NCBI RefSeq assembly: GCF_029962835.1 | Contig: NC_080582.1 | Coordinates: forward strand, 70,986,177 to 71,050,176 | Source: Magnolia sinica | Lineage: Eukaryota > Streptophyta > Magnoliopsida > Magnoliales > Magnoliaceae | Direction: 5' to 3' | DNA: 64,000 nucleotides | Part shown: in pieces, positions 1 to 64,000 of the stretch | How the letters are laid out: the number at the start of each line of letters is the position of its first letter | Position numbering within the stretch: the stretch's first letter is position 1 | Notes under the pieces: generated by a model | Seen by the model: the letters and a program-made list of their open reading frames with translations, nothing else | Told to the model about the DNA's origin: nothing | Databases searched by the model: none | Position numbers and translations under genes: made by a program

Positions 1-1480
1 CCAGTTTTAAAAAAGGCCTTATCCGAACTTAATCCAACTCAGTACCAAGTCCAGCATGCCTGACTCGATCTGAGTCCGGGTCTGGGCTGAGCTAATTTGA
101 ACCGAGTCCGTCCGGATCAAAAATACTGCCTCTAATTGCTTTTGCACTAATTTGAATCGGGTTAGGTGGCTCCTCCGTCACAAACAAATTGACTGGAACG
201 GCCATACAATGCTCTCTACATTTCTCATTCTCAGCTGCTAATCCTTTGCTTTGATATTCTCAAAATTTCAACCAAATTATTGCCAACCTCAACAACTAGT
301 GAGGCAAGTGTATGGAAGCCTTTAGATGTACATAGTTGTATTTGGACTTAGTTGGAGTTCACATAACATATCTGGACCGTTCATTAGGTCAAGGCCATTG
401 TTTTTTTTACTTGCATGTGAAATTCACTACAGTTGGATGGTTCCAAATATTTTTGGATGGAACTATATTTGCCTATTGATCTTGTCCATTATTCTTACAT
501 GCTCATGAATAGATGGTTTGATTTATCAAGAGGTTATGAATTTTTTTCAAGAGATATATATAATAAGTAGACTAGACATAATGGACGGTCCAGATATGTG
601 ATGTGATTGCCAACTTGTCGAAAGGTAGTCATGTGGATGAAAAGCTTCCCATTAGCATCATGAGCTCTTTCTGTAAAACCTGTGCTTCTCTTTTTTTTGA
701 CCCGGAAAGGATGTGGCCGACTCTTTTGTACGGGCCCTATCTCCTTCGTACAATAACGTGTTGTCCCCACCCCTGTCGTGCCGTCCTACACACTTGTAGC
801 CCACCTACCCTAGTCGGTGCATATTTCTGTATCGCCTCGCCCTCTCTCTCTCTCTCAAAACTGCACTTTGCAAGTGTACTTGTGGCTACAAGTTCCCAAT
901 TGCGAAATCTGGATCGTTCAAAAGCTAGGCGTAATGGTGTATACTAAGGACCCAACTCAGCTTCTTGCATGGTGGTCCACTCATGTGATAAGCATGTTGG
1001 ATGTCAAAAGGGTCAACCATTGAAACATATGTAAACGTGTGATTAAAAAGATTAATCTGACAGACTCTATTTGATCCTATGGAATCTATACAGCATGTCA
1101 AGATTAACGGACTGGATCATGCACTTATGGACCCAGGGGCGAGAGTTCCCTATCAAGTGTACCTAGGAAAGTGCACTCGTGCGAGCGCAGTTGCTGTTCT
1201 GGATCTCTTTCTCTCGGGGATTTGACATGTACACCCACTCTATATACTTCACCTGAGGATCTGAGTTGAGTCGGCTTTCGGATCGGGTCGAATTTGATGG
1301 ATTGAGTCGGCTTTAGGATCGGGTCGAATTTGATGGATCGAGTTTTGGGTTGAGTCGACCCGAGTTACTGAGTAACTCAAACTCGACTCGGTTTGAGTTC
1401 GGATGGGGCGAAGCACTCACCCATTCGGTTCCGGTCGAGTCGGGTCCGAGTTGAGTCGGATCGTGTCCAGCTCTAGTTTA
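1..1480. other. Unassigned sequence with simple repeats
   Basis: No gene is recognisable. The ends (1-130 and 1250-1475) are rich in GAGTCGGGTCGAG-like words. A 36-bp unit starting GAGTCGGCTTT occurs twice in tandem at 1268-1339. A CT microsatellite lies near 840-858. Short open frames here have no recognisable domain. Confidence 0.5.
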
Positions 1481-1754
1481 TGCTAATAGGAATGACCATA
1501 TGAATGGTGTGGATGGTATATAACATCACGGATAACCCAGGGAGGTTGCAACAGTAGGAATTTACCTACACACGTTTTATTGATGTATGGCCCACTTAAG
1601 TTTCGGATTTAGATTGCTTTTAGGTGCACCACAAAAAATGATCTTACAAAAGTGATGTACGTGGTGGATTTTAATAAACATCACGGCTGTGGTCTCACCT
1701 AGCTCCCCATCGCAGGAAAGGAATCCTCGTCCGGAGGATTCCCCGTCGAGAAAT

Positions 1755-2283
1755 CGGATTGCGTACTGAGTCACTCAGTGCGCTTTTATCATACTGAGTA
1801 AACTCAGTTAGGCCCACTGTGAGTTTATGTAGTTTATCCACACTGTCCATCTATTTTTACTGCTAACTTTAGGGGTTGATCCCAAAATTGAAGTAAATCC
1901 AAAGCTCAAGTAGACCATTACAAAGGAAACAGTGTGGAATAATGATTTCCAGCGTTGAAACCTTCCTAGGGTCTAAAGTAATTTTTATTTGTCATCAAAC
2001 CTATTCATAAGATCACAAAGACATGGATGAAGAGAAACCACAAACATCAGCTTGATCCAAAACTTCATTGGCCTCCAAAAAATTTTCAATGGCAGAGGTT
2101 CAATCAAACTGTTTCCTGTAGTGTGGTCCACTTGAGATTTTAATTTGCTTCCTTTTTGGGATCAAGCCCTAAAATTATCTGTTAACATGGATTAACGGAG
2201 TGGATAAAATAAATAAATAACAGTGAACCACACACAGTTTACTCAGTACGGTAGGGGTACTGAGTTACTCAGTACGCAATCCG
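1755..2283. mobile_element. Foldback MITE-like element with terminal inverted repeats
   Basis: The left end reads CGGATTGCGTACTGAGT and the right end is its inverted complement (ACTCAGTACGCAATCCG). The interior is also palindromic: a left arm with a CCAAAGCTCAAGTAGACCA motif mirrors a right arm with GTGGTCCACTTGAG. There is no coding capacity. The interior belongs to the dispersed GGGCCCAC/CAAGTGG hairpin family found all over the window. The superfamily is uncertain because I could not fix a clean TSD. Confidence 0.7.
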
Positions 2284-2289
2284 CTTCCC

Positions 2290-2870
2290 GTCGTCGAAAT
2301 TTCTATATTGCCATTGGCTTGACTTGCTTCAGTCATTCAATAATGCATTGTTAGGCTGTATAGCAACTCAATAATGCAATAGCACCTACGCCGAGACGTC
2401 GTAGGGAATCTGTGGGGCACACCTCTATGGATACGTTTTCTATACACTGCATGTCCATCTGTTTTTAAAGCTCATTTGGGCATGAGCCCAAAATTGAAGC
2501 ATATTAAAAATAGTGAAGATTAAATGCTTACCATTAAATCTTACTAGGGCCCAGAAGTTTTGGATCAATATATTTGTGTTTTTTGTCAGTCCAGGTCTGT
2601 GTAACCTTATTAACAGGTTTGATACAAATAAAAATGACTGCAGACCCTAGGAAGGTTTCAATAGCTGACATCATTTTCTTCACTGTTTCCTATGGTGTTG
2701 TCACTTGAGCTTTGAATCTGCCTCACATGAGCTGAAAAAAATGATGGACAGAATAAACACATAAATCATAGTGTGCACTCAGAGCTTTAACACCAGGTAG
2801 GCGTTGCGGTAATCAACTAAACCTCGTCCAGTCTATCAGTCGTTTAGAATTGGGACGTAGATAACACGCA
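2290..2870. repeat. Copy 0 of the pre-NLR repeat block
   Basis: This stretch, beginning near ATTTCTATATTGCCATTG, matches 18418-18750 and 33690-33922. All three share the CAATAATG...AGAGACGCC words and a hairpin-family segment. In the intact locus this block lies just upstream of the NLR, so here it marks the end of an older array unit. Confidence 0.65.
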
Positions 2871-2940
2871 CCAAATCTACGCACGTGTCACCACACAATC
2901 GGACAATCGGCATCCTAAAAGCAAGAGAAAATAAAGATAT

Positions 2941-3310
2941 GTTAAACAGTGTTCGCTACAGAGATTATATATTAACTTTTGGGCTTTCAGTTCGATACAA
3001 GTGGGCCAAGGTTTATTTATACAAAACATTGATAAGCTTGAAGGGGTTATGATTTTCCAGTATGAATCCACATCCGTAATGTCAGCCATCAGATGAACGG
3101 TATCGATTGCTTAACCATGATATGTACTTGTACCGAGCAAACTGACCCCGTCGAATCTTCAAGTGGTCCTCAGTATACCAAACAAGGTTGGGATTATTTT
3201 CTTCTCTATTTCCTGTGAAGGGATAGTGATTGAGGTAAAAGGAAATGACCCAATGCACTTTACTTTTAGTCTCATTCTTCATCTGTGAGTTTTGAACAAG
3301 TGATTGAAGT
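2941..3310 (+). promoter_or_regulatory. Orphan copy of the NLR upstream region
   Basis: Over about 370 bp this is closely similar to 33923-34296, the DNA immediately upstream of the intact NLR. The similarity starts at GTTAAACAGTGTT and ends at AGTGATTGAAGT, roughly 33 bp before the position of the NLR start codon. Beyond 3311 the sequence is unrelated and no NLR coding sequence follows. I infer a leftover of a deleted NLR copy. Whether it still promotes transcription cannot be told. Confidence 0.75.
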
Positions 3311-3339
3311 GCTGGGGTTTTGATTTGCGGAATCATATA

Positions 3340-3701
3340 GTGATGGATCTAGGATAGTAATCCAAGAGCACCAAGCAAACATAAGATAACACAGATTTAA
3401 CGTGGAAAATCATATCGGGAAAAAACCACGGCACGAAGCGACAGAAATTCACTACGAAAGCATAAATTACAAAGAGAAAAGACTTATCCGATTCAAACAA
3501 GCTTGAATCTCACCCTTGCTACACCCTTTGCAACCCTAGAACCCATTCTAGAAACCCTTTTGAATACTTTAGAAAGCTTTAGAATATTTTAGAATGGCCC
3601 TAGGAACTCCTATTTATAGTTTAGGTAACCCCACTTTCACACCAACTTGGAATAATTCGGAAACCGCCTCAAATTTACGCAATCCATGTGCTATCTACGT
3701 A
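3340..3701. mobile_element. LTR fragment, class uncertain
   Basis: This contains a TATTTATAG TATA-like box near 3611. It is followed by about 70 bp (CACCAACTTGGAATAATTCGG onward) matching part of the Athila-like LTR at 29535-29610. It joins abruptly to the middle of an element X LTR at 3702. It looks like a truncated LTR that displaced the start of X copy 1. Confidence 0.5.
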
Positions 3702-4170
3702 ACCAAAGACCTCAACTTCTGAGGTTAGCCTCGGATACCGATCTCGGCCTCGGGTACCAACCTCGGCCTTGGAGGTCGGCCTCAGATATCGACCACTACC
3801 TCAAAATACAAATGCACTTACAATATATTAAGATAGAATTATCCTCCGAGATATTCGTCGAGGATCTCAGGAAGTCAACCACGACACGTCCAGAGAAAGA
3901 TCTTTTCTGTAAGACGCAATCACCAACCAAGAGGCATTGCTATCTACGTCTCTGAGACCAAATGTTATAAATAAATGCCTCCTCTACAGTAAAAGGTACA
4001 ACAAATATTCTGATTCTATTATGCCTATTGTAATCTATATCATGACTTAGGTATCAAAGGGTTCTCGGCCTTAACCGTCACCCCTTGTGTCTTCTCTTGT
4101 TCTTCAGTAAATTGCAAATACTATAGCTAGCAGGAGGTGAGGCAGGTTCAACCAGATTTTGACATCAACA
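3702..4170 (+). repeat. Element X copy 1, truncated 5' LTR
   Basis: It matches 20795-21268, the 5' LTR of copy 2, including the CTCGGCCTCGGGTACC-rich repeats and the terminal ATCAACA. The first ~110 bp of the LTR are missing. The LTR contains a TATAAATAAATGCC TATA-like box near 3967. Confidence 0.8.
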
Positions 4171-4560
4171 GTTGGCACCGTCTGTGGGAACGACATCAAA
4201 ACCATTCCCATCTTATACAGTGATTCTACAATGGTGAAAAGCAAGAAGAGGGCCCAAGCCGTGATCGCAACAGTTGCTCCCCCACCAACAGAGTAGTCTG
4301 TGGACCACAAAGACCTGTCCTCATAACTTCAGGATGATTCTACACCTGCAGGCCATGCGTAACAATCCTGAAACTAATGAGGTTGGCTTGTCTCTCTGGA
4401 ACATCAAGTTAAAGTCTTGACCGGTAATATTAACCAAATAATGCAGATCTTGAAGAGATAAAACCCACCTCCTGACCAGGGGATAGATGCACGGGCAACC
4501 ACTGAGGTCTTTGCACCACCTCAAGCATTAGTTGATTCACAGAAAACCAAGCAACATCCT

Positions 4561-5550
4561 ATGCAACTGAGCCATGCGCCCTCCCACACCTTGAGAACTG
4601 CCACACCCACCGACTTTGACTTGCGTCACACGTTGGAGAAGAAGAGGCGTGGAAAGGCTCCCCAGGTGATAACCAAGAACGAAGGCCCTTGGAAGGCAGA
4701 ACTCGATAAGCTGCGAGGTCATATCAGCGATATCCGCCAAGCCTATCGTGCCCAAATACCGACTTCCGTCGACGATACGCTGGAGGCGACCGAGCCACCA
4801 TTTACCAATGACATTATAGGAGCCCAACTCCCGCCCAATTTCTGAATGCCGCAAATCGACCCCTACTCCGAGTCTGGCGACTTGGCCGAGCATTTAAAAT
4901 AATTCAGGGCATGAATGGAGCTCAACGGTGCTTCGAGCTCGGTTATGTGTCGAGCCTTCTCCTTGACTTTGTCGAGGACTACACAAAAATGGTACAAGCA
5001 ATTAAAGTCGAAGTCCATCAGCTCCTTCACTCAACTTAGCAAGGCCTTCGTCACATAGTTCATCGGTAGGAAGATAAAAGAAAGCAATCAACTCATCTTC
5101 TCACAATCACTCTGAGGGAGGACGGGCTGCTAAAAGACTACGTCATCCATTTTAATGCTGAAGCTGTCCAGGTCAATGATTATTCTGACCAAATAGCTCT
5201 AGCCGCCATGATAGCCGGCCTTAAACGAGGAAAGTTTCTCTTTTCTATTGGTAAGAACCCTTTACTTACTCTCACTGACCTACTTAACTTAGTTAAAAAC
5301 TATTCCAATGTCGATAAGTTTTTTAGTTAACGAAAAGATGCTCGAGAAGGAAACAACTCGGTTAAGGATAGGAGGTGAAAGGAAAAAGGGGAGCTCTCTG
5401 CTGTTAACGCCAAAAGAAAGAAAGAGGATGACCAAGACCGAGACTATTGTACCAACTGACATCCGGAAAGTCACTTCCATCGGTACACTCCCTTAAATAC
5501 CAAGCCAGAGCAGGTACTTGAGGAAGCCGGGCTGAGTAAGAAAACCCGAC
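4561..5550 (+). pseudogene. Broken gag of element X copy 1
   Basis: Retrotransposon capsid-like gag, in pieces. The N-terminal part (4561-4845) contains GKAPQVITKNEGPWKAEL and ends at a stop right after QLPPNF. The next frame carries words typical of plant retrotrans_gag proteins: FRAWMELNGASSSVM, then QLSKAFVT, then LKRGKFLFSIGKNP. The C-terminal part has basic residues and HFHRYTPLNTKPEQVLEE. Stops and frameshifts break it into at least three segments. Copy 2 has a TGA at the same place after the PxF motif, so that lesion predates the duplication or is family-wide. No pol follows. Confidence 0.75.
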
Positions 5551-8500
5551 GATCAAGTTGAACCAATCAACTGAACTCGGTAAAAAGACTAGTCGGCTAA
5601 CCCCAACCTACTAGATTAAGAGCGATCTCCCCTTTTGAAAGGGAAAAAGGTGCTCATGATTAGATTATTGTATTTTCTACTATTTTATGAGTTCTACAAT
5701 AAAAGAATTTTCCCAGGTTAGGGGAAGAAAATTCTTTTAAATGATTTCTCAACTATTTGAAATACACGACCGACTACGAGGGCTTCCCATAGTGCAAGGA
5801 AAGAAAGTCTTTTCTTGTGAGTTCTATTATGAAAGAACCACCCCAAGTGTCATGCCCCAAACTCGGAAAACGGGCTCACAAAATTTTCGATTGCCAAATC
5901 CGGCGCCGACAGCCTCTATAGTGCCCCATTCTCGGATCCCGGCACTCACATGCCAGATTCCGATCTTGGGATCTTACAAGGAGAATTTTCAGTATGAATT
6001 TTTTTTTATAATGGAGCATAACTACAAGCATAACCAAGTCACAAAACAATATCACCACATATCCAATATATCAAAAACTTTAAGTACAGTGCGGAAAGGA
6101 AAAATACAAGGTGATCAAAAACTTCAAAATAATCCGACACGTGCTCTTGCCTCAGCGCTGCTACAATCCAATGACACCTGCACGCAACGGTCATGCATAA
6201 GCTTACAAAAGCTTAGAGGGTGGTGTAAGTGTGTGCGCAAGGCAAACGCCAAGTGTACAATATCAGAGTAATGCGAAAATATGCTGTAAGTCCATGAATG
6301 CTATCAGTTGTACCAAAGCTATATGATGAAAGACATGAATGCTATCGGCCATGCGATGCGAGGCCTATGTAGCTAAATGTCATATGCGAGATGCAAAGCA
6401 AGCATGCCAGTCCTCATCAAGTACACATATCAGTACAGTTCCTCTCTGGATATCACCGGGGTCTAATACACTTCACACTGACTGCCTCCTCCCTAGCTAC
6501 ATAGCCAAGCAAGTGGAAGAGACCACACTATCCGCCTGACTAGTAGTCTGCCAATACCTACCCGACTCGTCGATAGCGGACTCATTTGTGAGCTAGTCAA
6601 AGTCAGCCTAGCTTATAGCCCTCTCACTCGGGCGGATAAGGCCACACCTCTTTTCAACCGACCATGACACAGTCGGAGACGCTGCCTACTGGTATTCGGC
6701 ACTCGGGCGTTCGTGTATCCACTCGGTCTAGACGTTGGAGCATCTTCTGGTACCAAAAAGGTTCTGAAATTTTTACCCAAGGACATCCTAAGTGCCCACA
6801 ATGCTAGAGCCAATATTTTCGGTATCCGATACGACCATCCACGATGTGCCTGTGGAGGTCAAGGCCCTGATGTAGCTAGGGCGTGCAGTGATCACGACAC
6901 ACAATGCGAAATGCATGAGTCACACCATCAGTCATGCAGCAATCCTGCGCGTACCGCGCGATCATGTGGGGCACTCCGTCTTATAAGGAGTCCTGTAAAT
7001 GTCTCAGCCCAACGGCTTATGCTATGATCAAACATTCCTCATATCAAGCATACATATGATGCGTATGGGCATGAATCATAGAGTTATACTAAGCATGTTA
7101 TAAAGTGGTGAATTATCAACAAGTATGGGCTTACCAATGGGCCCTAAGGAGAGTTACAATGCGGACATTTAACCAATATTGTACTTATAATGTGGATGTC
7201 AAACCATCATTGCTCCCAAGGCATAGCTCGTCATAAAGGTCAACACATAAACCATGGTGGAATCACATTCAATGGGCCTTATGTACATCCCATTGGGCCT
7301 TGACCCACGGGCCTCCAATACATCAAACAGGCCTCATAACTTGGGCCTCATATATATCAAGGTGGGCCTCAACAACGGGCTACGAATACATCAAGATGGG
7401 CCTAATCACATGGGCCTCAAATATATACCAAGGTGGGCTTCAATAGACAGCCAAAAATAAATCAAGATGGGCCTCATAACATGAGCCTTATATTCATATC
7501 AAGGTGGGCCTCAACAATGGCCTCATACACATCGAGGTGGGCCTCAACCAACGAGCCATAAATATGACAAGTGGGCCACCTCGCATGGGCCATATGTATA
7601 TCAAATGGGCCACACCAATTGGGCCCCATGCATATCAAATGGACCATACCCAAAGATGAGTGGAAACTGCTATGGCTCTTAAGAAGTTTGAATGGTGGAG
7701 GTCACTGCCACTATTTTAAATAGTGGGGTCCACTTGAACTTTAGATCTGACTCATTCTTTAACTCATGCCATAAATGAGCTTTCAAAGTGGTTGGACGAT
7801 TTGGATGCAACACATGCATCATGGTGGGGTCCACACACATGGCCCACTAATTAAATGGACGGCTTGGATGTAACACAGACATTAAGGGTGGGGCCTACTG
7901 GCCGTCTAGCAGATGCCTGGACAATGTGAATAAAACACATACATCATTGTGGGTCCAACATGGGGCCCACCTTAATGTTGTATGCCATCCAACCTGTTGA
8001 TAAGGTCATGCTGACCTGGATGGAAGGAAAAACAAATTTCATATTGACCCAAAACTTCTATGATTCCCAAAAGGGTTCAATGGCAGTTGTTCAATCACCG
8101 CTATTTCTTATGATGTGGGCCACCTGAGCTCTAGATAGGGCTGATTTTTGGTGGGGGCCCACTTCAGGAAGGGGCCTACCAAATGAACAGTGTGGATAGT
8201 AAACACATATCATGGTGGGGCCCACGGTTGGGACCGTGGGTCCCTGCCTACCCGCTGAATACCGCAGGCGCTGCCTGCGTGCCTCTGGCAGCAGCAACGT
8301 CTGCTGCAGATGTTTTGTTTTGTTTTTTTTTTGAAATCTGTTTTTCTGGGATTTTTCGTACGTGGGGCCCATATCAGAAGAATCCACCGCATCCACTACT
8401 TCCCATAGCTCAAGACAAGCCAAACAAGTCCAATATTGAATATATTTCGGCGTGTAGCAAAATTAAAGTGAATTTAAACGGTGAGAATCACTTTTTTGAA

Positions 8501-8669
8501 AGGTATGGCCCGCCCGATGAGCGGATTAGCTTCATTTTTTGGCTCAACGCCTAAAATCTAATGGGGAATAGAATGGATGGCGTGGATTGGACCCATATAT
8601 CAAGGTGGGGCCTGCATGAGCAGTCCATCAAAAGGCCTAAAAACCCACTGTCTGTTCACACTTCATTTA

Positions 8670-9217
8670 GGGCCTGTTTGTTTTTTCAAAGAGATGGTAA
8701 ATACACGGTGAACGGTAATTCCCCCTATTTCACGTGTTTGAAAATTCATAGGAATTCGTGTCTTTGAAATTGGTTCAAAAGAGGTAACTTTAATTTTTGA
8801 ACCACATGATAATGCATGTGATATATCCATTCCGTCCATCCGTTTTACTACAATATTTTGAAGCATGAGACAAAAAATGAAGTAGATCCAATACTCAAGT
8901 GGCCCACGCCAAAAGAAACACTGGCCCTACAAAGTTTTTAACGGTCAGTATTCAATTTCCTTTTTCGTATGACGTGGTCCACTTGAGTTTTGGATATGCC
9001 TCATTTTTTTTACTCATGCTATAAATTCAACTGGAATAATGGATGAATGGTGTGGATAAGCAAAATGCATCACAGTGGGACCCACGGATATTTCGCAATA
9101 TTCTTGGTTTTTGTGTAAAAAAGTAAGAGTCAAATCAGGTATGTTATAAATGCACAGGGAAATAATAATTATTTTTTTACATGGCATTTACCATTTCACC
9201 GGAAATCAAACAGGCCC
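8670..9217. mobile_element. Tourist-like (PIF/Harbinger) MITE with TTA target duplication
   Basis: It begins GGGCCTGTTTG and ends CAAACAGGCCC, flanked on both sides by TTA (8667-8669 and 9218-9220). The arms continue to pair inward (GATGGTAAATAC against GGCATTTACCATTTC). The centre holds a copy of the dispersed hairpin family. It is non-coding and nested inside element A. Confidence 0.8.
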
Positions 9218-9438
9218 TTAGTCCACGTCCAGCGTCCAGGGACGCTAGACGGATGGCTTGAATATAAAAATCAAGGTGGGTCCCACATGGACATGGCCCA
9301 CCTGATTTGAATCAATTTGATACTTGTGGTTTCCCATCACCATAAGATAGGGCTCACATGGTTTGGACGGCCATGGGGTCCATTTGATGGACGGTCTAGA
9401 TATCACATACACTCATCATGTGGCCCACAAAATAAAGG

Positions 9439-9439
9439 A

Positions 9440-9477
<38 letters not shown>
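9439..9477. repeat. GA dinucleotide microsatellite
   Basis: An uninterrupted run of about 18 GA units inside element A. Confidence 0.9.
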
Positions 9478-9478
<1 letters not shown>

Positions 9479-10873
9479 GCGATGATGGAGGGACCCCAGC
9501 ACTATGGGCCCTCCCTGCCACGATTTACAACATACATCAAGTGGGTCCCATTACATACGGGCCCACCGATCAAAATCGACGGTGGAGATCCTTTCTCCAC
9601 CAAAATGAAGGGTCTAGATGACCTTATTTATGCAAGGAAAAATAACATCATGATGGGGTCCATGGAGAATGGCCCCATCATGGAATGATCATGAGGATCA
9701 AGGTGGGCCATCGGCCACACCTAGGGTCCAAAGTGAGATCCATACCATCAATCAGTAGGTTTCACTTGGCCCATCATCAAAGCAATAAATATAGGCCTAA
9801 TAAGCACCCACCGTTCGATCTTCTTGGTCCGTTGGAAAGCCGATCTCCTTGTGTCTCACTTTGATGGTGGAAGATGAGAAATGAATAGATAGGATGAAGG
9901 TTTTTGGGATGGGAAGGTGGGCCACCAAAATCACTTTTCTCTCTTGGAATGCATGGACATGCACTTCTCTTGCTAACTTAGAATTTATGTTGAGAAATGA
10001 GGGAGAGAGAGAGGGTTGTAAGGAGAGGTGATGTGTGATGGAGTGATGGAGTAATGGGAAGTGAGTGATGGGGTGATGGGCATGTACTTGACATGTATGG
10101 GTGTGTAAGAGAGAGAGAGGGAGAGAGTTGACTTTGGGGTTGCTTTTGGGGATGGGACATGTACTTGACATGTGAGGTAATTGATTGGATTGATTTGATA
10201 TGTTGTAGAGATTCTCTTGGGATTGCAAACGCGCAGCGTTTTCTCGAACTGAACGCGGGTCCACATCTCCCTGCTAGGATATTGGATCGGTATGCAAGAC
10301 GCGGCGTTGGAACCGCGGCGACGGTGCGGTCGCAATGGTACAAGTCTCAGATTAAGCCGACTCAAATATATGCGATTCGACTTACAGTCACGCGCAAACA
10401 TTGATTATATATCGCAGGTTGCCGAAATTCAACGAAAAGGATCACAGGAGTCGACGGAATAGTACGGACTAAGATATGGGTCTTACACCAAGTTAGGGGA
10501 GGAGAATTTCTTTCAAATTTCGACTATCCAAGCTACGCGATCGACGACTAGGATTTCCCTCAATTGAAGGGAAGAAAAGTTTATCCTATTAGTTCTACAT
10601 CGCGTGACCTACTCTTTCTACTTCAATTGGTCGACAATTAGGACTTCCCTCAGTTGAATGGAAAAGAAAAAGTCTCTACTATTAATTCTACCATATGCGA
10701 TCTACCACTGAACAATCGACTTATCGATCTTATGATTGTTCAGCCCACTAGTTCTACTCCGTCAGACCTCTCAACCTCCCGACTTACCCCTTCGATGCAA
10801 GGCATCACATAGTGTTAGTCCATACTAACTTACTTCCCGAGCTCCTAAAGAATGCTCGGAAGTAGGGGGCTAC

Positions 10874-11258
10874 TGTTATGGGTAAGAATGGATTGACCAT
10901 ATGTACAAACTCGAAAACTATGAATTGCTTGAGGGCCGAAAAATCACCCCGACCTCGGGTACTAACCTCGGCCTCAGATATCAACGATCTCTTCCATAAG
11001 CCGTAATCACTATCCAAGAAGCATTGTCATATACGTCTCTCAGACTAGAGACTATAAATAAAGGCCTCCTTTATAGTAAAAGGTACAACAAATATTCCGA
11101 TTCTATTACGCCTATTATAGGTCAATATCATGACTTAGGCATTAGAGGGTTCCCAGTCTTAACCGACGCCCTTTATGTCTTCTCTTGTTCTTTAGTAAAT
11201 TACAAATACTATGACTAGCAGGAGGTGAGGCAATATCGACTAGATTTCAACATCAACA
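10874..11258 (+). repeat. Element X copy 1, 3' LTR
   Basis: TGTTATGGG...ATCAACA, 385 bp, the same length as the 3' LTR of copy 2 (31988-32372). It lacks the CTCGGCCTCGG-rich block present in both 5' LTRs, so the shortening is shared by the two copies. Confidence 0.85.
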
Positions 11259-12296
11259 AGATATATTTAAATGATCAAATAGACGTTATAATCATTCAAG
11301 CAATCTTATTTTGGAACTGCTAATTTCATGATGGTGTTTTGTGCATTTTAGTTGTATTAATTTTAATTAATATATGCTATATTTGCAACTTCTTAGTTGT
11401 GTAAAAAGGTTTATATGCTTGCTTAAGCATCATATAGAGTAGCAATTTGGGTTAGGATGACCCAACCATGATGTATGTATTATATCTACACCATCCATCT
11501 ATTTCATGAGATCTTTTTATGACATTAGCCCAAAATTGAGGCAGAACCAAAGCTCAAGTGGACCACACCACAGAAACAAATGGGGACAATGACACCCACC
11601 ATTGAAATCTACTTAGGGCCCACTATGATGCTTATTTGCCATCCAACCTGTTGATAAGGTCATGAAAACCTAGGTGAAGGCAAAACACAATATCAACTTA
11701 GTTCAAAACTTCTATGGCTCTCACGAGGTCTTCAATGGAAGACTCTCATTTCCCTTCAACTTTGAAACTACTTCAACTTTTTTGGGGCACTTACCTAAAA
11801 TAATTTTACATAAATGTATGGCCAACATGGATATAACACATACATTATGGTGGGCAGAAAGAACTTGGTGATGTTAACACACCACCAAGGTTGGTGGTGT
11901 GTGACACACCATGCAACCGGCTTCCTTCTATTTCCCTCCTCATTTCGCACGTGCAATGCTAGTACTGTTGAGGCGGATTTCTTGCCAAAGCCTTTTGTGG
12001 GAAGTTCCTGCGCAAGGATGCTATGTGGGGCCCACTTCAATGTATGTGAGAAATCCATTCCATCCATTTGTTTTGATAGCTCATTCTAGGATGTGCCACC
12101 AAAAATGAGCTGAATACAAAATTCAAGTGGGTCACACGAGAGGGAAAATTGGGGGTAGAAATTCCTACTGTTGAAACCTTCCTGGGCTCCACTTTGATGT
12201 TTATATGTCAACCAAACTATTTATAAGGTCATTCCCAATGGGATAAAGTGAAAAAACCAGAAAGATAGCCTGATATAAAAAATTTAAGGCCATAGA
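11259..12296. repeat. Flank block, copy 1 (left part)
   Basis: This matches 32373-33425 nearly end to end, starting AGATATATTTAAATGATCAAATAG. It includes two hairpin-family segments (11455-11870 and 12020-12290) and the GGTTGGTGGTGTGTGACACACC stretch. No gene. It is split from its continuation (18152 onward) by element B. Confidence 0.8.
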
Positions 12297-14799
12297 TGTA
12301 AGGCCTGTATCCTAGCTCGTACCGTTCTATAGGCTTCCTCAGTCCTATCAGTCAAATTTCGGTGACTCGCGATCTGTTGTCGGCATTTACGCGCGATCCT
12401 GAGTCGTGTCCCGTATATCCGAGTCGGCGCGACATAAGACTTGTACCTTAGCGACCGCGCCGTCGCAGCGGTTCCGATGCCGTGTCTCGCGCGCCGAGGC
12501 AATACCCATGCCAGGAGATGTGGGCCCATGTTCAGTTCGAGAAAAAATACCGCGCATTTGCAAATCCAAGAGAGAATTCAAATCATGTCCCATCAATCCC
12601 ATCAATGTCAAGTACATGTTAAGTACAATACATCGATCAACCCATCACCCAACACATCACTCACCCCAGCACGACCCATACATCTCTTACACAACAACCC
12701 CAAAAAGTCAACATTTCCATCCCATCTCCTCTCTCTCTCTCTCTCTTTCTCTCCCATCCATCACTCCATCCCATCTTCTCTCTCTCTTATTTCTCCCTTC
12801 TCTTCCAAGTAACCAAAGAAGAACCCAACGTCCAAGCTTCTCATGCTCCATGAGAGAGCTAGGTGTGGCCCACTTTCTTACCTCTCATCTCCACCATCTA
12901 AAGTCCATCTCGACCATTTAAATTCTTCCTTGGAGCTCTAGCATGCATTGGCGGAAGAAGGAAGAGGGGATCCAAAGGTGGGTGATTCTATGTTTTTCTA
13001 CCGTTGATTTTGTCATTTGAGGGCCCACATATGGTGGGACCCATCTTGATGTATGCCTTGTATCCAGGGGCCCGTAGTGGCAGGGTCCCTCCACCATCCG
13101 ATCTCTCTCCCTTTATCTCTCTCTTTACTTTCTATTATGGTATTGAGGATAGTGAGGAGTGGCCCACCTGATGTGTGTGTGTGGCCCACCTGATCTAGTT
13201 GGTGGAGCCCACATTGCTGTCCATGGCGGGACAGACCCTGATGGAGGAAATCACAAATAACATCTTGATCCAAACAGTGGTGGCCCATCCTCATGGCACT
13301 ACATGATGTATGTGCCTTATTTACACCGTCCAGCCACTGACCCCACCCACGTGGAACCTACCCACGTGGAACCCACCTTGATGTACATGTGACACCCACA
13401 TCGTCCATCCATTTTGCTGCCTAGGTGGTGGAAACCACCGTGATATTTTTTTACGAACTCTGTGCATCTAGGGAGCCCAAAGTAATTTTTATATTTTATA
13501 CATTACACTGTCCACATATACATGGATCTAACCTTGATGTATGAATCAAATCCACACCGTCCATCCTATTTCCAAAGTCATTCTAGGCGTTGAGCCGAAA
13601 AATGAAGCCAATCCAACTTTCTGGCGGGCCATAGCATAGAAAACAGTATTTTCTACCATTAAAATGCACTCTGATATTTCTGTATCCCAAAATATATCGA
13701 ATATTGGGCTTGTTTGGCTTGTCTTGAGCCATAGGAGCCATTAGGTGGGGTGGATCCTCACGATGCGAGCCCCACCTAGGAAAAATCCCAAAAAAATGAT
13801 AAACAAAAAGAAACAAGCAGCTAACGCTGCAGCAGATTCCTGCTGCGTGACGGGTGAGAGAGGTCAGGGCCATGGGCCCCACTACAGGCCCCACCGTGAT
13901 GTGTGTCAAAAATCTCCACCGTGCATTTAATGGACCCCACCTGGATATTGTGATACTCTAAAAATCAGCCGTAGGTGGAGCTCAGGTGGCCCACGTCACA
14001 GGAAATAGTGGACTGAACGACTGCCATTGGAACCTTGTTTGGGTTCACAGAAGTTTTGGGTCATTATGAAATTTGTTTTTCCTCTTCATACGGGTCTCTA
14101 TGACCGTATCAATGGCTTGGATGGCAGATACACGTTATGTGGGCCCCACGTGGGACCCACTTGCATGAAGTGGATTGGCTGGTCTACAGTGCCCCAGCTT
14201 TGTTAGCTGGTGTATTGACATCAGCATCTGGGCCTGATCACCTAGACCATCCATTTATGTGGACCCCACCTCCCATCAACGGTGTATTGACGCCAGCAAG
14301 TTCTGTGGACCCCGCACGGATGTATGTATCTACACCGTCCATTCTGACAGTGCACGTGGAGTCCACGTGATGTATGGGCCTTATTCTCAGATGGCGAGGC
14401 CCACCTTCTGTGCATTTATTAGATACCCACGCCGTTCATCTATTCCATCCAGCCGTTCATCTGGACGTTTTGCTAGATGGGGCTCCCTTTGATTTATGTA
14501 CTGTATTGAGAAAAAATAAAATAAGACAGATCTAGTACCGTGGACCACACTATAGAAATAGTGGGATTGAACATCTACCATTGAAACCCATGGATTCCAG
14601 AAGCTTTGGATCAATGGGGAATTTGTTTTCCCTCTTAATCCAGGTCTTCATGACCTTATGATTAGATTGGTTGGAAAATAAACTTTATGGTGGGCCCTGT
14701 GATTTCTTTAACAGTGTGAATTTATTATCTCCACTGCTATTTGTGGTATGGTCCAAATAATCCTTCCATATGATTCTTTTTTTTAGGGATGCATGTGGC

Positions 14800-15260
14800 C
14801 CACCTCGATATATGCATGAGGCCAGTTGTTGAGACCCACCTTGATGTGTATAAGGCCTGTTGTTGAGGGCCACCTTGATATATATGAGGCCCATGTTATG
14901 AGGCCCATTGTGATGTATACAACACCCATGGGTTATAGCCCATTGCAATGTATATAAGTCCCAATTGGTGTGGGCTATTCGATATATATATATATATATG
15001 AGGCATTAGGCCCATCTTGATGTATTTGTGGCCTGTCCATTGAGGCCCACCTATTATATATATTTGAAGCCCATGTGTAGGGCCCACCTATTGTGTATAT
15101 TAAGCCCATGGGTTGTGGCCCATAGTGATGTATATCAGGCCCATGTGATGTATCCCATAGTGATGTATATTAGGCCCAAGTATGTGGCCCACCTGAGAAG
15201 TATATTTGAGGCCCACTTGCGATGTGTTCGAGGCCCATGAATGAGGCCCAATGTGATGTA
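14800..15260. repeat. Array of GGCCCAT...GATGTATAT words in element B
   Basis: Irregular 30-40 bp units combine GAGGCCCA or AAGCCCATG with TGATGTATAT. The same wording appears inverted in element A (7250-7650) and again at 16040-16320. Non-coding. Confidence 0.7.
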
Positions 15261-15559
15261 TGTGTGGCTGTTACATTGTGTATAAATCCCTTATGTAGGC
15301 CACTCCTTGGGAGTAATGTTGGTTAGATGTCCACATTGATGTGCAATGATGGTTAGATGTCCTCATTTTGACCTTCCCGTAAGCTTTGTTAAGCCTATTT
15401 GCACCATTTTCTAAGTGGGTTAACCTAAATAAGTGGGCCCCATTCGTCATAGATGGATGGCTCCGTGCTATCAGATTTGATATAATCATGGTCGTGGGCC
15501 GATCTTTATATTATGGTTAATCAGTTGTCTATTTATGGACCCTGCCTTTTTATATGCTG

Positions 15560-16035
15560 ATTGTCGGTGCCGATTATCGATGCTGATTATCGGTGCCGAT
15601 TGTCAATTTCGATTGACGTAACCGATTTGCTGATTCTGATTATCGACCGATTCCGATTGTCATGACCGATTGCCGATTCCGATTGACGTGACCGATTTAC
15701 CGATTCTGATTTGTCAAGGCCGATTGTATAAGCCGATTCCGATTGTCGAGGCCGAGTATCGAAGCCGATTTCGATTTTTCAAAGCCGATTGTATTGAGGC
15801 CGATTCTGATTTGTCGAGGCCGATTGTATAGGCCGATTCTGATTTGTCGAGGCCGATTATATACGCCGATTCCGATTGTAGAGGCCGATTCTGATTTGTC
15901 AAGGCCGATTGTATAGGCTGATCCCGATTGTCAAGGCCGAGTATCAAGGCCGATTCCGAGTGTCGATTCTGATTGTTGCGGCTGATTTCGATTGTCAAGG
16001 CCGATTTCGATTGCCAAGGCCGATGGTCGAGACCT
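15560..16035. repeat. GCCGATT minisatellite-like array
   Basis: Dozens of GATT words appear in units such as GAGGCCGATTGTATAGG and CCGATTCTGATTTGTC, with irregular spacing of about 15-45 bp. I saw no equivalent in element A. The open frame across it on the minus strand (SALTIGLDNR-type peptide repeats) is a consequence of the array. Confidence 0.8.
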
Positions 16036-18151
16036 ATATGATGTATATGCGACTTGTAGTTGAGACCCATTGTGATGTATTCGTGGCCTATGGGTAAGGC
16101 CCATTGTGATATGTGTTAAGCCCATGATGCATGGCCCATTTAATGTATTCAAGGCCCAGATTCGTGGCCCATTGATGCATATGAGACCCATGTGTAGGGC
16201 CCACATGTTATGTATTTGAGGCCCATGAGTAGGGTCCACCTGTTGTGTATATGTGGCCCTTGAGTAAGGCCCATTGTGTTGTATATTAAGCGTTTGTGTG
16301 AGGCTGTGGGCCCATTATATGTTTGGCTCTGTGTGGGCCATTCCCGAGGGGCAATGTTGGTTAAATGTGCACATTGTCGAGGCCGATTGTTAATGCCAGT
16401 TATTAATACCGATTATTAGTATGTGATAGCATAGCATCATGATACATGCCCATACGCATCATCTGTATGTTTGTTATGATGTGTGGTTGACCATTGCATA
16501 TGTCATTGGGCAGATTGTTATGAGACTCCCTGATAGGCGGAGGTTATCTCACTTGAGCGCACGGTATGCGCAGGATTGATGCATAAATGGATTGTATGAC
16601 TCATGTATCTTACATTGTGAGTTATGATTACCATACGCCCTAGCGACATCAGGGCGGTAGCCTCCACAAGCATATCGTGGGTGGCCAGATGAGACACCAA
16701 AAATGTTTGGTTCGAGCATTGGGCTGCCATAGATGGCCCTGGGTGAAAATCTCTAAAACCCTCTTGGTACCAGAGGACGCCCCAACGTCGAGACCGAGTG
16801 GATACATGAGCCCTCGAGTGCCGAATACCAGTAGGCCGCGTCTCCCACTGTGTCGTGGTCGGTTGGGAGGGGGTGTGACCTTACCCGCCCGAGAGTAGGG
16901 GGCATAGCTAGGCTGAGTTTGACCAGCTCGTAAATGAGTTTGCTATCGACGTGCCGGATAGGTATTGGTAGACTATTGGCCAGGCGGATAGTGAGGTTTA
17001 TTACGCTCACTTGGACTGTGCTACTGGGAGAGGGGTAGTGCCATTTGGAGTGTACTAAACCCCAATGATGATCCCAGAGCAGAACCATACTGATATGTGG
17101 ACTTATTAAGCAGGAGTTACATACTCATTCATTTATTCACTATCCACTCGGCCTAGTGGTGCGCAACTATTTGTTATGTGTACCTTCACATGGCCAGGAT
17201 TTCAGTTGGGGCGTACGACTAACCTGAGATCAGGAGTTTACCACATCGAGTCTGACTATCCAAATTTAGGTATGAGACTGGTTTGGATAGAAGTCCCTTG
17301 TGATGGACCCCATAGCCTGCGATACTACGTACTATCATCCCGACTTCATACTCCAGCGTGGTCATTCCATACGCACTGCATATTGCATTACATCCGCGAC
17401 ATATGACATTTTGCGTTACTGTATTTCTGCATTTATATGGTTTAGATACGACTGACGTATTTGTAAACACATAAGGAATTGTACATTACATTGCATTCTC
17501 GACATTTGATATTTGACTCTTTACGACTTCTCATTTGTATAGCTGATCTGTATTGCATACTCTGATATTGTATGACTCATGGACTTGTCAGTATTTTCGA
17601 TTAATCTGTTATCGTATGATTTATAATGTTGTCAATATTTTTGCTTACTTTGATAATTCATGATCTTGTCAGTATTTCTGCTTATTCCGATATTGTACAA
17701 TTTATAGATTACCAGTATTTCCGGTATTGTATGATTATGGCATTGTATTGAATACTTGACACTTACCTTATGCACACATTTACACCACCCTTATGCACGA
17801 TAGATGCGTGTAAGTGATGTTAGGTTGCAGCAGTGTTGAGCTTGGAGCGTGCAGTGGTCTTCTGGAGCTTGATTTTTCAATTTATGTATTTTCCTTTCAG
17901 CATTGTATTCAAATGTTCATATTAATGGATATGTGATGATGATGTTGCATTTGTGATTTGGGTATACTTGTGGTTATACTTATTAAGAGTTAAATGTACA
18001 TTGGAAAAAAAATATCCTCCTTGTAGGATCCCATGATCGGAATCTGGTGTATGGACGCTAGGAGCCGAGAATGGGGTACTCGGAGGCTGTCGATACCGGA
18101 TTTGGAGATCAAAATTTCTGTGAATCCAATTTCCGGGTTTGGGGCGCGACA

Positions 18152-18759
18152 ATAGAAATACTTTAACGGTGCTAGCTGAATTTCTACTATTTCCTCTTGT
18201 GTGGCCCACTTTAGTTTTTTATCCATCTCATTTTTGGTGGAACGTCTTAAAATGAGCTCGCAAAACAGTTGGACAGAATGGATTTCTCACATACATTGAA
18301 TTGGCCCCACATAACATCCTTGCGCGGGAACTTCCTGAAATCCGCGTCCCAGTACTGCAGATAACGAATGTGTGGACGTCGTGGCTGCTATCCACGTCCA
18401 CACGTCGAATTCTTGCATATTTCTATATTGCCATTGAGTTTACATGCTCCAGTCATTCAATAAATATTGCATTGTTCGGCGGTAAAACAACTCAATAATG
18501 TAATTGCACAAAGCAGAGACGCCACGGACTCCGTTGTTCACACCTTTATGCATACATTTTATATCTACACCATCCCTCTATTTTTCAAGCTCATTTTAAG
18601 TCATGAGAACAACATTGAAATATATTCAAAGCTCAAGTGGACCACACACCACAGAAAATAGTGGGGATTAAACACCTACCATTAAAACTTTTAGGCAAGC
18701 CAGAAGTTTTGGATTAATCTGATATATGTGTTTTCCGTTCATCCAATCTATGTAACCAA
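18152..18759. repeat. Flank block, copy 1 (right part)
   Basis: Continues the flank block after element B and matches 33430-33922. It includes TTTCCTCTTGTGTGGCCCA, the GTGTGGACGTCGTGG segment and the CAATAATG/AGAGACGCC segment shared with 2290-2870. It ends where the TRIM-like element was inserted. The NLR upstream region that follows in copy 2 is missing here. Confidence 0.78.
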
Positions 18760-20028
18760 TGTAGAGCGGGTCGTGGACACGTTCCTAGCATGGTTGGGCC
18801 AAAAGAAGGTAGGCCGTAAATTGACCATTACTTTTGATCCGGGTATCATTATGGGGCGCACAACCTATCAATTTTTACTGAAATAGGCCATTCGAGGTGA
18901 ACTGACCCACAAAGTGGGTCACATCTGTCTGTTTCGTCAAAAAAACGCACGCTTTCAGCTCAAAAATGATTTTTTAAGAAAATTTTACTATTTTTAGTGA
19001 TTCTAAATTTTTTAAAATTTTCTATTTTTAAAGTTTTAGATTTTTTTTCCTTTTTAGAAATAACTTTTAATTATATTGGGACTCTTCTGACAAAAGTTTA
19101 TTTGGAATTTTTATTTTTAGAAATTAGGTTTTAGAAGAGTTTTATTAGAATTAGGATTTTTATTAGAGTTAGAATTTTGCTATTTTTGGTAATTATGAAT
19201 TTTGATTTTTTTTTTCTTCTTCATTAATGATGTAAGGAGACACATTAGACATTCATCAATCAATCAAATTTCAAATTTATTAGAATTTATTTCTATTTTA
19301 TTGCTTTCTTTCCTTGTGGATTAGAGAAGTCTCTGTGAGGATTCCAGAGAAGCTTCGTGGATTTGGAGTAGTTATCCTTGAAGAAGACGGTGATCGACCT
19401 CATCACATTTATCCCTGTGTCAATTGGTATCAGAGCGAGGACTCCTCTCGGCCCGATGGCAAATAAAAGGTATGAATAAAAATTTTGTGGACGGTGATAT
19501 AGAGATTCGTTATCTTTCGAAAAGAATGAAAACTTTCCACTGGGAGAGTCAGTTGATCATGCAAGGGCTGTAAGAAACCCTTGACTGTATTACGGATGAG
19601 CTAATTCTGTGGAGGGGACTGATGTAGAGCAGGTCATGAACACGTTCTTAGCATGGTTGGGCCAAAAGAAGGTGGGCTGTAAATTGACTATAACTTTTGA
19701 TCTGGGTATCATTACAGGGCGCGCAACCTATCAATCTTTACTGAAACGGGCTATCCGAGGTGGCAGTTGTCCGTTTCGTCAAAAAACACGCTCTTTCAGA
19801 TCAAAATTGAATTTTTAGGAAAAATTTACTATTTTTAGTAATTCTGAATTTTTTAATATTTTCTATTTTTAGAGTTTTAGATTTATTTTGTTTCCCTTTA
19901 TAGAAATAACTTTTAATTATAGTAGGACTCTTCTAGTAAAAGTTTATTTGGAATTTTTATTTTTAGAAATTAGGCTTTAGAAGAGTTTTATTAGAATTAG
20001 GATATTTATTAGAGTTAGGATTTTGCTG
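18760..20028 (+). mobile_element. TRIM-like short LTR element with tRNA-iMet primer site
   Basis: The left LTR is 18760-19422 (TGTAGAGCGGG...CTGTGTCA). Two bases later comes TGGTATCAGAGC (19425-19436), the classic complement of the initiator tRNA-Met 3' end. Only about 185 bp of internal sequence follow. A second LTR copy (19623-20028, TGTAGAGCAGG...) is then cut short by the next element. No gag or pol is present. The size and structure fit a terminal-repeat retrotransposon in miniature or a deletion derivative of a Copia-type element. Confidence 0.8.
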
Positions 20029-20385
20029 TGTAACATGGACATATATATCAGACAATCAATCAATTTATGGATTTCTAGACATATTAGGAATCTGGAAACC
20101 TATGCGGGAAGATCTCCGACGTATCAGGAAAGACTCCCTATAGTATGATTAATTCTCATTCTCCTATAAATAAAGGTATCTCTAGCCAATGTAAGGTATG
20201 CGTACACATCCTAATACTCGACTAGTGACTCTTTTCCTTAAGATCGTAACCTACAAAAGACAAGATCCTGACTTAGGCATCGGAGGGTCCCCTGTACGAG
20301 CCAGGGTCTCCTTTGTCTATTGCTTTCGTCTGTGTAGGTCCCGCAGGGTTAACTAAGGAGGGTCTACCGGAAAATTTCATCAACA
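20029..20385 (+). mobile_element. Small solo LTR
   Basis: TGTAACATGG...ATCAACA, 357 bp, with a CCTATAAATAAAGG TATA-like box near 20164. Its downstream layout resembles the element X LTR (CTGACTTAGGCATCGGAGGGT). It truncates the TRIM-like element. No matching TSD was found. Confidence 0.6.
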
Positions 20386-20683
20386 GGTTGTAAGATAAAT
20401 TTCTCATTGTTATCATTCTTTTATAGTATTTCTATATGACGAATCGATGATAAATTAAGATGAAACGTCTTTACTATCGAGTTCAACAATGAGAGTAAAC
20501 GTACCTACTCCATATAAAAGTGTAAGTGTGCCATAAAAATAGGCTCTTGATTGGGCCTGACATACACTTATATTAGAAGATTAATTCAAGTCTCTAATTC
20601 TAAGATGATACCAAAAAAATTATTATTTGACTATCAATTGATATATATTCTCACGGTTTAAAGTAGAAAATATCCAATAGTTC
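20386..20683. other. Unassigned AT-rich spacer
   Basis: About 300 bp without a gene or recognised repeat, between the small solo LTR and element X copy 2. Confidence 0.5.
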
Positions 20684-21268
20684 TGTTACTGGTAAAAATG
20701 GATAACCAGATGTACAGACTTGAAGACTATGGATTGTTTGAGGGCAGAAAAATCACCCCTACCTCGGGTACCAACATCGGTCTCAGAGGTCAGCCTCGAC
20801 CAAAGACCTCAACCTCTGAGGTTAGCTTTGGATACCAACCTCGGCCTCGGGTACTAACCTTGGCCTTGGAAGTCAGCCTCGGATATCGACCACCACCTTG
20901 GAATACAAATACACTTACAATATATTAAGATAAGATTATCCTTTGATATATTAGTCAAGGATCTCAGGAAGTTAACTACGACACGTCCAGAGGAAGATCT
21001 CTTCCGTAAGACGCAATCACCAACCAGGAAGCATTGTTATATATGTCTCTGAGACTAAATGCTATAAATAAATGCCTCCTTTATAGTAAAAGGTACAACA
21101 AATATTTCGATTTCATTATGCCTATCGTAAATCCATATCATGACTTAGGCATCGAAGGGTTCCTGGCCTTAACCATTGTCCCCTGTGTCTTCTCTTGTTT
21201 ATCAGTAAATTGTAGATACTATAGCTAGCAGGAGGTGAGGCAGGATCAACCAGATTTCAACATCAACA
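20684..21268 (+). repeat. Element X copy 2, 5' LTR
   Basis: 585 bp, TG...CA. It contains several CTCGGCCTCGGGTAC-like units (20760-20890) that account for its extra 200 bp relative to the 3' LTR. A TATAAATAAATGCC TATA-like box lies near 21063. Confidence 0.85.
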
Positions 21269-21669
21269 GTGGGCACCGTCTGTGGGAACGACATCAAAGC
21301 CATTCCCATCTTATACAGTGATTCTACGATGACAAAAAGCAGAAAGAGGGCCTAGGCCATGATCGCAGTAGCTGCTCCCCCACTAGCGGAGTAGTCTGTG
21401 GACCACGAAGGCCCATCCTCACAACTTCAGGCTGATTCTGCACATGCAGGCCCTGCGCAGTAGTCCTGAAACCGATGAGGTTAGCTCATCTCTTTGGAGC
21501 ATCAAGTCGAAGCCTTGACCTGTAATATTAACCAGACAATGCAGATCTTAGAGAGACAAAACCCACCTCCTGACTAGGGGATGGATGCACTGGTTGCCAC
21601 TAAGGTCTTTGCACCACCTCAACCACTGGTCGACTCACAGAAAATTAAGCAACATCCTAGGCAACCGAG

Positions 21670-21817
21670 TGTTTACAACCCCAAGTGTAGGGTCACGATG
21701 TAGTAATAATCTTGGTGAGACCGAGGTTGAATCCACAGGGACTGAAACTTGTACGCTTCTGAAATTAACTGGAAGTAGAACTCGGAGATGATGTAAACTA
21801 ATTCTGAAGCGATTGAG
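21670..21817 (-). repeat. Athila-like 3' LTR, terminal piece
   Basis: It matches 28755-28902. The LTR continues at 25896-26105 after element C. The LTR end here is TGTTTACAACCCC on the plus strand. Confidence 0.85.
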
Positions 21818-24800
21818 TGTAACACCCTGGTTCCCAAAACCCGTGTGTTAACTTTTAACGATGGCTCAAATATCATGTACATTTTTCTTTTCTTTATCAT
21901 CAGAGTTAATAAACTAGCAGAATAGAAGCAAATCAAGTATAAGAGGGAGTCCAAATATACAAAATCAAATATTTGAGTGGTTACCCGTAAACTTAAACAA
22001 CTAATGTCTTGAAACTAAAAATTGAATAGAAAAATAATACAAGTAGGCTAGAAATTATAGCCGCATAGTCATCGATCTCTTCATGCAACGCACCAGAGTC
22101 AACTCATATATCATCCACGTATCCTGCACACTGAATATAGTTTAATAGCGTCAATGACTATCCCAGTGAGGTATAACCCCCAAGATTTATCATATCATCA
22201 ATATAATTAAGCATAGTTATCAGGAACAGTGTATAACAAATATTCTACAATGATCATTATAGAAATTAGATAAGGTTCATTAGATAAATTTCACAAAGAT
22301 AATCCTGTTTGAATGCATGCATATGCTCACAGACCTGGCAATGCACATCCAGCTGGTAAAAAGTTATCCAAGGAGAACTACCCACCTGAAAAAGTACTCA
22401 AAGGTACGCCCTAGGAGAACTAAACACTCAGAAAAGACCATGCAATGAGGACACCCAAGGTGAACTAGTCTCCCAGAAAAGTACTCAAAGGTACACCCTA
22501 AGGAGGACTAGGCACCCGAAAAAGTTCATGCAACAAGGACAACCCATAGGGGTTTGAATGCACGCAATAATAACTTGGGATCACCCAATAAAATACTCTA
22601 TGGTACAGCCCATAGTGATTCAAGAAAATCCTCGTGTCTTACATCGACCACCTAGTAAGGTCCATATGCCATGAAAATGCATGATTAGCCCAACCATTAT
22701 TATTTCAATTTCAAACAACCATTTTAAGGAAGCTCAAGGTCACTATGGGGGGCTCGCCACCTAGCATAGGTCGACAGCTCAGGCATATGTCCCATTCTAC
22801 TATCCCTGGCTCATGAGACTAACAAATAGGATGTTTAAAGGTAACCTACTCAACTAGTGACCAATTATAGTTCTACAAGTGGAACTTACCATCGTAAGGT
22901 TATATGAAGATGGTTCATTAAAACCACATAAGGCAAATATTACATCAAGCCGCATAAGGCAAACAATCCATCCCAAGGATGTGATAAAAAGGAATTATCC
23001 CAAAAGCCACTTAGGCAACAAATGATCCATAAGATGGTAAATCCACCATATTCTTTCATTTAATCTATTATACAAATGACCACTAATTCGAGGATCTCTA
23101 AATACCATAAAATAGTCACAAGTGGTGAAATAAGCTACGTATAATGCCAATAACAATTATCCATATAAGATGTTTCATTTAAACTATGATAGAAATATTT
23201 GCGATCATAACATGTTCAGATAATTGGATATAAATGCAACGACCAATCATTTATGAAGAATTTGCTTAAGTATAGACTATTATTCATCATCATTATGACT
23301 AAATATTAAGTTAGACAATTGATGAAATAAATGAACTAAGATAATTATCATGATGTAGAAAAGCTTGAAGGTAATCCTCACCTTATGTAGAAATTACGGA
23401 TGGTCTTGAGATCAATTCCAATCCCTACTTCTTGAATACCATCCAACTATCTTAGATTATCCTACAATTGTTGCATAAGAATTAGAATTAAGACCTAATT
23501 CTATCTCGAACCTAGACTTGTTCTAGGGATTAATATAGTATTAAAATCTTCACATAGAGATGATTAGATGTCTACTACTCGAGTTGAAATGGAATGGATT
23601 CTATATGACTCGGTTCCACTTGATGCAATTTAGTGTGACTTGGGAACGAGTCTATAGGAATTCATCGTGTTGCACTATAAGTTTGATGTTGGTAAGGTTC
23701 CTAGTTGGTTGAACCCAAGCTTGATTCAAATTCTAACATGCCTCAATGAGTCAACACGAAAGGCTATTACCTTAACTTAAAAATGCTACAAAACTTGCAT
23801 TGGATAAATAAAATATATGAGGGTCAAATATATAAGGGTCATTTACCTGATGTAGTGCCACCAACACAATCGACCTTGACTTGCAATTGTCTGAACTCAC
23901 TCGTAGAATAAATGGTTTGACTCACTGAGTTCAGGTAGCACTCATTCTCACCCTCACTTCTTCCTTTTCTCAATCTCCCCTTCTTGTTTTTCTTCCATAA
24001 CCCCAACGTCCAGTAAGTTGGTTGGACTAAGCAAACTCTCCCTGACTCAGTGGGATGAGAATCGCGTTGACTCAGCACAACTCAACCATCAACTCTGCCC
24101 CACCCTTTCCTTTCTCCATCTTTTATTCTCCTTCTTCTATTCCTTCTTGCTTCCCTCGACACAATTACGGTCAATAGCTTGCTGGACCCAACCAACTCAA
24201 AGCATCAGCAAGTCAGTGATCCATTCGACTCGACAAAGACTCGACTCAGCCCAACATGGTGAATCGACAATCATGGTGAGCAGTGGCTCTCTCTCTCATT
24301 TCTCTCCCTCTCTGCTTCTTCTTTCTCTGCTACTAATGTCTAACAACTGGACTTGATGAACCTGACCCGACTCGCCAGAACTGAGCGAATTGAGTTTTTG
24401 ACTCGATCATGACTTGACAGGGCTCGATGCCGCACGAAGAGCAGAGATTACAATGCCTGCTCCTCATCTTTCTTTCTCTTTCTTTCCTTCATTCACGGGG
24501 TGTCCATCAGCCCTAAACCCGAACCAAACTCGTCCTAATTCTTTCCTAACTCAAGAATAGACTCAGTGAGTTGATCCAATCCAGTGAAACTCGATCGACT
24601 CTGTTTTAGTGAGTCGCCTCCCCTCGACTTGGCTGCAACCCAACTCGAATCCTCCCTTTTACTTCTCCTTTCTTTGTTTCTTTCCTCTTCAGCTGGATGA
24701 GAGTGAACCCGAACTTGCCCGAACGTGCAGCGATTTAAGCCGAGTCGACTCAACTCGATACAATAGTCAAGGCTGCATCGTCACTATTTTTTTTTCTTTC

Positions 24801-25890
24801 TTTCTTCTCTCTCTCTCTCTCACCATTCACCAGCTAAGGGAAAGCAGAGTTTTCGCTTTAAAAAACCGTTGCACATGGCCCATTTTGTGCTAGTGTTTAC
24901 AAGCACGCACATGTGCTTGAGTGTGTGATGCTGATGAGGTTTTGTACGGCTTTACCTGCCGAGCATGATGGATGGTTACGATCATTGAACGGGACTCAAT
25001 CGGTGGGCCCGATTTCAAATCCCTTGTTGGTGGGAAAACAAAGGAGAGAAACTCTCCTTTTCTTATTTTTATCGGGTCAACACGGTCAAACCGTGTTGAC
25101 GGTTTCGGTGTGCTGCGTGTGCAAGCATACCTTGTGTACACGCAGCCAAGGTGGGGTCCACATTGGTGTTCATGATGAGATCTACTCCATTCATTCTGTT
25201 CTACTGCTCCTGATAGGTCATTATGCTAATTTTCCAATAGATCTAGCAGTTAAATGGGCCATAATCTAGATTTTTGGTTATTTAGTTGTATTTTTGTCAT
25301 TCTAATGGCCAGATTATATTCAAGTTGATCATTAGTAGTTAATAGAGTTCTAGGGTCTGCCTAGATGGAATTTAACACTCGAATTTGGAGTTTGGTAGTC
25401 TATGTGTGATGATTAAGTGACAGACCTTCGAGTTGGACCCAGATGAATGGTGGGTTTGATGATCTAATTCCTGACTCGAAAGATGAACGGTTTGATTTGC
25501 TTTGTTTAAGATGATCTACGGTGTTTGTTGTCGGTTCTAAGCAATCTTTTGGTTAGATCAATCCATATCTGACTATTGTGGGTTCTTAGGTCTCTAAGAA
25601 TTGCTAAATTTTTATTTTAATTATTGATTTAATGATTCAATGATGGATTGGAAAATCAGTCATTATGGACTCGATCTAGAAATGTAGATTAATCTTAGGG
25701 GCTAGATTCGGGCTAAAATGTGGGTTTCGTGATGGTGTGATGGTTTATCTTTAAAATCAAGGGTTGGATAGCTCGATGTATAGATGAAGATCATTCTTAT
25801 GGTATAGATTTTGACTAGAGTGTATGTGAATGGTTTAATAAGCTACGATTTCATGGTAAGACCCGAGTACTAAGAGTGTGGGGTGTTACA
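21818..25890 (+). mobile_element. Element C: giant solo-LTR-like element (4.07 kb), TSD TTGAG
   Basis: It starts TGTAACACCCTGG and ends GTGGGGTGTTACA, with TTGAG on both sides (21813-21817 and 25891-25895). The empty site is seen in the partner LTR near 28900. There is no coding capacity. The ends (TGTAACACCC/GGGTGTTACA) are the kind seen in long LTRs of plant Ty3 chromoviruses. It contains a short repeat of AAAGTACTCAAAGGTACGCCC-type units (22370-22540) and a GACTCGACTCAGC-rich stretch (24020-24780). Confidence 0.82.
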
Positions 25891-26106
25891 TTGAGAGAGT
25901 AATTGTGATTAAAGTGGTTAAAAGTATGGAATTTAAAGGTGGGAACTAGAGTTTCTAAGGATCCACTTGTAGAGATCGGGGAGCCCTCTTGCTTGATTCA
26001 AGTAACACAACTGGAATTGGCATCCTAACCTATCTAATTGGAAGATATAGCAGTTAAGATCAAAATTGAACCTCCATATACCTAATTCTCAATGGATGGA
26101 GAATTG

Positions 26107-26730
26107 TCAAAGATAGATTGGGAGTGGGCCAAGCACATCTTTAGAGGATTGGAGGATAAATTCATCAGAGTTCTATCTTCCACGAAAGAATATATCATGT
26201 TAATGTCATCGGTATCGTCTTCATCTTTTGCCTGTTTGCTCATATTGAAAAAGATGTTGAGCTCTAATGTCATATTTTCAAAAGATAGATTCATGACTCC
26301 ATTCCTACAATTAATGATTGCATTTAATGTAGCAAGGAATGAGCGACCAAGAATGACGGGAATTTGAGTGCTCATATCAATGATGGGTTGAGTATCTAAG
26401 ACGATAAAATCTACCAGATAATAGAATTTGTCAACTTGGAGTAACATATCCCTCTCGGCACACAACTGAGTGATCAACAAGTTGTAATGTGGTCTGAGTA
26501 GGTTTTAATTCACATAGACCCAGTTGTTCGTAGACCAAGTAAGGGATCAAATTTACGCTCGCTCCTAAGTCAAGAAGTGCGTGCTCAATCCGGTACTTCC
26601 CAATTACACAAGAGATGGTTGGGCTACCGGGATCTTTATATTTCTGTGACAATCTTGCTTGAGGATGGCACTCACTTTTTTCGTCAAAATTTTTTTCTTT
26701 TTGATACTTTGCAGCCTCTTGGTCGTCCAT
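26107..26730 (-). pseudogene. Retroviral-type aspartic protease of the Athila-like element
   Basis: On the minus strand the peptide KYKDPGSPTISCVIG is followed by ALLDLGASVNLIP. The DLGAS core takes the place of the catalytic D-S/T-G motif of pepsin-like retroelement proteases and is usual in this lineage. A second segment in another frame holds TQIPVILGRSFLAT, the conserved flap-to-C-terminal region. A frame change near 26450-26480 separates the two. After the protease the frame enters LTR sequence, so reverse transcriptase and all later domains are deleted. Confidence 0.85.
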
Positions 26731-28270
26731 AGGTCATTTAAAAATTTGGCATATGAAGGAATTTGTTTCACAACATCCAGGAGAGGGATGTTGACCTTCA
26801 CTTGTTTAAGCACCTCTAGAATGTCCTGAGAGTTAGAGAGAGATTTTGGTGCAATCAACCATTGGGGGAATGGAGCAATCGGCTTGCTCAGAGGTTTCGG
26901 TTTTAATCCATGTGGAGTAATGCTAGGTCTATCCTCTATTTCTTCTTTCGGGTCCTTGGACTCTTCAGTCCATACCGGAATAGATTTATCAATTGTTTTT
27001 CCACTCCTAAGAGTGGTGATAGACTTGACTTGCTCCATTTGATTTGAAGAGCTTGGATCATTAATTTCGTATTGAAATTTTGGATTGGGAAGGGGTTAAG
27101 CCGGTAGGATCCCTTTCTCCTTAATTGAATTTTTTGTCTCACGCCCTTGTACGACCTTTGAAAGGTCTTGAAGGGTTTGCAATATACTCTGATTGATAAA
27201 CTCTTGGTTTTTAATATGTTTCCAGATCGGATCCTCTTGAGGTTTCCCTTGATTCAAAAATTGCTTAGGGATTCCTTGAGTGGCAGTTTGTCCATTCCTC
27301 CAACTAAAGTTCGAATGATTTCTCCAACTAGGATTGTATGTTTTAGAGATAGGCCCATTGAAAGGTCTTTGGTAGTTGTTCACGGCATTCGATTGCTAAT
27401 TTAGTACCTCTTGAAAAGAGGGTATTGTTGGGCAATTTTCAGTTGTGTGTATATTGCAAGCACAAATATCGCAAACAACTTCTTTAGCCTTATCCTTCTT
27501 AAGTTCCATGGCCTCGACCTTTCTTGCGAGACTGGCCACTTTAGTATTTATGTCATCATCCTCTTTCAGCAAGTATTTCTCACCCCTCTCCCTTGCTTGA
27601 GTAGGCTTAGATGTGGTTCTAGGTTTTGGGGAGATGTCTCATGATTGTGCGGTTTCGGCGAGTTTGTCAAAGTAACCCACACCTCATCGACATTTTTTAT
27701 CATGAACTCCCCATTGCACATCATCTCGACGAATTGATGCATGGAAGATGTCAGTCCATCATGGAAGAAAGTTGTTATGCGCCACGTTTAGAAACCGTGT
27801 TGTGGGCATGAATTAACAAGATCCTTGAACTGCTCCCAAGATTGGAAGAATATTTTATCTTCCTTTTGAGTGAAGTTCATGATCAACTTCCTGATGGTAA
27901 TCGTCTTATGGTATGGAAAAAAAATTATGAACTCCTTCATCATGTCATTCCATGTGCCAATAGATCGCGGACGTAGTGAGTGCAACCACATCTTAGCTTT
28001 TTTTTTTCAAGGAGAAAGGAAAGAGTTTCAGCCTGACCGTGTCCTATGAACTTTCACATTCAAGTCCAAGGAACTTTAGAAGGAGTTGGATCACTCCTGA
28101 CTTGATATTCATATTTCCTGTGTTTTCTGGAAAAACCATACATGAAGGGGTGATCACCCCTGCTGGTTGTAAGTAATCTTGTAAAGTACGAGGCGGGAGT
28201 GCATGGTGCACCTCATTCTCATCCTGGACTTCCGCAACTCGAGGTTACGGCTGATTCACCAGTTGATTTG
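26731..28270 (-). pseudogene. Broken gag of the Athila-like element
   Basis: On the minus strand: ENEVHHALPPRTLQDYLQP near the start, then IKSGVIQLLLKFLGLECES, then the capsid core WLHSLRPRSIGTWNDM with NFTQKEDKIFFQSWEQFKD and CPQHGF (27788-27991). A degenerate zinc knuckle, CDICACNIHTTENCPT, lies near 27470. The C-terminal linker contains KSITTLRSGKTI and PLLDVVKQIPSYAKFL (26604-27038). Internal stops and frameshifts separate these pieces. The motif order is that of Athila-type gag proteins, which package the element RNA. Confidence 0.82.
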
Positions 28271-28730
28271 CAGCCATAACCTCAATTAACTCTAAGGATC
28301 TCAAGTGGCTGTTTAATCCTGTGATGGATAGATAACCTCTCAACCAATCCTCCTTCACTCAAGAGACGTCGAATGTTGTCACAGACCCACTTGGGCGTGA
28401 AACACTCTCAGCCCTCAATTTCAGAATCTAACCTAAACTTAAAGGAAAGAAGGGAAATAGAAATCTAGAAATAGAAAGAGAGAGAATTAGAAAGAAGTTA
28501 CCAAATTAGAAGTTTCTATATCGAGATCCTGCAAAAGAAAAAGGAAAGCAATTAGTTTCTAAAAACAAATTAGGAAAGTTTCTAAACCTAGAAATAAAAA
28601 TCTAAATTAGTTTCTAAAATAATTCAGAAAAAACCTTAACCTAAAAATAGAAAGTTACTAAATCCTAATCTAAATCCTAATATTAACCTAATTCCAAAAC
28701 TAATTAAATTAAGAAAATGCAACCATTCGG

Positions 28731-28748
28731 TCCCCGGCAACGGCGCCA
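28731..28748 (-). promoter_or_regulatory. Primer-binding site complementary to tRNA-Asp
   Basis: The minus strand reads TGGCGCCGTTGCCGGGGA, the complement of the plant tRNA-Asp 3' end. It lies six bases inside the 5' LTR. This primer choice is typical of Athila-group elements. Confidence 0.85.
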
Positions 28749-28754
28749 AAAACT

Positions 28755-30411
28755 TGTTCACAACCCCAAGTGTAGGGTCACGATGTAGTAATAATTTTGG
28801 TGAGATCGAGGTCGAATCCACAGGGACTGAAACTTGTATGCTTCTGAAATTAACTAGAAGTAGAACTAAGAGAAGATGTAAACTAATTCTGAAGTGATTG
28901 AGAGAGTAATTGTAATTAAAGTTATTAAAAATATGGAATTTAAATGTGGGAACTAGGGTTTTCAAGGATCCACTTGTAGAGATCAGGGAGCCCTCTTACT
29001 TAATTCAAGTAACACAATTGGAATTGGTATCTTAGCCTATCCAATTGGAAGATATAGCAGTTAAGATCAAAACTGAACTTCTATAGACCTAATTCTCAAT
29101 GGATGGAGAATTATGAAAGCTGGAATGGATTCTATCACCAAACCATGCCCATGGGACAATGACAAACAAAAGGATTTACTAATCTCACAATCTCAAGAAG
29201 GAATAAGAAGATACTTAAAGCTATTGCAGATCTATTGTAATTTAAGTCACAACAAACCATTAAAAACTAGAAGTATTCCTTGAATAATCAAATTAGAATC
29301 CATGAAGTTTAACATAAATAAGAATCAAAGCAAGCAAAACATCCCATCACGCTATAAGCTTCACCCCTTATCCCTAACTAAGAAGTTTAGCCAACCATAG
29401 ACATGATTGGATCTAAAACCCTAGAAGAAAACATGAAAAACAAAGAAAGAGAAGAAGAAAAATGTTTGGCACGACTCTCCACTCTTGTGCTTCACTTCTC
29501 CAAACCCTAAATTGATGCTTAGAAGTGCCTTGGGGACTCTTATTTATAGTTGAGCAACACCTCCTTTCGCACCGACTTGGAAAAATTCGGAAACCACCTC
29601 AAATTTACGCACTCTGCGTAACTTCGCGTAAATCGTTCGATGACATCGAATTGGCTTCGATGTCATCGAAGGTGCCTTTTTTTACATGCTTTTTCACGCT
29701 GTTGTAGCTTCATCCAGACTCTTTATCCTTCTATGTCATTGAACCTACCTGCGATGTCATCGAAGAGGCCTTTGATGTCATCAAACATTGTTCGAGGAGT
29801 CGAAAACGCATCCAAAACAGTCCAGAGAGTTAATTCAATTTCTTCAATAAATTCGATTTCCTCGAAGAGGCCTTCGATGTCATCGAACATGGTGCCCAAT
29901 GTGTCCAACGAGATTTACCGAAAATCCTCATTAAATTCGATGTCATCGAACTAGCGTCGATGTCATCGAGCATAGCTTTGAGTCATCGAACAAGTCATAG
30001 AGTCATCGAATAATGTCTTTAATTCGTCCAGTGACCAACTAGATTTTCTTTCATAAATTCAATGTCATCGACCTGTGTTTGATGTCATCGAATCGTAGCC
30101 TCGATGTCATCGAATGGTGTTCAATGACATAATCAATGTGACTTCTACACTTGTTCTTTTGACTTCGTTCCTTCTCCATTTGGTTTTCTTGAATCTTAGG
30201 ACCATGAAATCTTCAATCTTTATCTCCTAAGATCCATTCTTTGTATTGGTGATCTTTGAGCTTCAAATCCACGCTTTTAGCACATTTTCCAATCTAAGCT
30301 CTCAAATTCACTTTGCAACACAAACATGAGTAAAATAGGACATTAAGCAGTATCATGTTCATAAAACCAAGATATAAATGGGGTTCAATATACAATATTT
30401 GACCCTCAATA
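28755..30411 (-). repeat. Athila-like 5' LTR (1.66 kb)
   Basis: The minus-strand start is TATTGAGGGTCAAATATTG; a related LTR at 57826 has the expected TGTTGAGGG. It ends GTGAACA before the primer site. A reverse-complement TATA-like box is not obvious; on the plus strand TCTTATTTATAG lies at 29535. The upstream half contains an array of a palindromic 15-mer (29636-30130). Confidence 0.82.
29636..30130. repeat. Array of the palindromic 15-mer TTCGATGTCATCGAA
   Basis: Perfect or near-perfect copies occur at about 29636 (as TTCGATGACATCGAA), 29656, 29731, 29749, 29771, 29871, 29936, 29955, 30057, 30078 and 30099, with half-copies (GAGTCATCGAA) at 29980 and 29999. The motif is its own reverse complement except at the central base. 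Spacing is irregular. It lies in the upstream half of the LTR. Confidence 0.85.
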
Positions 30412-30447
30412 CAGAGTCATGCACCCTCCCACACCTCGGGAACTGCC

Positions 30448-31394
30448 ATGCCCGCCGACTTTGGCTTGTGTCACACGTTGGAGAATAAGAGGCGTAGAAA
30501 GGCTCCCAAGGTGATAGCCAAGAACGAGGGCCCTTGGAAGGCAGAACTCAAGAAAATGCGAGGTCAGATCGACGATATCCAGCAAGCCTATTATGCCCAA
30601 ATATCGACCTTTGTCGAGGCTATGCTGGAGGAAACTGAGTCACCGTTTACCGATGACATTATAGGAGCCCAACTCCTACCCAAATTCTGAATGCCGCAAA
30701 TCGCCTCTTACTTCAGGTCTAGCAACCTGGTCGAGCATTTGGAATCGTTCAGGGCATGAATGGAGCTCCACGATGCGTCGAGCTCAGTTATGTGTCAAGA
30801 CTTCTCCTTGACTTTGTCGAGGATGCAAGAAAATAGTACAGACAATTAAAGTCGAAGTCCATCAGCTCCTTCACTCAACTTAGCAAGGCCTTCGTCACAC
30901 AGTTCATCGATGGGAAAGATAAAAGAAAGCAATCCACTCATCTTCTCACAATCACTCAGAGGGAGGACGAGCTGCTAAAAGACTACGTCATCCATTTTAA
31001 CGCTAAAGGTGTCCAGGTTAATGATTATTCTAACTAGATAGCTCTGGCCGCCATGGTAGCCGACCTTAAACGAAGAAAGTTCCTCTTCTCTATTAGTAAG
31101 AACCCTCTGCTTACCATCGCTGACCTACTTAATAGAGTTAAAAAATATTCCAATGTCGAAGAGTTTTTTAGTTCACGAAGAGCTGCTCAAGAAGGAAACA
31201 ACTCGGCTAAAGATAGGAAGCGAAGGGAAGAAGGAGAGCCCTCTGTCGTTAACGCCAAAAGAAAGAAAAAGGATGACCAAGACCGAGACCATCATACCAA
31301 TCGACATCCAGAAAGTCACTTCCATCGGTACACTCCCTTAAACACCAAGCCAAAGCAGGTACTTGAGGAAGTTAGGCTGAGCAAGAAAACCTGA
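30448..31394 (+). pseudogene. Broken gag of element X copy 2
   Basis: Same protein as in copy 1. The N-terminal part (30448-30690) ends with a stop after QLLPKF. The middle contains FRAWMELHDASSSVM. The C-terminal open segment (31053-31394) includes LKRRKFLFSISKNP, KKYSNVEEFFSSRRA and HFHRYTPLNTKPKQVLEE. A frameshift near 30820 and stops prevent a complete product. The shared stop after the PxF motif in both copies points to a common, already defective source or to a family-wide feature. Confidence 0.78.
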
Positions 31395-31987
31395 CGACCG
31401 AGCTGAGTCAATCAATCGAACTCAGTAATAAGACTCGTTGACTAACCCTGACCTACTCGACCAAGAGTGACCTCCCTTTTTAAAAGGGAAAAAAGGTGCT
31501 TATGATTATATTATTGTGTTTTCTACTTCTTTATGAGTTCTATGATAAAAGAACTTCCCCAAGTTTGGGGAAGAAAATTCTTTTAAATGATTTCTCGACT
31601 ATTCGAAATACACAACCGATTACGAGGGCTTCCCTTAGTGCAAGGGAAGAAAGTCTTCCACTGTGAGTTCTACTATGAAAGAACCTCCCCAGGTCAGGGG
31701 AGGAGAATTTCTTTCGAATTTCAACTATCCGAGCTACGAGATCGACGACTGAGACTTCCCTCAGTTGAAGGGAAGAAAAGTCCCTCCTATTAGTTCTACA
31801 TCGCCCGACCTACTCGTTCTAGTTCGATTGGCCAACGATTGGGACTTCCCTCAGTTGAAGAAAAAAAGTCTCTCATATTAATTTTACCATGCGTGACCCA
31901 CCCCTTCAACGCAAGGCATCACACAGTGTTAGTTCATACTAACTTACTTCCCGAGCTTTTAAAGAACGCTCAGAAGTAGGAGGCAAC

Positions 31988-32372
31988 TGTTATGGGTAAA
32001 AATGGACTGACCAGATGTAAAATCTCGAAGGCTATAGATTGCTTGAGGGCCGAAAAATCACCCCGACCTTGGGTACTAACCTCGACCTCGGATATCGACG
32101 ATCTCTTCCGTAAGACACAATCACCATTCAAGAGGCATTGCCATATACATCTCTCAGACTAAATGCTATATATAAAGACATCCTCTATAGTAAAAGATAT
32201 GACAAATATTTCGATTCTATTACACCTATTGTAAGTCCATATCATGACTTAAGCATTGGAGGGTTCCTAGTATTAACCGACTCCCCCTGTGTCTTCTCTT
32301 GTTATTCAGTAAATTACAGGTACTTTGGCTAGCAGGTGGTGAGGCAGTATCGGATGGATTTCAGCATCAACA
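31988..32372 (+). repeat. Element X copy 2, 3' LTR
   Basis: TGTTATGGG...ATCAACA, 385 bp, aligned with 10874-11258. A TATATATAAAGACA TATA-like stretch lies near 32167. Confidence 0.85.
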
Positions 32373-33922
32373 AGATCTATTTCAAGGATCAAATAGGGAT
32401 CAAATAGATGTTATAACAATCTTATTTTGGAACTGTAACTTCATGATGGTATTGTGTGCATTTTAGCCGTATTAATTTTAATCAATATATGCTATACTTT
32501 CAACTTAGTAGTTCTGTATGAAGGTTCATATGCTTGCTTAGGTATCATATAGAGTAGCAATGTGGGTTAGGTTGACCCAACCATGGTGTATGTATTATAT
32601 CTGCACCATTCATCTATTTCATGAGATCTTTATACGACATTGGCCCAAAATTGAGGCAGAATCAAAGCTCAAGTGGACCACACCATAGAAAGAAATGGGG
32701 ACAATGACACCCACTGTTGAAACCTACTTAGGGCCCACTGTGATGCTGATTTGCCATCCAACCCGTTGATAAGGTCATGAAAACATAGGTGAAGGCAAAA
32801 CACAAATTTCAACTTAGTTCAAAACTTTTATGGCTCCCACGAGGTCTTCAATGGAAGACGCTCAGCCCCCTTCAGCTTTGAATCTGCCTCAAAATTTTGT
32901 GGCGCTTACCTAAAATAAATTTACAAAAATGTATGGGAAACTTGAATATAAGACATACGTTAGGATGGGCAGAACTTGGTGACATCAACACACTATCGAA
33001 GTTGGTGGTGTGTGACACACCATGCAACCGGCTTCCTCCTATTTCCCTCCGCTCCTCGTTTCACATACTCCTATTTCCCTCTGCTCCTCGTTTCACATGC
33101 AATGCCAGTACTGCGGAGGCGGATTTCCAATAAAAGTACTGGAGGCGGATTTCCAATAAAAGCTGTTCACAAGAAGTTCCGGCAGAAGGATGCTACGTGA
33201 GAAATCCATTCCGTCTCCGTTTATTTTGCTCGCTCATTCTAAGGATGTGCCACCAAAAATAAGTTGGGTAGAAAACTTAACTGGGTCACACGATAGGGGA
33301 ATTTGGGAAAAGAGATTCTTACCGTTCAAACATTCCTGGGCTCCACCTTGATGTTTATATGCCATCTACACGGTTTATAATTTCATTCCCAATGGATGAA
33401 GTGAAAAAACCATACAAAAAATTTATGGCCATAGGATTGCTTCAACAGTGCTAGTTGAATTTCCACCATTTCCTCTTGTGTGGCCCAATTTAATTTTTTA
33501 TCCATCTCATTTTTGGTGGAACGTACTAAAATGAGCTCGCAAGACAGTTGGATGGAATGGATTTCTCACATGCATTGAATTGGGCCCACATAACATCCTT
33601 GCGACAGGAACTTCGTGAAATCCGCGTCCCAGTACTGCAGATAACGAATGTGTGGACGTCGTTATCCACGTCCACACGTCGAATTCTAGCCAAATTTCTG
33701 TATTGCCGTTGACTTAACTTGCTTCAGTCAGTCGATCAATATTGCCTTGTTCGGCGGTAAAACAACTGAATAATGCAATTGCACCCCGCAGAGACGCCAC
33801 AGGACCCTGTTGTACGCACCTTTATGTATAAATTTTATCTACATTTTAAGTGGTCTCATTAAAGTATATTCAATGATTAAATGTACCGCACACAACAGAA
33901 AATAATGGGGATTACACCTACC
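32373..33922. repeat. Flank block, copy 2 (uninterrupted)
   Basis: This matches 11259-12296 joined to 18152-18750, and its end also matches 2290-2600. It includes two hairpin-family segments (32565-32990, 33225-33560), a local tandem of CTCCTATTTCCCTC (33040-33080), and a GGAGGCGGATTTCCAATAAAAG doublet (33114-33162). No gene. It leads directly into the NLR upstream region. Confidence 0.8.
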
Positions 33923-34329
33923 GTTAAACAGTGTTTGCTCCAGAGATTGTATATTATTAACGTTTGGGTTTTTACTTCCATATAAGTGGGCCAAGGTTTG
34001 TTGATCCAAATCGTTGATAAGCTTGAAGGGGCTATGAGTTTTCGATATGAATCCACATCCGTAATGTCAGCCATCAGATGAACGTTTTCGATTGCTTAAC
34101 CATGATATGTACTTGTACAGAGCACACTGGCCCAGTTGAATCTTCAAGTGGTCCTCAGTATACGAAACAAGGTTGGGATTATTTTCTTCTCTATTTCCTG
34201 TGAAGGGTTAGTGATTGAGGTAAAAGGATATGACCCAATGCACTTTACTTTTTAGTCTCATTCTGCATCTGTGAGTTTTGAGCAAGTGATTGCAGTTTTT
34301 CGTGAGAAGAAGAAAGAGAGACGAGGAAG
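33923..34329 (+). promoter_or_regulatory. NLR upstream region and 5' leader
   Basis: About 400 bp between the repeat block and the NLR start codon. No convincing TATA box is visible. The last 30 bases are purine-rich (GAAGAAGAAAGAGAG). The first 374 bp have a paralogue at 2941-3310 without a gene. The proximity of a repeat block suggests that the promoter is short or lies partly in repeat-derived DNA. Confidence 0.6.
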
Positions 34330-37098
34330 ATGGTTGTTGAGTCTGCTGTTTCCTTGGTTTTAAGAAAACTCAGTGATGTACTGGTTCAAGAGGCAGTTTC
34401 CCTCTATCAAGTGCGTGATCAGGTGGAGTGGGTCGAGAGAGAATTGAGGCGGATGCGGTGCTTCTTGAAAGATGCTGACGCAAAGCAAAGCGGTGATGAA
34501 AGAGTGAAGAATTGGGTGGCAGATGTGAGAGATGTTGCTTATGATGCAGAAGACATCGTCGACACCTTCATCCTCAGAATAGAACAAAAAAGGAGAAGTG
34601 GGTTCGTTGGTTCCCTCAAAAGTTGCATGATCATCAATGTTGAATTATTGGCTCGACATGAGATCAGTAATGGGATCGAACGGATAAAGAATAAAATCCA
34701 GGAGATCTCTGCGAGCACAGAAAGGTATGGCATTAAAGATGTTAGCAGAGTCGAAGAAGGAAGCAGCTCCAGGGGTGAAAGTCTGCGCGAGCAAAGGCAA
34801 ACTTCTCCTCTCTTTGGAGAGACAGATGTCGTCGGTTTTGAAGAAGACATAAAGGCATTGGTGGCACGGTTGATCCAGGGTGATTCACGACGGCGTGTGG
34901 TTTCTGTGGTCGGAATGGGTGGTCTGGGCAAGACCACTCTTGCCATTAAAGTTTATAATAACGATGCTGTTAAGAAACATTTTGATTGCTGTGTTTGGAT
35001 TTTTGTATCTCAAGAATATGTCGTGAAAGATCTTTTGCGAAGACTTATAAAAGATTTCATGACTCTTTCTATAGAACAACTTGAGATGGTGGAGAAGATG
35101 AATACTGTTCAGTTGAGAGAGATGCTTTCCAATCATTTGAAGGAGAAGAGATATCTTCTTGTGTTGGACGATATATGGAAGACCGAAGCTTGGAGTTCTT
35201 TAAAAGCTGCTTTTCCAGATAAGAATAAGGGAAGTCGAGTCCTACTCACCACCCGCAACAGAGAGGTAGCTTCATATGCAGATGCACGGAGCTCTCCCCT
35301 CGAGCTGGAGCTTTTAGGAGATGAAGACGCATGGAAATTGTTCTGCAAAAAAGCATTCTTTGAACAGGGTATCCATTACCAGCAGAATTTAGAGAAGATA
35401 GGAAAAGAGATAGTAAAAAAATGCGGTGGTCTGCCTCTTGCTATTGTCGTGATAGGGGGCTTACTATCAACGAAGGCAATGAAATCAAATGAGTGGGAGA
35501 AAGTGCTAAGGAGAATTAGCTCGCAATTGGTTGGTGATGAATCTCCAATCAGAAGAATATTGGATTTGAGCTATGAAGATCTACCTTACCGACTGAAGCC
35601 ATTCTTTCTGTACTTGGGTGTTTTTCCAGAAGACCATGAGATCCGTGCTAAGAAATTGATTCACCTGTGGACTGCAGAAGGATTTGTAGAGGCAACAGGG
35701 GAAGAGACGGTGGAGGAAGCTGCAGAAGTTTGCCTGGAGGAGCTGATCCAAAGAAGCCTGATTCAAGTGTCAAAAAGTAGTTCCATTGGTGGAATTAAAA
35801 GCTGCCGCATCCATGATCTCTTACGTGAACTCTCAATTTCAAAAGCCAAGGAAGACAAATTCCTAGTCGTTCATCAAGAACAAACAAATCCTCACTCTCC
35901 ATCAAAAGCACGCCGTCTTGCTATTCATCCGGCACCTAGTAAGTACACTTGTTTAAATCGCACCAACGCACACCTTCGTTCACTGTTATGGATCGATTTA
36001 ACAAAGGGAGAAGTTGGAAAAAAGCAAGAGCAGTTTCTTTTCAGAGGATTCAGTTTGCTTAGGGTGTTAGATTTATCTTATATGAAAATGAGAAAGTTTC
36101 CAAAAGAAATAGGTACACTGATCCACTTGAGATACCTTGGCTTCTGGTTAGCTGGCGTGGACATCTGTGACTGTTGCTTAAATGGGTGCAATTCGGTCCT
36201 ACTAAGCTTCCCATCATCCATGAGCAATCTCCACAATTTAGAATCGCTTTATGTAAAATCAAGTTATGAGACAATTTACATACCCAGTTTTATTTGGAAG
36301 ATGCAACAATTAAGGCATGTGAATGTGTCCTCTGGAATCATAATAAGTAAAGGTGTGGGGTCTAAAATAGTGGGGCGTCCATCACTCGGACTTGATTCTT
36401 TAGTTAATCTCCAGACTCTAAAATATGTGAAGGCTGGCGATTGGATAGGGGATTGTTTGGAGAAGCTAACTAATCTAAAGAAACTGAGAATATGGGGGAT
36501 CTACCAGAGTAGGCATGCAGAGGGATTGTCCAACTCTCTTCCCAGATTGGACCGCCTCCAGTCTTTGTGGTTGCAGTGGCACAGTACTATTCCAGTTTTT
36601 ATGCCTATTTCACATAACCTGCATTTGAAGAAGATGTTTTTGAGTGGAAAGTTAGAGAAGCTACCTGAGTCGAATGAATTCTCACCTAACCTCACCAAGC
36701 TTACCTTGATATCCTCCGAGTTAACGGAAGACCCGATGGCGACATTGGAGAAACTACCCAACCTTCGGATTCTCTCATTTTGCAGTCGTTCATATATGGG
36801 AAAGGAAATGGTCTGCTCTGCACAAGGGTTTCCTCTACTTGAATCCTTACATGTTGTAGAGTTACCTGAATTAGAAGAGTGGATTGTGGAGGAAGGAGCA
36901 ATGCCGATGCTTTTAAAATTGCTGATTTCGAGAAACTCTAAATTAAAGATGTATCCAGAAGGACTGCAACACGTGACTACCCTCAAGAAATTGGAGGTGG
37001 TGCGCATGCCAACTGAATTCAAGGCCAGAATGCTGGAAAATGGTGGAAAGGATTGGCATAAAATTCAACATATACCGTCAATCGAAATAAAATGGTGA
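34330..37098 (+). CDS. CC-NBS-LRR disease resistance protein, RPP13/RPP8-like
   Basis: Single-exon intracellular immune receptor, 922 residues, near the usual length of its family. N-terminal coiled-coil (Rx-N) domain, about 1-150, with an EDIVD form of the EDVID motif at 74-78. The NB-ARC ATPase follows: P-loop GMGGLGKTT (195-203), RNBS-A FDCCVWIFVS, kinase 2 YLLVLDDIW (275-283), RNBS-B GSRVLLTTRN (301-310), GLPL CGGLPLA (365-371), RNBS-D FLYLGVFPED, and the MHD position as IHD (494-496), a common variant. Leucine-rich repeats fill about 545-920, ending IQHIPSIEIKW. Start codon context is AAGATGG. All catalytic motifs are intact, so it is probably functional. Such proteins detect pathogen effectors in the cytoplasm. 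Its 3' end is tandemly duplicated downstream. The closest named gene cannot be decided without a search. Confidence 0.95.
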   Translation: MVVESAVSLVLRKLSDVLVQEAVSLYQVRDQVEWVERELRRMRCFLKDADAKQSGDERVKNWVADVRDVAYDAEDIVDTFILRIEQKRRSGFVGSLKSCMIINVELLARHEISNGIERIKNKIQEISASTERYGIKDVSRVEEGSSSRGESLREQRQTSPLFGETDVVGFEEDIKALVARLIQGDSRRRVVSVVGMGGLGKTTLAIKVYNNDAVKKHFDCCVWIFVSQEYVVKDLLRRLIKDFMTLSIEQLEMVEKMNTVQLREMLSNHLKEKRYLLVLDDIWKTEAWSSLKAAFPDKNKGSRVLLTTRNREVASYADARSSPLELELLGDEDAWKLFCKKAFFEQGIHYQQNLEKIGKEIVKKCGGLPLAIVVIGGLLSTKAMKSNEWEKVLRRISSQLVGDESPIRRILDLSYEDLPYRLKPFFLYLGVFPEDHEIRAKKLIHLWTAEGFVEATGEETVEEAAEVCLEELIQRSLIQVSKSSSIGGIKSCRIHDLLRELSISKAKEDKFLVVHQEQTNPHSPSKARRLAIHPAPSKYTCLNRTNAHLRSLLWIDLTKGEVGKKQEQFLFRGFSLLRVLDLSYMKMRKFPKEIGTLIHLRYLGFWLAGVDICDCCLNGCNSVLLSFPSSMSNLHNLESLYVKSSYETIYIPSFIWKMQQLRHVNVSSGIIISKGVGSKIVGRPSLGLDSLVNLQTLKYVKAGDWIGDCLEKLTNLKKLRIWGIYQSRHAEGLSNSLPRLDRLQSLWLQWHSTIPVFMPISHNLHLKKMFLSGKLEKLPESNEFSPNLTKLTLISSELTEDPMATLEKLPNLRILSFCSRSYMGKEMVCSAQGFPLLESLHVVELPELEEWIVEEGAMPMLLKLLISRNSKLKMYPEGLQHVTTLKKLEVVRMPTEFKARMLENGGKDWHKIQHIPSIEIKW

Positions 37099-38973
37099 GC
37101 TATCAAAGGCAGGTGAGCATCTCGACAAGGCAGGTGAGCTTTTCCTCTTCTTTCGATTTATTTCCCTCCTCTTGATTAGCTCTAAGCAATACTGTCTCCT
37201 GCATATCATGCATGTTAGTTGTTGGTGAAAATGCCCCAACCAAGAAAGTCTGAAGCCAAGTCTGATTGCTCCCTGTTGATCGTGAACTTTTGATCATTTT
37301 GGCTTCCAGCTTGAGGGCCACCATTCAAACAATAAGAATGAGCTTGCCAGTGCTATTTTCGGGCTCTTGTCTATCTGGGAAAGGGTTTACTAGAGCAATC
37401 GTTATGATCATCTAAGCATGCAGCCACGTGGACAGCTCTTAACATGCACTATCTTTTCTTTGAATGCTTAAGGATGTATTGAGATTTGAATATCTCAATC
37501 CTTCACAATCCAAATGTTGTATTGCCCAAGTGATCTTTCTAATCGTCGATTGCAATACGTGCCATGATAGAAGAGGTTGGTTGATTCTACATGCATATAG
37601 ATCCCAGTCCCTCTAACGTAGCTACTCATCCAATGCTGTACTCATGTGCAAGATCAAGCCATCCATCAGGTGGAGCCATTGTGATTGTGCCCTGACCCAT
37701 GAATCAGAATGGTTGAATTAGCAGACGATCCACATGCATATATTGAATCTGGTTATGAGGTTTTATTAATACAAAGTGTATAGATTAGGAAAGGATTTCT
37801 TTCTTAGTTTTAGATAAATTCTCTCTTTTACTTATTACAATAAAGAGCCACCTCCAAATGAGTTTTATCTATACCTTACCCTAATCCTACTCAAATTGAG
37901 TTACATAATATCTATACCCGAAATTCCCGCGGCTCTGCCAATCACATCTAGATGTAGGTTGCACCCATGGATTAAGTAAAACAGAACACAAGACATGTTA
38001 ACGCAATGCAACTAAAACTATTTATTTTGCTTTAGTAACTCGTGGAATTAATCTTCTTCTTTCTTCTTCTTCTTCTTCCTCTTTTTTCATTTTTCTTATC
38101 CATATTGCTTCATCAACTGAATTTGGTATTTATTTACGCAATGAGTTTAGGGTAAATATGCTTCAAGTACTTGTTTAGATTTGAAAAAACAAATTATAGT
38201 ATGTCATCATCAAATTTTAATCCCAGTTTTGATTTGTCAACCGTTGCTTTGGTAGGAGAGAGTCTCACGGTGCATGCAAGGTGACATGACCAGACAACAT
38301 GTTGATGTAGAGACTGTCGGCTTGAAAGTTCATTTCCTGTTTATGGTTTTCATACTCTGTCATTATGAATAATGGTGTGTTAGTTATTTGGATGATGTTT
38401 TCAGACATTAGCATGAGATGCTTTTATCTACCAATCTCTTCATACACTGGTGTGTTTTATGGTGGTTGAATCCAACGATGATGACTTAATCCTCTATAGT
38501 TGTACATTGTGATTTCAGCAGCATCCATCAGATTATTATGGGTTCATACACTGGTGTCCATCTGATTGTGAAATTTTCTTTTTGAATGCTGGCTATTCAT
38601 TATTTCTTGAGTTGATCAACATTTTTTTGGGCCGATGAATGGATGGCTACCATAGGAGCACAATCTAATGGATTTGCTTCTTCATTATGGCCCATTCATG
38701 TGGTAGCCCACCAAATCCTTTGGTTAAGGTTCATCCACGTCAACCAACAATTTTAGGAGGTCCAAATTGGCATGCATGTATGCCACGTGTACAGAGGACA
38801 GGCACTAGCACCCTAGTGAGGTAACTGGTCGGGTGGAGATACTCCCAGTAAAAACTAAGTATTCATCTAGCTAATGATCAGAGAGTTGGGTCAGGTGGGG
38901 TTCTTATTGGGCGTTTGGCAAATGAGATACCAATCCTTTGACTAGGGATGGGCCGGATGGCAATGGGCCAGTT
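36405..38973. repeat. Tandem duplication, unit 1 (NLR 3' end plus downstream DNA)
   Basis: It starts in the LRR at ATCTCCAGACTCTAAA, includes the last 231 codons, and continues to GGCAATGGGCCAGTT. The part after the NLR stop (37099-38973) contains no gene; it has a TTC microsatellite (38050-38085) and hairpin-poor AT-rich DNA. Unit 2 follows immediately. Confidence 0.88.
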
Positions 38974-39684
38974 TATCTCCAGACTCTAAAACACGTGAAT
39001 GCTGGCGATTGGATAGGGGATTTGTTTGGAGAAGCTAATAATCTAAAGAAACTGGAAATATATCACATCCGTTTGAGTAGGCATGCAGAGGGATTGTCCA
39101 AGTCTCTTCCCAGATTGGACCGCCTCCAGTCTTTGCGGTTGGAATGGTACAGTACTATTCCAGATTTAATGCCTATTTCACATAACCTGCATTTGAAGAA
39201 GATGTTTTTGAAGGGAAAGTTAGAGAAACTACCCGAGTCGAATGAATTCTCACCTAACCTCACCAAGCTTACTTTGGAATACTCCAAGTTAATGGAAGAC
39301 CCGGTGGCGACATTGGAGAAATTACCCAACCTTCGGATTCTCATATTGGGTTTCTATTCATACGTGGGAAAGGAAATGGTGTGCTCTGCAAGAGGGTTTC
39401 CTCAACTCGAATACTTAGATGTTGAATGGTTACCTGAATTAGAAGAGTGGAGAGTGGAGGAAGGAGCGATGCCGATGCTTTTACATTTGCTGATTTTGGA
39501 ATGCTTTCATTTAAAGATGCTTCCAGAAGGACTGCAACACGTCATTACCCTCAAGAAATTGGAGGTGGTGGACATGCCAAATGAATTCAACGCCAGAATG
39601 CAGGAAAATGGCGGAGAAGATTGGCATAAGATTCAACATATACCCTCCATCGAAATAAAAGAACCAGTTACCAAAGGCAGGTGA
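38974..39684 (+). pseudogene. Duplicated LRR fragment of the NLR (start-less, open frame)
   Basis: It corresponds to NLR residues from about 694 to the end, followed by a slightly different tail (IEIKEPVTKGR). There is no in-frame ATG at its start; the coiled coil and NB-ARC are absent, so it cannot make a receptor by itself. The frame is nevertheless uninterrupted for about 236 codons. Many differences from the intact NLR fall at the variable positions of LxxLxLxx strands (for example LRIWGIYQ against LEIYHIRL, and LWLQWHS against LRLEWYS), while the leucine framework is kept. It could serve as a donor in gene conversion or be read through from an upstream transcript. Pseudogene is the conservative call. 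Confidence 0.85.
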
Positions 39685-41668
39685 ATTTAGTTGCTTGTTT
39701 CTTCCACCAACGGAAAATGCATGGGAGGGCAAATTCAGCATCTTGACAAAGGCGGGTGAGCTTTTCCTCTTATTTTGATTTATTTCCCTCCTCTTGATTA
39801 GCTCTAAGCAATACTGTCTCCTGCATATCATGCATGTTAGTTGTTGGTGAAAATGCCCCAACCAAGAATGTCTGAGAACATTACTTCAACTACATATGAA
39901 TTGGCCCACATGAATGTGTGATTGGATAAGTGGCACCAGTCAGATTGCTCCCTGTTGATCATGAACTTTTGACCATTTTGGCTTCCAGCTTGAGTGCCAC
40001 CATTCGAACAGTAAGAATGGGCTTGCCAATGCTATTTTCGGCCTCTTTTCTATCTGGGAATGGGTCCACTAGAGCAATGGTTATGATCATCTAAGCATGC
40101 AGCCACATGGACAGCTCTTAACATGCACCATCTTTTCTTTGAATGCTTAAGGATGTATTGAGATTTGAATATCTCAAGCCTTCACAATCCAAATGTTGTA
40201 TTGCCCAAGTGATCTTTCTAATTAACCATCGATTGCGATACGTGCCATGATAGAAGAGGTTGGTTGATTCTACATGCATATAGATCCCAGTCCATCTAAC
40301 GTGGCTACTCATCCAATGTTGTACTCATGTGAAAGATCAAGCCATCCATCAGGTGGAGCCATTGTGGTTGTGCCCTGACCCATGAATCAGAATGGTCCAA
40401 TAAGCAGGTGATCCACATGCATATATTGAATCTGGTTATGAGATTTTATTAATACAAATTGTATAGATTAGTAAAGGATTTCTTTCTTAGTTTTAGATAA
40501 ATTCTCTCTTAAACTTATTACAATAAAGAGCCACCTCCAAATGAGTTTTATCTATACCTTACCCTAATCCTACTCGAGTTACATAATATCTATACCCAAA
40601 ATTCTCCCGGCTCTGCCAATCACGTCTAGATGTAGGGTGCTGCACCCATGGATTAGGTAAAACAGAACACTGCTGCACCCATGGATTAGGAAAAACAGAA
40701 CACAAGACATGTTAATGCAATGCAACTAAAACTATTTATTTCGCTCTAATAACTCATGGAATTAATCTTCTTCTTCTTCTTCTTCTTCTTCTTCTTTTCT
40801 ATATTGCTTCATCAACTGAATTTGGTATTTATTTACGCAACAAGTTTAGTGTAAATATGCTTCAAGTACTAGTTTAGATTTGAAAAACAAAATTGTAGTA
40901 TGTCATTATCAAATTTTAATCCCAGTTTTGATTTATCGACTGTTGCTTTGGTAGGAGATAGTCTCATGGTGCATGCGAGGCGACATGACCAGACAACATG
41001 TTGATGTAGAGATTGTCGGCTTGAAAGTTCATTTCCTGTTTATGGTTTTCATACTCTGTCATTATGTATAATGGTGTGTGTTAGTTATTTGGATGATGTT
41101 TTCAGACATTAGCATGAGATGTGTCGTTTATCTATCAATCACTTCATACACTGGTGTGTTTTATGGTGGTTGAATCCAACGATGATGACTTAATCCTCCA
41201 TAGTTGTACATTGTGATTTCAGCAGCATCCATCAGATTATTATGGGTTCATACACTGGTGTCCATCTGATTGTGAATTTTTCTTTTTGAATGCTGACTAT
41301 TCATTATTTCTGGAGTTGATCAACATTTGTTTGGGCCGCTGAATGGATGGCTACCATAGTGCCACAATCTAATGGCTTTGCTTCTTCATTGTGGCTCATT
41401 CATGTGGTAGCCCACCAATTCCTTTGGTTTAGATTCATCCACGTCAGCCAATAATTTTAGGAGTTCCAAATTGGCATGCATGTATGCCACGTGTACAGAG
41501 GATGGGGCAAAGCACCCTGGTGAGGTAGCTGGTCGGGTGGAGATACTCCCAGTAAAAACTAAGTATTCATCTAGCCAATGATCAGGGAGTTGGGTCAGGT
41601 GGGTTTCTTGTTGGGCGTTTGGCAAATGAGATACCAATCTTTTGACTAGGGATGGCAATGGGCCAGTT
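38974..41668. repeat. Tandem duplication, unit 2
   Basis: A second copy of 36405-38973, ending at the same GGGCCAGTT. It is 127 bp longer, from local insertions such as about 60 bp near 39877 and a duplicated CTGCACCCATGGATTAGG near 40640-40690. The TTC microsatellite is longer (40767-40800). The junction at 38973 shares AGTT with the LRR breakpoint. Confidence 0.88.
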
Positions 41669-43250
41669 GGCCTGACCAGACCAGCCAGCTTTGGACAGGC
41701 TTGGAACTATTATAGCTTGGCCCATGGGCCAGGTTTTGGCCTGTCATGTGTTGTTCAATAAATTATCAGGCTGGGCTTGGGTTCGAAGTCATTTTAACCC
41801 AAACCAACCCAGCCAGGCTTCGGCCTGTCATGTGTAGCTCCATCAATTTTCAGGCCGGGATTGGGGGTAAGTCATTTTAGCCCCAATAAACCTGGCTCGA
41901 CTTCATATGCATGTGTTCTATCCTACAAATATCCTGTTCCAATCCTTACTATATATGCAACGCACGTACATCTTAAATGTAGACTATTGGCATGCGGCCT
42001 ACTTGATCATAGTTCCAAAACTCAGTGACTCATACTCGAAACTTGGAGAATGAAAGTGCAATGACTTCAACTGACAACCTCAACCATGCCAGACAATGGC
42101 ATTTACTAGCTGACCAATCAATGGTATATGTTAAAAATTGCAAACTTTATTATTCACAGTATTTTAAGTGTCTAACATTAGGGTTAATAAATTTAGAGTT
42201 TAATTATTAAATATTGAGTTGAATTGAGTTTTTGAGTCAACCCGACCTAGCTGGATATCAAGTCAAGTTAAGCTTCCGAGTTTTTGAGTTTTTAGACCAT
42301 GCTTGGTTGATAAATGAGTTTGGTGAAATCACATAGAAAATAAGGAAATTTTAGTGGTTATTGTAAATACCCTATCTAAAACGAGAATAAGCTACTCTTC
42401 GAACTTTAGCTTAACTTCAATAAAATTATCTCCTATTGACTTAGAAATAATTAAAAAACCAAACAAGTCAAACAACAAGCATTCTAGGCACATTCTGAAG
42501 ATAAGCATCAGACCTGATCAGCCATCTCCAAATGCAATAAAGATCCGGTTCGCTACACATTCGAACTCCAAAACTCCGGGCATTCTAAGGACATGGCAAC
42601 TGATGTACGAAAAAAATAAAATGAACTCTCTCTACCCAAGAATCATTCTCCTTATTATTTAGTTTCCTTCGCATAATGTGATGTCATTGTGTGAAAAATC
42701 ACATCTACGAGATTGAGAAAAATACGGTCATTCTTGTATATGAAATGGTGATGATGTTACAGAAAGTAAATTTTGACATCAAATGATTCCCAATCAAGGT
42801 GATTTATGTTTCATTAGAAATGTGATCAAATGATCATCCTAATGAACTTAAGCTTTCTCAAATCCGAGATATGATGAGGAAGATCTTACCCATTTACTAA
42901 TAATGCACATTGCCAAGCGGCTAAAACTGTAATGACTCTAGCCACATTTTTTTACAAGTTAAACGAGGTCCAGTTGAAGTGGTTGTATTTCCATTTAAAA
43001 GATTATCAACCTTTCCAACAAACCTAAGATCACAAAAACGGACATATAACAATGAAGATGTGAGCATTCGCTCAAATTACAGGTGGCTAGTTTCATACAC
43101 TGAACGAACATACTTTTGATAGGTAGAAATAGGGTTTGATCAAACTATTTCAGCCTTGTTGGACAACTTATCTGACAATCTTTCTAATGAATCCAAAATC
43201 ACTGGAAAAAAAAAAAAACTTAGAAATTTAATATTTAAAAAAGTAACCAC
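41669..43250. other. AT-rich sequence without a gene
   Basis: Begins with a GGCCAGGTTTTGGCCTG-rich stretch (41660-41900), then AT-rich DNA. Open frames are short and have no recognisable domain. Confidence 0.5.
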
Positions 43251-43255
43251 TACGT

Positions 43256-43310
43256 TATATATATAGTTATATATATACACCACATATATATATATATAAG
43301 TAATCATTAT

Positions 43311-43350
<40 letters not shown>
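43256..43350. repeat. TA microsatellite region
   Basis: Long TATATA runs, interrupted near 43276-43320; the longest uninterrupted run is about 43313-43345. Confidence 0.85.
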
Positions 43351-43439
43351 ACTTTATATAATATTTATTTTTCCTTATTTTACACAGACCATTGGTAAAG
43401 AGTATTGTAGTAGTATATATTATTTTTTAAAAATAAAAT

Positions 43440-43918
43440 AATGTCACTCCCAGGTATTTTAGGACGACGTCTATATAAGGAGCTCCATTGCCATTCATAA
43501 TGGCATTAACGGAAGACATAGAGGCTAAGAAATACAAGGGGTGGGAGAGATCAGAGAGTAAAAGAGAGACAAAAATAGAGAGTGAGAGAAAATATAGAGA
43601 AAGCAGAATGAGAAATAAAATAAAGATTGATAGAGAGAGCCTAAGAGAGTTGGAGTTCACATGGAGGCACTCCCGAGGTGCCTCGACAATTCTTAACATG
43701 TCGACATGTTGCCTGACAAAAGAGACAAAAAAAGCTCGTTAAAAAAATCATTGAAGATAAGAGTTTTCTACTATATCTCAATTCAAGTTGCATTACACTC
43801 CATATATTTCAAGTGGATCTACTACATTCACATTTTCTTTTACTTTATTCTACATTATTCTACCATATTTACTTTCTTTTACTTTATTTGTTTGCCTAAG
43901 GTCTTAAATCATGTGAAT
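43440..43918 (+). mobile_element. Tat-type LTR fragment, left part
   Basis: It contains a CTATATAAGG TATA box (43470), followed by GAG-rich leader-like sequence. It appears to be the upstream half of the LTR whose downstream half is 47083-47690, split by element D. The two halves have similar composition (CTTTTACTTTATTTG). The left boundary is not determined. Confidence 0.5.
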
Positions 43919-46900
43919 TGTAACGTCCTGGATTTTCACTATTTTGGATTTCTTAAAAAAAAAAATCCTTAAATTTTTTTTTGTGTAATTAACTTATATT
44001 ATCACTTACTAACCATTGGCACTCAATGTTAGTTTATACACAGGTGATACCAGTAAAGAACCGCACAAGTTCGATTAATCAATCGTAGGAAGCCAACGAA
44101 TTTGCCTGATCACTTGAACATCAAGTTTAGCCCCATGATTTACTCACGTAGGGCCCAAATCCAACCGACCCATCACTAACTAATCAAGACAATCATAACT
44201 AAATTAAAGATCTAATTGAAGCCGAGTCAGATAAGGCCCAGATCTTGACTAATAGACCAAATCAACCCCGTTACTCTTTTAGCCTAAAACCGACAGTTTA
44301 GAGTAAACACGACCAAATCTCCACTTTCACTACTTATAAATAGGCCACACTATGAAGATAATTAATCTTAACCCTAATCATTGCCCACGAGAAATCTCAA
44401 TACCTAATTCATTCCAGAAATGCCCCGATTTCTCTAACAAGCTCTAGACCGCTCGTTGGTGGGCCACTAGTTCCAAAACTATAGGATAATGTCCATCTTA
44501 CTGGGCTTGATGTCCATCATGGGAGTCAAACCTGGGTACTGTTCAGAACCGCTCAACTTGAGTTAAAAGACGAGTGCATGAGAAGTGCAAATACCCTAAA
44601 AGAAGAGGCTGAAACTTAAGTGAATTGGGTCGTCCACTCTTATGCAATGTTGTGGATTTCGGACCGTCGATTTTCGACCAAACTTCACACATGGAGTAAG
44701 GATATTTCCCTACTCATATCCGTATAGCCGCGGCCCCGATCGACCATCGGTGACCGTTGAACAGACTTCTAATCATATCTGTCGATCAACGCATCCTAAT
44801 GGCGGGTCAAACATTTTCATACGTAGATCATCATTAGGGCTAACTATCATATGGTGTATATCAATATGTACGCCCCATAGTGGGCCCTAAAGGTTAGAAA
44901 GACCCTCCCATAGGGCTAGTATAGTAAAAACCTAGCCCTTGGGGCCATTTACACCAAATCTAGCATTATAAAAAGGCCTCATTTAGGCACCCCCTCTCCC
45001 CATACGAATTTGCCCTAGAAGAAAGAAAGAAAAAAAGAGAGAAAGAGAAGAAAAAGAGAGAGTGTGAGAGAGAAAGTGGGAGGCACCGCCTTACATGCAC
45101 CCCCGGTGGCCGGATCTCGTCTATTCCGACCTCTTTCTCCCCTTCTCCCTCAAAATCCCTAAATTTCTTGTTGTTAGAAGAGTGATCTCAACCTAGTTAA
45201 GGTAATATAGTGATTCTCCCTTTAGTTTTCATGAATTTCAGCTTTATCTTTGATCCTTATGCATTCTACACCATGTAGGGCCCCGGCACTTCAAGCCTAT
45301 GGACCCGGCGCCATTAGGATCGCCTCTCCAGTCTCCGATCGTAATTAGGTGTGGACTATTACTCTTAGGTGGCCTAGCATCAATTTTAGTATGAATCTAA
45401 TGATTATGAATGTGTGGGTGATGTATTTGGATAATCTAGAAAAAACCTAAGAAAGATCACACCTTTGATCCTCTCAATCAACATGGAATGGTTATGGAAT
45501 GTTTGTTGTCTCTCACATGATTGGTATGAATTTAATGATTGCATGTTCCTCTCTTGTTTGATTCTTGTACAATGTTTCCTTATAACATGTATAATGCATT
45601 AACCCTTGTGCATTTTTGTACTATGAGATATATATATAATTCCCGGCTTCCTCACTAACCCACACAACACACATGCACATTTATTTTGTAATATTGTTAG
45701 TAGTTTACATTTATAGCAAATTCTGAATTTATATGTTTAATGCGTGATTACACGACGTCACTTGTATAAGATGATATTTCCTAACTTGTTGAAGTGTTAT
45801 TGAATACCATCAAATTTCTAAGTTGGTCAGGAAACTGAGGTGAGAGAAGGTGGTCCCATTGGTAGGACTATCCTGAGGTTGAACCAATGGATTTGGGCGG
45901 ATGCGAACGGGTGACAGTAGTTGGACTACATGGGTCGCTTGTACCTGATGTTGTCCATCATGTACTTGCCTAAATTCGCTCGGTCTGGTCCACTTACTGA
46001 CCAACCATATTTGTTAACCCTGTCTGCTCACGTCTATATGGAACCTATAACACCCTTCAACCATTGAAGTCTATTGATAACCATTTGAAACTGATCCACT
46101 GACTCGAGAGCCGAGCATGGTGGAATAGGACATTGTGTCCGAGCTATCGGCCTATGCTGGGGTGACAAGCCTCCCCGTAGTGACCGCAAGCGATGCCTCT
46201 TCTCAACACTCCCCATGTGCTTGAAATCAGGGATGGAGAACCCGATGGGATCAAGGATCGCAGGGTCCTCGCCTCGCACATTGAGGTGACTTGGCCTCGC
46301 AACCAGTTGAGGGCAATGACACGTGGAGTGTATCAGTTTTTTCAATCTACTAGTTGAACGAAATTAACTAAATACTCGGCTAACATTATCCATGCATCAC
46401 ATTAGTTAGGATTTAGCGACTCGACAGTTGAGGTTGCAATGACGGTGGTTGGTCATGCGCGATCGTTAGATGAAATCGCTAGAGGGAGTGTTGTTGTGAG
46501 GGCATACATCATATCATAATACATGCATATGCATTAAAAATATTAGTTAGGGATTTGTGAATCTATGCCTTCCATTAAATTCATTATATAATTGATGCTT
46601 GTTGTAACTTAAGGCTAATAATAACCACTGAGTTAGCTACTCACTCCCACTCTGGGACGGTGTTTTAAAACACCAACTAGACCCTTTACTAGATGCAGGT
46701 GAGGCGAAGCTTGATGAGCCAAGCGAGGTGAGCAAGGATAGGGAAGAGGAGCTTCCCTGCTTCTAAACTTTCGACAGATCCTTTTAGTTTGAGTTCGGGC
46801 TACCACAGGGTATGGACCAGGGCCCTAGTTATTTTGGGTCATATATGGGTGGGACTAGTTCCTTATTTAGATGATTTTAGATTCATAGTTTGGATATTTT

Positions 46901-47082
46901 TATATTTAGTAGCAATTGATACTGCTTTATGACGTACTTATGCTTCATGCCTTGCTAAATCTCTCATTGTTTATGAGATCATCCAAATGTAATTAAAATA
47001 TGAAGCCTATTAGGGCATCCATGGCACCTGGGAATTCGGGAGCCGAGTTCCTACACGGCCCCTGAAAACCCGGGGTGTTACA
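43919..47082 (+). mobile_element. Element D: solo-LTR-like element (3.16 kb)
   Basis: It starts TGTAACGTCCTGGATTTTC and ends GAAAACCCGGGGTGTTACA, so the two ends are imperfect inverted complements over about 19 bp. A TTATAAAAAGG TATA box lies at about 44966, followed by a GA-rich leader and GT-rich DNA, fitting U3-R-U5 order. No coding domain is seen. No matching TSD was found (TGAAT left, GAAGT right), so one edge may have changed. Confidence 0.68.
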
Positions 47083-47690
47083 GAAGTAAAGCCAAGTGTT
47101 GAATATTTTCTTTTACCTACTTAAAACCTCTGGCTCTATGAAGTAAAGTTTGGCATTTCATTTCATTTATTTCATTGTTGTTTTATTTGCCTACCTGAAG
47201 CTACTTGGATTTACAAAGTAAGTCTAGTTTGCATTTCATTTTATTTAATATTTTTTTACTTTATTTGCCCACTCGGGCCAATTAGGCTCAGCGATGTAAG
47301 GCTACATAGTTTCCTTTTTTCTATTTTTGTACGTCTGGCCCTTATGGGTTATGTAAATCACGACCAAATATAAATTGCCAAACTTCTACCAAATCCCTCG
47401 AAAAATTGTAAAATCTTATAAAGTAGAAATCACACGTTATGCAAGTGAAAATTGGTGCCTAATCCCTTCCCTTTTTTTTTCACCGAGGCCCTTGTTCGGA
47501 ATTTACAATCACAAACCAATCATATGAGTTAATTGAGTTGGGAAATCATGAGATTTTCGACCCTTAAGTGATTCTACCGTTTCTAGCCAGCTGAAGATTT
47601 TAAGCTTCATTTGGCTAGTGGCGACTCCAAACCAAATACATTTCTACACCTGAATCAATATTATACTCTGGTGGCACCAACAAATCAAGA
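47083..47690 (+). mobile_element. Tat-type LTR fragment, right part
   Basis: GGTGCCTAATCCCTTCCC, then ACCGAGGCCCTTGTTCGGAA, and finally GGCTAGTGGCGACTCCA (about 47613-47629). All match, in the same order, the minus strand of the LTR at 48584-49996. This copy therefore points opposite to the Tat-like element next door. Confidence 0.65.
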
Positions 47691-47735
47691 TAAAGACAAG
47701 GAAGTGAGGGCACCGCTCACATGGGGTGCATTCAT

Positions 47736-47804
47736 AGTTGTTTTTCTAGATAAATAGCTTAAGTTGAGTCCTACTCACCACCCACAATAAAGAATGTGGC
47801 TTCA
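47736..47804 (+). pseudogene. 69-bp NLR scrap (NB-ARC, around RNBS-B)
   Basis: It aligns with 35205-35275 of the intact NLR, the codons for AFPDKNKGSRVLLTTRNREVA. It contains an exact 18-base match, GAGTCCTACTCACCACCC. Nearly all differences are C-to-T or G-to-A, and one turns the arginine codon CGA into TGA. It is followed at once by a hairpin-family segment. I infer the remains of another lost NLR. Confidence 0.6.
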
Positions 47805-48583
47805 TTTTTTGGGTTCATGCCCTAAAATGAGCTGGCAAAGCAGATGGATGATACAGATATAAAACATATACATCATAGTAGGCCCCACAATCATGAATCC
47901 TCCATCCTCAGTGGATTAGGTGGGTCATGAAAAGTGAAATAATTAAGAGTGGATAACCACCAATGACACCTTGTCTGTTCATGGAGCCACCGAAATGTGC
48001 TTCAGACATTCGACCTGCACAAGGGGCCCCATAAAATGATCTTAGATATAGAGTAATAGGTGCATGGATTAAGAGAAGAGACCACCACCTTCTTTTAAAA
48101 AATAACCCTTCAATGAATAAGGAGAGAGAAATCTCTAAAAATGAGTGAAGAAAATTTAAATTATTGATAAGAAACTACTTATTAAACATATGATGTGCTT
48201 TTGAAAACAAAACAAAACAAAACAAAAAAAAAAGCCCTAAATTCTCAATTTTACTTGAAATAGGGTACTTTTAGAATTAGTAAAAATTACTAAAAATAAA
48301 AATAATAATAATAAATAAAAATAAAAAGCATTTGATTTAACTAAAACTCATAATAACCCTTAGATGACTAAAACAAATATTATGGATTACAACTGGAGTA
48401 TTAAAACCATAAAAGTGGAAAAGAAATTAATAAAATATAATAAGGTTTAACTTAAAAACCTAATTGAAGCCCAAAATAATTGAATTTAAGAAGTTGTTTT
48501 GAAGTCGACTAGTAGTGTTATGTGATGTACAAAGGTAATATGTTAATCTTAACCATTGATTCACTATCTTGTCTATAGATCAT
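47805..48583. other. Hairpin-family fragment and AT-rich DNA
   Basis: A partial hairpin-family arm (47805-47905), then AT-rich sequence with A-rich runs at 48208-48235 and 48290-48330. No gene. Confidence 0.5.
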
Positions 48584-49996
48584 TGTAGACACTAAAAATC
48601 AGCACCCACGCTAATTGATATGTCTATGGTTTTTGGTGGGGGATGATTAAGCTGATTTGTAGATATTGGAGTCGCCACTAGCCAATTAATCTCAGAATCC
48701 CGCAGTCGGCTAGAACCCACGGAATACGTAAGGTTGGAAAAATCCAAAGACTCTCCTACCTTAGATTGACTCCTGGTCCGCGATCTGGGATTCCGAATAA
48801 GGGACCTCGGTTACAAAGAGGGAAGGTGTTAGGCACCCTCTCTACCCGTACGAACGTACAGTCTCTACTTAGTGTGGTAAAAAAATCTCAAGGGATGATG
48901 GATGTTGTGGTCAAGATGGGACTAGGCACACACGCAGATTTCTGATGTAGCAAGATCCGAGATTTTGGTAAGCCACAGACAATACGTCCAACGGTGTGTC
49001 TAAAAGGCGGATGAAAATGATGCTTATGTAAAGAGGTAAGAGAAATGGACTAGATCACTAGAAATTTCTAATGTGATAGGATCCGATGTACGACAAGTCA
49101 CAGATCATACGTTCACTAGAGATCTAGAAAAGCAAGGGGGTTGAGAAGTGAATAGATGTCATGATGAATGCTTGTATGTAAAATGAATAGATCTTTAGCT
49201 CGATCTTAAGTAGGTTAAGACATGGACTGCACCATGATCAATCCGGGCTAGGCTTGTAGGGTTAAAAAGGTCGGGATGAGGCTAAGGGGATAGCTGAAAA
49301 ATCTGGACTTGGAGGCTTCAGAGCTCCTCCTTACTCTCAATCTCTTCCTCCCTCTCTCCCTTTCTCTCTCACTTAAGCTTGGAAATGAGAAGTGGATGCT
49401 TGAAATGTGAAGAGGAAAGGGCTATTTATAGCCTTCTCCAATGGTCTTTTGGTAATTTTTGGGTTTGAGGAGGGTAAATGCTAATGTGGCAGGTGGTGAT
49501 TTGTTGGGGAGAGAGACGCCTTGTGGCGCACTCTTATTGGTTATTGGGATTGGTAAAATGGTAAATAAGCTTGAATAGGGGGTTAATTTTGTGAGAAAGT
49601 TGACTTTTGGAGCTGGGACAGCTGTCCTCAGAGGTTCACATGCAGACCGCGAGCGGTGGCCATCGAAGTACCGCTGACGGTAGTCCAACTACCACCCGGG
49701 CCGGGCTCACACGTGTGGTCCTCGTGTGGCGTGCTAGTTTGTCTGGTGGTCCCTTTTTCAGGTTTTTGGCTTGTCCAAGTGTATTTCTGGGTTGACATGG
49801 CTTAAATAGGTCCTAAATTTGGGACTTATGGCTAGGTTTGGGATGTTCCAAGGGCTTGGATTAGGGTTTCGGTTTAAGGCTAGGGTTTGGGTTAGGGCTA
49901 GGTTAATGTTGGGATTAGGGTTTGGTTTAGGATAAGATCATGGTTCCTGGATTGTCTTAGCCTTCTCAAGATATTTGCCTAAGTGGGGTGTCTACA
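48584..49996 (-). repeat. Tat/Ogre-like 3' LTR (1.41 kb)
   Basis: Minus strand TGTAGACACCCC...TAGTGTCTACA. It contains GGTGCCTAACACCTTCCC and GGCTAGTGGCGACTCCA near its 3' end, shared with the LTR fragment at 47083-47690. Its first ~190 bases contain degenerate CCCTAAACC-like words (49858-49925) and are repeated at 56936-57123 and 60276-60463. Confidence 0.8.
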
Positions 49997-50011
49997 GATG
50001 CCCCTCTTTGG
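49997..50011 (-). promoter_or_regulatory. Polypurine tract
   Basis: The minus strand reads CCAAAGAGGGGCATC directly before the LTR start TGTAGACACC. This fixes the element orientation as minus and identifies 48584-49996 as its 3' LTR. Confidence 0.75.
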
Positions 50012-52015
50012 CCTAGGTTGTAAGCAACCGAGCGCCAAAGCGAGTGGACAACCTACCCTTTTGGTTGGAAAAGGGTAGTGATTCGAACTTATTGCCTGCC
50101 ATTGTATCATTATTAGTGGACTGTTTGGAAAGAGATGACTTGCACATATCATGAGGGTTGAGGAAAACGTTGTGATTGTCCCCTGCGCATTTGTCGCGGC
50201 TTTACGGGTCACCATTCACAACCTTTTCACATCAAATTAATATAGCATTGGAGAGTAAGTCTAAAAAGTAAGGGCCTCTGCACATTCGTCGCGGCTTTAC
50301 AAGGATTCCCATATTGTTTGGTCTATCATTCCTTTGCTACGTAATCACCTTAGGAGTATTCGATCCATTTGATCGTCAAAGTCGTTAGCTGCCCTGCGCA
50401 TTGGTGCGGCCTTACAGGGAACTCACTACGCTGACTTGGACTCGATCAAATTTTACAAATATCCCGGACTAGGTATGTATAGGTAATTCTTTGTCATGCA
50501 GTTTACTGATTCTGATGCTTTGGTTATAATGGATTGTTGTCACTTTGAGTTTGATTTTTCTTCCCAAAGGTAGATCTAATCATTTTTTACTAGCATTCGT
50601 ACGACTGTCCAGATATATAGATCGGGCCAATCGTACATGTATCATGTACGGATTTGATCATCCTCCAGAGAACTGGGAGAGATCGAATCTTATTTCGTTG
50701 TTTGCACTAACTGCAACTAGAGAATATAGAAGATTCATCAGTGTACTGCGTGTCGCGTGCGTTTTTTGAAAGTTTTTGTTTGAAATCTAATCTCTTTGGA
50801 TCTAGACTCCTTAGAGATTTTATTTGAAAATATTTTTAGATTTTTAAAAAATATCCGTTTGATCTCGCGGGTTGGCATCGTCGCTCAGTTTTTATTTTTG
50901 TAGAAAAGTCAGATAGCCCCCACTAATGAATTAGTGGGGCTAATGGTTTTGAAAATTTTCTCCTTTTTTGTTGGATTTTTGGAGATGTCCATCTGATCTT
51001 ATGGGTGGTTGAGATCGTCCTTTTTTTATTGATTAATAGATGACCTCTACTAATAGATTAATGGGGCATTTTATTATTATTATTATTATTATCATTTTTT
51101 ATTTTTATTTTTTATTTTTTTATTATTTTTTTGATATATTTCCACTAATTTGAAAGACATGCTTTAATTGAGATCCTCAATTTCTCGTGAGAAATTGAAC
51201 TTGTCACGAGATTTTGCGAAGATTTTTTTTTTTTGTCTTTTTGTGAGGTTATTACCCAATGGACAAAGAGGAAATCCGGTTGCTTCAACTCACCCTAGGG
51301 GACAGGCCCGCTGCCCCATGCTACTTTTGGTGGGGCGGCAATCCGACTACCGCCGGTCCGTCAGATGGACCACTGGTCCGTTGTATGCACCAGTTCGACC
51401 AATGACTGCTCTTCCCTTTTTTGAATTCAATTCTTGGGACATCCAAGGACTCCATTGTGGTCCCCGGAAGCTATTTTTGGTGGAGTTTTCTTGATTTTTG
51501 GCTTTTGTATTTTCTTCCTTCTCATATTTTCAGGTGATCTAACCATGTATTTGAAGCTTGAGGCCTTTTTTGCTAAATTCTGGGAGAAGACTTTGGTGGT
51601 TTTTTTTTTTTGGATCATAAGAGGCCATGATCATGACCAATGGTTTTTGTTACCAGATCCCAACCATTGGATCTCGTTGGACCTTTATTTTTGGACCATA
51701 GGAGTGACTGGATTTTTCTATTTTGTTCGTTTATTGCACATTTTGTATGTAAGAGTGGGGTGTGATAAGAAAGGAGCCCCACCTTTCATTTAGAAAGATC
51801 TCTCTTTTTTTTTAATGATCTGGACCGTTGGATGGGTGATTTGGGGTCCACTTGAGTGCTTTGATGGCCTAGATCCTGATGATTGGTCATTTTGTGGATG
51901 ATGGATGGATGGGATTTTTCAAGTGGGCCCCACATCATGACCTTGAAATGTCCAGATGCATTTATTTGAATGTGTTGCCTAAAAAAAGGATTTTTGAAGG
52001 TTGGCTTAAATGGGT
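50012..52015. other. Non-coding 3' region of the Tat-like element
   Basis: No gene seen. It includes T-rich stretches (51060-51130 with an ATT run) and a repeated CCTGCGCATT-GTCGCGGC-TTTAC phrase near 50183, 50278 and 50395. Confidence 0.55.
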
Positions 52016-52019
52016 GGTC

Positions 52020-52490
52020 TTTTGAGAATGGGCTTTGAAAAGCGGACCTTGGCATGGGCCTTATAGATTTTTGAAATGGACCTTGACATGGGCTTTTTCG
52101 AAATGGGCTTTGGACAATGGGCCTGGGCCTTTTTGAAATGGGCCTTGAGGTGGACTTGTTCGAAATGGGCATTGGACAATGGACCTTGAAATAGGCTTGG
52201 GCCTTTTGAAATGGGTTGTGGTCAATGGGCCTTGATATGGGCTTGGGCCCTTTTTTGAAATGGGCTTTGGTCAATGGGCCTGGAAATGGGCTTGGGCCTT
52301 TTTTGAAATGGGCTTTGGTCGATGGGCCTTGAAATGGGCTTGGGCCTTTTTTGAAATGGGCTTTGGTTAATGGGCCTTGAAATGGGCTTGGCCCTTTTTT
52401 GAAACGGGCTTTGGTCAATGGGTCTTAAAATGGGCTTTGGTCGATGGGCCTCGAAATGGGCTTGGGCCTTTTTTGAAATGATGAGGAGGA
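52020..52490. repeat. 48-bp minisatellite
   Basis: Eight to nine units of about 48 bp built from TTTTTTGAAATGGGCTTTGG and CAATGGGCCTTGAAATGGG words, with TTTTTTG positions near 52252, 52299, 52347, 52394 and 52470. Because the period is a multiple of three, the minus strand stays open as a 16-residue peptide repeat (KKGPSPFQGP type). Confidence 0.85.
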
Positions 52491-52519
52491 TACCTACCTA
52501 TGAACTTTGTTTGTGCAGC

Positions 52520-54022
52520 ATGCCCCGCCGTGGTAGGAACAAGGTTGGTCCTTGTCAGACGACCGATCCTTTCTATGTGCCTCGAGAGGACCGTCACCTC
52601 TCTAACGTGGCCCGGGAAGGCGGTGCGCCTGCGATCCTCAGGGGACGTGGGGTTAAGACACACTGGCCCGATTAGTTTCATGATCCGCAGCCTCCGTTCT
52701 TTTAGGTATTGGAGCGTACTTCTTTCGCCCACCTTTTTCGAGTTCGTCTGAGCAAGACGAACATGTCCCTTTTATCTGCCTTGACCAAACGGTGGCACCC
52801 TGAGACCCATACTTTTCAGTTGCCCTTTAGGGAGTGGGGCATCACTCCTTACGATATATATATGCAGTTGGGTCTTCGATATGACCGAGGGTCTATTCCT
52901 TTTGAGGAGGATCTTCCGGTACCTTCTAATGATGACTGGATGGAGCTGCTAGGGATGATGCCGGATGCCACAGAATTCTCCGGTCATCGATTCAAGCTGC
53001 TCTGGCTGTCTTCGAACTTTGCCAAGCGCATCCCCGAGACTGAGGCTACAGCTGTGGTGAAAGCCCGTGCCCTGATTTTGTACACAATGGGGGCGATGAT
53101 CTTCTGCCATGGGAACGAGCTTGTGAGTTCCCGCCTGTTAACGTTGGTGGCAGACATCACCTTCCCCACTCCATACAATTGGAATGCAGCTCTTTTTACT
53201 CATTTGTATGAAGGGTTAGACAAAGCCAGCCGTTGCATTAGCCGATCTCTGACTGGTTTTTATCCAGTCATTGAGGTACTTTCTTGATATCCCTTCTGCA
53301 GTATTCTCCCTGGGGATGATCCGGTGCGCCTTTTCTGATAGTGTTTATTTTGCAGGTCTGCTTTTTTGATCATTTTCCCCATCTAGCGCCCACTTTGATT
53401 GATCATTCGCCTCCATTTTCTTGCATGATGCTGTGGTACAAGGACAACCGTAGCTGTACACGCATGTTTTCTGATCTCGCCTGGAGGTCGAACATCGATG
53501 CCCTCGTCCCTGATGATGTGAGTGACTGTCTTACCCTGTGTTGCCCATGTGTTACTTTCTGCTTATCTTTTCGCCCTTGACTTTTCTCTTTTCCTGCAGT
53601 TTCGGACCAGGCCATATCTCCGATCGAACGCGGCACTTACTCCTGAAGCTCAGGAGGCTTTTCAGGCCTCACGGCGATGTCGTATTTTGGAGGATCCTCG
53701 CATGACGAAGTGGTATCTTAGAGAGAGACTCTTCTGGCAGCTAACTGGCAGTCCACTGGTTCCACTTAGTCCACTGTCTGGTCCATCTGATTGGAGGTCG
53801 GTGCCCGAGCAGGAGTTGGCTACTGCTTTGGAAGGCTTTGATGCCAGTGCCTTCGTCGATCCAGTGAGAGAGTACAGGTCCTGGTGCAAGCAGTACGGTA
53901 TCGGCTCGATTTTACAGCCTGGCTATGCTCTAGGTGATGGTGTGCGTTTCGCTGGAAGGGGAATTTTGGGGCCTCACTTTCGTCACAAGGATACAGATGA
54001 TTATCTCCTTGACGATGATTAG
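52520..54022 (+). pseudogene. Plant mobile domain (PMD, aminotransferase-like) gene, antisense within the Tat-like element
   Basis: Three exons with GT-AG introns, all phase 0: 52520-53275, 53356-53517, 53600-54022 (donors GTACTT and GTGAGT, acceptors TTTTGCAG and TTCCTGCAG). The PMD core is clear: LLSALTKRWHPETHTFQLPF, then ITPYDIYMQLGL, then ALILYTMGA. Exon 3 contains RTRPYLRSN and WYLRERLFWQLTG, matching the family's later RPY and RQFG-like region. Two in-frame TAG codons, at 52673 and 52703, interrupt exon 1; each is one C-to-T change from CAG. From ATG 52763 on it is open, about 365 residues. PMD proteins occur both as transposon passengers and as host genes (MAIN/MAIL type). Here it lies inside an LTR element, so transposon-borne is the better reading. 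Confidence 0.75.
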
Positions 54023-54526
54023 TTTCATTGTATCATGTGATCAGGCATCACTTAGCTGTGTAATCCTCTGTTTATATAAAATTTCAGTTGCTTATTGTTG
54101 CATTCCTGGATTGATCTTCATCATTTCCGTAATCTCATTCGGGCACTTGGATATATGTTTCACTGTCTGGGCCTCCTGGAGTGGACCCCACGCTGATTTT
54201 GCCGGAAAGTGGGCCTGGGCGGTAGTCGAACTACCGCCTGCTGACTTTTGCCCATTCTGTCTCTTATATCAGGTGCTGTAGTGATTCAAGGATGACATTA
54301 CCTGCAACGGTACTCCAAGTACCGCTAGCGGTAATTCGATTACCGCCTCCGTCCATCTTTTCTTCCAGCAAGCCCTCCTCTTCTCTATACATTCTCTTCC
54401 CCTTTTCCTGGTTATTCTTCTCTTGCTCAAATCATCCGATTATTCTTTTTGTCCCCTTCTCCTCTTTTTTGTCTCTTTTCTTTGTTCTCTTCTTCCCTTT
54501 GTCCTTTTCTCCCTTTTGTCTTTATT

Positions 54527-56896
54527 ATGGCTAGAAATGTTGCAGGTGTTGGTGGGTCCATAAATGGTGGAGAGGTTGGTGGAGCATCATCCTCTATTTA
54601 TGATGGTGAGGGATCATTTATGGATGGATTGATGGAGGTAGATAGTGGTGTAATGAGTTCTTTTAGGGAGATCAATGTCATTTATGACATGGATCCTTCC
54701 ACCATTAATGGGGGATATGAGGTTGGGTTGGATGGGATGGATAGGCTTGATAGGTTTGATGAGTTAGATGGACTTGATGGTTTTGATGGTTCCATGTTTG
54801 GTGGGCAATTGGGTGTGATTGGCATGGGTGGACCATCAAATGATGGAGATGGTGTTGGAGGGATGGTGGATGGTCCAAATTTTGGTGGGCCACTTTTGGG
54901 CATTGGGGATGATATGTTGACAGGAGTGGATGGTGTGGATGGGATGGATCGGGTCCAAATGGGTGGTGGGCCCCATCCTGGTGATTCAAGCGGTTTGGAT
55001 CTGACAGATGGTGAACTTCTTTCAGATGGCCTGAATCAGATATTTAGTATAGATTTCAGGGCAATGATGGGGTAGTCAGCTATTGTTGGGGATTAGGGTA
55101 TTGGTCCAGTCAGCCATTGGGATACTTTAGGTGTTGCTCCTCCTGGGGCATTTTCTTTCTAGACTGCTCCTGATGTGGCGGTTGTTGGAGATTCGGGTCC
55201 GCCTATTGCAGCTTTCCAGGATACTCTTCGAGATGCGATGGGGGAGTCAGGCTTTTTCCGACACCATGAGATTGACCTGTTGGATGAGGAAATGCCTATC
55301 TTTGATGATTCGCCTGTGGATCCTGGGTTCCAGATTGTGGAGGGCGTGCCTATCCAGACTTGTCGTTTGTAGCCACGAGACACCTGTTCTGAGAGACTAC
55401 ACCTTTGGATAGAGAGCTTGAGCAAGTCCGAGATCTTCGAGTTGGGCTCCTTGGGCTTCAGAGAGGTTCTTCACTTTCATCGAGTTCGTCTAGACTGGCG
55501 ACTGTTGAGTGCGGCTTCGTATGATTGGGTTCCAGCATTGAAACTTCCTTCAATGATCTGGAGCCGGGCCCATCAGTGGAGGAGTTTGCGCGCTTGTCTG
55601 GTCTCCCTCTTACCCGAGAGCCTTATGTTCCCTCGTCTGAGCCAGTTCGTCCCACCGATCTGATCTCCTGGTTTGGATTTCTCGTTACTCTTCCTACTGT
55701 AGAGGGTAAGGCTGGTGAGCTTTCGCTTGAGCTCCTGTACGATCATTGTTCTACTTATTGAGGAGGTCCTGGATCAGATCGTCAGCTTTAGTGTTGAATT
55801 CATCGATATTTTGTGTCTTGGCAGAGCTGCTTTTCTCGGACTAGCGGCAGTCATCGATAGCGATTTTACCGAACGTATTCCGCCGGGTTCTGTACCATAG
55901 GAGCATCACTTCTGTGGTATTGGCGGAGCTTTTCTTGGGTCTGACTAAGTGCTCACTCAGACACACTCGCGTCCTTTGGGGCTGTTGTTCATTTCTTCAA
56001 GTACTCTTTGCTCTGGTCATTTCCTTTGCTTTGTTTTCTGCTTGCAACTTGAGCTTGACTTGTGCCTTTTCCAGGTGTGGCTATGGGAGCATCTTTATAT
56101 AACCCTTTCGCCTGTGTGGCCCGATTCCCGTCATGACGATGTGCTTTTTGTATTAATTGATGGCCTTCCCCTTGATGCCGAGGCCACTGAGTTATTGTAT
56201 CGCCATATGCTTTCTCAGTTGCGAGGGTGGGAGATCAGTTGGGAGGCTCCCTGGCTCTGTCGTTCACCACTGATTTGTAGCGCCGCTCGCACTCCTTTAC
56301 TATTGTTGGGACTTCGGGGGTATTGCTCTTACCATCCTGTGCGCTTCCTCCGGCAGTTAGGCTTCTAGCAGGATATTCCAGATTTTGCCTTTTCTGGATT
56401 TGGGCATGCCCCTCTTCCTTCTGATTTGACTACTTTGAATAGATGAATCTGGATTTTCTAGCAGGGCTCCTTGGATGCGACAACTCTGGATCTTGAGTCA
56501 TGGGCTGCTCCTTTGGCCATAGTGTCGTATCAGTGATGGGTGGCAGAGCAGTCACTTTATCATCAGATCCCTGGCTGGCATTTGGAGGACGAGGCTACTG
56601 ATGAGGACATGGTGGGTGATTCCGCTTCATCCACTCCATGTGTTGACAATTCTTTCGAGGCCTTTAAGGAGCGACCTTTTATCGATCTGTCTTTCTTGTT
56701 GGCCACACATGGTCATCTGATCTCTAAGATTGATGTCCTTCATCACACATGTGAGGATATGGCTCGTCGATTGGCAGTGGGACGACGGTATGATGAGAGT
56801 ATGCTTGTGGCACACCACCTGGAGAGGGATGAGGCTTTCTACCTGCGCATGGAGATAGAGAGGCTTAGGCAGAGATTGTTGATGTACGAGGGATAG
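54527..56896 (+). pseudogene. Second antisense gene of the Tat-like element, PMD/DUF7745-like, decayed
   Basis: ATG at 54527 opens a 183-residue Gly/Asp-rich, low-complexity segment. The same frame continues through three TAG stops (55073, about 55094, about 55160) to 55372. A domain resembling plant PMD/DUF7745 proteins follows in two frames: LGFREVLHFHRVRLDWRLLSA, then, after a frameshift near 55540, SFNDLEPGPSVEEFARLSGLP. A later exon (from 56075, after CCTTTTCCAG) has VWLWEHLYITLSPVW and LGLRGYCSYHPVRFLRQLG. The last exon (about 56466-56896) ends in a coiled-coil-like stretch (YLRMEIERLRQRLL), with a TGA at 56535. It is probably non-functional. The exact domain family is a guess from pattern. 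Confidence 0.55.
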
Positions 56897-56935
56897 AAGC
56901 TTACCTGGGGTCCGTGGTTCTGATCAGCTCGAATA

Positions 56936-57123
56936 GGTCCTAAATTTGGGACTTCTAGCTAGGTTTGGGAGGTTCCAAGGGCTTAGATCAGGGTTTCGGG
57001 TTAAGGCTAGGGTTTGGGTTAGGGCTTAGTTAATGCTGGGATTAGGGTTTGGTTTAGGATATGATCATGGTTCCTAGATTTTCTTAGCCTTCTCAAGATA
57101 TTTGCCTGGGTGGGGTGTCTACA
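56936..57123 (-). repeat. Tat-like 5' LTR remnant
   Basis: It matches the terminal 190 bp of 48584-49996 (AATAGGTCCTAAATTTGGGA...GGGGTGTCTACA). Only the first part of the LTR is left; the deletion continues through gag and pol. Confidence 0.8.
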
Positions 57124-57823
57124 ATCATGATGACCATAAGTCTCGTGTGGACATGTCATCAATATCATTACTAATATGTGTGTATATCTTAAATCTTACA
57201 TGAGCCTACATTAAAAGATAGGATTCATTTGGTTGTCCTTGGAAACTTGAGATTGGACATGGTATTCACTATCATGCTATATGGATCTTATCATCATGTG
57301 TTCCAGGACCACCTAGAAGGTTGTAGGACAAACTCGTGATTCATATTAATCTTATGTGGTCATTTCATGTGAGGAAATTAATGACAAATCGAGATGGAGG
57401 GTTTCCGCCATCAGATTCAACAACGAGTCAATGTGCCTGTGCCCTACCCTACGTGGAAGTGTAGTATGCCATGGGAATGGGCTCATTTATTAGACCTATC
57501 GACACTTGTATTAGAGGATCAATTCGTCTCTATACCAAGAGACCTATCATACTTGGATTGTGATCAATGTGTATGTACTAGCTTAGAAATTATTAGACCT
57601 AATGAAGTGTAGGAGTTTAAGCTCCCAATTGATGTGCTTTGGCCCTCGTAGAGGCAATTAAAGTGGTTCATATGTGAATATTGTTTGATTCCATGCGTTG
57701 GGATACAGTTGAGGTTCATATGATCCAATAAGTGATCCCATCAAGATGTACATGTGAAATTCAATCTGACCATCAGATGCATCGTCACACATTAGTCTTG
57801 GGTTATTTTTGGACCTTGGGCTT
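57124..57823. other. Flank of the Tat-like element, no recognised gene
   Basis: A 72-codon open frame (57394-57612, MEGFRHQIQQRVNV...) is kept almost unchanged in the duplicate at 60732-60950. That follows from the recent duplication and is not evidence of coding. No domain is recognised. Confidence 0.5.
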
Positions 57824-57825
57824 TG

Positions 57826-59309
57826 TGTTGAGGGTCAAATATTGCATATTAGACCCCAGTTATGCTTGGATTTACGAACATGATACCGTTTAATGGCCCG
57901 CTTTAATCATGTTTGTGATGCAGAGTGTATTTACAAGCACGGACTGAAAAGGAAGCTTAAAGCATGGATTTAACGCTCTGATGGCACTAAAGGCAAGGGA
58001 CGGACCCCAGGGGAGCAAGATCAATGGATTTACATGCCATAGATCCGAGAAAATCGAGAAACTGAAGCTTAAGTGGCTCGAAATTGGTCCAGAATACAAG
58101 ATCACAGGGTTCCCACCATCCATTTAGCTCGAAACTTTATATCTGACCTGAGGAATCCAAATTAACCGTACACGTCGAATTTCACTCACTGGATCCTTGT
58201 GAAAGTGGCCCAACGGACAGATCAGCCCATAAAACTCTGATTTAGGGCCCACCTGATATCTGGATATGCCTCAATCTTGGGCTCAACTCATTAAATGAGC
58301 TAATAAAACAAATGGACGGATCGGATCTTACATATACATCATAGTGGACCCCATCTGTTCTTTACAAGTGCACGGTGCTGTGCACTCCCGCGCTGCACCA
58401 AAACATCAAGGCAGCTTTGACTGCCTTGACTCGATCCGTCTCATGAAAGGAGATGGCGTCTTCACCACTGGACCGCCGGACAATGATTGTGGGCCCCACC
58501 TATCATCCATTCGGATGATCTGGACCGTCTATTGGAGTTCCACGGGCCCTTTAACCAAATCCTAGCTGACGAAATTTTAAGAGACAGCTCGTATCGGATT
58601 TCAGCCATCTAAACGAGGGACGGACGGTAGTATGAAAAACTCTGTGGGCCACATTGAATCCGATCTAAAACGGACCAAGTCTGACTGATTTTTCGACGTG
58701 AATCAAATGGTCCGAGTGGATTTCCATGAAGACACCGACAATGGGCCCACCAACTTTCACAGCGCAGGACGTGCATGCTCTGTTTTGCGAAAGTGACTTG
58801 CAGACGATCCTTGTGGGCCACCATTTTGCATCATCAGCCCAATCTGGACCGTCCATTAGACTCCAACGGAGGTTCTTATCTAGACCTAGATGAGGAAATC
58901 GAACCTACACAGCAAGAACGATGTCCATGTGTTTAAAACACAAGATGGACGATGCGAACAGAGAGCTGCAGTTCACCTCTGTGGGTCACGATTTCGATCT
59001 GAAATCTTTCCATTCCACCAAAATTTCACCACAAATCCAGTGGAAGGAACGGATTCCTCCAACTCCAGACAATACAGGGCCCACCATCAACGTGCGGCAG
59101 ATTCTTGCGTTCTGTTCCGCTGCGAACTGAACTACGTAAACAAGGACCTATGTAAGGAGTTCCCGATCCTTCTTTGCTGCGGAAACCGGCCGACTCCAGG
59201 AGCATCCTTGTTATAAAAGAAAGAGAAAAAAGAGCTAGGGGGATATTTTTTTTGGACGGCTCTCGGTTAGACGTGCATCACAAGGAGGAGAGAGAGTAGA
59301 GGGGTTAGA
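57826..59309 (+). mobile_element. Athila-like LTR, truncated at its right end
   Basis: It starts TGTTGAGGGTCAAATATTG and parallels the minus-strand LTR of the Athila-like element (30411 downward) through ATCATGTTTGTGATGCAGAGTG. Copy 2 of the direct duplication lacks it at the equivalent site (61162), so it inserted into copy 1. A TATA box TTATAAAAGAAAG lies at 59211, followed by about 90 bp of leader, and then the duplicate begins abruptly. It also contains hairpin-family segments (58240-58350). Confidence 0.7.
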
Positions 59310-61161
59310 GTCCTTTGGGGCTGTTGTTCATTTCTTCAAGTACTCTTTGCTCTGGTCATTTCCTTTGCTTTGTTTTCTGCTTGCAACTTGAGCTTGACTT
59401 GTGCCTTTTCCAGGTGTGGCTGTGGGAGCATCTTTGTATAACCCTTTCGCCTGTGTGGCCCGATTCCCGTCATGACGATGTGCTTTTTGTATTAATTGAT
59501 GGCCTTCCCCTTGATGCCGAGGCCACTGAGTTATTGTATCGTCATATGCTTTCTCAGTTGTGAGGATGGGAGGTTACTTGGGAGGCTCCCTGGCTCCATC
59601 GTTCCCCTTTGATTTACAGCGCCGCTTGCACTCCTTTACTATTCTGGGACTTCGGGGATACTGCTCTTACCATCCTGTGCGCTTCCTCCGGTAGTTTGGC
59701 TTCTGACAGGATATTCCAGACTTTGCCTTTTCTGGATTTGGGCATGCCCCTCTTCCTTCTGATTTGACTACTTTGAATAGACGAATCTGGATTTTCTAAC
59801 AGGGCTCCTTGGATGCGACAACTCTGGATCTTGAGTCATGGGCTCCTCCTTTGGCCATAGTGTCGTATCAGCGATGGGTGGCAGAGCAGTCACTTTATCG
59901 TCAGATCCTTGGCTGGCATTTGGAGGACGAGGCTACTGATGAGGACATGGTGGGTGATTCCGCTTCATCCACTCCATGTGTTGACAATTCTTTCGAGGCC
60001 TTTAAGGAGCGACCTTTTATCGATCTGTCTTTCTTGTTGGCTACACATGGTCATCTGATCTCTAAGATTGATGTCCTTCATCACACATGTGAGGATATGG
60101 CTCGTCGATTGGCAGTGGGACGACGGTATGATGAGAGTATGCTTGTGGCACACCACCTGGAGAGGGATGAGGCTTTCTACCTGCGCATGGAGATAGAGAG
60201 GCTTAGGCAGAGATTGTTGATGTACGAGGGATAGAAGCTTACCTGGGGTCCGTGGTTCTGATCAGCTCGAATAGGTCCTAAATTTGGGACTTCTAGCTAG
60301 GTTTGGGAGGTTCCAAGGGCTTAGATCAGGGTTTCGGGTTAAGGCTAGGATTTGGGTTAGGGCTTAGTTAATGCTGGGATTAGGGTTTGGTTTAGGATAT
60401 GATCATGGTTCCTAGATTTTCTTAGCCTTCTCAAGATATTTGCCTGGGTGGGGTGTCTACAATCATGATGACCATAAGTCTCGTGTGGACATGTCATCAA
60501 TATCATTACTAATATGTGTGTATATCTTAAATCTTACATGAGCCTACATTAAAAGATAATATTCATTTGGTTGTCCTTGGAAACTTGAGATTGGACATGG
60601 TATTCACTATCATGCTATATGGATCTTAGCATCATGTGTTCCAGGACCACCTAGAAGGTTGTAGGACAAACTCGTGATTCATATTAATCTTATGTGGTCA
60701 TTTCATATGAGGAAATTAATGACAAATCGAGATGGAGGGTTTCCGCCATCAGATTCAACGACGAGTCAATGTGCCTGTGCCCTACCCTACGTGGAAGTGT
60801 AGTATGCCATGGGAATGGGCTCATTTATTAGACCTATCGACACTTGTATTAGAGGATCAATTCATCTCTATACCAAGAGACCTATCATACTTGGATTGTG
60901 ATCAATGTGTATGTACTAGCTTAGAAATTATTAGACCTAATGAAGTGTAGGAGTTTAAGCTCCCAATTGATGTGCTTTGGCCCTCGTAGAGGCAATTAAA
61001 GTGGTTCATATGTGAGTATTGTTTGATTCCATGCGTTGGGATACAGTTGAGGTTCATATGATCCAATAAGTGATCCCATCAAGATGTGCATGTGAAATTC
61101 AATCTGACCATCAGATGCATCGTCACACATTAGTCTTGGGTTATTTTTGGACCTTGGGCTT
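59310..61161 (+). repeat. Direct duplication, copy 2
   Basis: It runs from GTCCTTTGGGG to ACCTTGGGCTT, as in 55971-57823. It carries its own GTGTCTACA element end (60463), followed by ATCATGATGACC flank. A 1-bp net length difference and scattered substitutions separate the copies. Confidence 0.9.
59414..60234 (+). pseudogene. Duplicate of the terminal exons of the second antisense gene
   Basis: It starts at the acceptor CCTTTTCCAG with VWLWEHLCITLSPVW. A stop after HMLSQL breaks the first exon. The last exon (from about 59803) is open to 60234 for 141 codons (SLDATTLDLESW...RLLMYEG). At the TGA of copy 1 (56535) this copy has CGA, so copy 1 gained its stop, or this copy kept the older state. 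Without the upstream exons it cannot make the full protein. Confidence 0.65.
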
Positions 61162-63284
61162 AACATGGGTTAACGCATTTGATGGTCATAGTAATTCACA
61201 TGCACATCACCATAGGGCCCATCCCCAGTTTGATGACATGTAAGGTCTATTGCAGCACTCCCCCCATTGGAGACAATTTTCACAGGGACAGAGATGTTCA
61301 CACATAACTAGTTGTATGTCCAATCAGTAGTGCATGAGGCCCACCATGGTGTTTCTATAACATCCAACTGGTCCGGCAAGGTAGTCCCATTATGAAAATA
61401 AGACGCCCCAAAAAATTAGATTCATCCAATTGTTGTGGGCCATGCTGTAAAATACAATAAACAACCACACAAAAACCTCCACATTCATATGAGTCCCATG
61501 GGTCTCATCCAATGGTTGGATTGACCTGACTTTTAGGGCATCCCATATTCATCACAGGTGTACAAGGCCAAACAAATACCACAATTGGGTTCTACAGATA
61601 ACTCTTTTTTTTTTCTATCACAGGCACTCACACACCCCACACATGCCTGTACACTCACACCACAATGGGACTCTTATAAGTCTACCACTGAGTCATAGGG
61701 ATGCAGGCGAGTCCCACAAACAACTAGTTGTATGCCAAACTAGTTGATTAGTTAATGTTTAGAGAGTTATTTGATGTCACTTTGGCAAAGGAGGAGTCAT
61801 GGCCCAAGTGGGCCCCACCATGGTGTTAATGTTAAATCCACCCCAACCATTAGGTGCGTCACCCCATGTTAGACACAAGATCCTAAAGTCAGCCTCATTC
61901 ATTGTTAAGGTGGACCACGCAAAGGCTTAGATTTTGATATGGCATGTAATGGTTGAGTGGATTTTGGTATAATCATCACAATGTGCCTGTAAAATCAAGG
62001 GCGAACATCTCTCTTCCAACTTTTTCCCTTAGTCTGTCCCACTTGAATCACATGTTAGCTTGATTTTATTTTATTTTTGGTTCTGGACCAAACACAAGAT
62101 TAAACATCTAATGGTCAGAGAAAAAAGCACAGTACGCCCCATAAAAAATCAAGGGCCAGGCATAGGTAAAACTCTAATGAGGTCTCAAATCCATAGGGGC
62201 AAGACCAGAGGTTAAGCTTCAAACCAGCAAATAACTGCTAACCGTTCATGTGTATATGACATTCAACCCATCACAAGAGCATCACCTTTTGAAAAACTCA
62301 GCAACAACACTCATGGGATGAACAGACTTGTGTTCTGCTATTTATTAACATTTGGACGTTGTTTTACATGGAATGGACTACTTAATGTGCATACTATTGA
62401 CCATTGTGCTATGCGATCCTCATGATGGGGCCAATCTATTAAAAGGGTTGGATGTCACATGCACTTAATACTTTAGAAGTTACCATATGGTGGAGTCCAG
62501 CTTAGGTCCAACTGCTTAGATTTAAGAACCCTTCTTATTGGGAATACATAGCTTTTATGGGACAGGTGATCCGCAAGCCCACCCTTGATTTGCGAGGGGC
62601 CCACGATGATTTGTTTATGAGATTCACTCCAACCATTAGATTTGTAATCTCATGTCGAGCCTATAGTCATCAAAAAATCAAGCTGGCCTATGATTCAAGT
62701 GGGCCCTATAGAAATCAAGGGTTGATGCCTTTCTCCCAAGTGTTTCTAGGCCCATAGCCAAAAAATCAAGCTGGCCTATGATTCAAGTGGTCCCTATGGA
62801 AATCAAGGGTGGATGTCTTTCTCCCAAGTGTTTCCAAGCCCACCTAAATCATTGGTCGAGATGATTTTTTAGCTCTAAACCCAGCATGGGATTACACATC
62901 TAATGGTCAAAGTTGATCTCACATACACACCTTGGAGCCTGTCACAGATCAAGGGTGGGCATCCCTTTAATTACCTGTTCCCAGACAATTCAAGCAGTTG
63001 GATGGCAAATAAAACATCATGCAAAAGATATATGTGTGCCCTCTCTTCATCCAAGAGGCTTTAGATCAAGCTGATATTTGTGTTTTACCTTTATCCTGGT
63101 CTGTATGACCTTATGAACAGGTTGGATGGTAAATAAACATCATGGTGAGCCCTAAGAAGGTTTCAACGTGTCATTGTCACCACTGCTTTCTATGGTGTGG
63201 TCCACTTGAACTTTGGATCACAGACCACGTCATGTTGGCTAATGCATGATTGTAGCTGACATGGGGGAGGATTTCATGTGGATT
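61162..63284. other. Intergenic DNA with hairpin-family pieces
   Basis: No gene recognised. Contains many GGGCCCACC and AATCAAGGGTGG words. A hairpin-family arm lies at 63040-63240 (GACCTTATGAACAGGTTGG, GTGTGGTCCACTTGAAC). Confidence 0.55.
62671..62842. repeat. Tandem duplication of an ~87-bp unit
   Basis: CAAAAAATCAAGCTGGCCTA...CTCCCAAGTGTTTC occurs twice (62671-62758 and 62760-62842) with a handful of differences. Confidence 0.85.
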
Positions 63285-63498
63285 AGGGCCCCTTTGGATA
63301 CCACCAAGTTACTTTTTTTTTACTTACAGCTGTAGATAATTAACTTATTTGAGATAAGTGAGTTTGATTTATGATCAATTATAAGTAGCTTTTTTATTTA
63401 AAGTCATTTAATCACTTCAATTTAATAAGTAGAAATCAAGATAAGCTACTTAAGACATAAGTAGATTATCTTAAGTAACTTGCAATCCAAACGCCTCC
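63285..63498. mobile_element. hAT-like MITE
   Basis: It begins GGGCCCCTTTGGAT and ends ATCCAAACGCCTCC, giving imperfect terminal inverted repeats. The interior is AT-rich with repeated AAGTAGCTT/TAAGTTACT words. A relative starts at 63794. The target duplication is not clear. Confidence 0.6.
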
Positions 63499-63793
63499 TT
63501 TATCACCCATTGATGTGTCACAATGCACCCCCTGCACCAAGATGATTGGATTCCCCAAATGTACGGGGTTCTACAACATATGAGCCATGCAATGTGAATT
63601 TTAATTCAGAGCCTTTAAACATAATTTTACAATGATAGTGGTGGTATGGCCCACCTAAATCTCCAGTCCGACTGATATTTAAGATCCATTGTGAAAATGT
63701 GGCAGCCCATCTGATGGACAGAGTGCATCTTATGCACTGCATGACTATCCATAGTTAGGTTAGCACAGTTCATTCTTCAATGCCTGCTCGCTA

Positions 63794-64000
63794 AGGGCCC
63801 ATTTGGATACCACCAAATAAGTTACTTTTTCTACTTACAACAGTAGATAAGCAACTTTTTTCATATAAGTTTGGTTTATGATTAGTTATAAGTAACTTTT
63901 TTACTTAAAAGTACTTAATCACATCAGCTAAAAAATTTAGCTTTTCTACTTTTCATAAGTTACTGAAGAGAGGGATAGGAGAGGAGAAAGAGAGGCGAAC
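63794..64000. mobile_element. hAT-like MITE, second copy, partial
   Basis: AGGGCCCATTTGGATACCACCAAATAAGTTAC repeats the start of the element at 63285. The right terminal repeat is not seen before the window ends. Confidence 0.55.

What the first reader, a model, noticed from the sequence alone, without database searches (positions are those of the whole stretch)
2290..37098. Decayed tandem NLR array with one surviving receptor
The order element X, flank block, NLR upstream region and NLR is present completely only at 20684-37098. A second unit (3702-18750) has X and flank but no upstream region or gene. A third trace (2290-3310) has the end of the flank and the upstream region but no gene. 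With nested insertions removed, the two X-to-flank units are similar in size (roughly 4.6-4.9 kb). This suggests repeated unequal duplication of a unit that included the transposon X, followed by loss of receptors. The unit structure is seen directly; the order of events is inference.
Basis: partly seen in the sequence, partly recalled or inferred. Interest (0 to 1): 0.75.

Follow-up and report, generated by a model that had tools for sequence, protein, structure and literature searches.

The report
Magnolia immune-receptor array with receptor-less units
In a magnolia chromosome, a block of DNA in front of a disease-resistance gene was copied several times together with an old jumping gene, and some copies have no receptor; this is the ordinary birth-and-death of plant immune genes, but the jumping gene shows the order of events unusually clearly.

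Summary
The window is Magnolia sinica C10:70,986,177-71,050,176; the receptor is an RPP8-like CNL with a 922-aa frame. "Element X" is the 5' LTR of a ~2.9-kb gag-only LTR retrotransposon; the first part of the "flank block" is its interior and 3' LTR. Only sequence past 32,372 is host flank.

"One surviving receptor" fails outside the window: it is one of 13 near-full-length copies (>=80%) in 0.85 Mb; of five in line on this strand within 159 kb, three have intact frames. Still, 3 of 6 upstream blocks between N2 and this gene lack a receptor, with no tblastn relic. At A|B an inserted LTR element is truncated, favouring deletion.

Copies exchange sequence: dS to the neighbour is 0.027 over codons 1-790, 0.130 beyond. 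A well-resolved member of a known kind.

The parts
2291..2500 (+).
   Evidence: 75% to F3 of unit B over 175 sites
2507..2940 (+). spacer between F3 and UP with MITE-like repeat; also present before N3, missing in unit B
   Evidence: 77% over 449 bp to C10:70921242-70921680
2941..3310 (+). UP block: orphan copy of the NLR upstream region, ends 33 bp short of where the ATG would be
   Evidence: K2P 0.092 to unit B
3311..3701. filler between the orphan UP and unit A; pieces of it recur nearby; no NLR relic. The genome-wide search for it did not complete
3702..4172 (+). unit A: 5' LTR of element X, first ~115 bp missing
4173..5847 (+). unit A: internal region of element X (part 1)
5848..10487 (+). 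nested insertion 1 in A: TG...CA ends, 5-bp TSD CCAAG; solo-LTR-like
10488..10873 (+). unit A: internal region of element X (part 2)
10874..11259 (+). unit A: 3' LTR of element X, lacking the same ~200 bp as the 3' LTR of B
11260..12296 (+). unit A: host flank F2
12297..18151 (-). nested insertion 2 in A: related to insertion 1, opposite orientation, TG...CA ends, TSD ATAGA; solo-LTR-like
18152..18757 (+). unit A: F3; breaks off in the F3-UP spacer
18758..20027 (+). high-copy LTR retrotransposon at the A|B junction: nearly whole left LTR (~698 of 717 bp of a dispersed copy), shortened interior, right LTR truncated after ~416 bp
20028..20385 (.). second repeat remnant (its last ~86 bp are dispersed genome-wide)
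20386..20683 (+). sp2: array-specific host sequence left of the element X insertion; 4 places found, all in this array, plus a 38-bp remnant at C10:70984579
20684..21268 (+). unit B: 5' LTR of element X (TG...CA; TSD AGTTC before it, AGATC after the 3' LTR)
21269..21669 (+). unit B: primer-binding-like site (recalled motif) and internal region of element X (part 1)
31988..32372 (+). unit B: 3' LTR of element X, ~200 bp shorter than the 5' LTR
32373..33433 (+). unit B: host flank F2 with two nested dispersed (MITE-like) repeats
33434..33922 (+). unit B: F3
33923..34329 (+). unit B: UP, immediate upstream region of the NLR
34330..37098 (+). intact RPP8-like CNL (Rx_N, NB-ARC, winged helix, LRR), 922 aa
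37099..38969 (+). DN: array-shared sequence downstream of the NLR
38970..39660 (+). tandemly duplicated 3' (LRR) fragment of the NLR
39661..41668 (+). second copy of DN

Best explanation
This is a birth-and-death array of RPP8-like CNL receptors in Magnolia sinica. The ancestral unit was sp2-F2-F3-UP-NLR-DN. That filled unit was then copied by unequal recombination at least twice (units A, B and C10:70,941,462). Two other units kept the empty site. Some units lost their receptor: in A most likely by a deletion whose left edge lies inside a newly inserted LTR element, and in the trace by a break 33 bp upstream of the ATG position. Surviving genes keep exchanging sequence, so the window's receptor shares a recent copy with its neighbour N4 over about 2.4 kb. 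Shown: unit structure, single origin of the insertion in A and B, absence of tblastn-detectable receptor relics, mosaic ancestry. Inferred: unequal crossing over as the copying step, and deletion rather than never having had a gene.
For: Empty sites at C10:70,905,240 and 70,952,490 against filled sites with 5-bp TSD AGTTC/AGATC. sp2 at 4 places, all in this array (40 scored of 171 candidates, the other 36 match only a dispersed repeat end). ~200-bp deletion only in the A and B 3' LTRs, 2 of 13 LTRs compared. LTR tree groups A3+B3 (97/96) and the three 5' LTRs (95/95); AU rejects A5+A3 (p 0.00125) and B5+B3 (p 0.0147). K2P order: filled vs units without X, host flank 0.21-0.28; LTR vs LTR in one element 0.195-0.21; A vs B 0.14-0.18. 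Array neighbours. No receptor relic in the gene-less units (tblastn E<=1). Right LTR truncated at the A|B junction. Exchange: dS 0.027 vs 0.130, longest-run permutation 0 of 2000 for the pair Nw-N4.
Against: The 5' flank of element A is gone, so A rests on its 3' flank, the shared deletion and the tree; the 70,941 copy has lost its 3' flank, so it rests on its 5' flank and the tree. The five array LTRs form one clade with only 77/90 support, and the AU groups were named after a first tree had been seen. sp2 divergence of filled vs empty units (0.16-0.19) is no larger than LTR-LTR divergence, so the order of array birth and insertion is not tight. The 70,984 unit is far (0.25) from both clear empty units and its insertion site is deleted, so its state is unknown. 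In unit B the segment that would separate deletion from partial duplication is itself missing. Two weak ~105-bp NLR-like DNA matches downstream of N3 and N4 could be old relics. One genome only; assembly error was not tested, although 10-18% divergence between units makes collapse unlikely.
Confidence: 0.83

Rival explanations
1. The receptor-less units never had a receptor: only the block upstream of the gene (element X to F3, with or without UP) was duplicated, so the array is inflated with spacer copies rather than decayed.
For: No NLR, DN or D3 relic found in the three gene-less units, although gene fragments persist elsewhere in the array (38971-39660; N3 frame of 604 aa). The direct F3|repeat|sp2 order at 18757-20386 is also what a partial tandem duplication would leave.
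Against: The junction carries an LTR element with a nearly whole left LTR and a truncated right LTR. A partial duplication would put the rest of that element in unit B's F3, where it is absent, although B has a deletion just there. The trace keeps UP to within 33 bp of the ATG position.
Confidence: 0.27
2. X copies in A and B are independent insertions of one transposon family.
For: The element is a dispersed family, and X-interior adjacency alone is expected for any two copies.
Against: Shared host flank beyond the 3' LTR, shared ~200-bp 3' LTR deletion, LTRs grouped by position with AU p 0.00125 and 0.0147, same 5' flank in B and C10:70,941,462.
Confidence: 0.03
3. The high identity of the window's NLR to its neighbour N4 reflects recent duplication of a whole unit, not sequence exchange.
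For: 97% over the whole gene.
Against: Upstream K2P 0.145, dS 0.130 in codons 791-922 against 0.027 before, and N4's far downstream flank goes with N2 (93.5% over 3121 bp; informative sites).
Confidence: 0.08

Closest known systems
RPP8 / RPP8-like CNL clusters (Arabidopsis RPP8 family, PMC6771003: title and start of abstract seen in a search listing only)
   Same: Same receptor class by domain order and named relatives; the listing says that gene duplication and intergenic exchange are studied there.
   Different: Magnoliid; units carry a retrotransposon insertion with empty and filled states, and 3 of 6 upstream blocks examined lack a gene.
Coffee SH3-CNL cluster (PMC3113787, passages read)
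   Same: Birth-and-death with duplication, deletion and gene conversion between paralogues of a perennial.
   Different: [quoted passage not shown] here repeats lie at the receptor-less junctions and a retrotransposon was copied with the unit.
Common bean Co-2 CNL cluster (PMC6102362, passages read)
   Same: CNL cluster with segmental duplications, many solo LTRs and receptor losses.
   Different: Subtelomeric and khipu satellite-embedded; no unit with an insertion used to order duplications was seen in the passages read.
Gag-only LTR retrotransposons (TR-GAG; name recalled, the term occurs in papers of the search listing, none of them opened)
   Same: Short element with LTRs, gag domain in one copy, no pol frame found in what was scanned.
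   Different: Family not compared with described TR-GAG families.

Membership tests
RPP8-like CNL receptor | Rx_N coiled coil, NB-ARC, winged helix and LRR in one intact frame | tested here: met
   Rx_N 7e-29, NB-ARC 3e-69, WH_DRP 7e-23, LRR_14 4e-30; 922-aa frame
RPP8-like CNL receptor | closest named relatives are RPP8-like | tested here: met
   the two best hits are named RPP8-like protein 4, Magnolia sinica (95 and 86% identity); several lower hits bear other names (At1g50180-like, RPP13-like)
RPP8-like CNL receptor | confers recognition of a pathogen | not testable with these tools
   needs expression and infection or cell-death assays
NLR birth-and-death tandem array | several paralogues in line with shared flanks | tested here: met
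NLR birth-and-death tandem array | pseudogenes or lost copies | tested here: met
   N4 stop at codon 34 (an 888-aa frame follows), N3 frame 604 aa; 3 of 6 upstream units without a gene
NLR birth-and-death tandem array | sequence exchange between copies | tested here: met
LTR retrotransposon, gag-only (TR-GAG-like) | long direct repeats with TG...CA ends and 5-bp target duplication | tested here: met
   (TSD AGTTC/AGATC, 4 of 5 bases alike); LTR matches at both ends of the interior in 5 of 6 dispersed copies fetched; L033 has the 3' side only, L038's 3' LTR is partial
LTR retrotransposon, gag-only (TR-GAG-like) | gag domain | tested here: met
   PF03732 E 1.9e-10 in one dispersed copy (L033); none in the L034 frame scanned; the frames of A and B are decayed (best window piece E 0.097)
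LTR retrotransposon, gag-only (TR-GAG-like) | no pol genes | tested here: inconclusive
   no pol hit in the frames scanned, interior only about 2 kb; six-frame scan of all copies not done
One insertion copied with its unit | LTRs cluster by position across copies and host flanks match | tested here: met
   controls d35 and d36 pair their own LTRs, d34 and d37 cluster by position and look like copies of one insertion themselves

The most novel reading that the evidence does not exclude
Receptor-less units are not inert debris: the orphan promoter block at 2941-3310 keeps exchanging sequence with the promoter of the live receptor. It is the closest of the three other UP copies compared to unit B (K2P 0.092, against 0.145-0.147) although the F3 sequence just left of it is far from B (0.298, 175 sites). 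The array would then store promoter templates for gene conversion, separate from receptor genes.
Probability: 0.18. Interest if true: 0.55.

Novelty: new member of a known kind. Interest (0 to 1): 0.36.

Why it matters
Gene conversion scrambles trees built from receptor genes, so the order of events in NLR clusters is hard to read from the genes alone (general knowledge, and shown here). In this array an LTR element with empty and filled sites in sister units, and with LTRs that cluster by position, gives a marker outside the receptor genes for which unit came from which. It shows that receptors and their flanks have different histories within one array, and it offers three receptor-less junctions in a magnoliid where the loss step can be tested directly.

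Tried and rejected
Rejected: X as a separate transposon next to a unique flank. The 'flank' F1 is dispersed and is the interior of the same LTR element. Rejected: independent insertions of X in A and B. Rejected: 'one surviving receptor'.

Considered and dropped: recombination between two LTR elements as the cause of the A|B junction. I first read 18758-20385 as one element with mismatched target duplications. One search showed that its right LTR stops at 20027 and that 20028-20385 is something else, so a target-duplication test does not apply there. An earlier count said 20 or more contigs and about 14 copies; the recounts are 19 contigs and 13 copies. Absolute dating was not attempted, because no substitution rate for this lineage came from any call.

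Dropped rows: L033 (no 5' LTR match) and L038 (partial 3' LTR) were left out of the LTR tree, so 4 of 6 fetched dispersed copies entered it. The rows named U3dn are wrong: a stretch spanning two fetched pieces fell back to other letters of the window. They were ignored and the region was redone. The recombination test used Nw, N4, N2 and N3; N1 and the LRR fragment were in the alignment but not in the test. Two ~105-bp weak NLR-like matches (C10:70936961 and 70970784) were not followed. The paper search found 0 papers with 4 of 5 terms.
Full report
Where it is. The window is G000:C10:70,986,177-71,050,176 of a 1.84-Gb genome. The contig length 88,541,654 is that given for Magnolia sinica proteins, and the assembly size matches the M. 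sinica genome paper (PMC10999834, start of abstract and passages). The receptor at 34330-37098 is a 922-aa CNL with Rx_N, NB-ARC, winged helix and LRR. Its two best relatives are named RPP8-like.

Unit lengths without nested insertions are 4561 bp (A) and 4498 bp (B). The two insertions in A have TG...CA ends and 5-bp duplications (CCAAG, ATAGA), resemble each other in opposite orientation and look like solo LTRs (inference).

What X is. X begins TGTTA and ends CAACA, is followed by a primer-binding-like site (motif recalled), and a shorter copy of it lies at 31988-32372. LTR matches stand at both ends of the interior in 5 of 6 fetched dispersed copies; L033 has the 3' side only and L038's 3' LTR is partial. 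One copy (L033) carries a gag domain (PF03732, E 1.9e-10); the L034 frame scanned does not. X plus about 2 kb of the flank block is therefore one gag-only LTR retrotransposon of about 2.95 kb in unit B. The true host flanks are sp2 (20386-20683) and everything past 32372.

One insertion, copied. Of the 40 places scored (8895 candidates), only B itself and A cover the downstream host flank 32374-33434 nearly whole; two places in the same array match in part, and the rest are repeat pieces. sp2 is found at four places, all in this array (40 scored of 171 candidates), plus a 38-bp remnant at C10:70,984,579. Two of the four, C10:70,905,240 and 70,952,490, show the uninterrupted target site; B and C10:70,941,462 are filled at the same base, and B shows target duplication AGTTC/AGATC. 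At 70,984,579 the site itself is deleted, so its state is unknown. Both 3' LTRs (A and B) lack about 200 bp; the 11 other LTRs have 171 to 201 of the 201 columns. In the LTR tree A3+B3 group (97/96) and A5+B5+U941_5 group (95/95). Forcing A5+A3 or B5+B3 is rejected (AU p 0.00125 and 0.0147); these groups were named after the first tree had been seen, though they are the natural rival hypothesis. Of the four dispersed control copies in the tree, two pair their own LTRs as independent insertions should; the other two cluster by position and look like copies of one insertion themselves. The clade of all five array LTRs has only 77/90 support. The 70,941 copy has lost its 3' flank and most of its 3' LTR, so it rests on its 5' flank and 5' LTR.

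Order of events. K2P distances: host flank F2, filled vs units without X, 0.21-0.28; LTR vs LTR of one element 0.195 (A) and 0.210 (B); A vs B 0.14-0.18 over LTRs, interior and host flanks; 70,905 vs 70,952 (both empty) 0.13, but 0.25 from either to the 70,984 unit; sp2 filled-filled 0.088, empty-empty 0.092, filled-empty 0.16-0.19. The simplest order is: array first, insertion into one unit, copying of the filled unit at least twice, then the nested insertions. The sp2 values are no larger than the LTR-LTR values, so the first step is not tightly placed.

Not one survivor. (40 scored of 306 candidates) finds 12 other near-full-length copies at 80% identity or more on C10 70.66-71.51 Mb (both strands) and one on C17 at 88%. 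On the same strand within 159 kb stand N1 (70,864,725; 912 aa), N2 (70,898,246; 911 aa), N3 (70,922,056; frame ends at 604), N4 (70,963,198; stop at codon 34, with an 888-aa open frame) and the window gene. Three of these five are intact in frame.

Receptor-less units. Between N2 and the window gene I count six upstream blocks: 70,905 -> N3; 70,941 -> none; 70,952 -> N4; 70,984 to window 3310 -> none; A -> none; B -> window gene. So 3 of 6 lack a gene. tblastn at E <= 1 finds no receptor relic in any of the three. Two weak ~105-bp NLR-like DNA matches lie outside these three, downstream of N3 and N4. At A|B, F3 stops at 18757 and a high-copy LTR element begins (40 scored of 9691 candidates). 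Its left LTR is nearly whole, its right LTR stops at 20027, another repeat remnant follows, then sp2 of unit B. A truncated right LTR is expected if a deletion started inside the element and removed UP, NLR and DN of unit A. A partial duplication of the block without the gene would need the rest of the element to have been lost from unit B as well. That is possible, because B lacks the segment in question. I put about 0.27 on that rival. In the 70,941 unit the 3' LTR of X is also broken off by a repeat after about 23 bp. In the trace, UP ends 33 bp before the ATG position and 391 bp of filler follow, pieces of which recur nearby; a genome-wide search for it did not complete.

Exchange between receptors. 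The window gene (Nw) and N4 are 97% identical, but unevenly. dS is 0.027 over codons 1-790 and 0.130 over codons 791-922; the upstream K2P is 0.145. Beyond about 37.7 kb N4's flank goes with N2 (93.5% over 3121 bp). Informative sites among Nw, N4, N2 and N3 switch accordingly: in 34330-36700 the pairing Nw+N4 has 43 sites against 3 and 1; in 36700-37099 it has 5 against 4 and 8; in 37099-37600, 11 against 1 and 0; beyond 37600, 3 against 2 while N4+N2 has 11. Upstream of the gene the counts are 2, 11 and 7, but N2 is hardly alignable there. The longest-run permutation gave 0 of 2000 for Nw-N4; 5 of 6 pairs reached 0 or 1 of 2000, and N2-N3 did not (824 of 2000). Synonymous sites follow the pattern, so selection on protein alone does not explain it. 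The LRR end differs mainly by replacement changes (Nd 42, Sd 10; dN 0.148, dS 0.130). The gene's own 3' end is also tandemly duplicated (36402-38973 ~ 38970-41668).

Against what is known. Tandem duplication is given as the main drive of NLR expansion in seven magnoliid genomes (PMC8724549, passages). The coffee SH3-CNL cluster evolves by duplication, deletion and gene conversion, with duplication edges reported as unrelated to mobile elements (PMC3113787, passages). The bean Co-2 cluster shows segmental duplications, losses and many solo LTRs (PMC6102362, passages). TE abundance was not associated with NLR abundance in cacao (PMC12405883, passages). The main text of the M. sinica genome paper holds none of the terms 'NLR', 'NBS' and 'resistance gene'. 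My paper searches did not list this locus, but I opened only five papers and the library is partial. The finding is a well-resolved member of a known kind.

Noticed in passing
   Followed up: partly
C10:70963198-70965966 (L019): 97%-identical neighbour receptor with a stop at codon 34 in the aligned frame; a public protein model of 881 aa (P0002, 95% identity to the window protein) may be this gene read from a later start, which is inferred from length only.
   Followed up: partly
C17:67334343-67337479: A single 88% copy of the receptor with its UP block on another chromosome, a dispersed duplication.
   Followed up: no
52709-53284: Frame with a Plant mobile domain (PF10536, E 6.8e-19), not far from a 97.8% direct repeat pair 55971-57823 / 59310-61161.
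   Followed up: no
43917-47083: Repeat also found inverted at C10:70944111-70951592, where it breaks off the 3' LTR of element X in another gene-less unit.
   Followed up: partly
C10:70936961-70937062 and 70970784-70970887: Two ~105-bp stretches at 71-73% to the NB-ARC coding region downstream of N3 and N4, possible old receptor relics.
   Followed up: no
C10:71465579-71465854: UP-like block on the minus strand about 12 kb from the nearest receptor start, perhaps another orphan upstream region.
   Followed up: no
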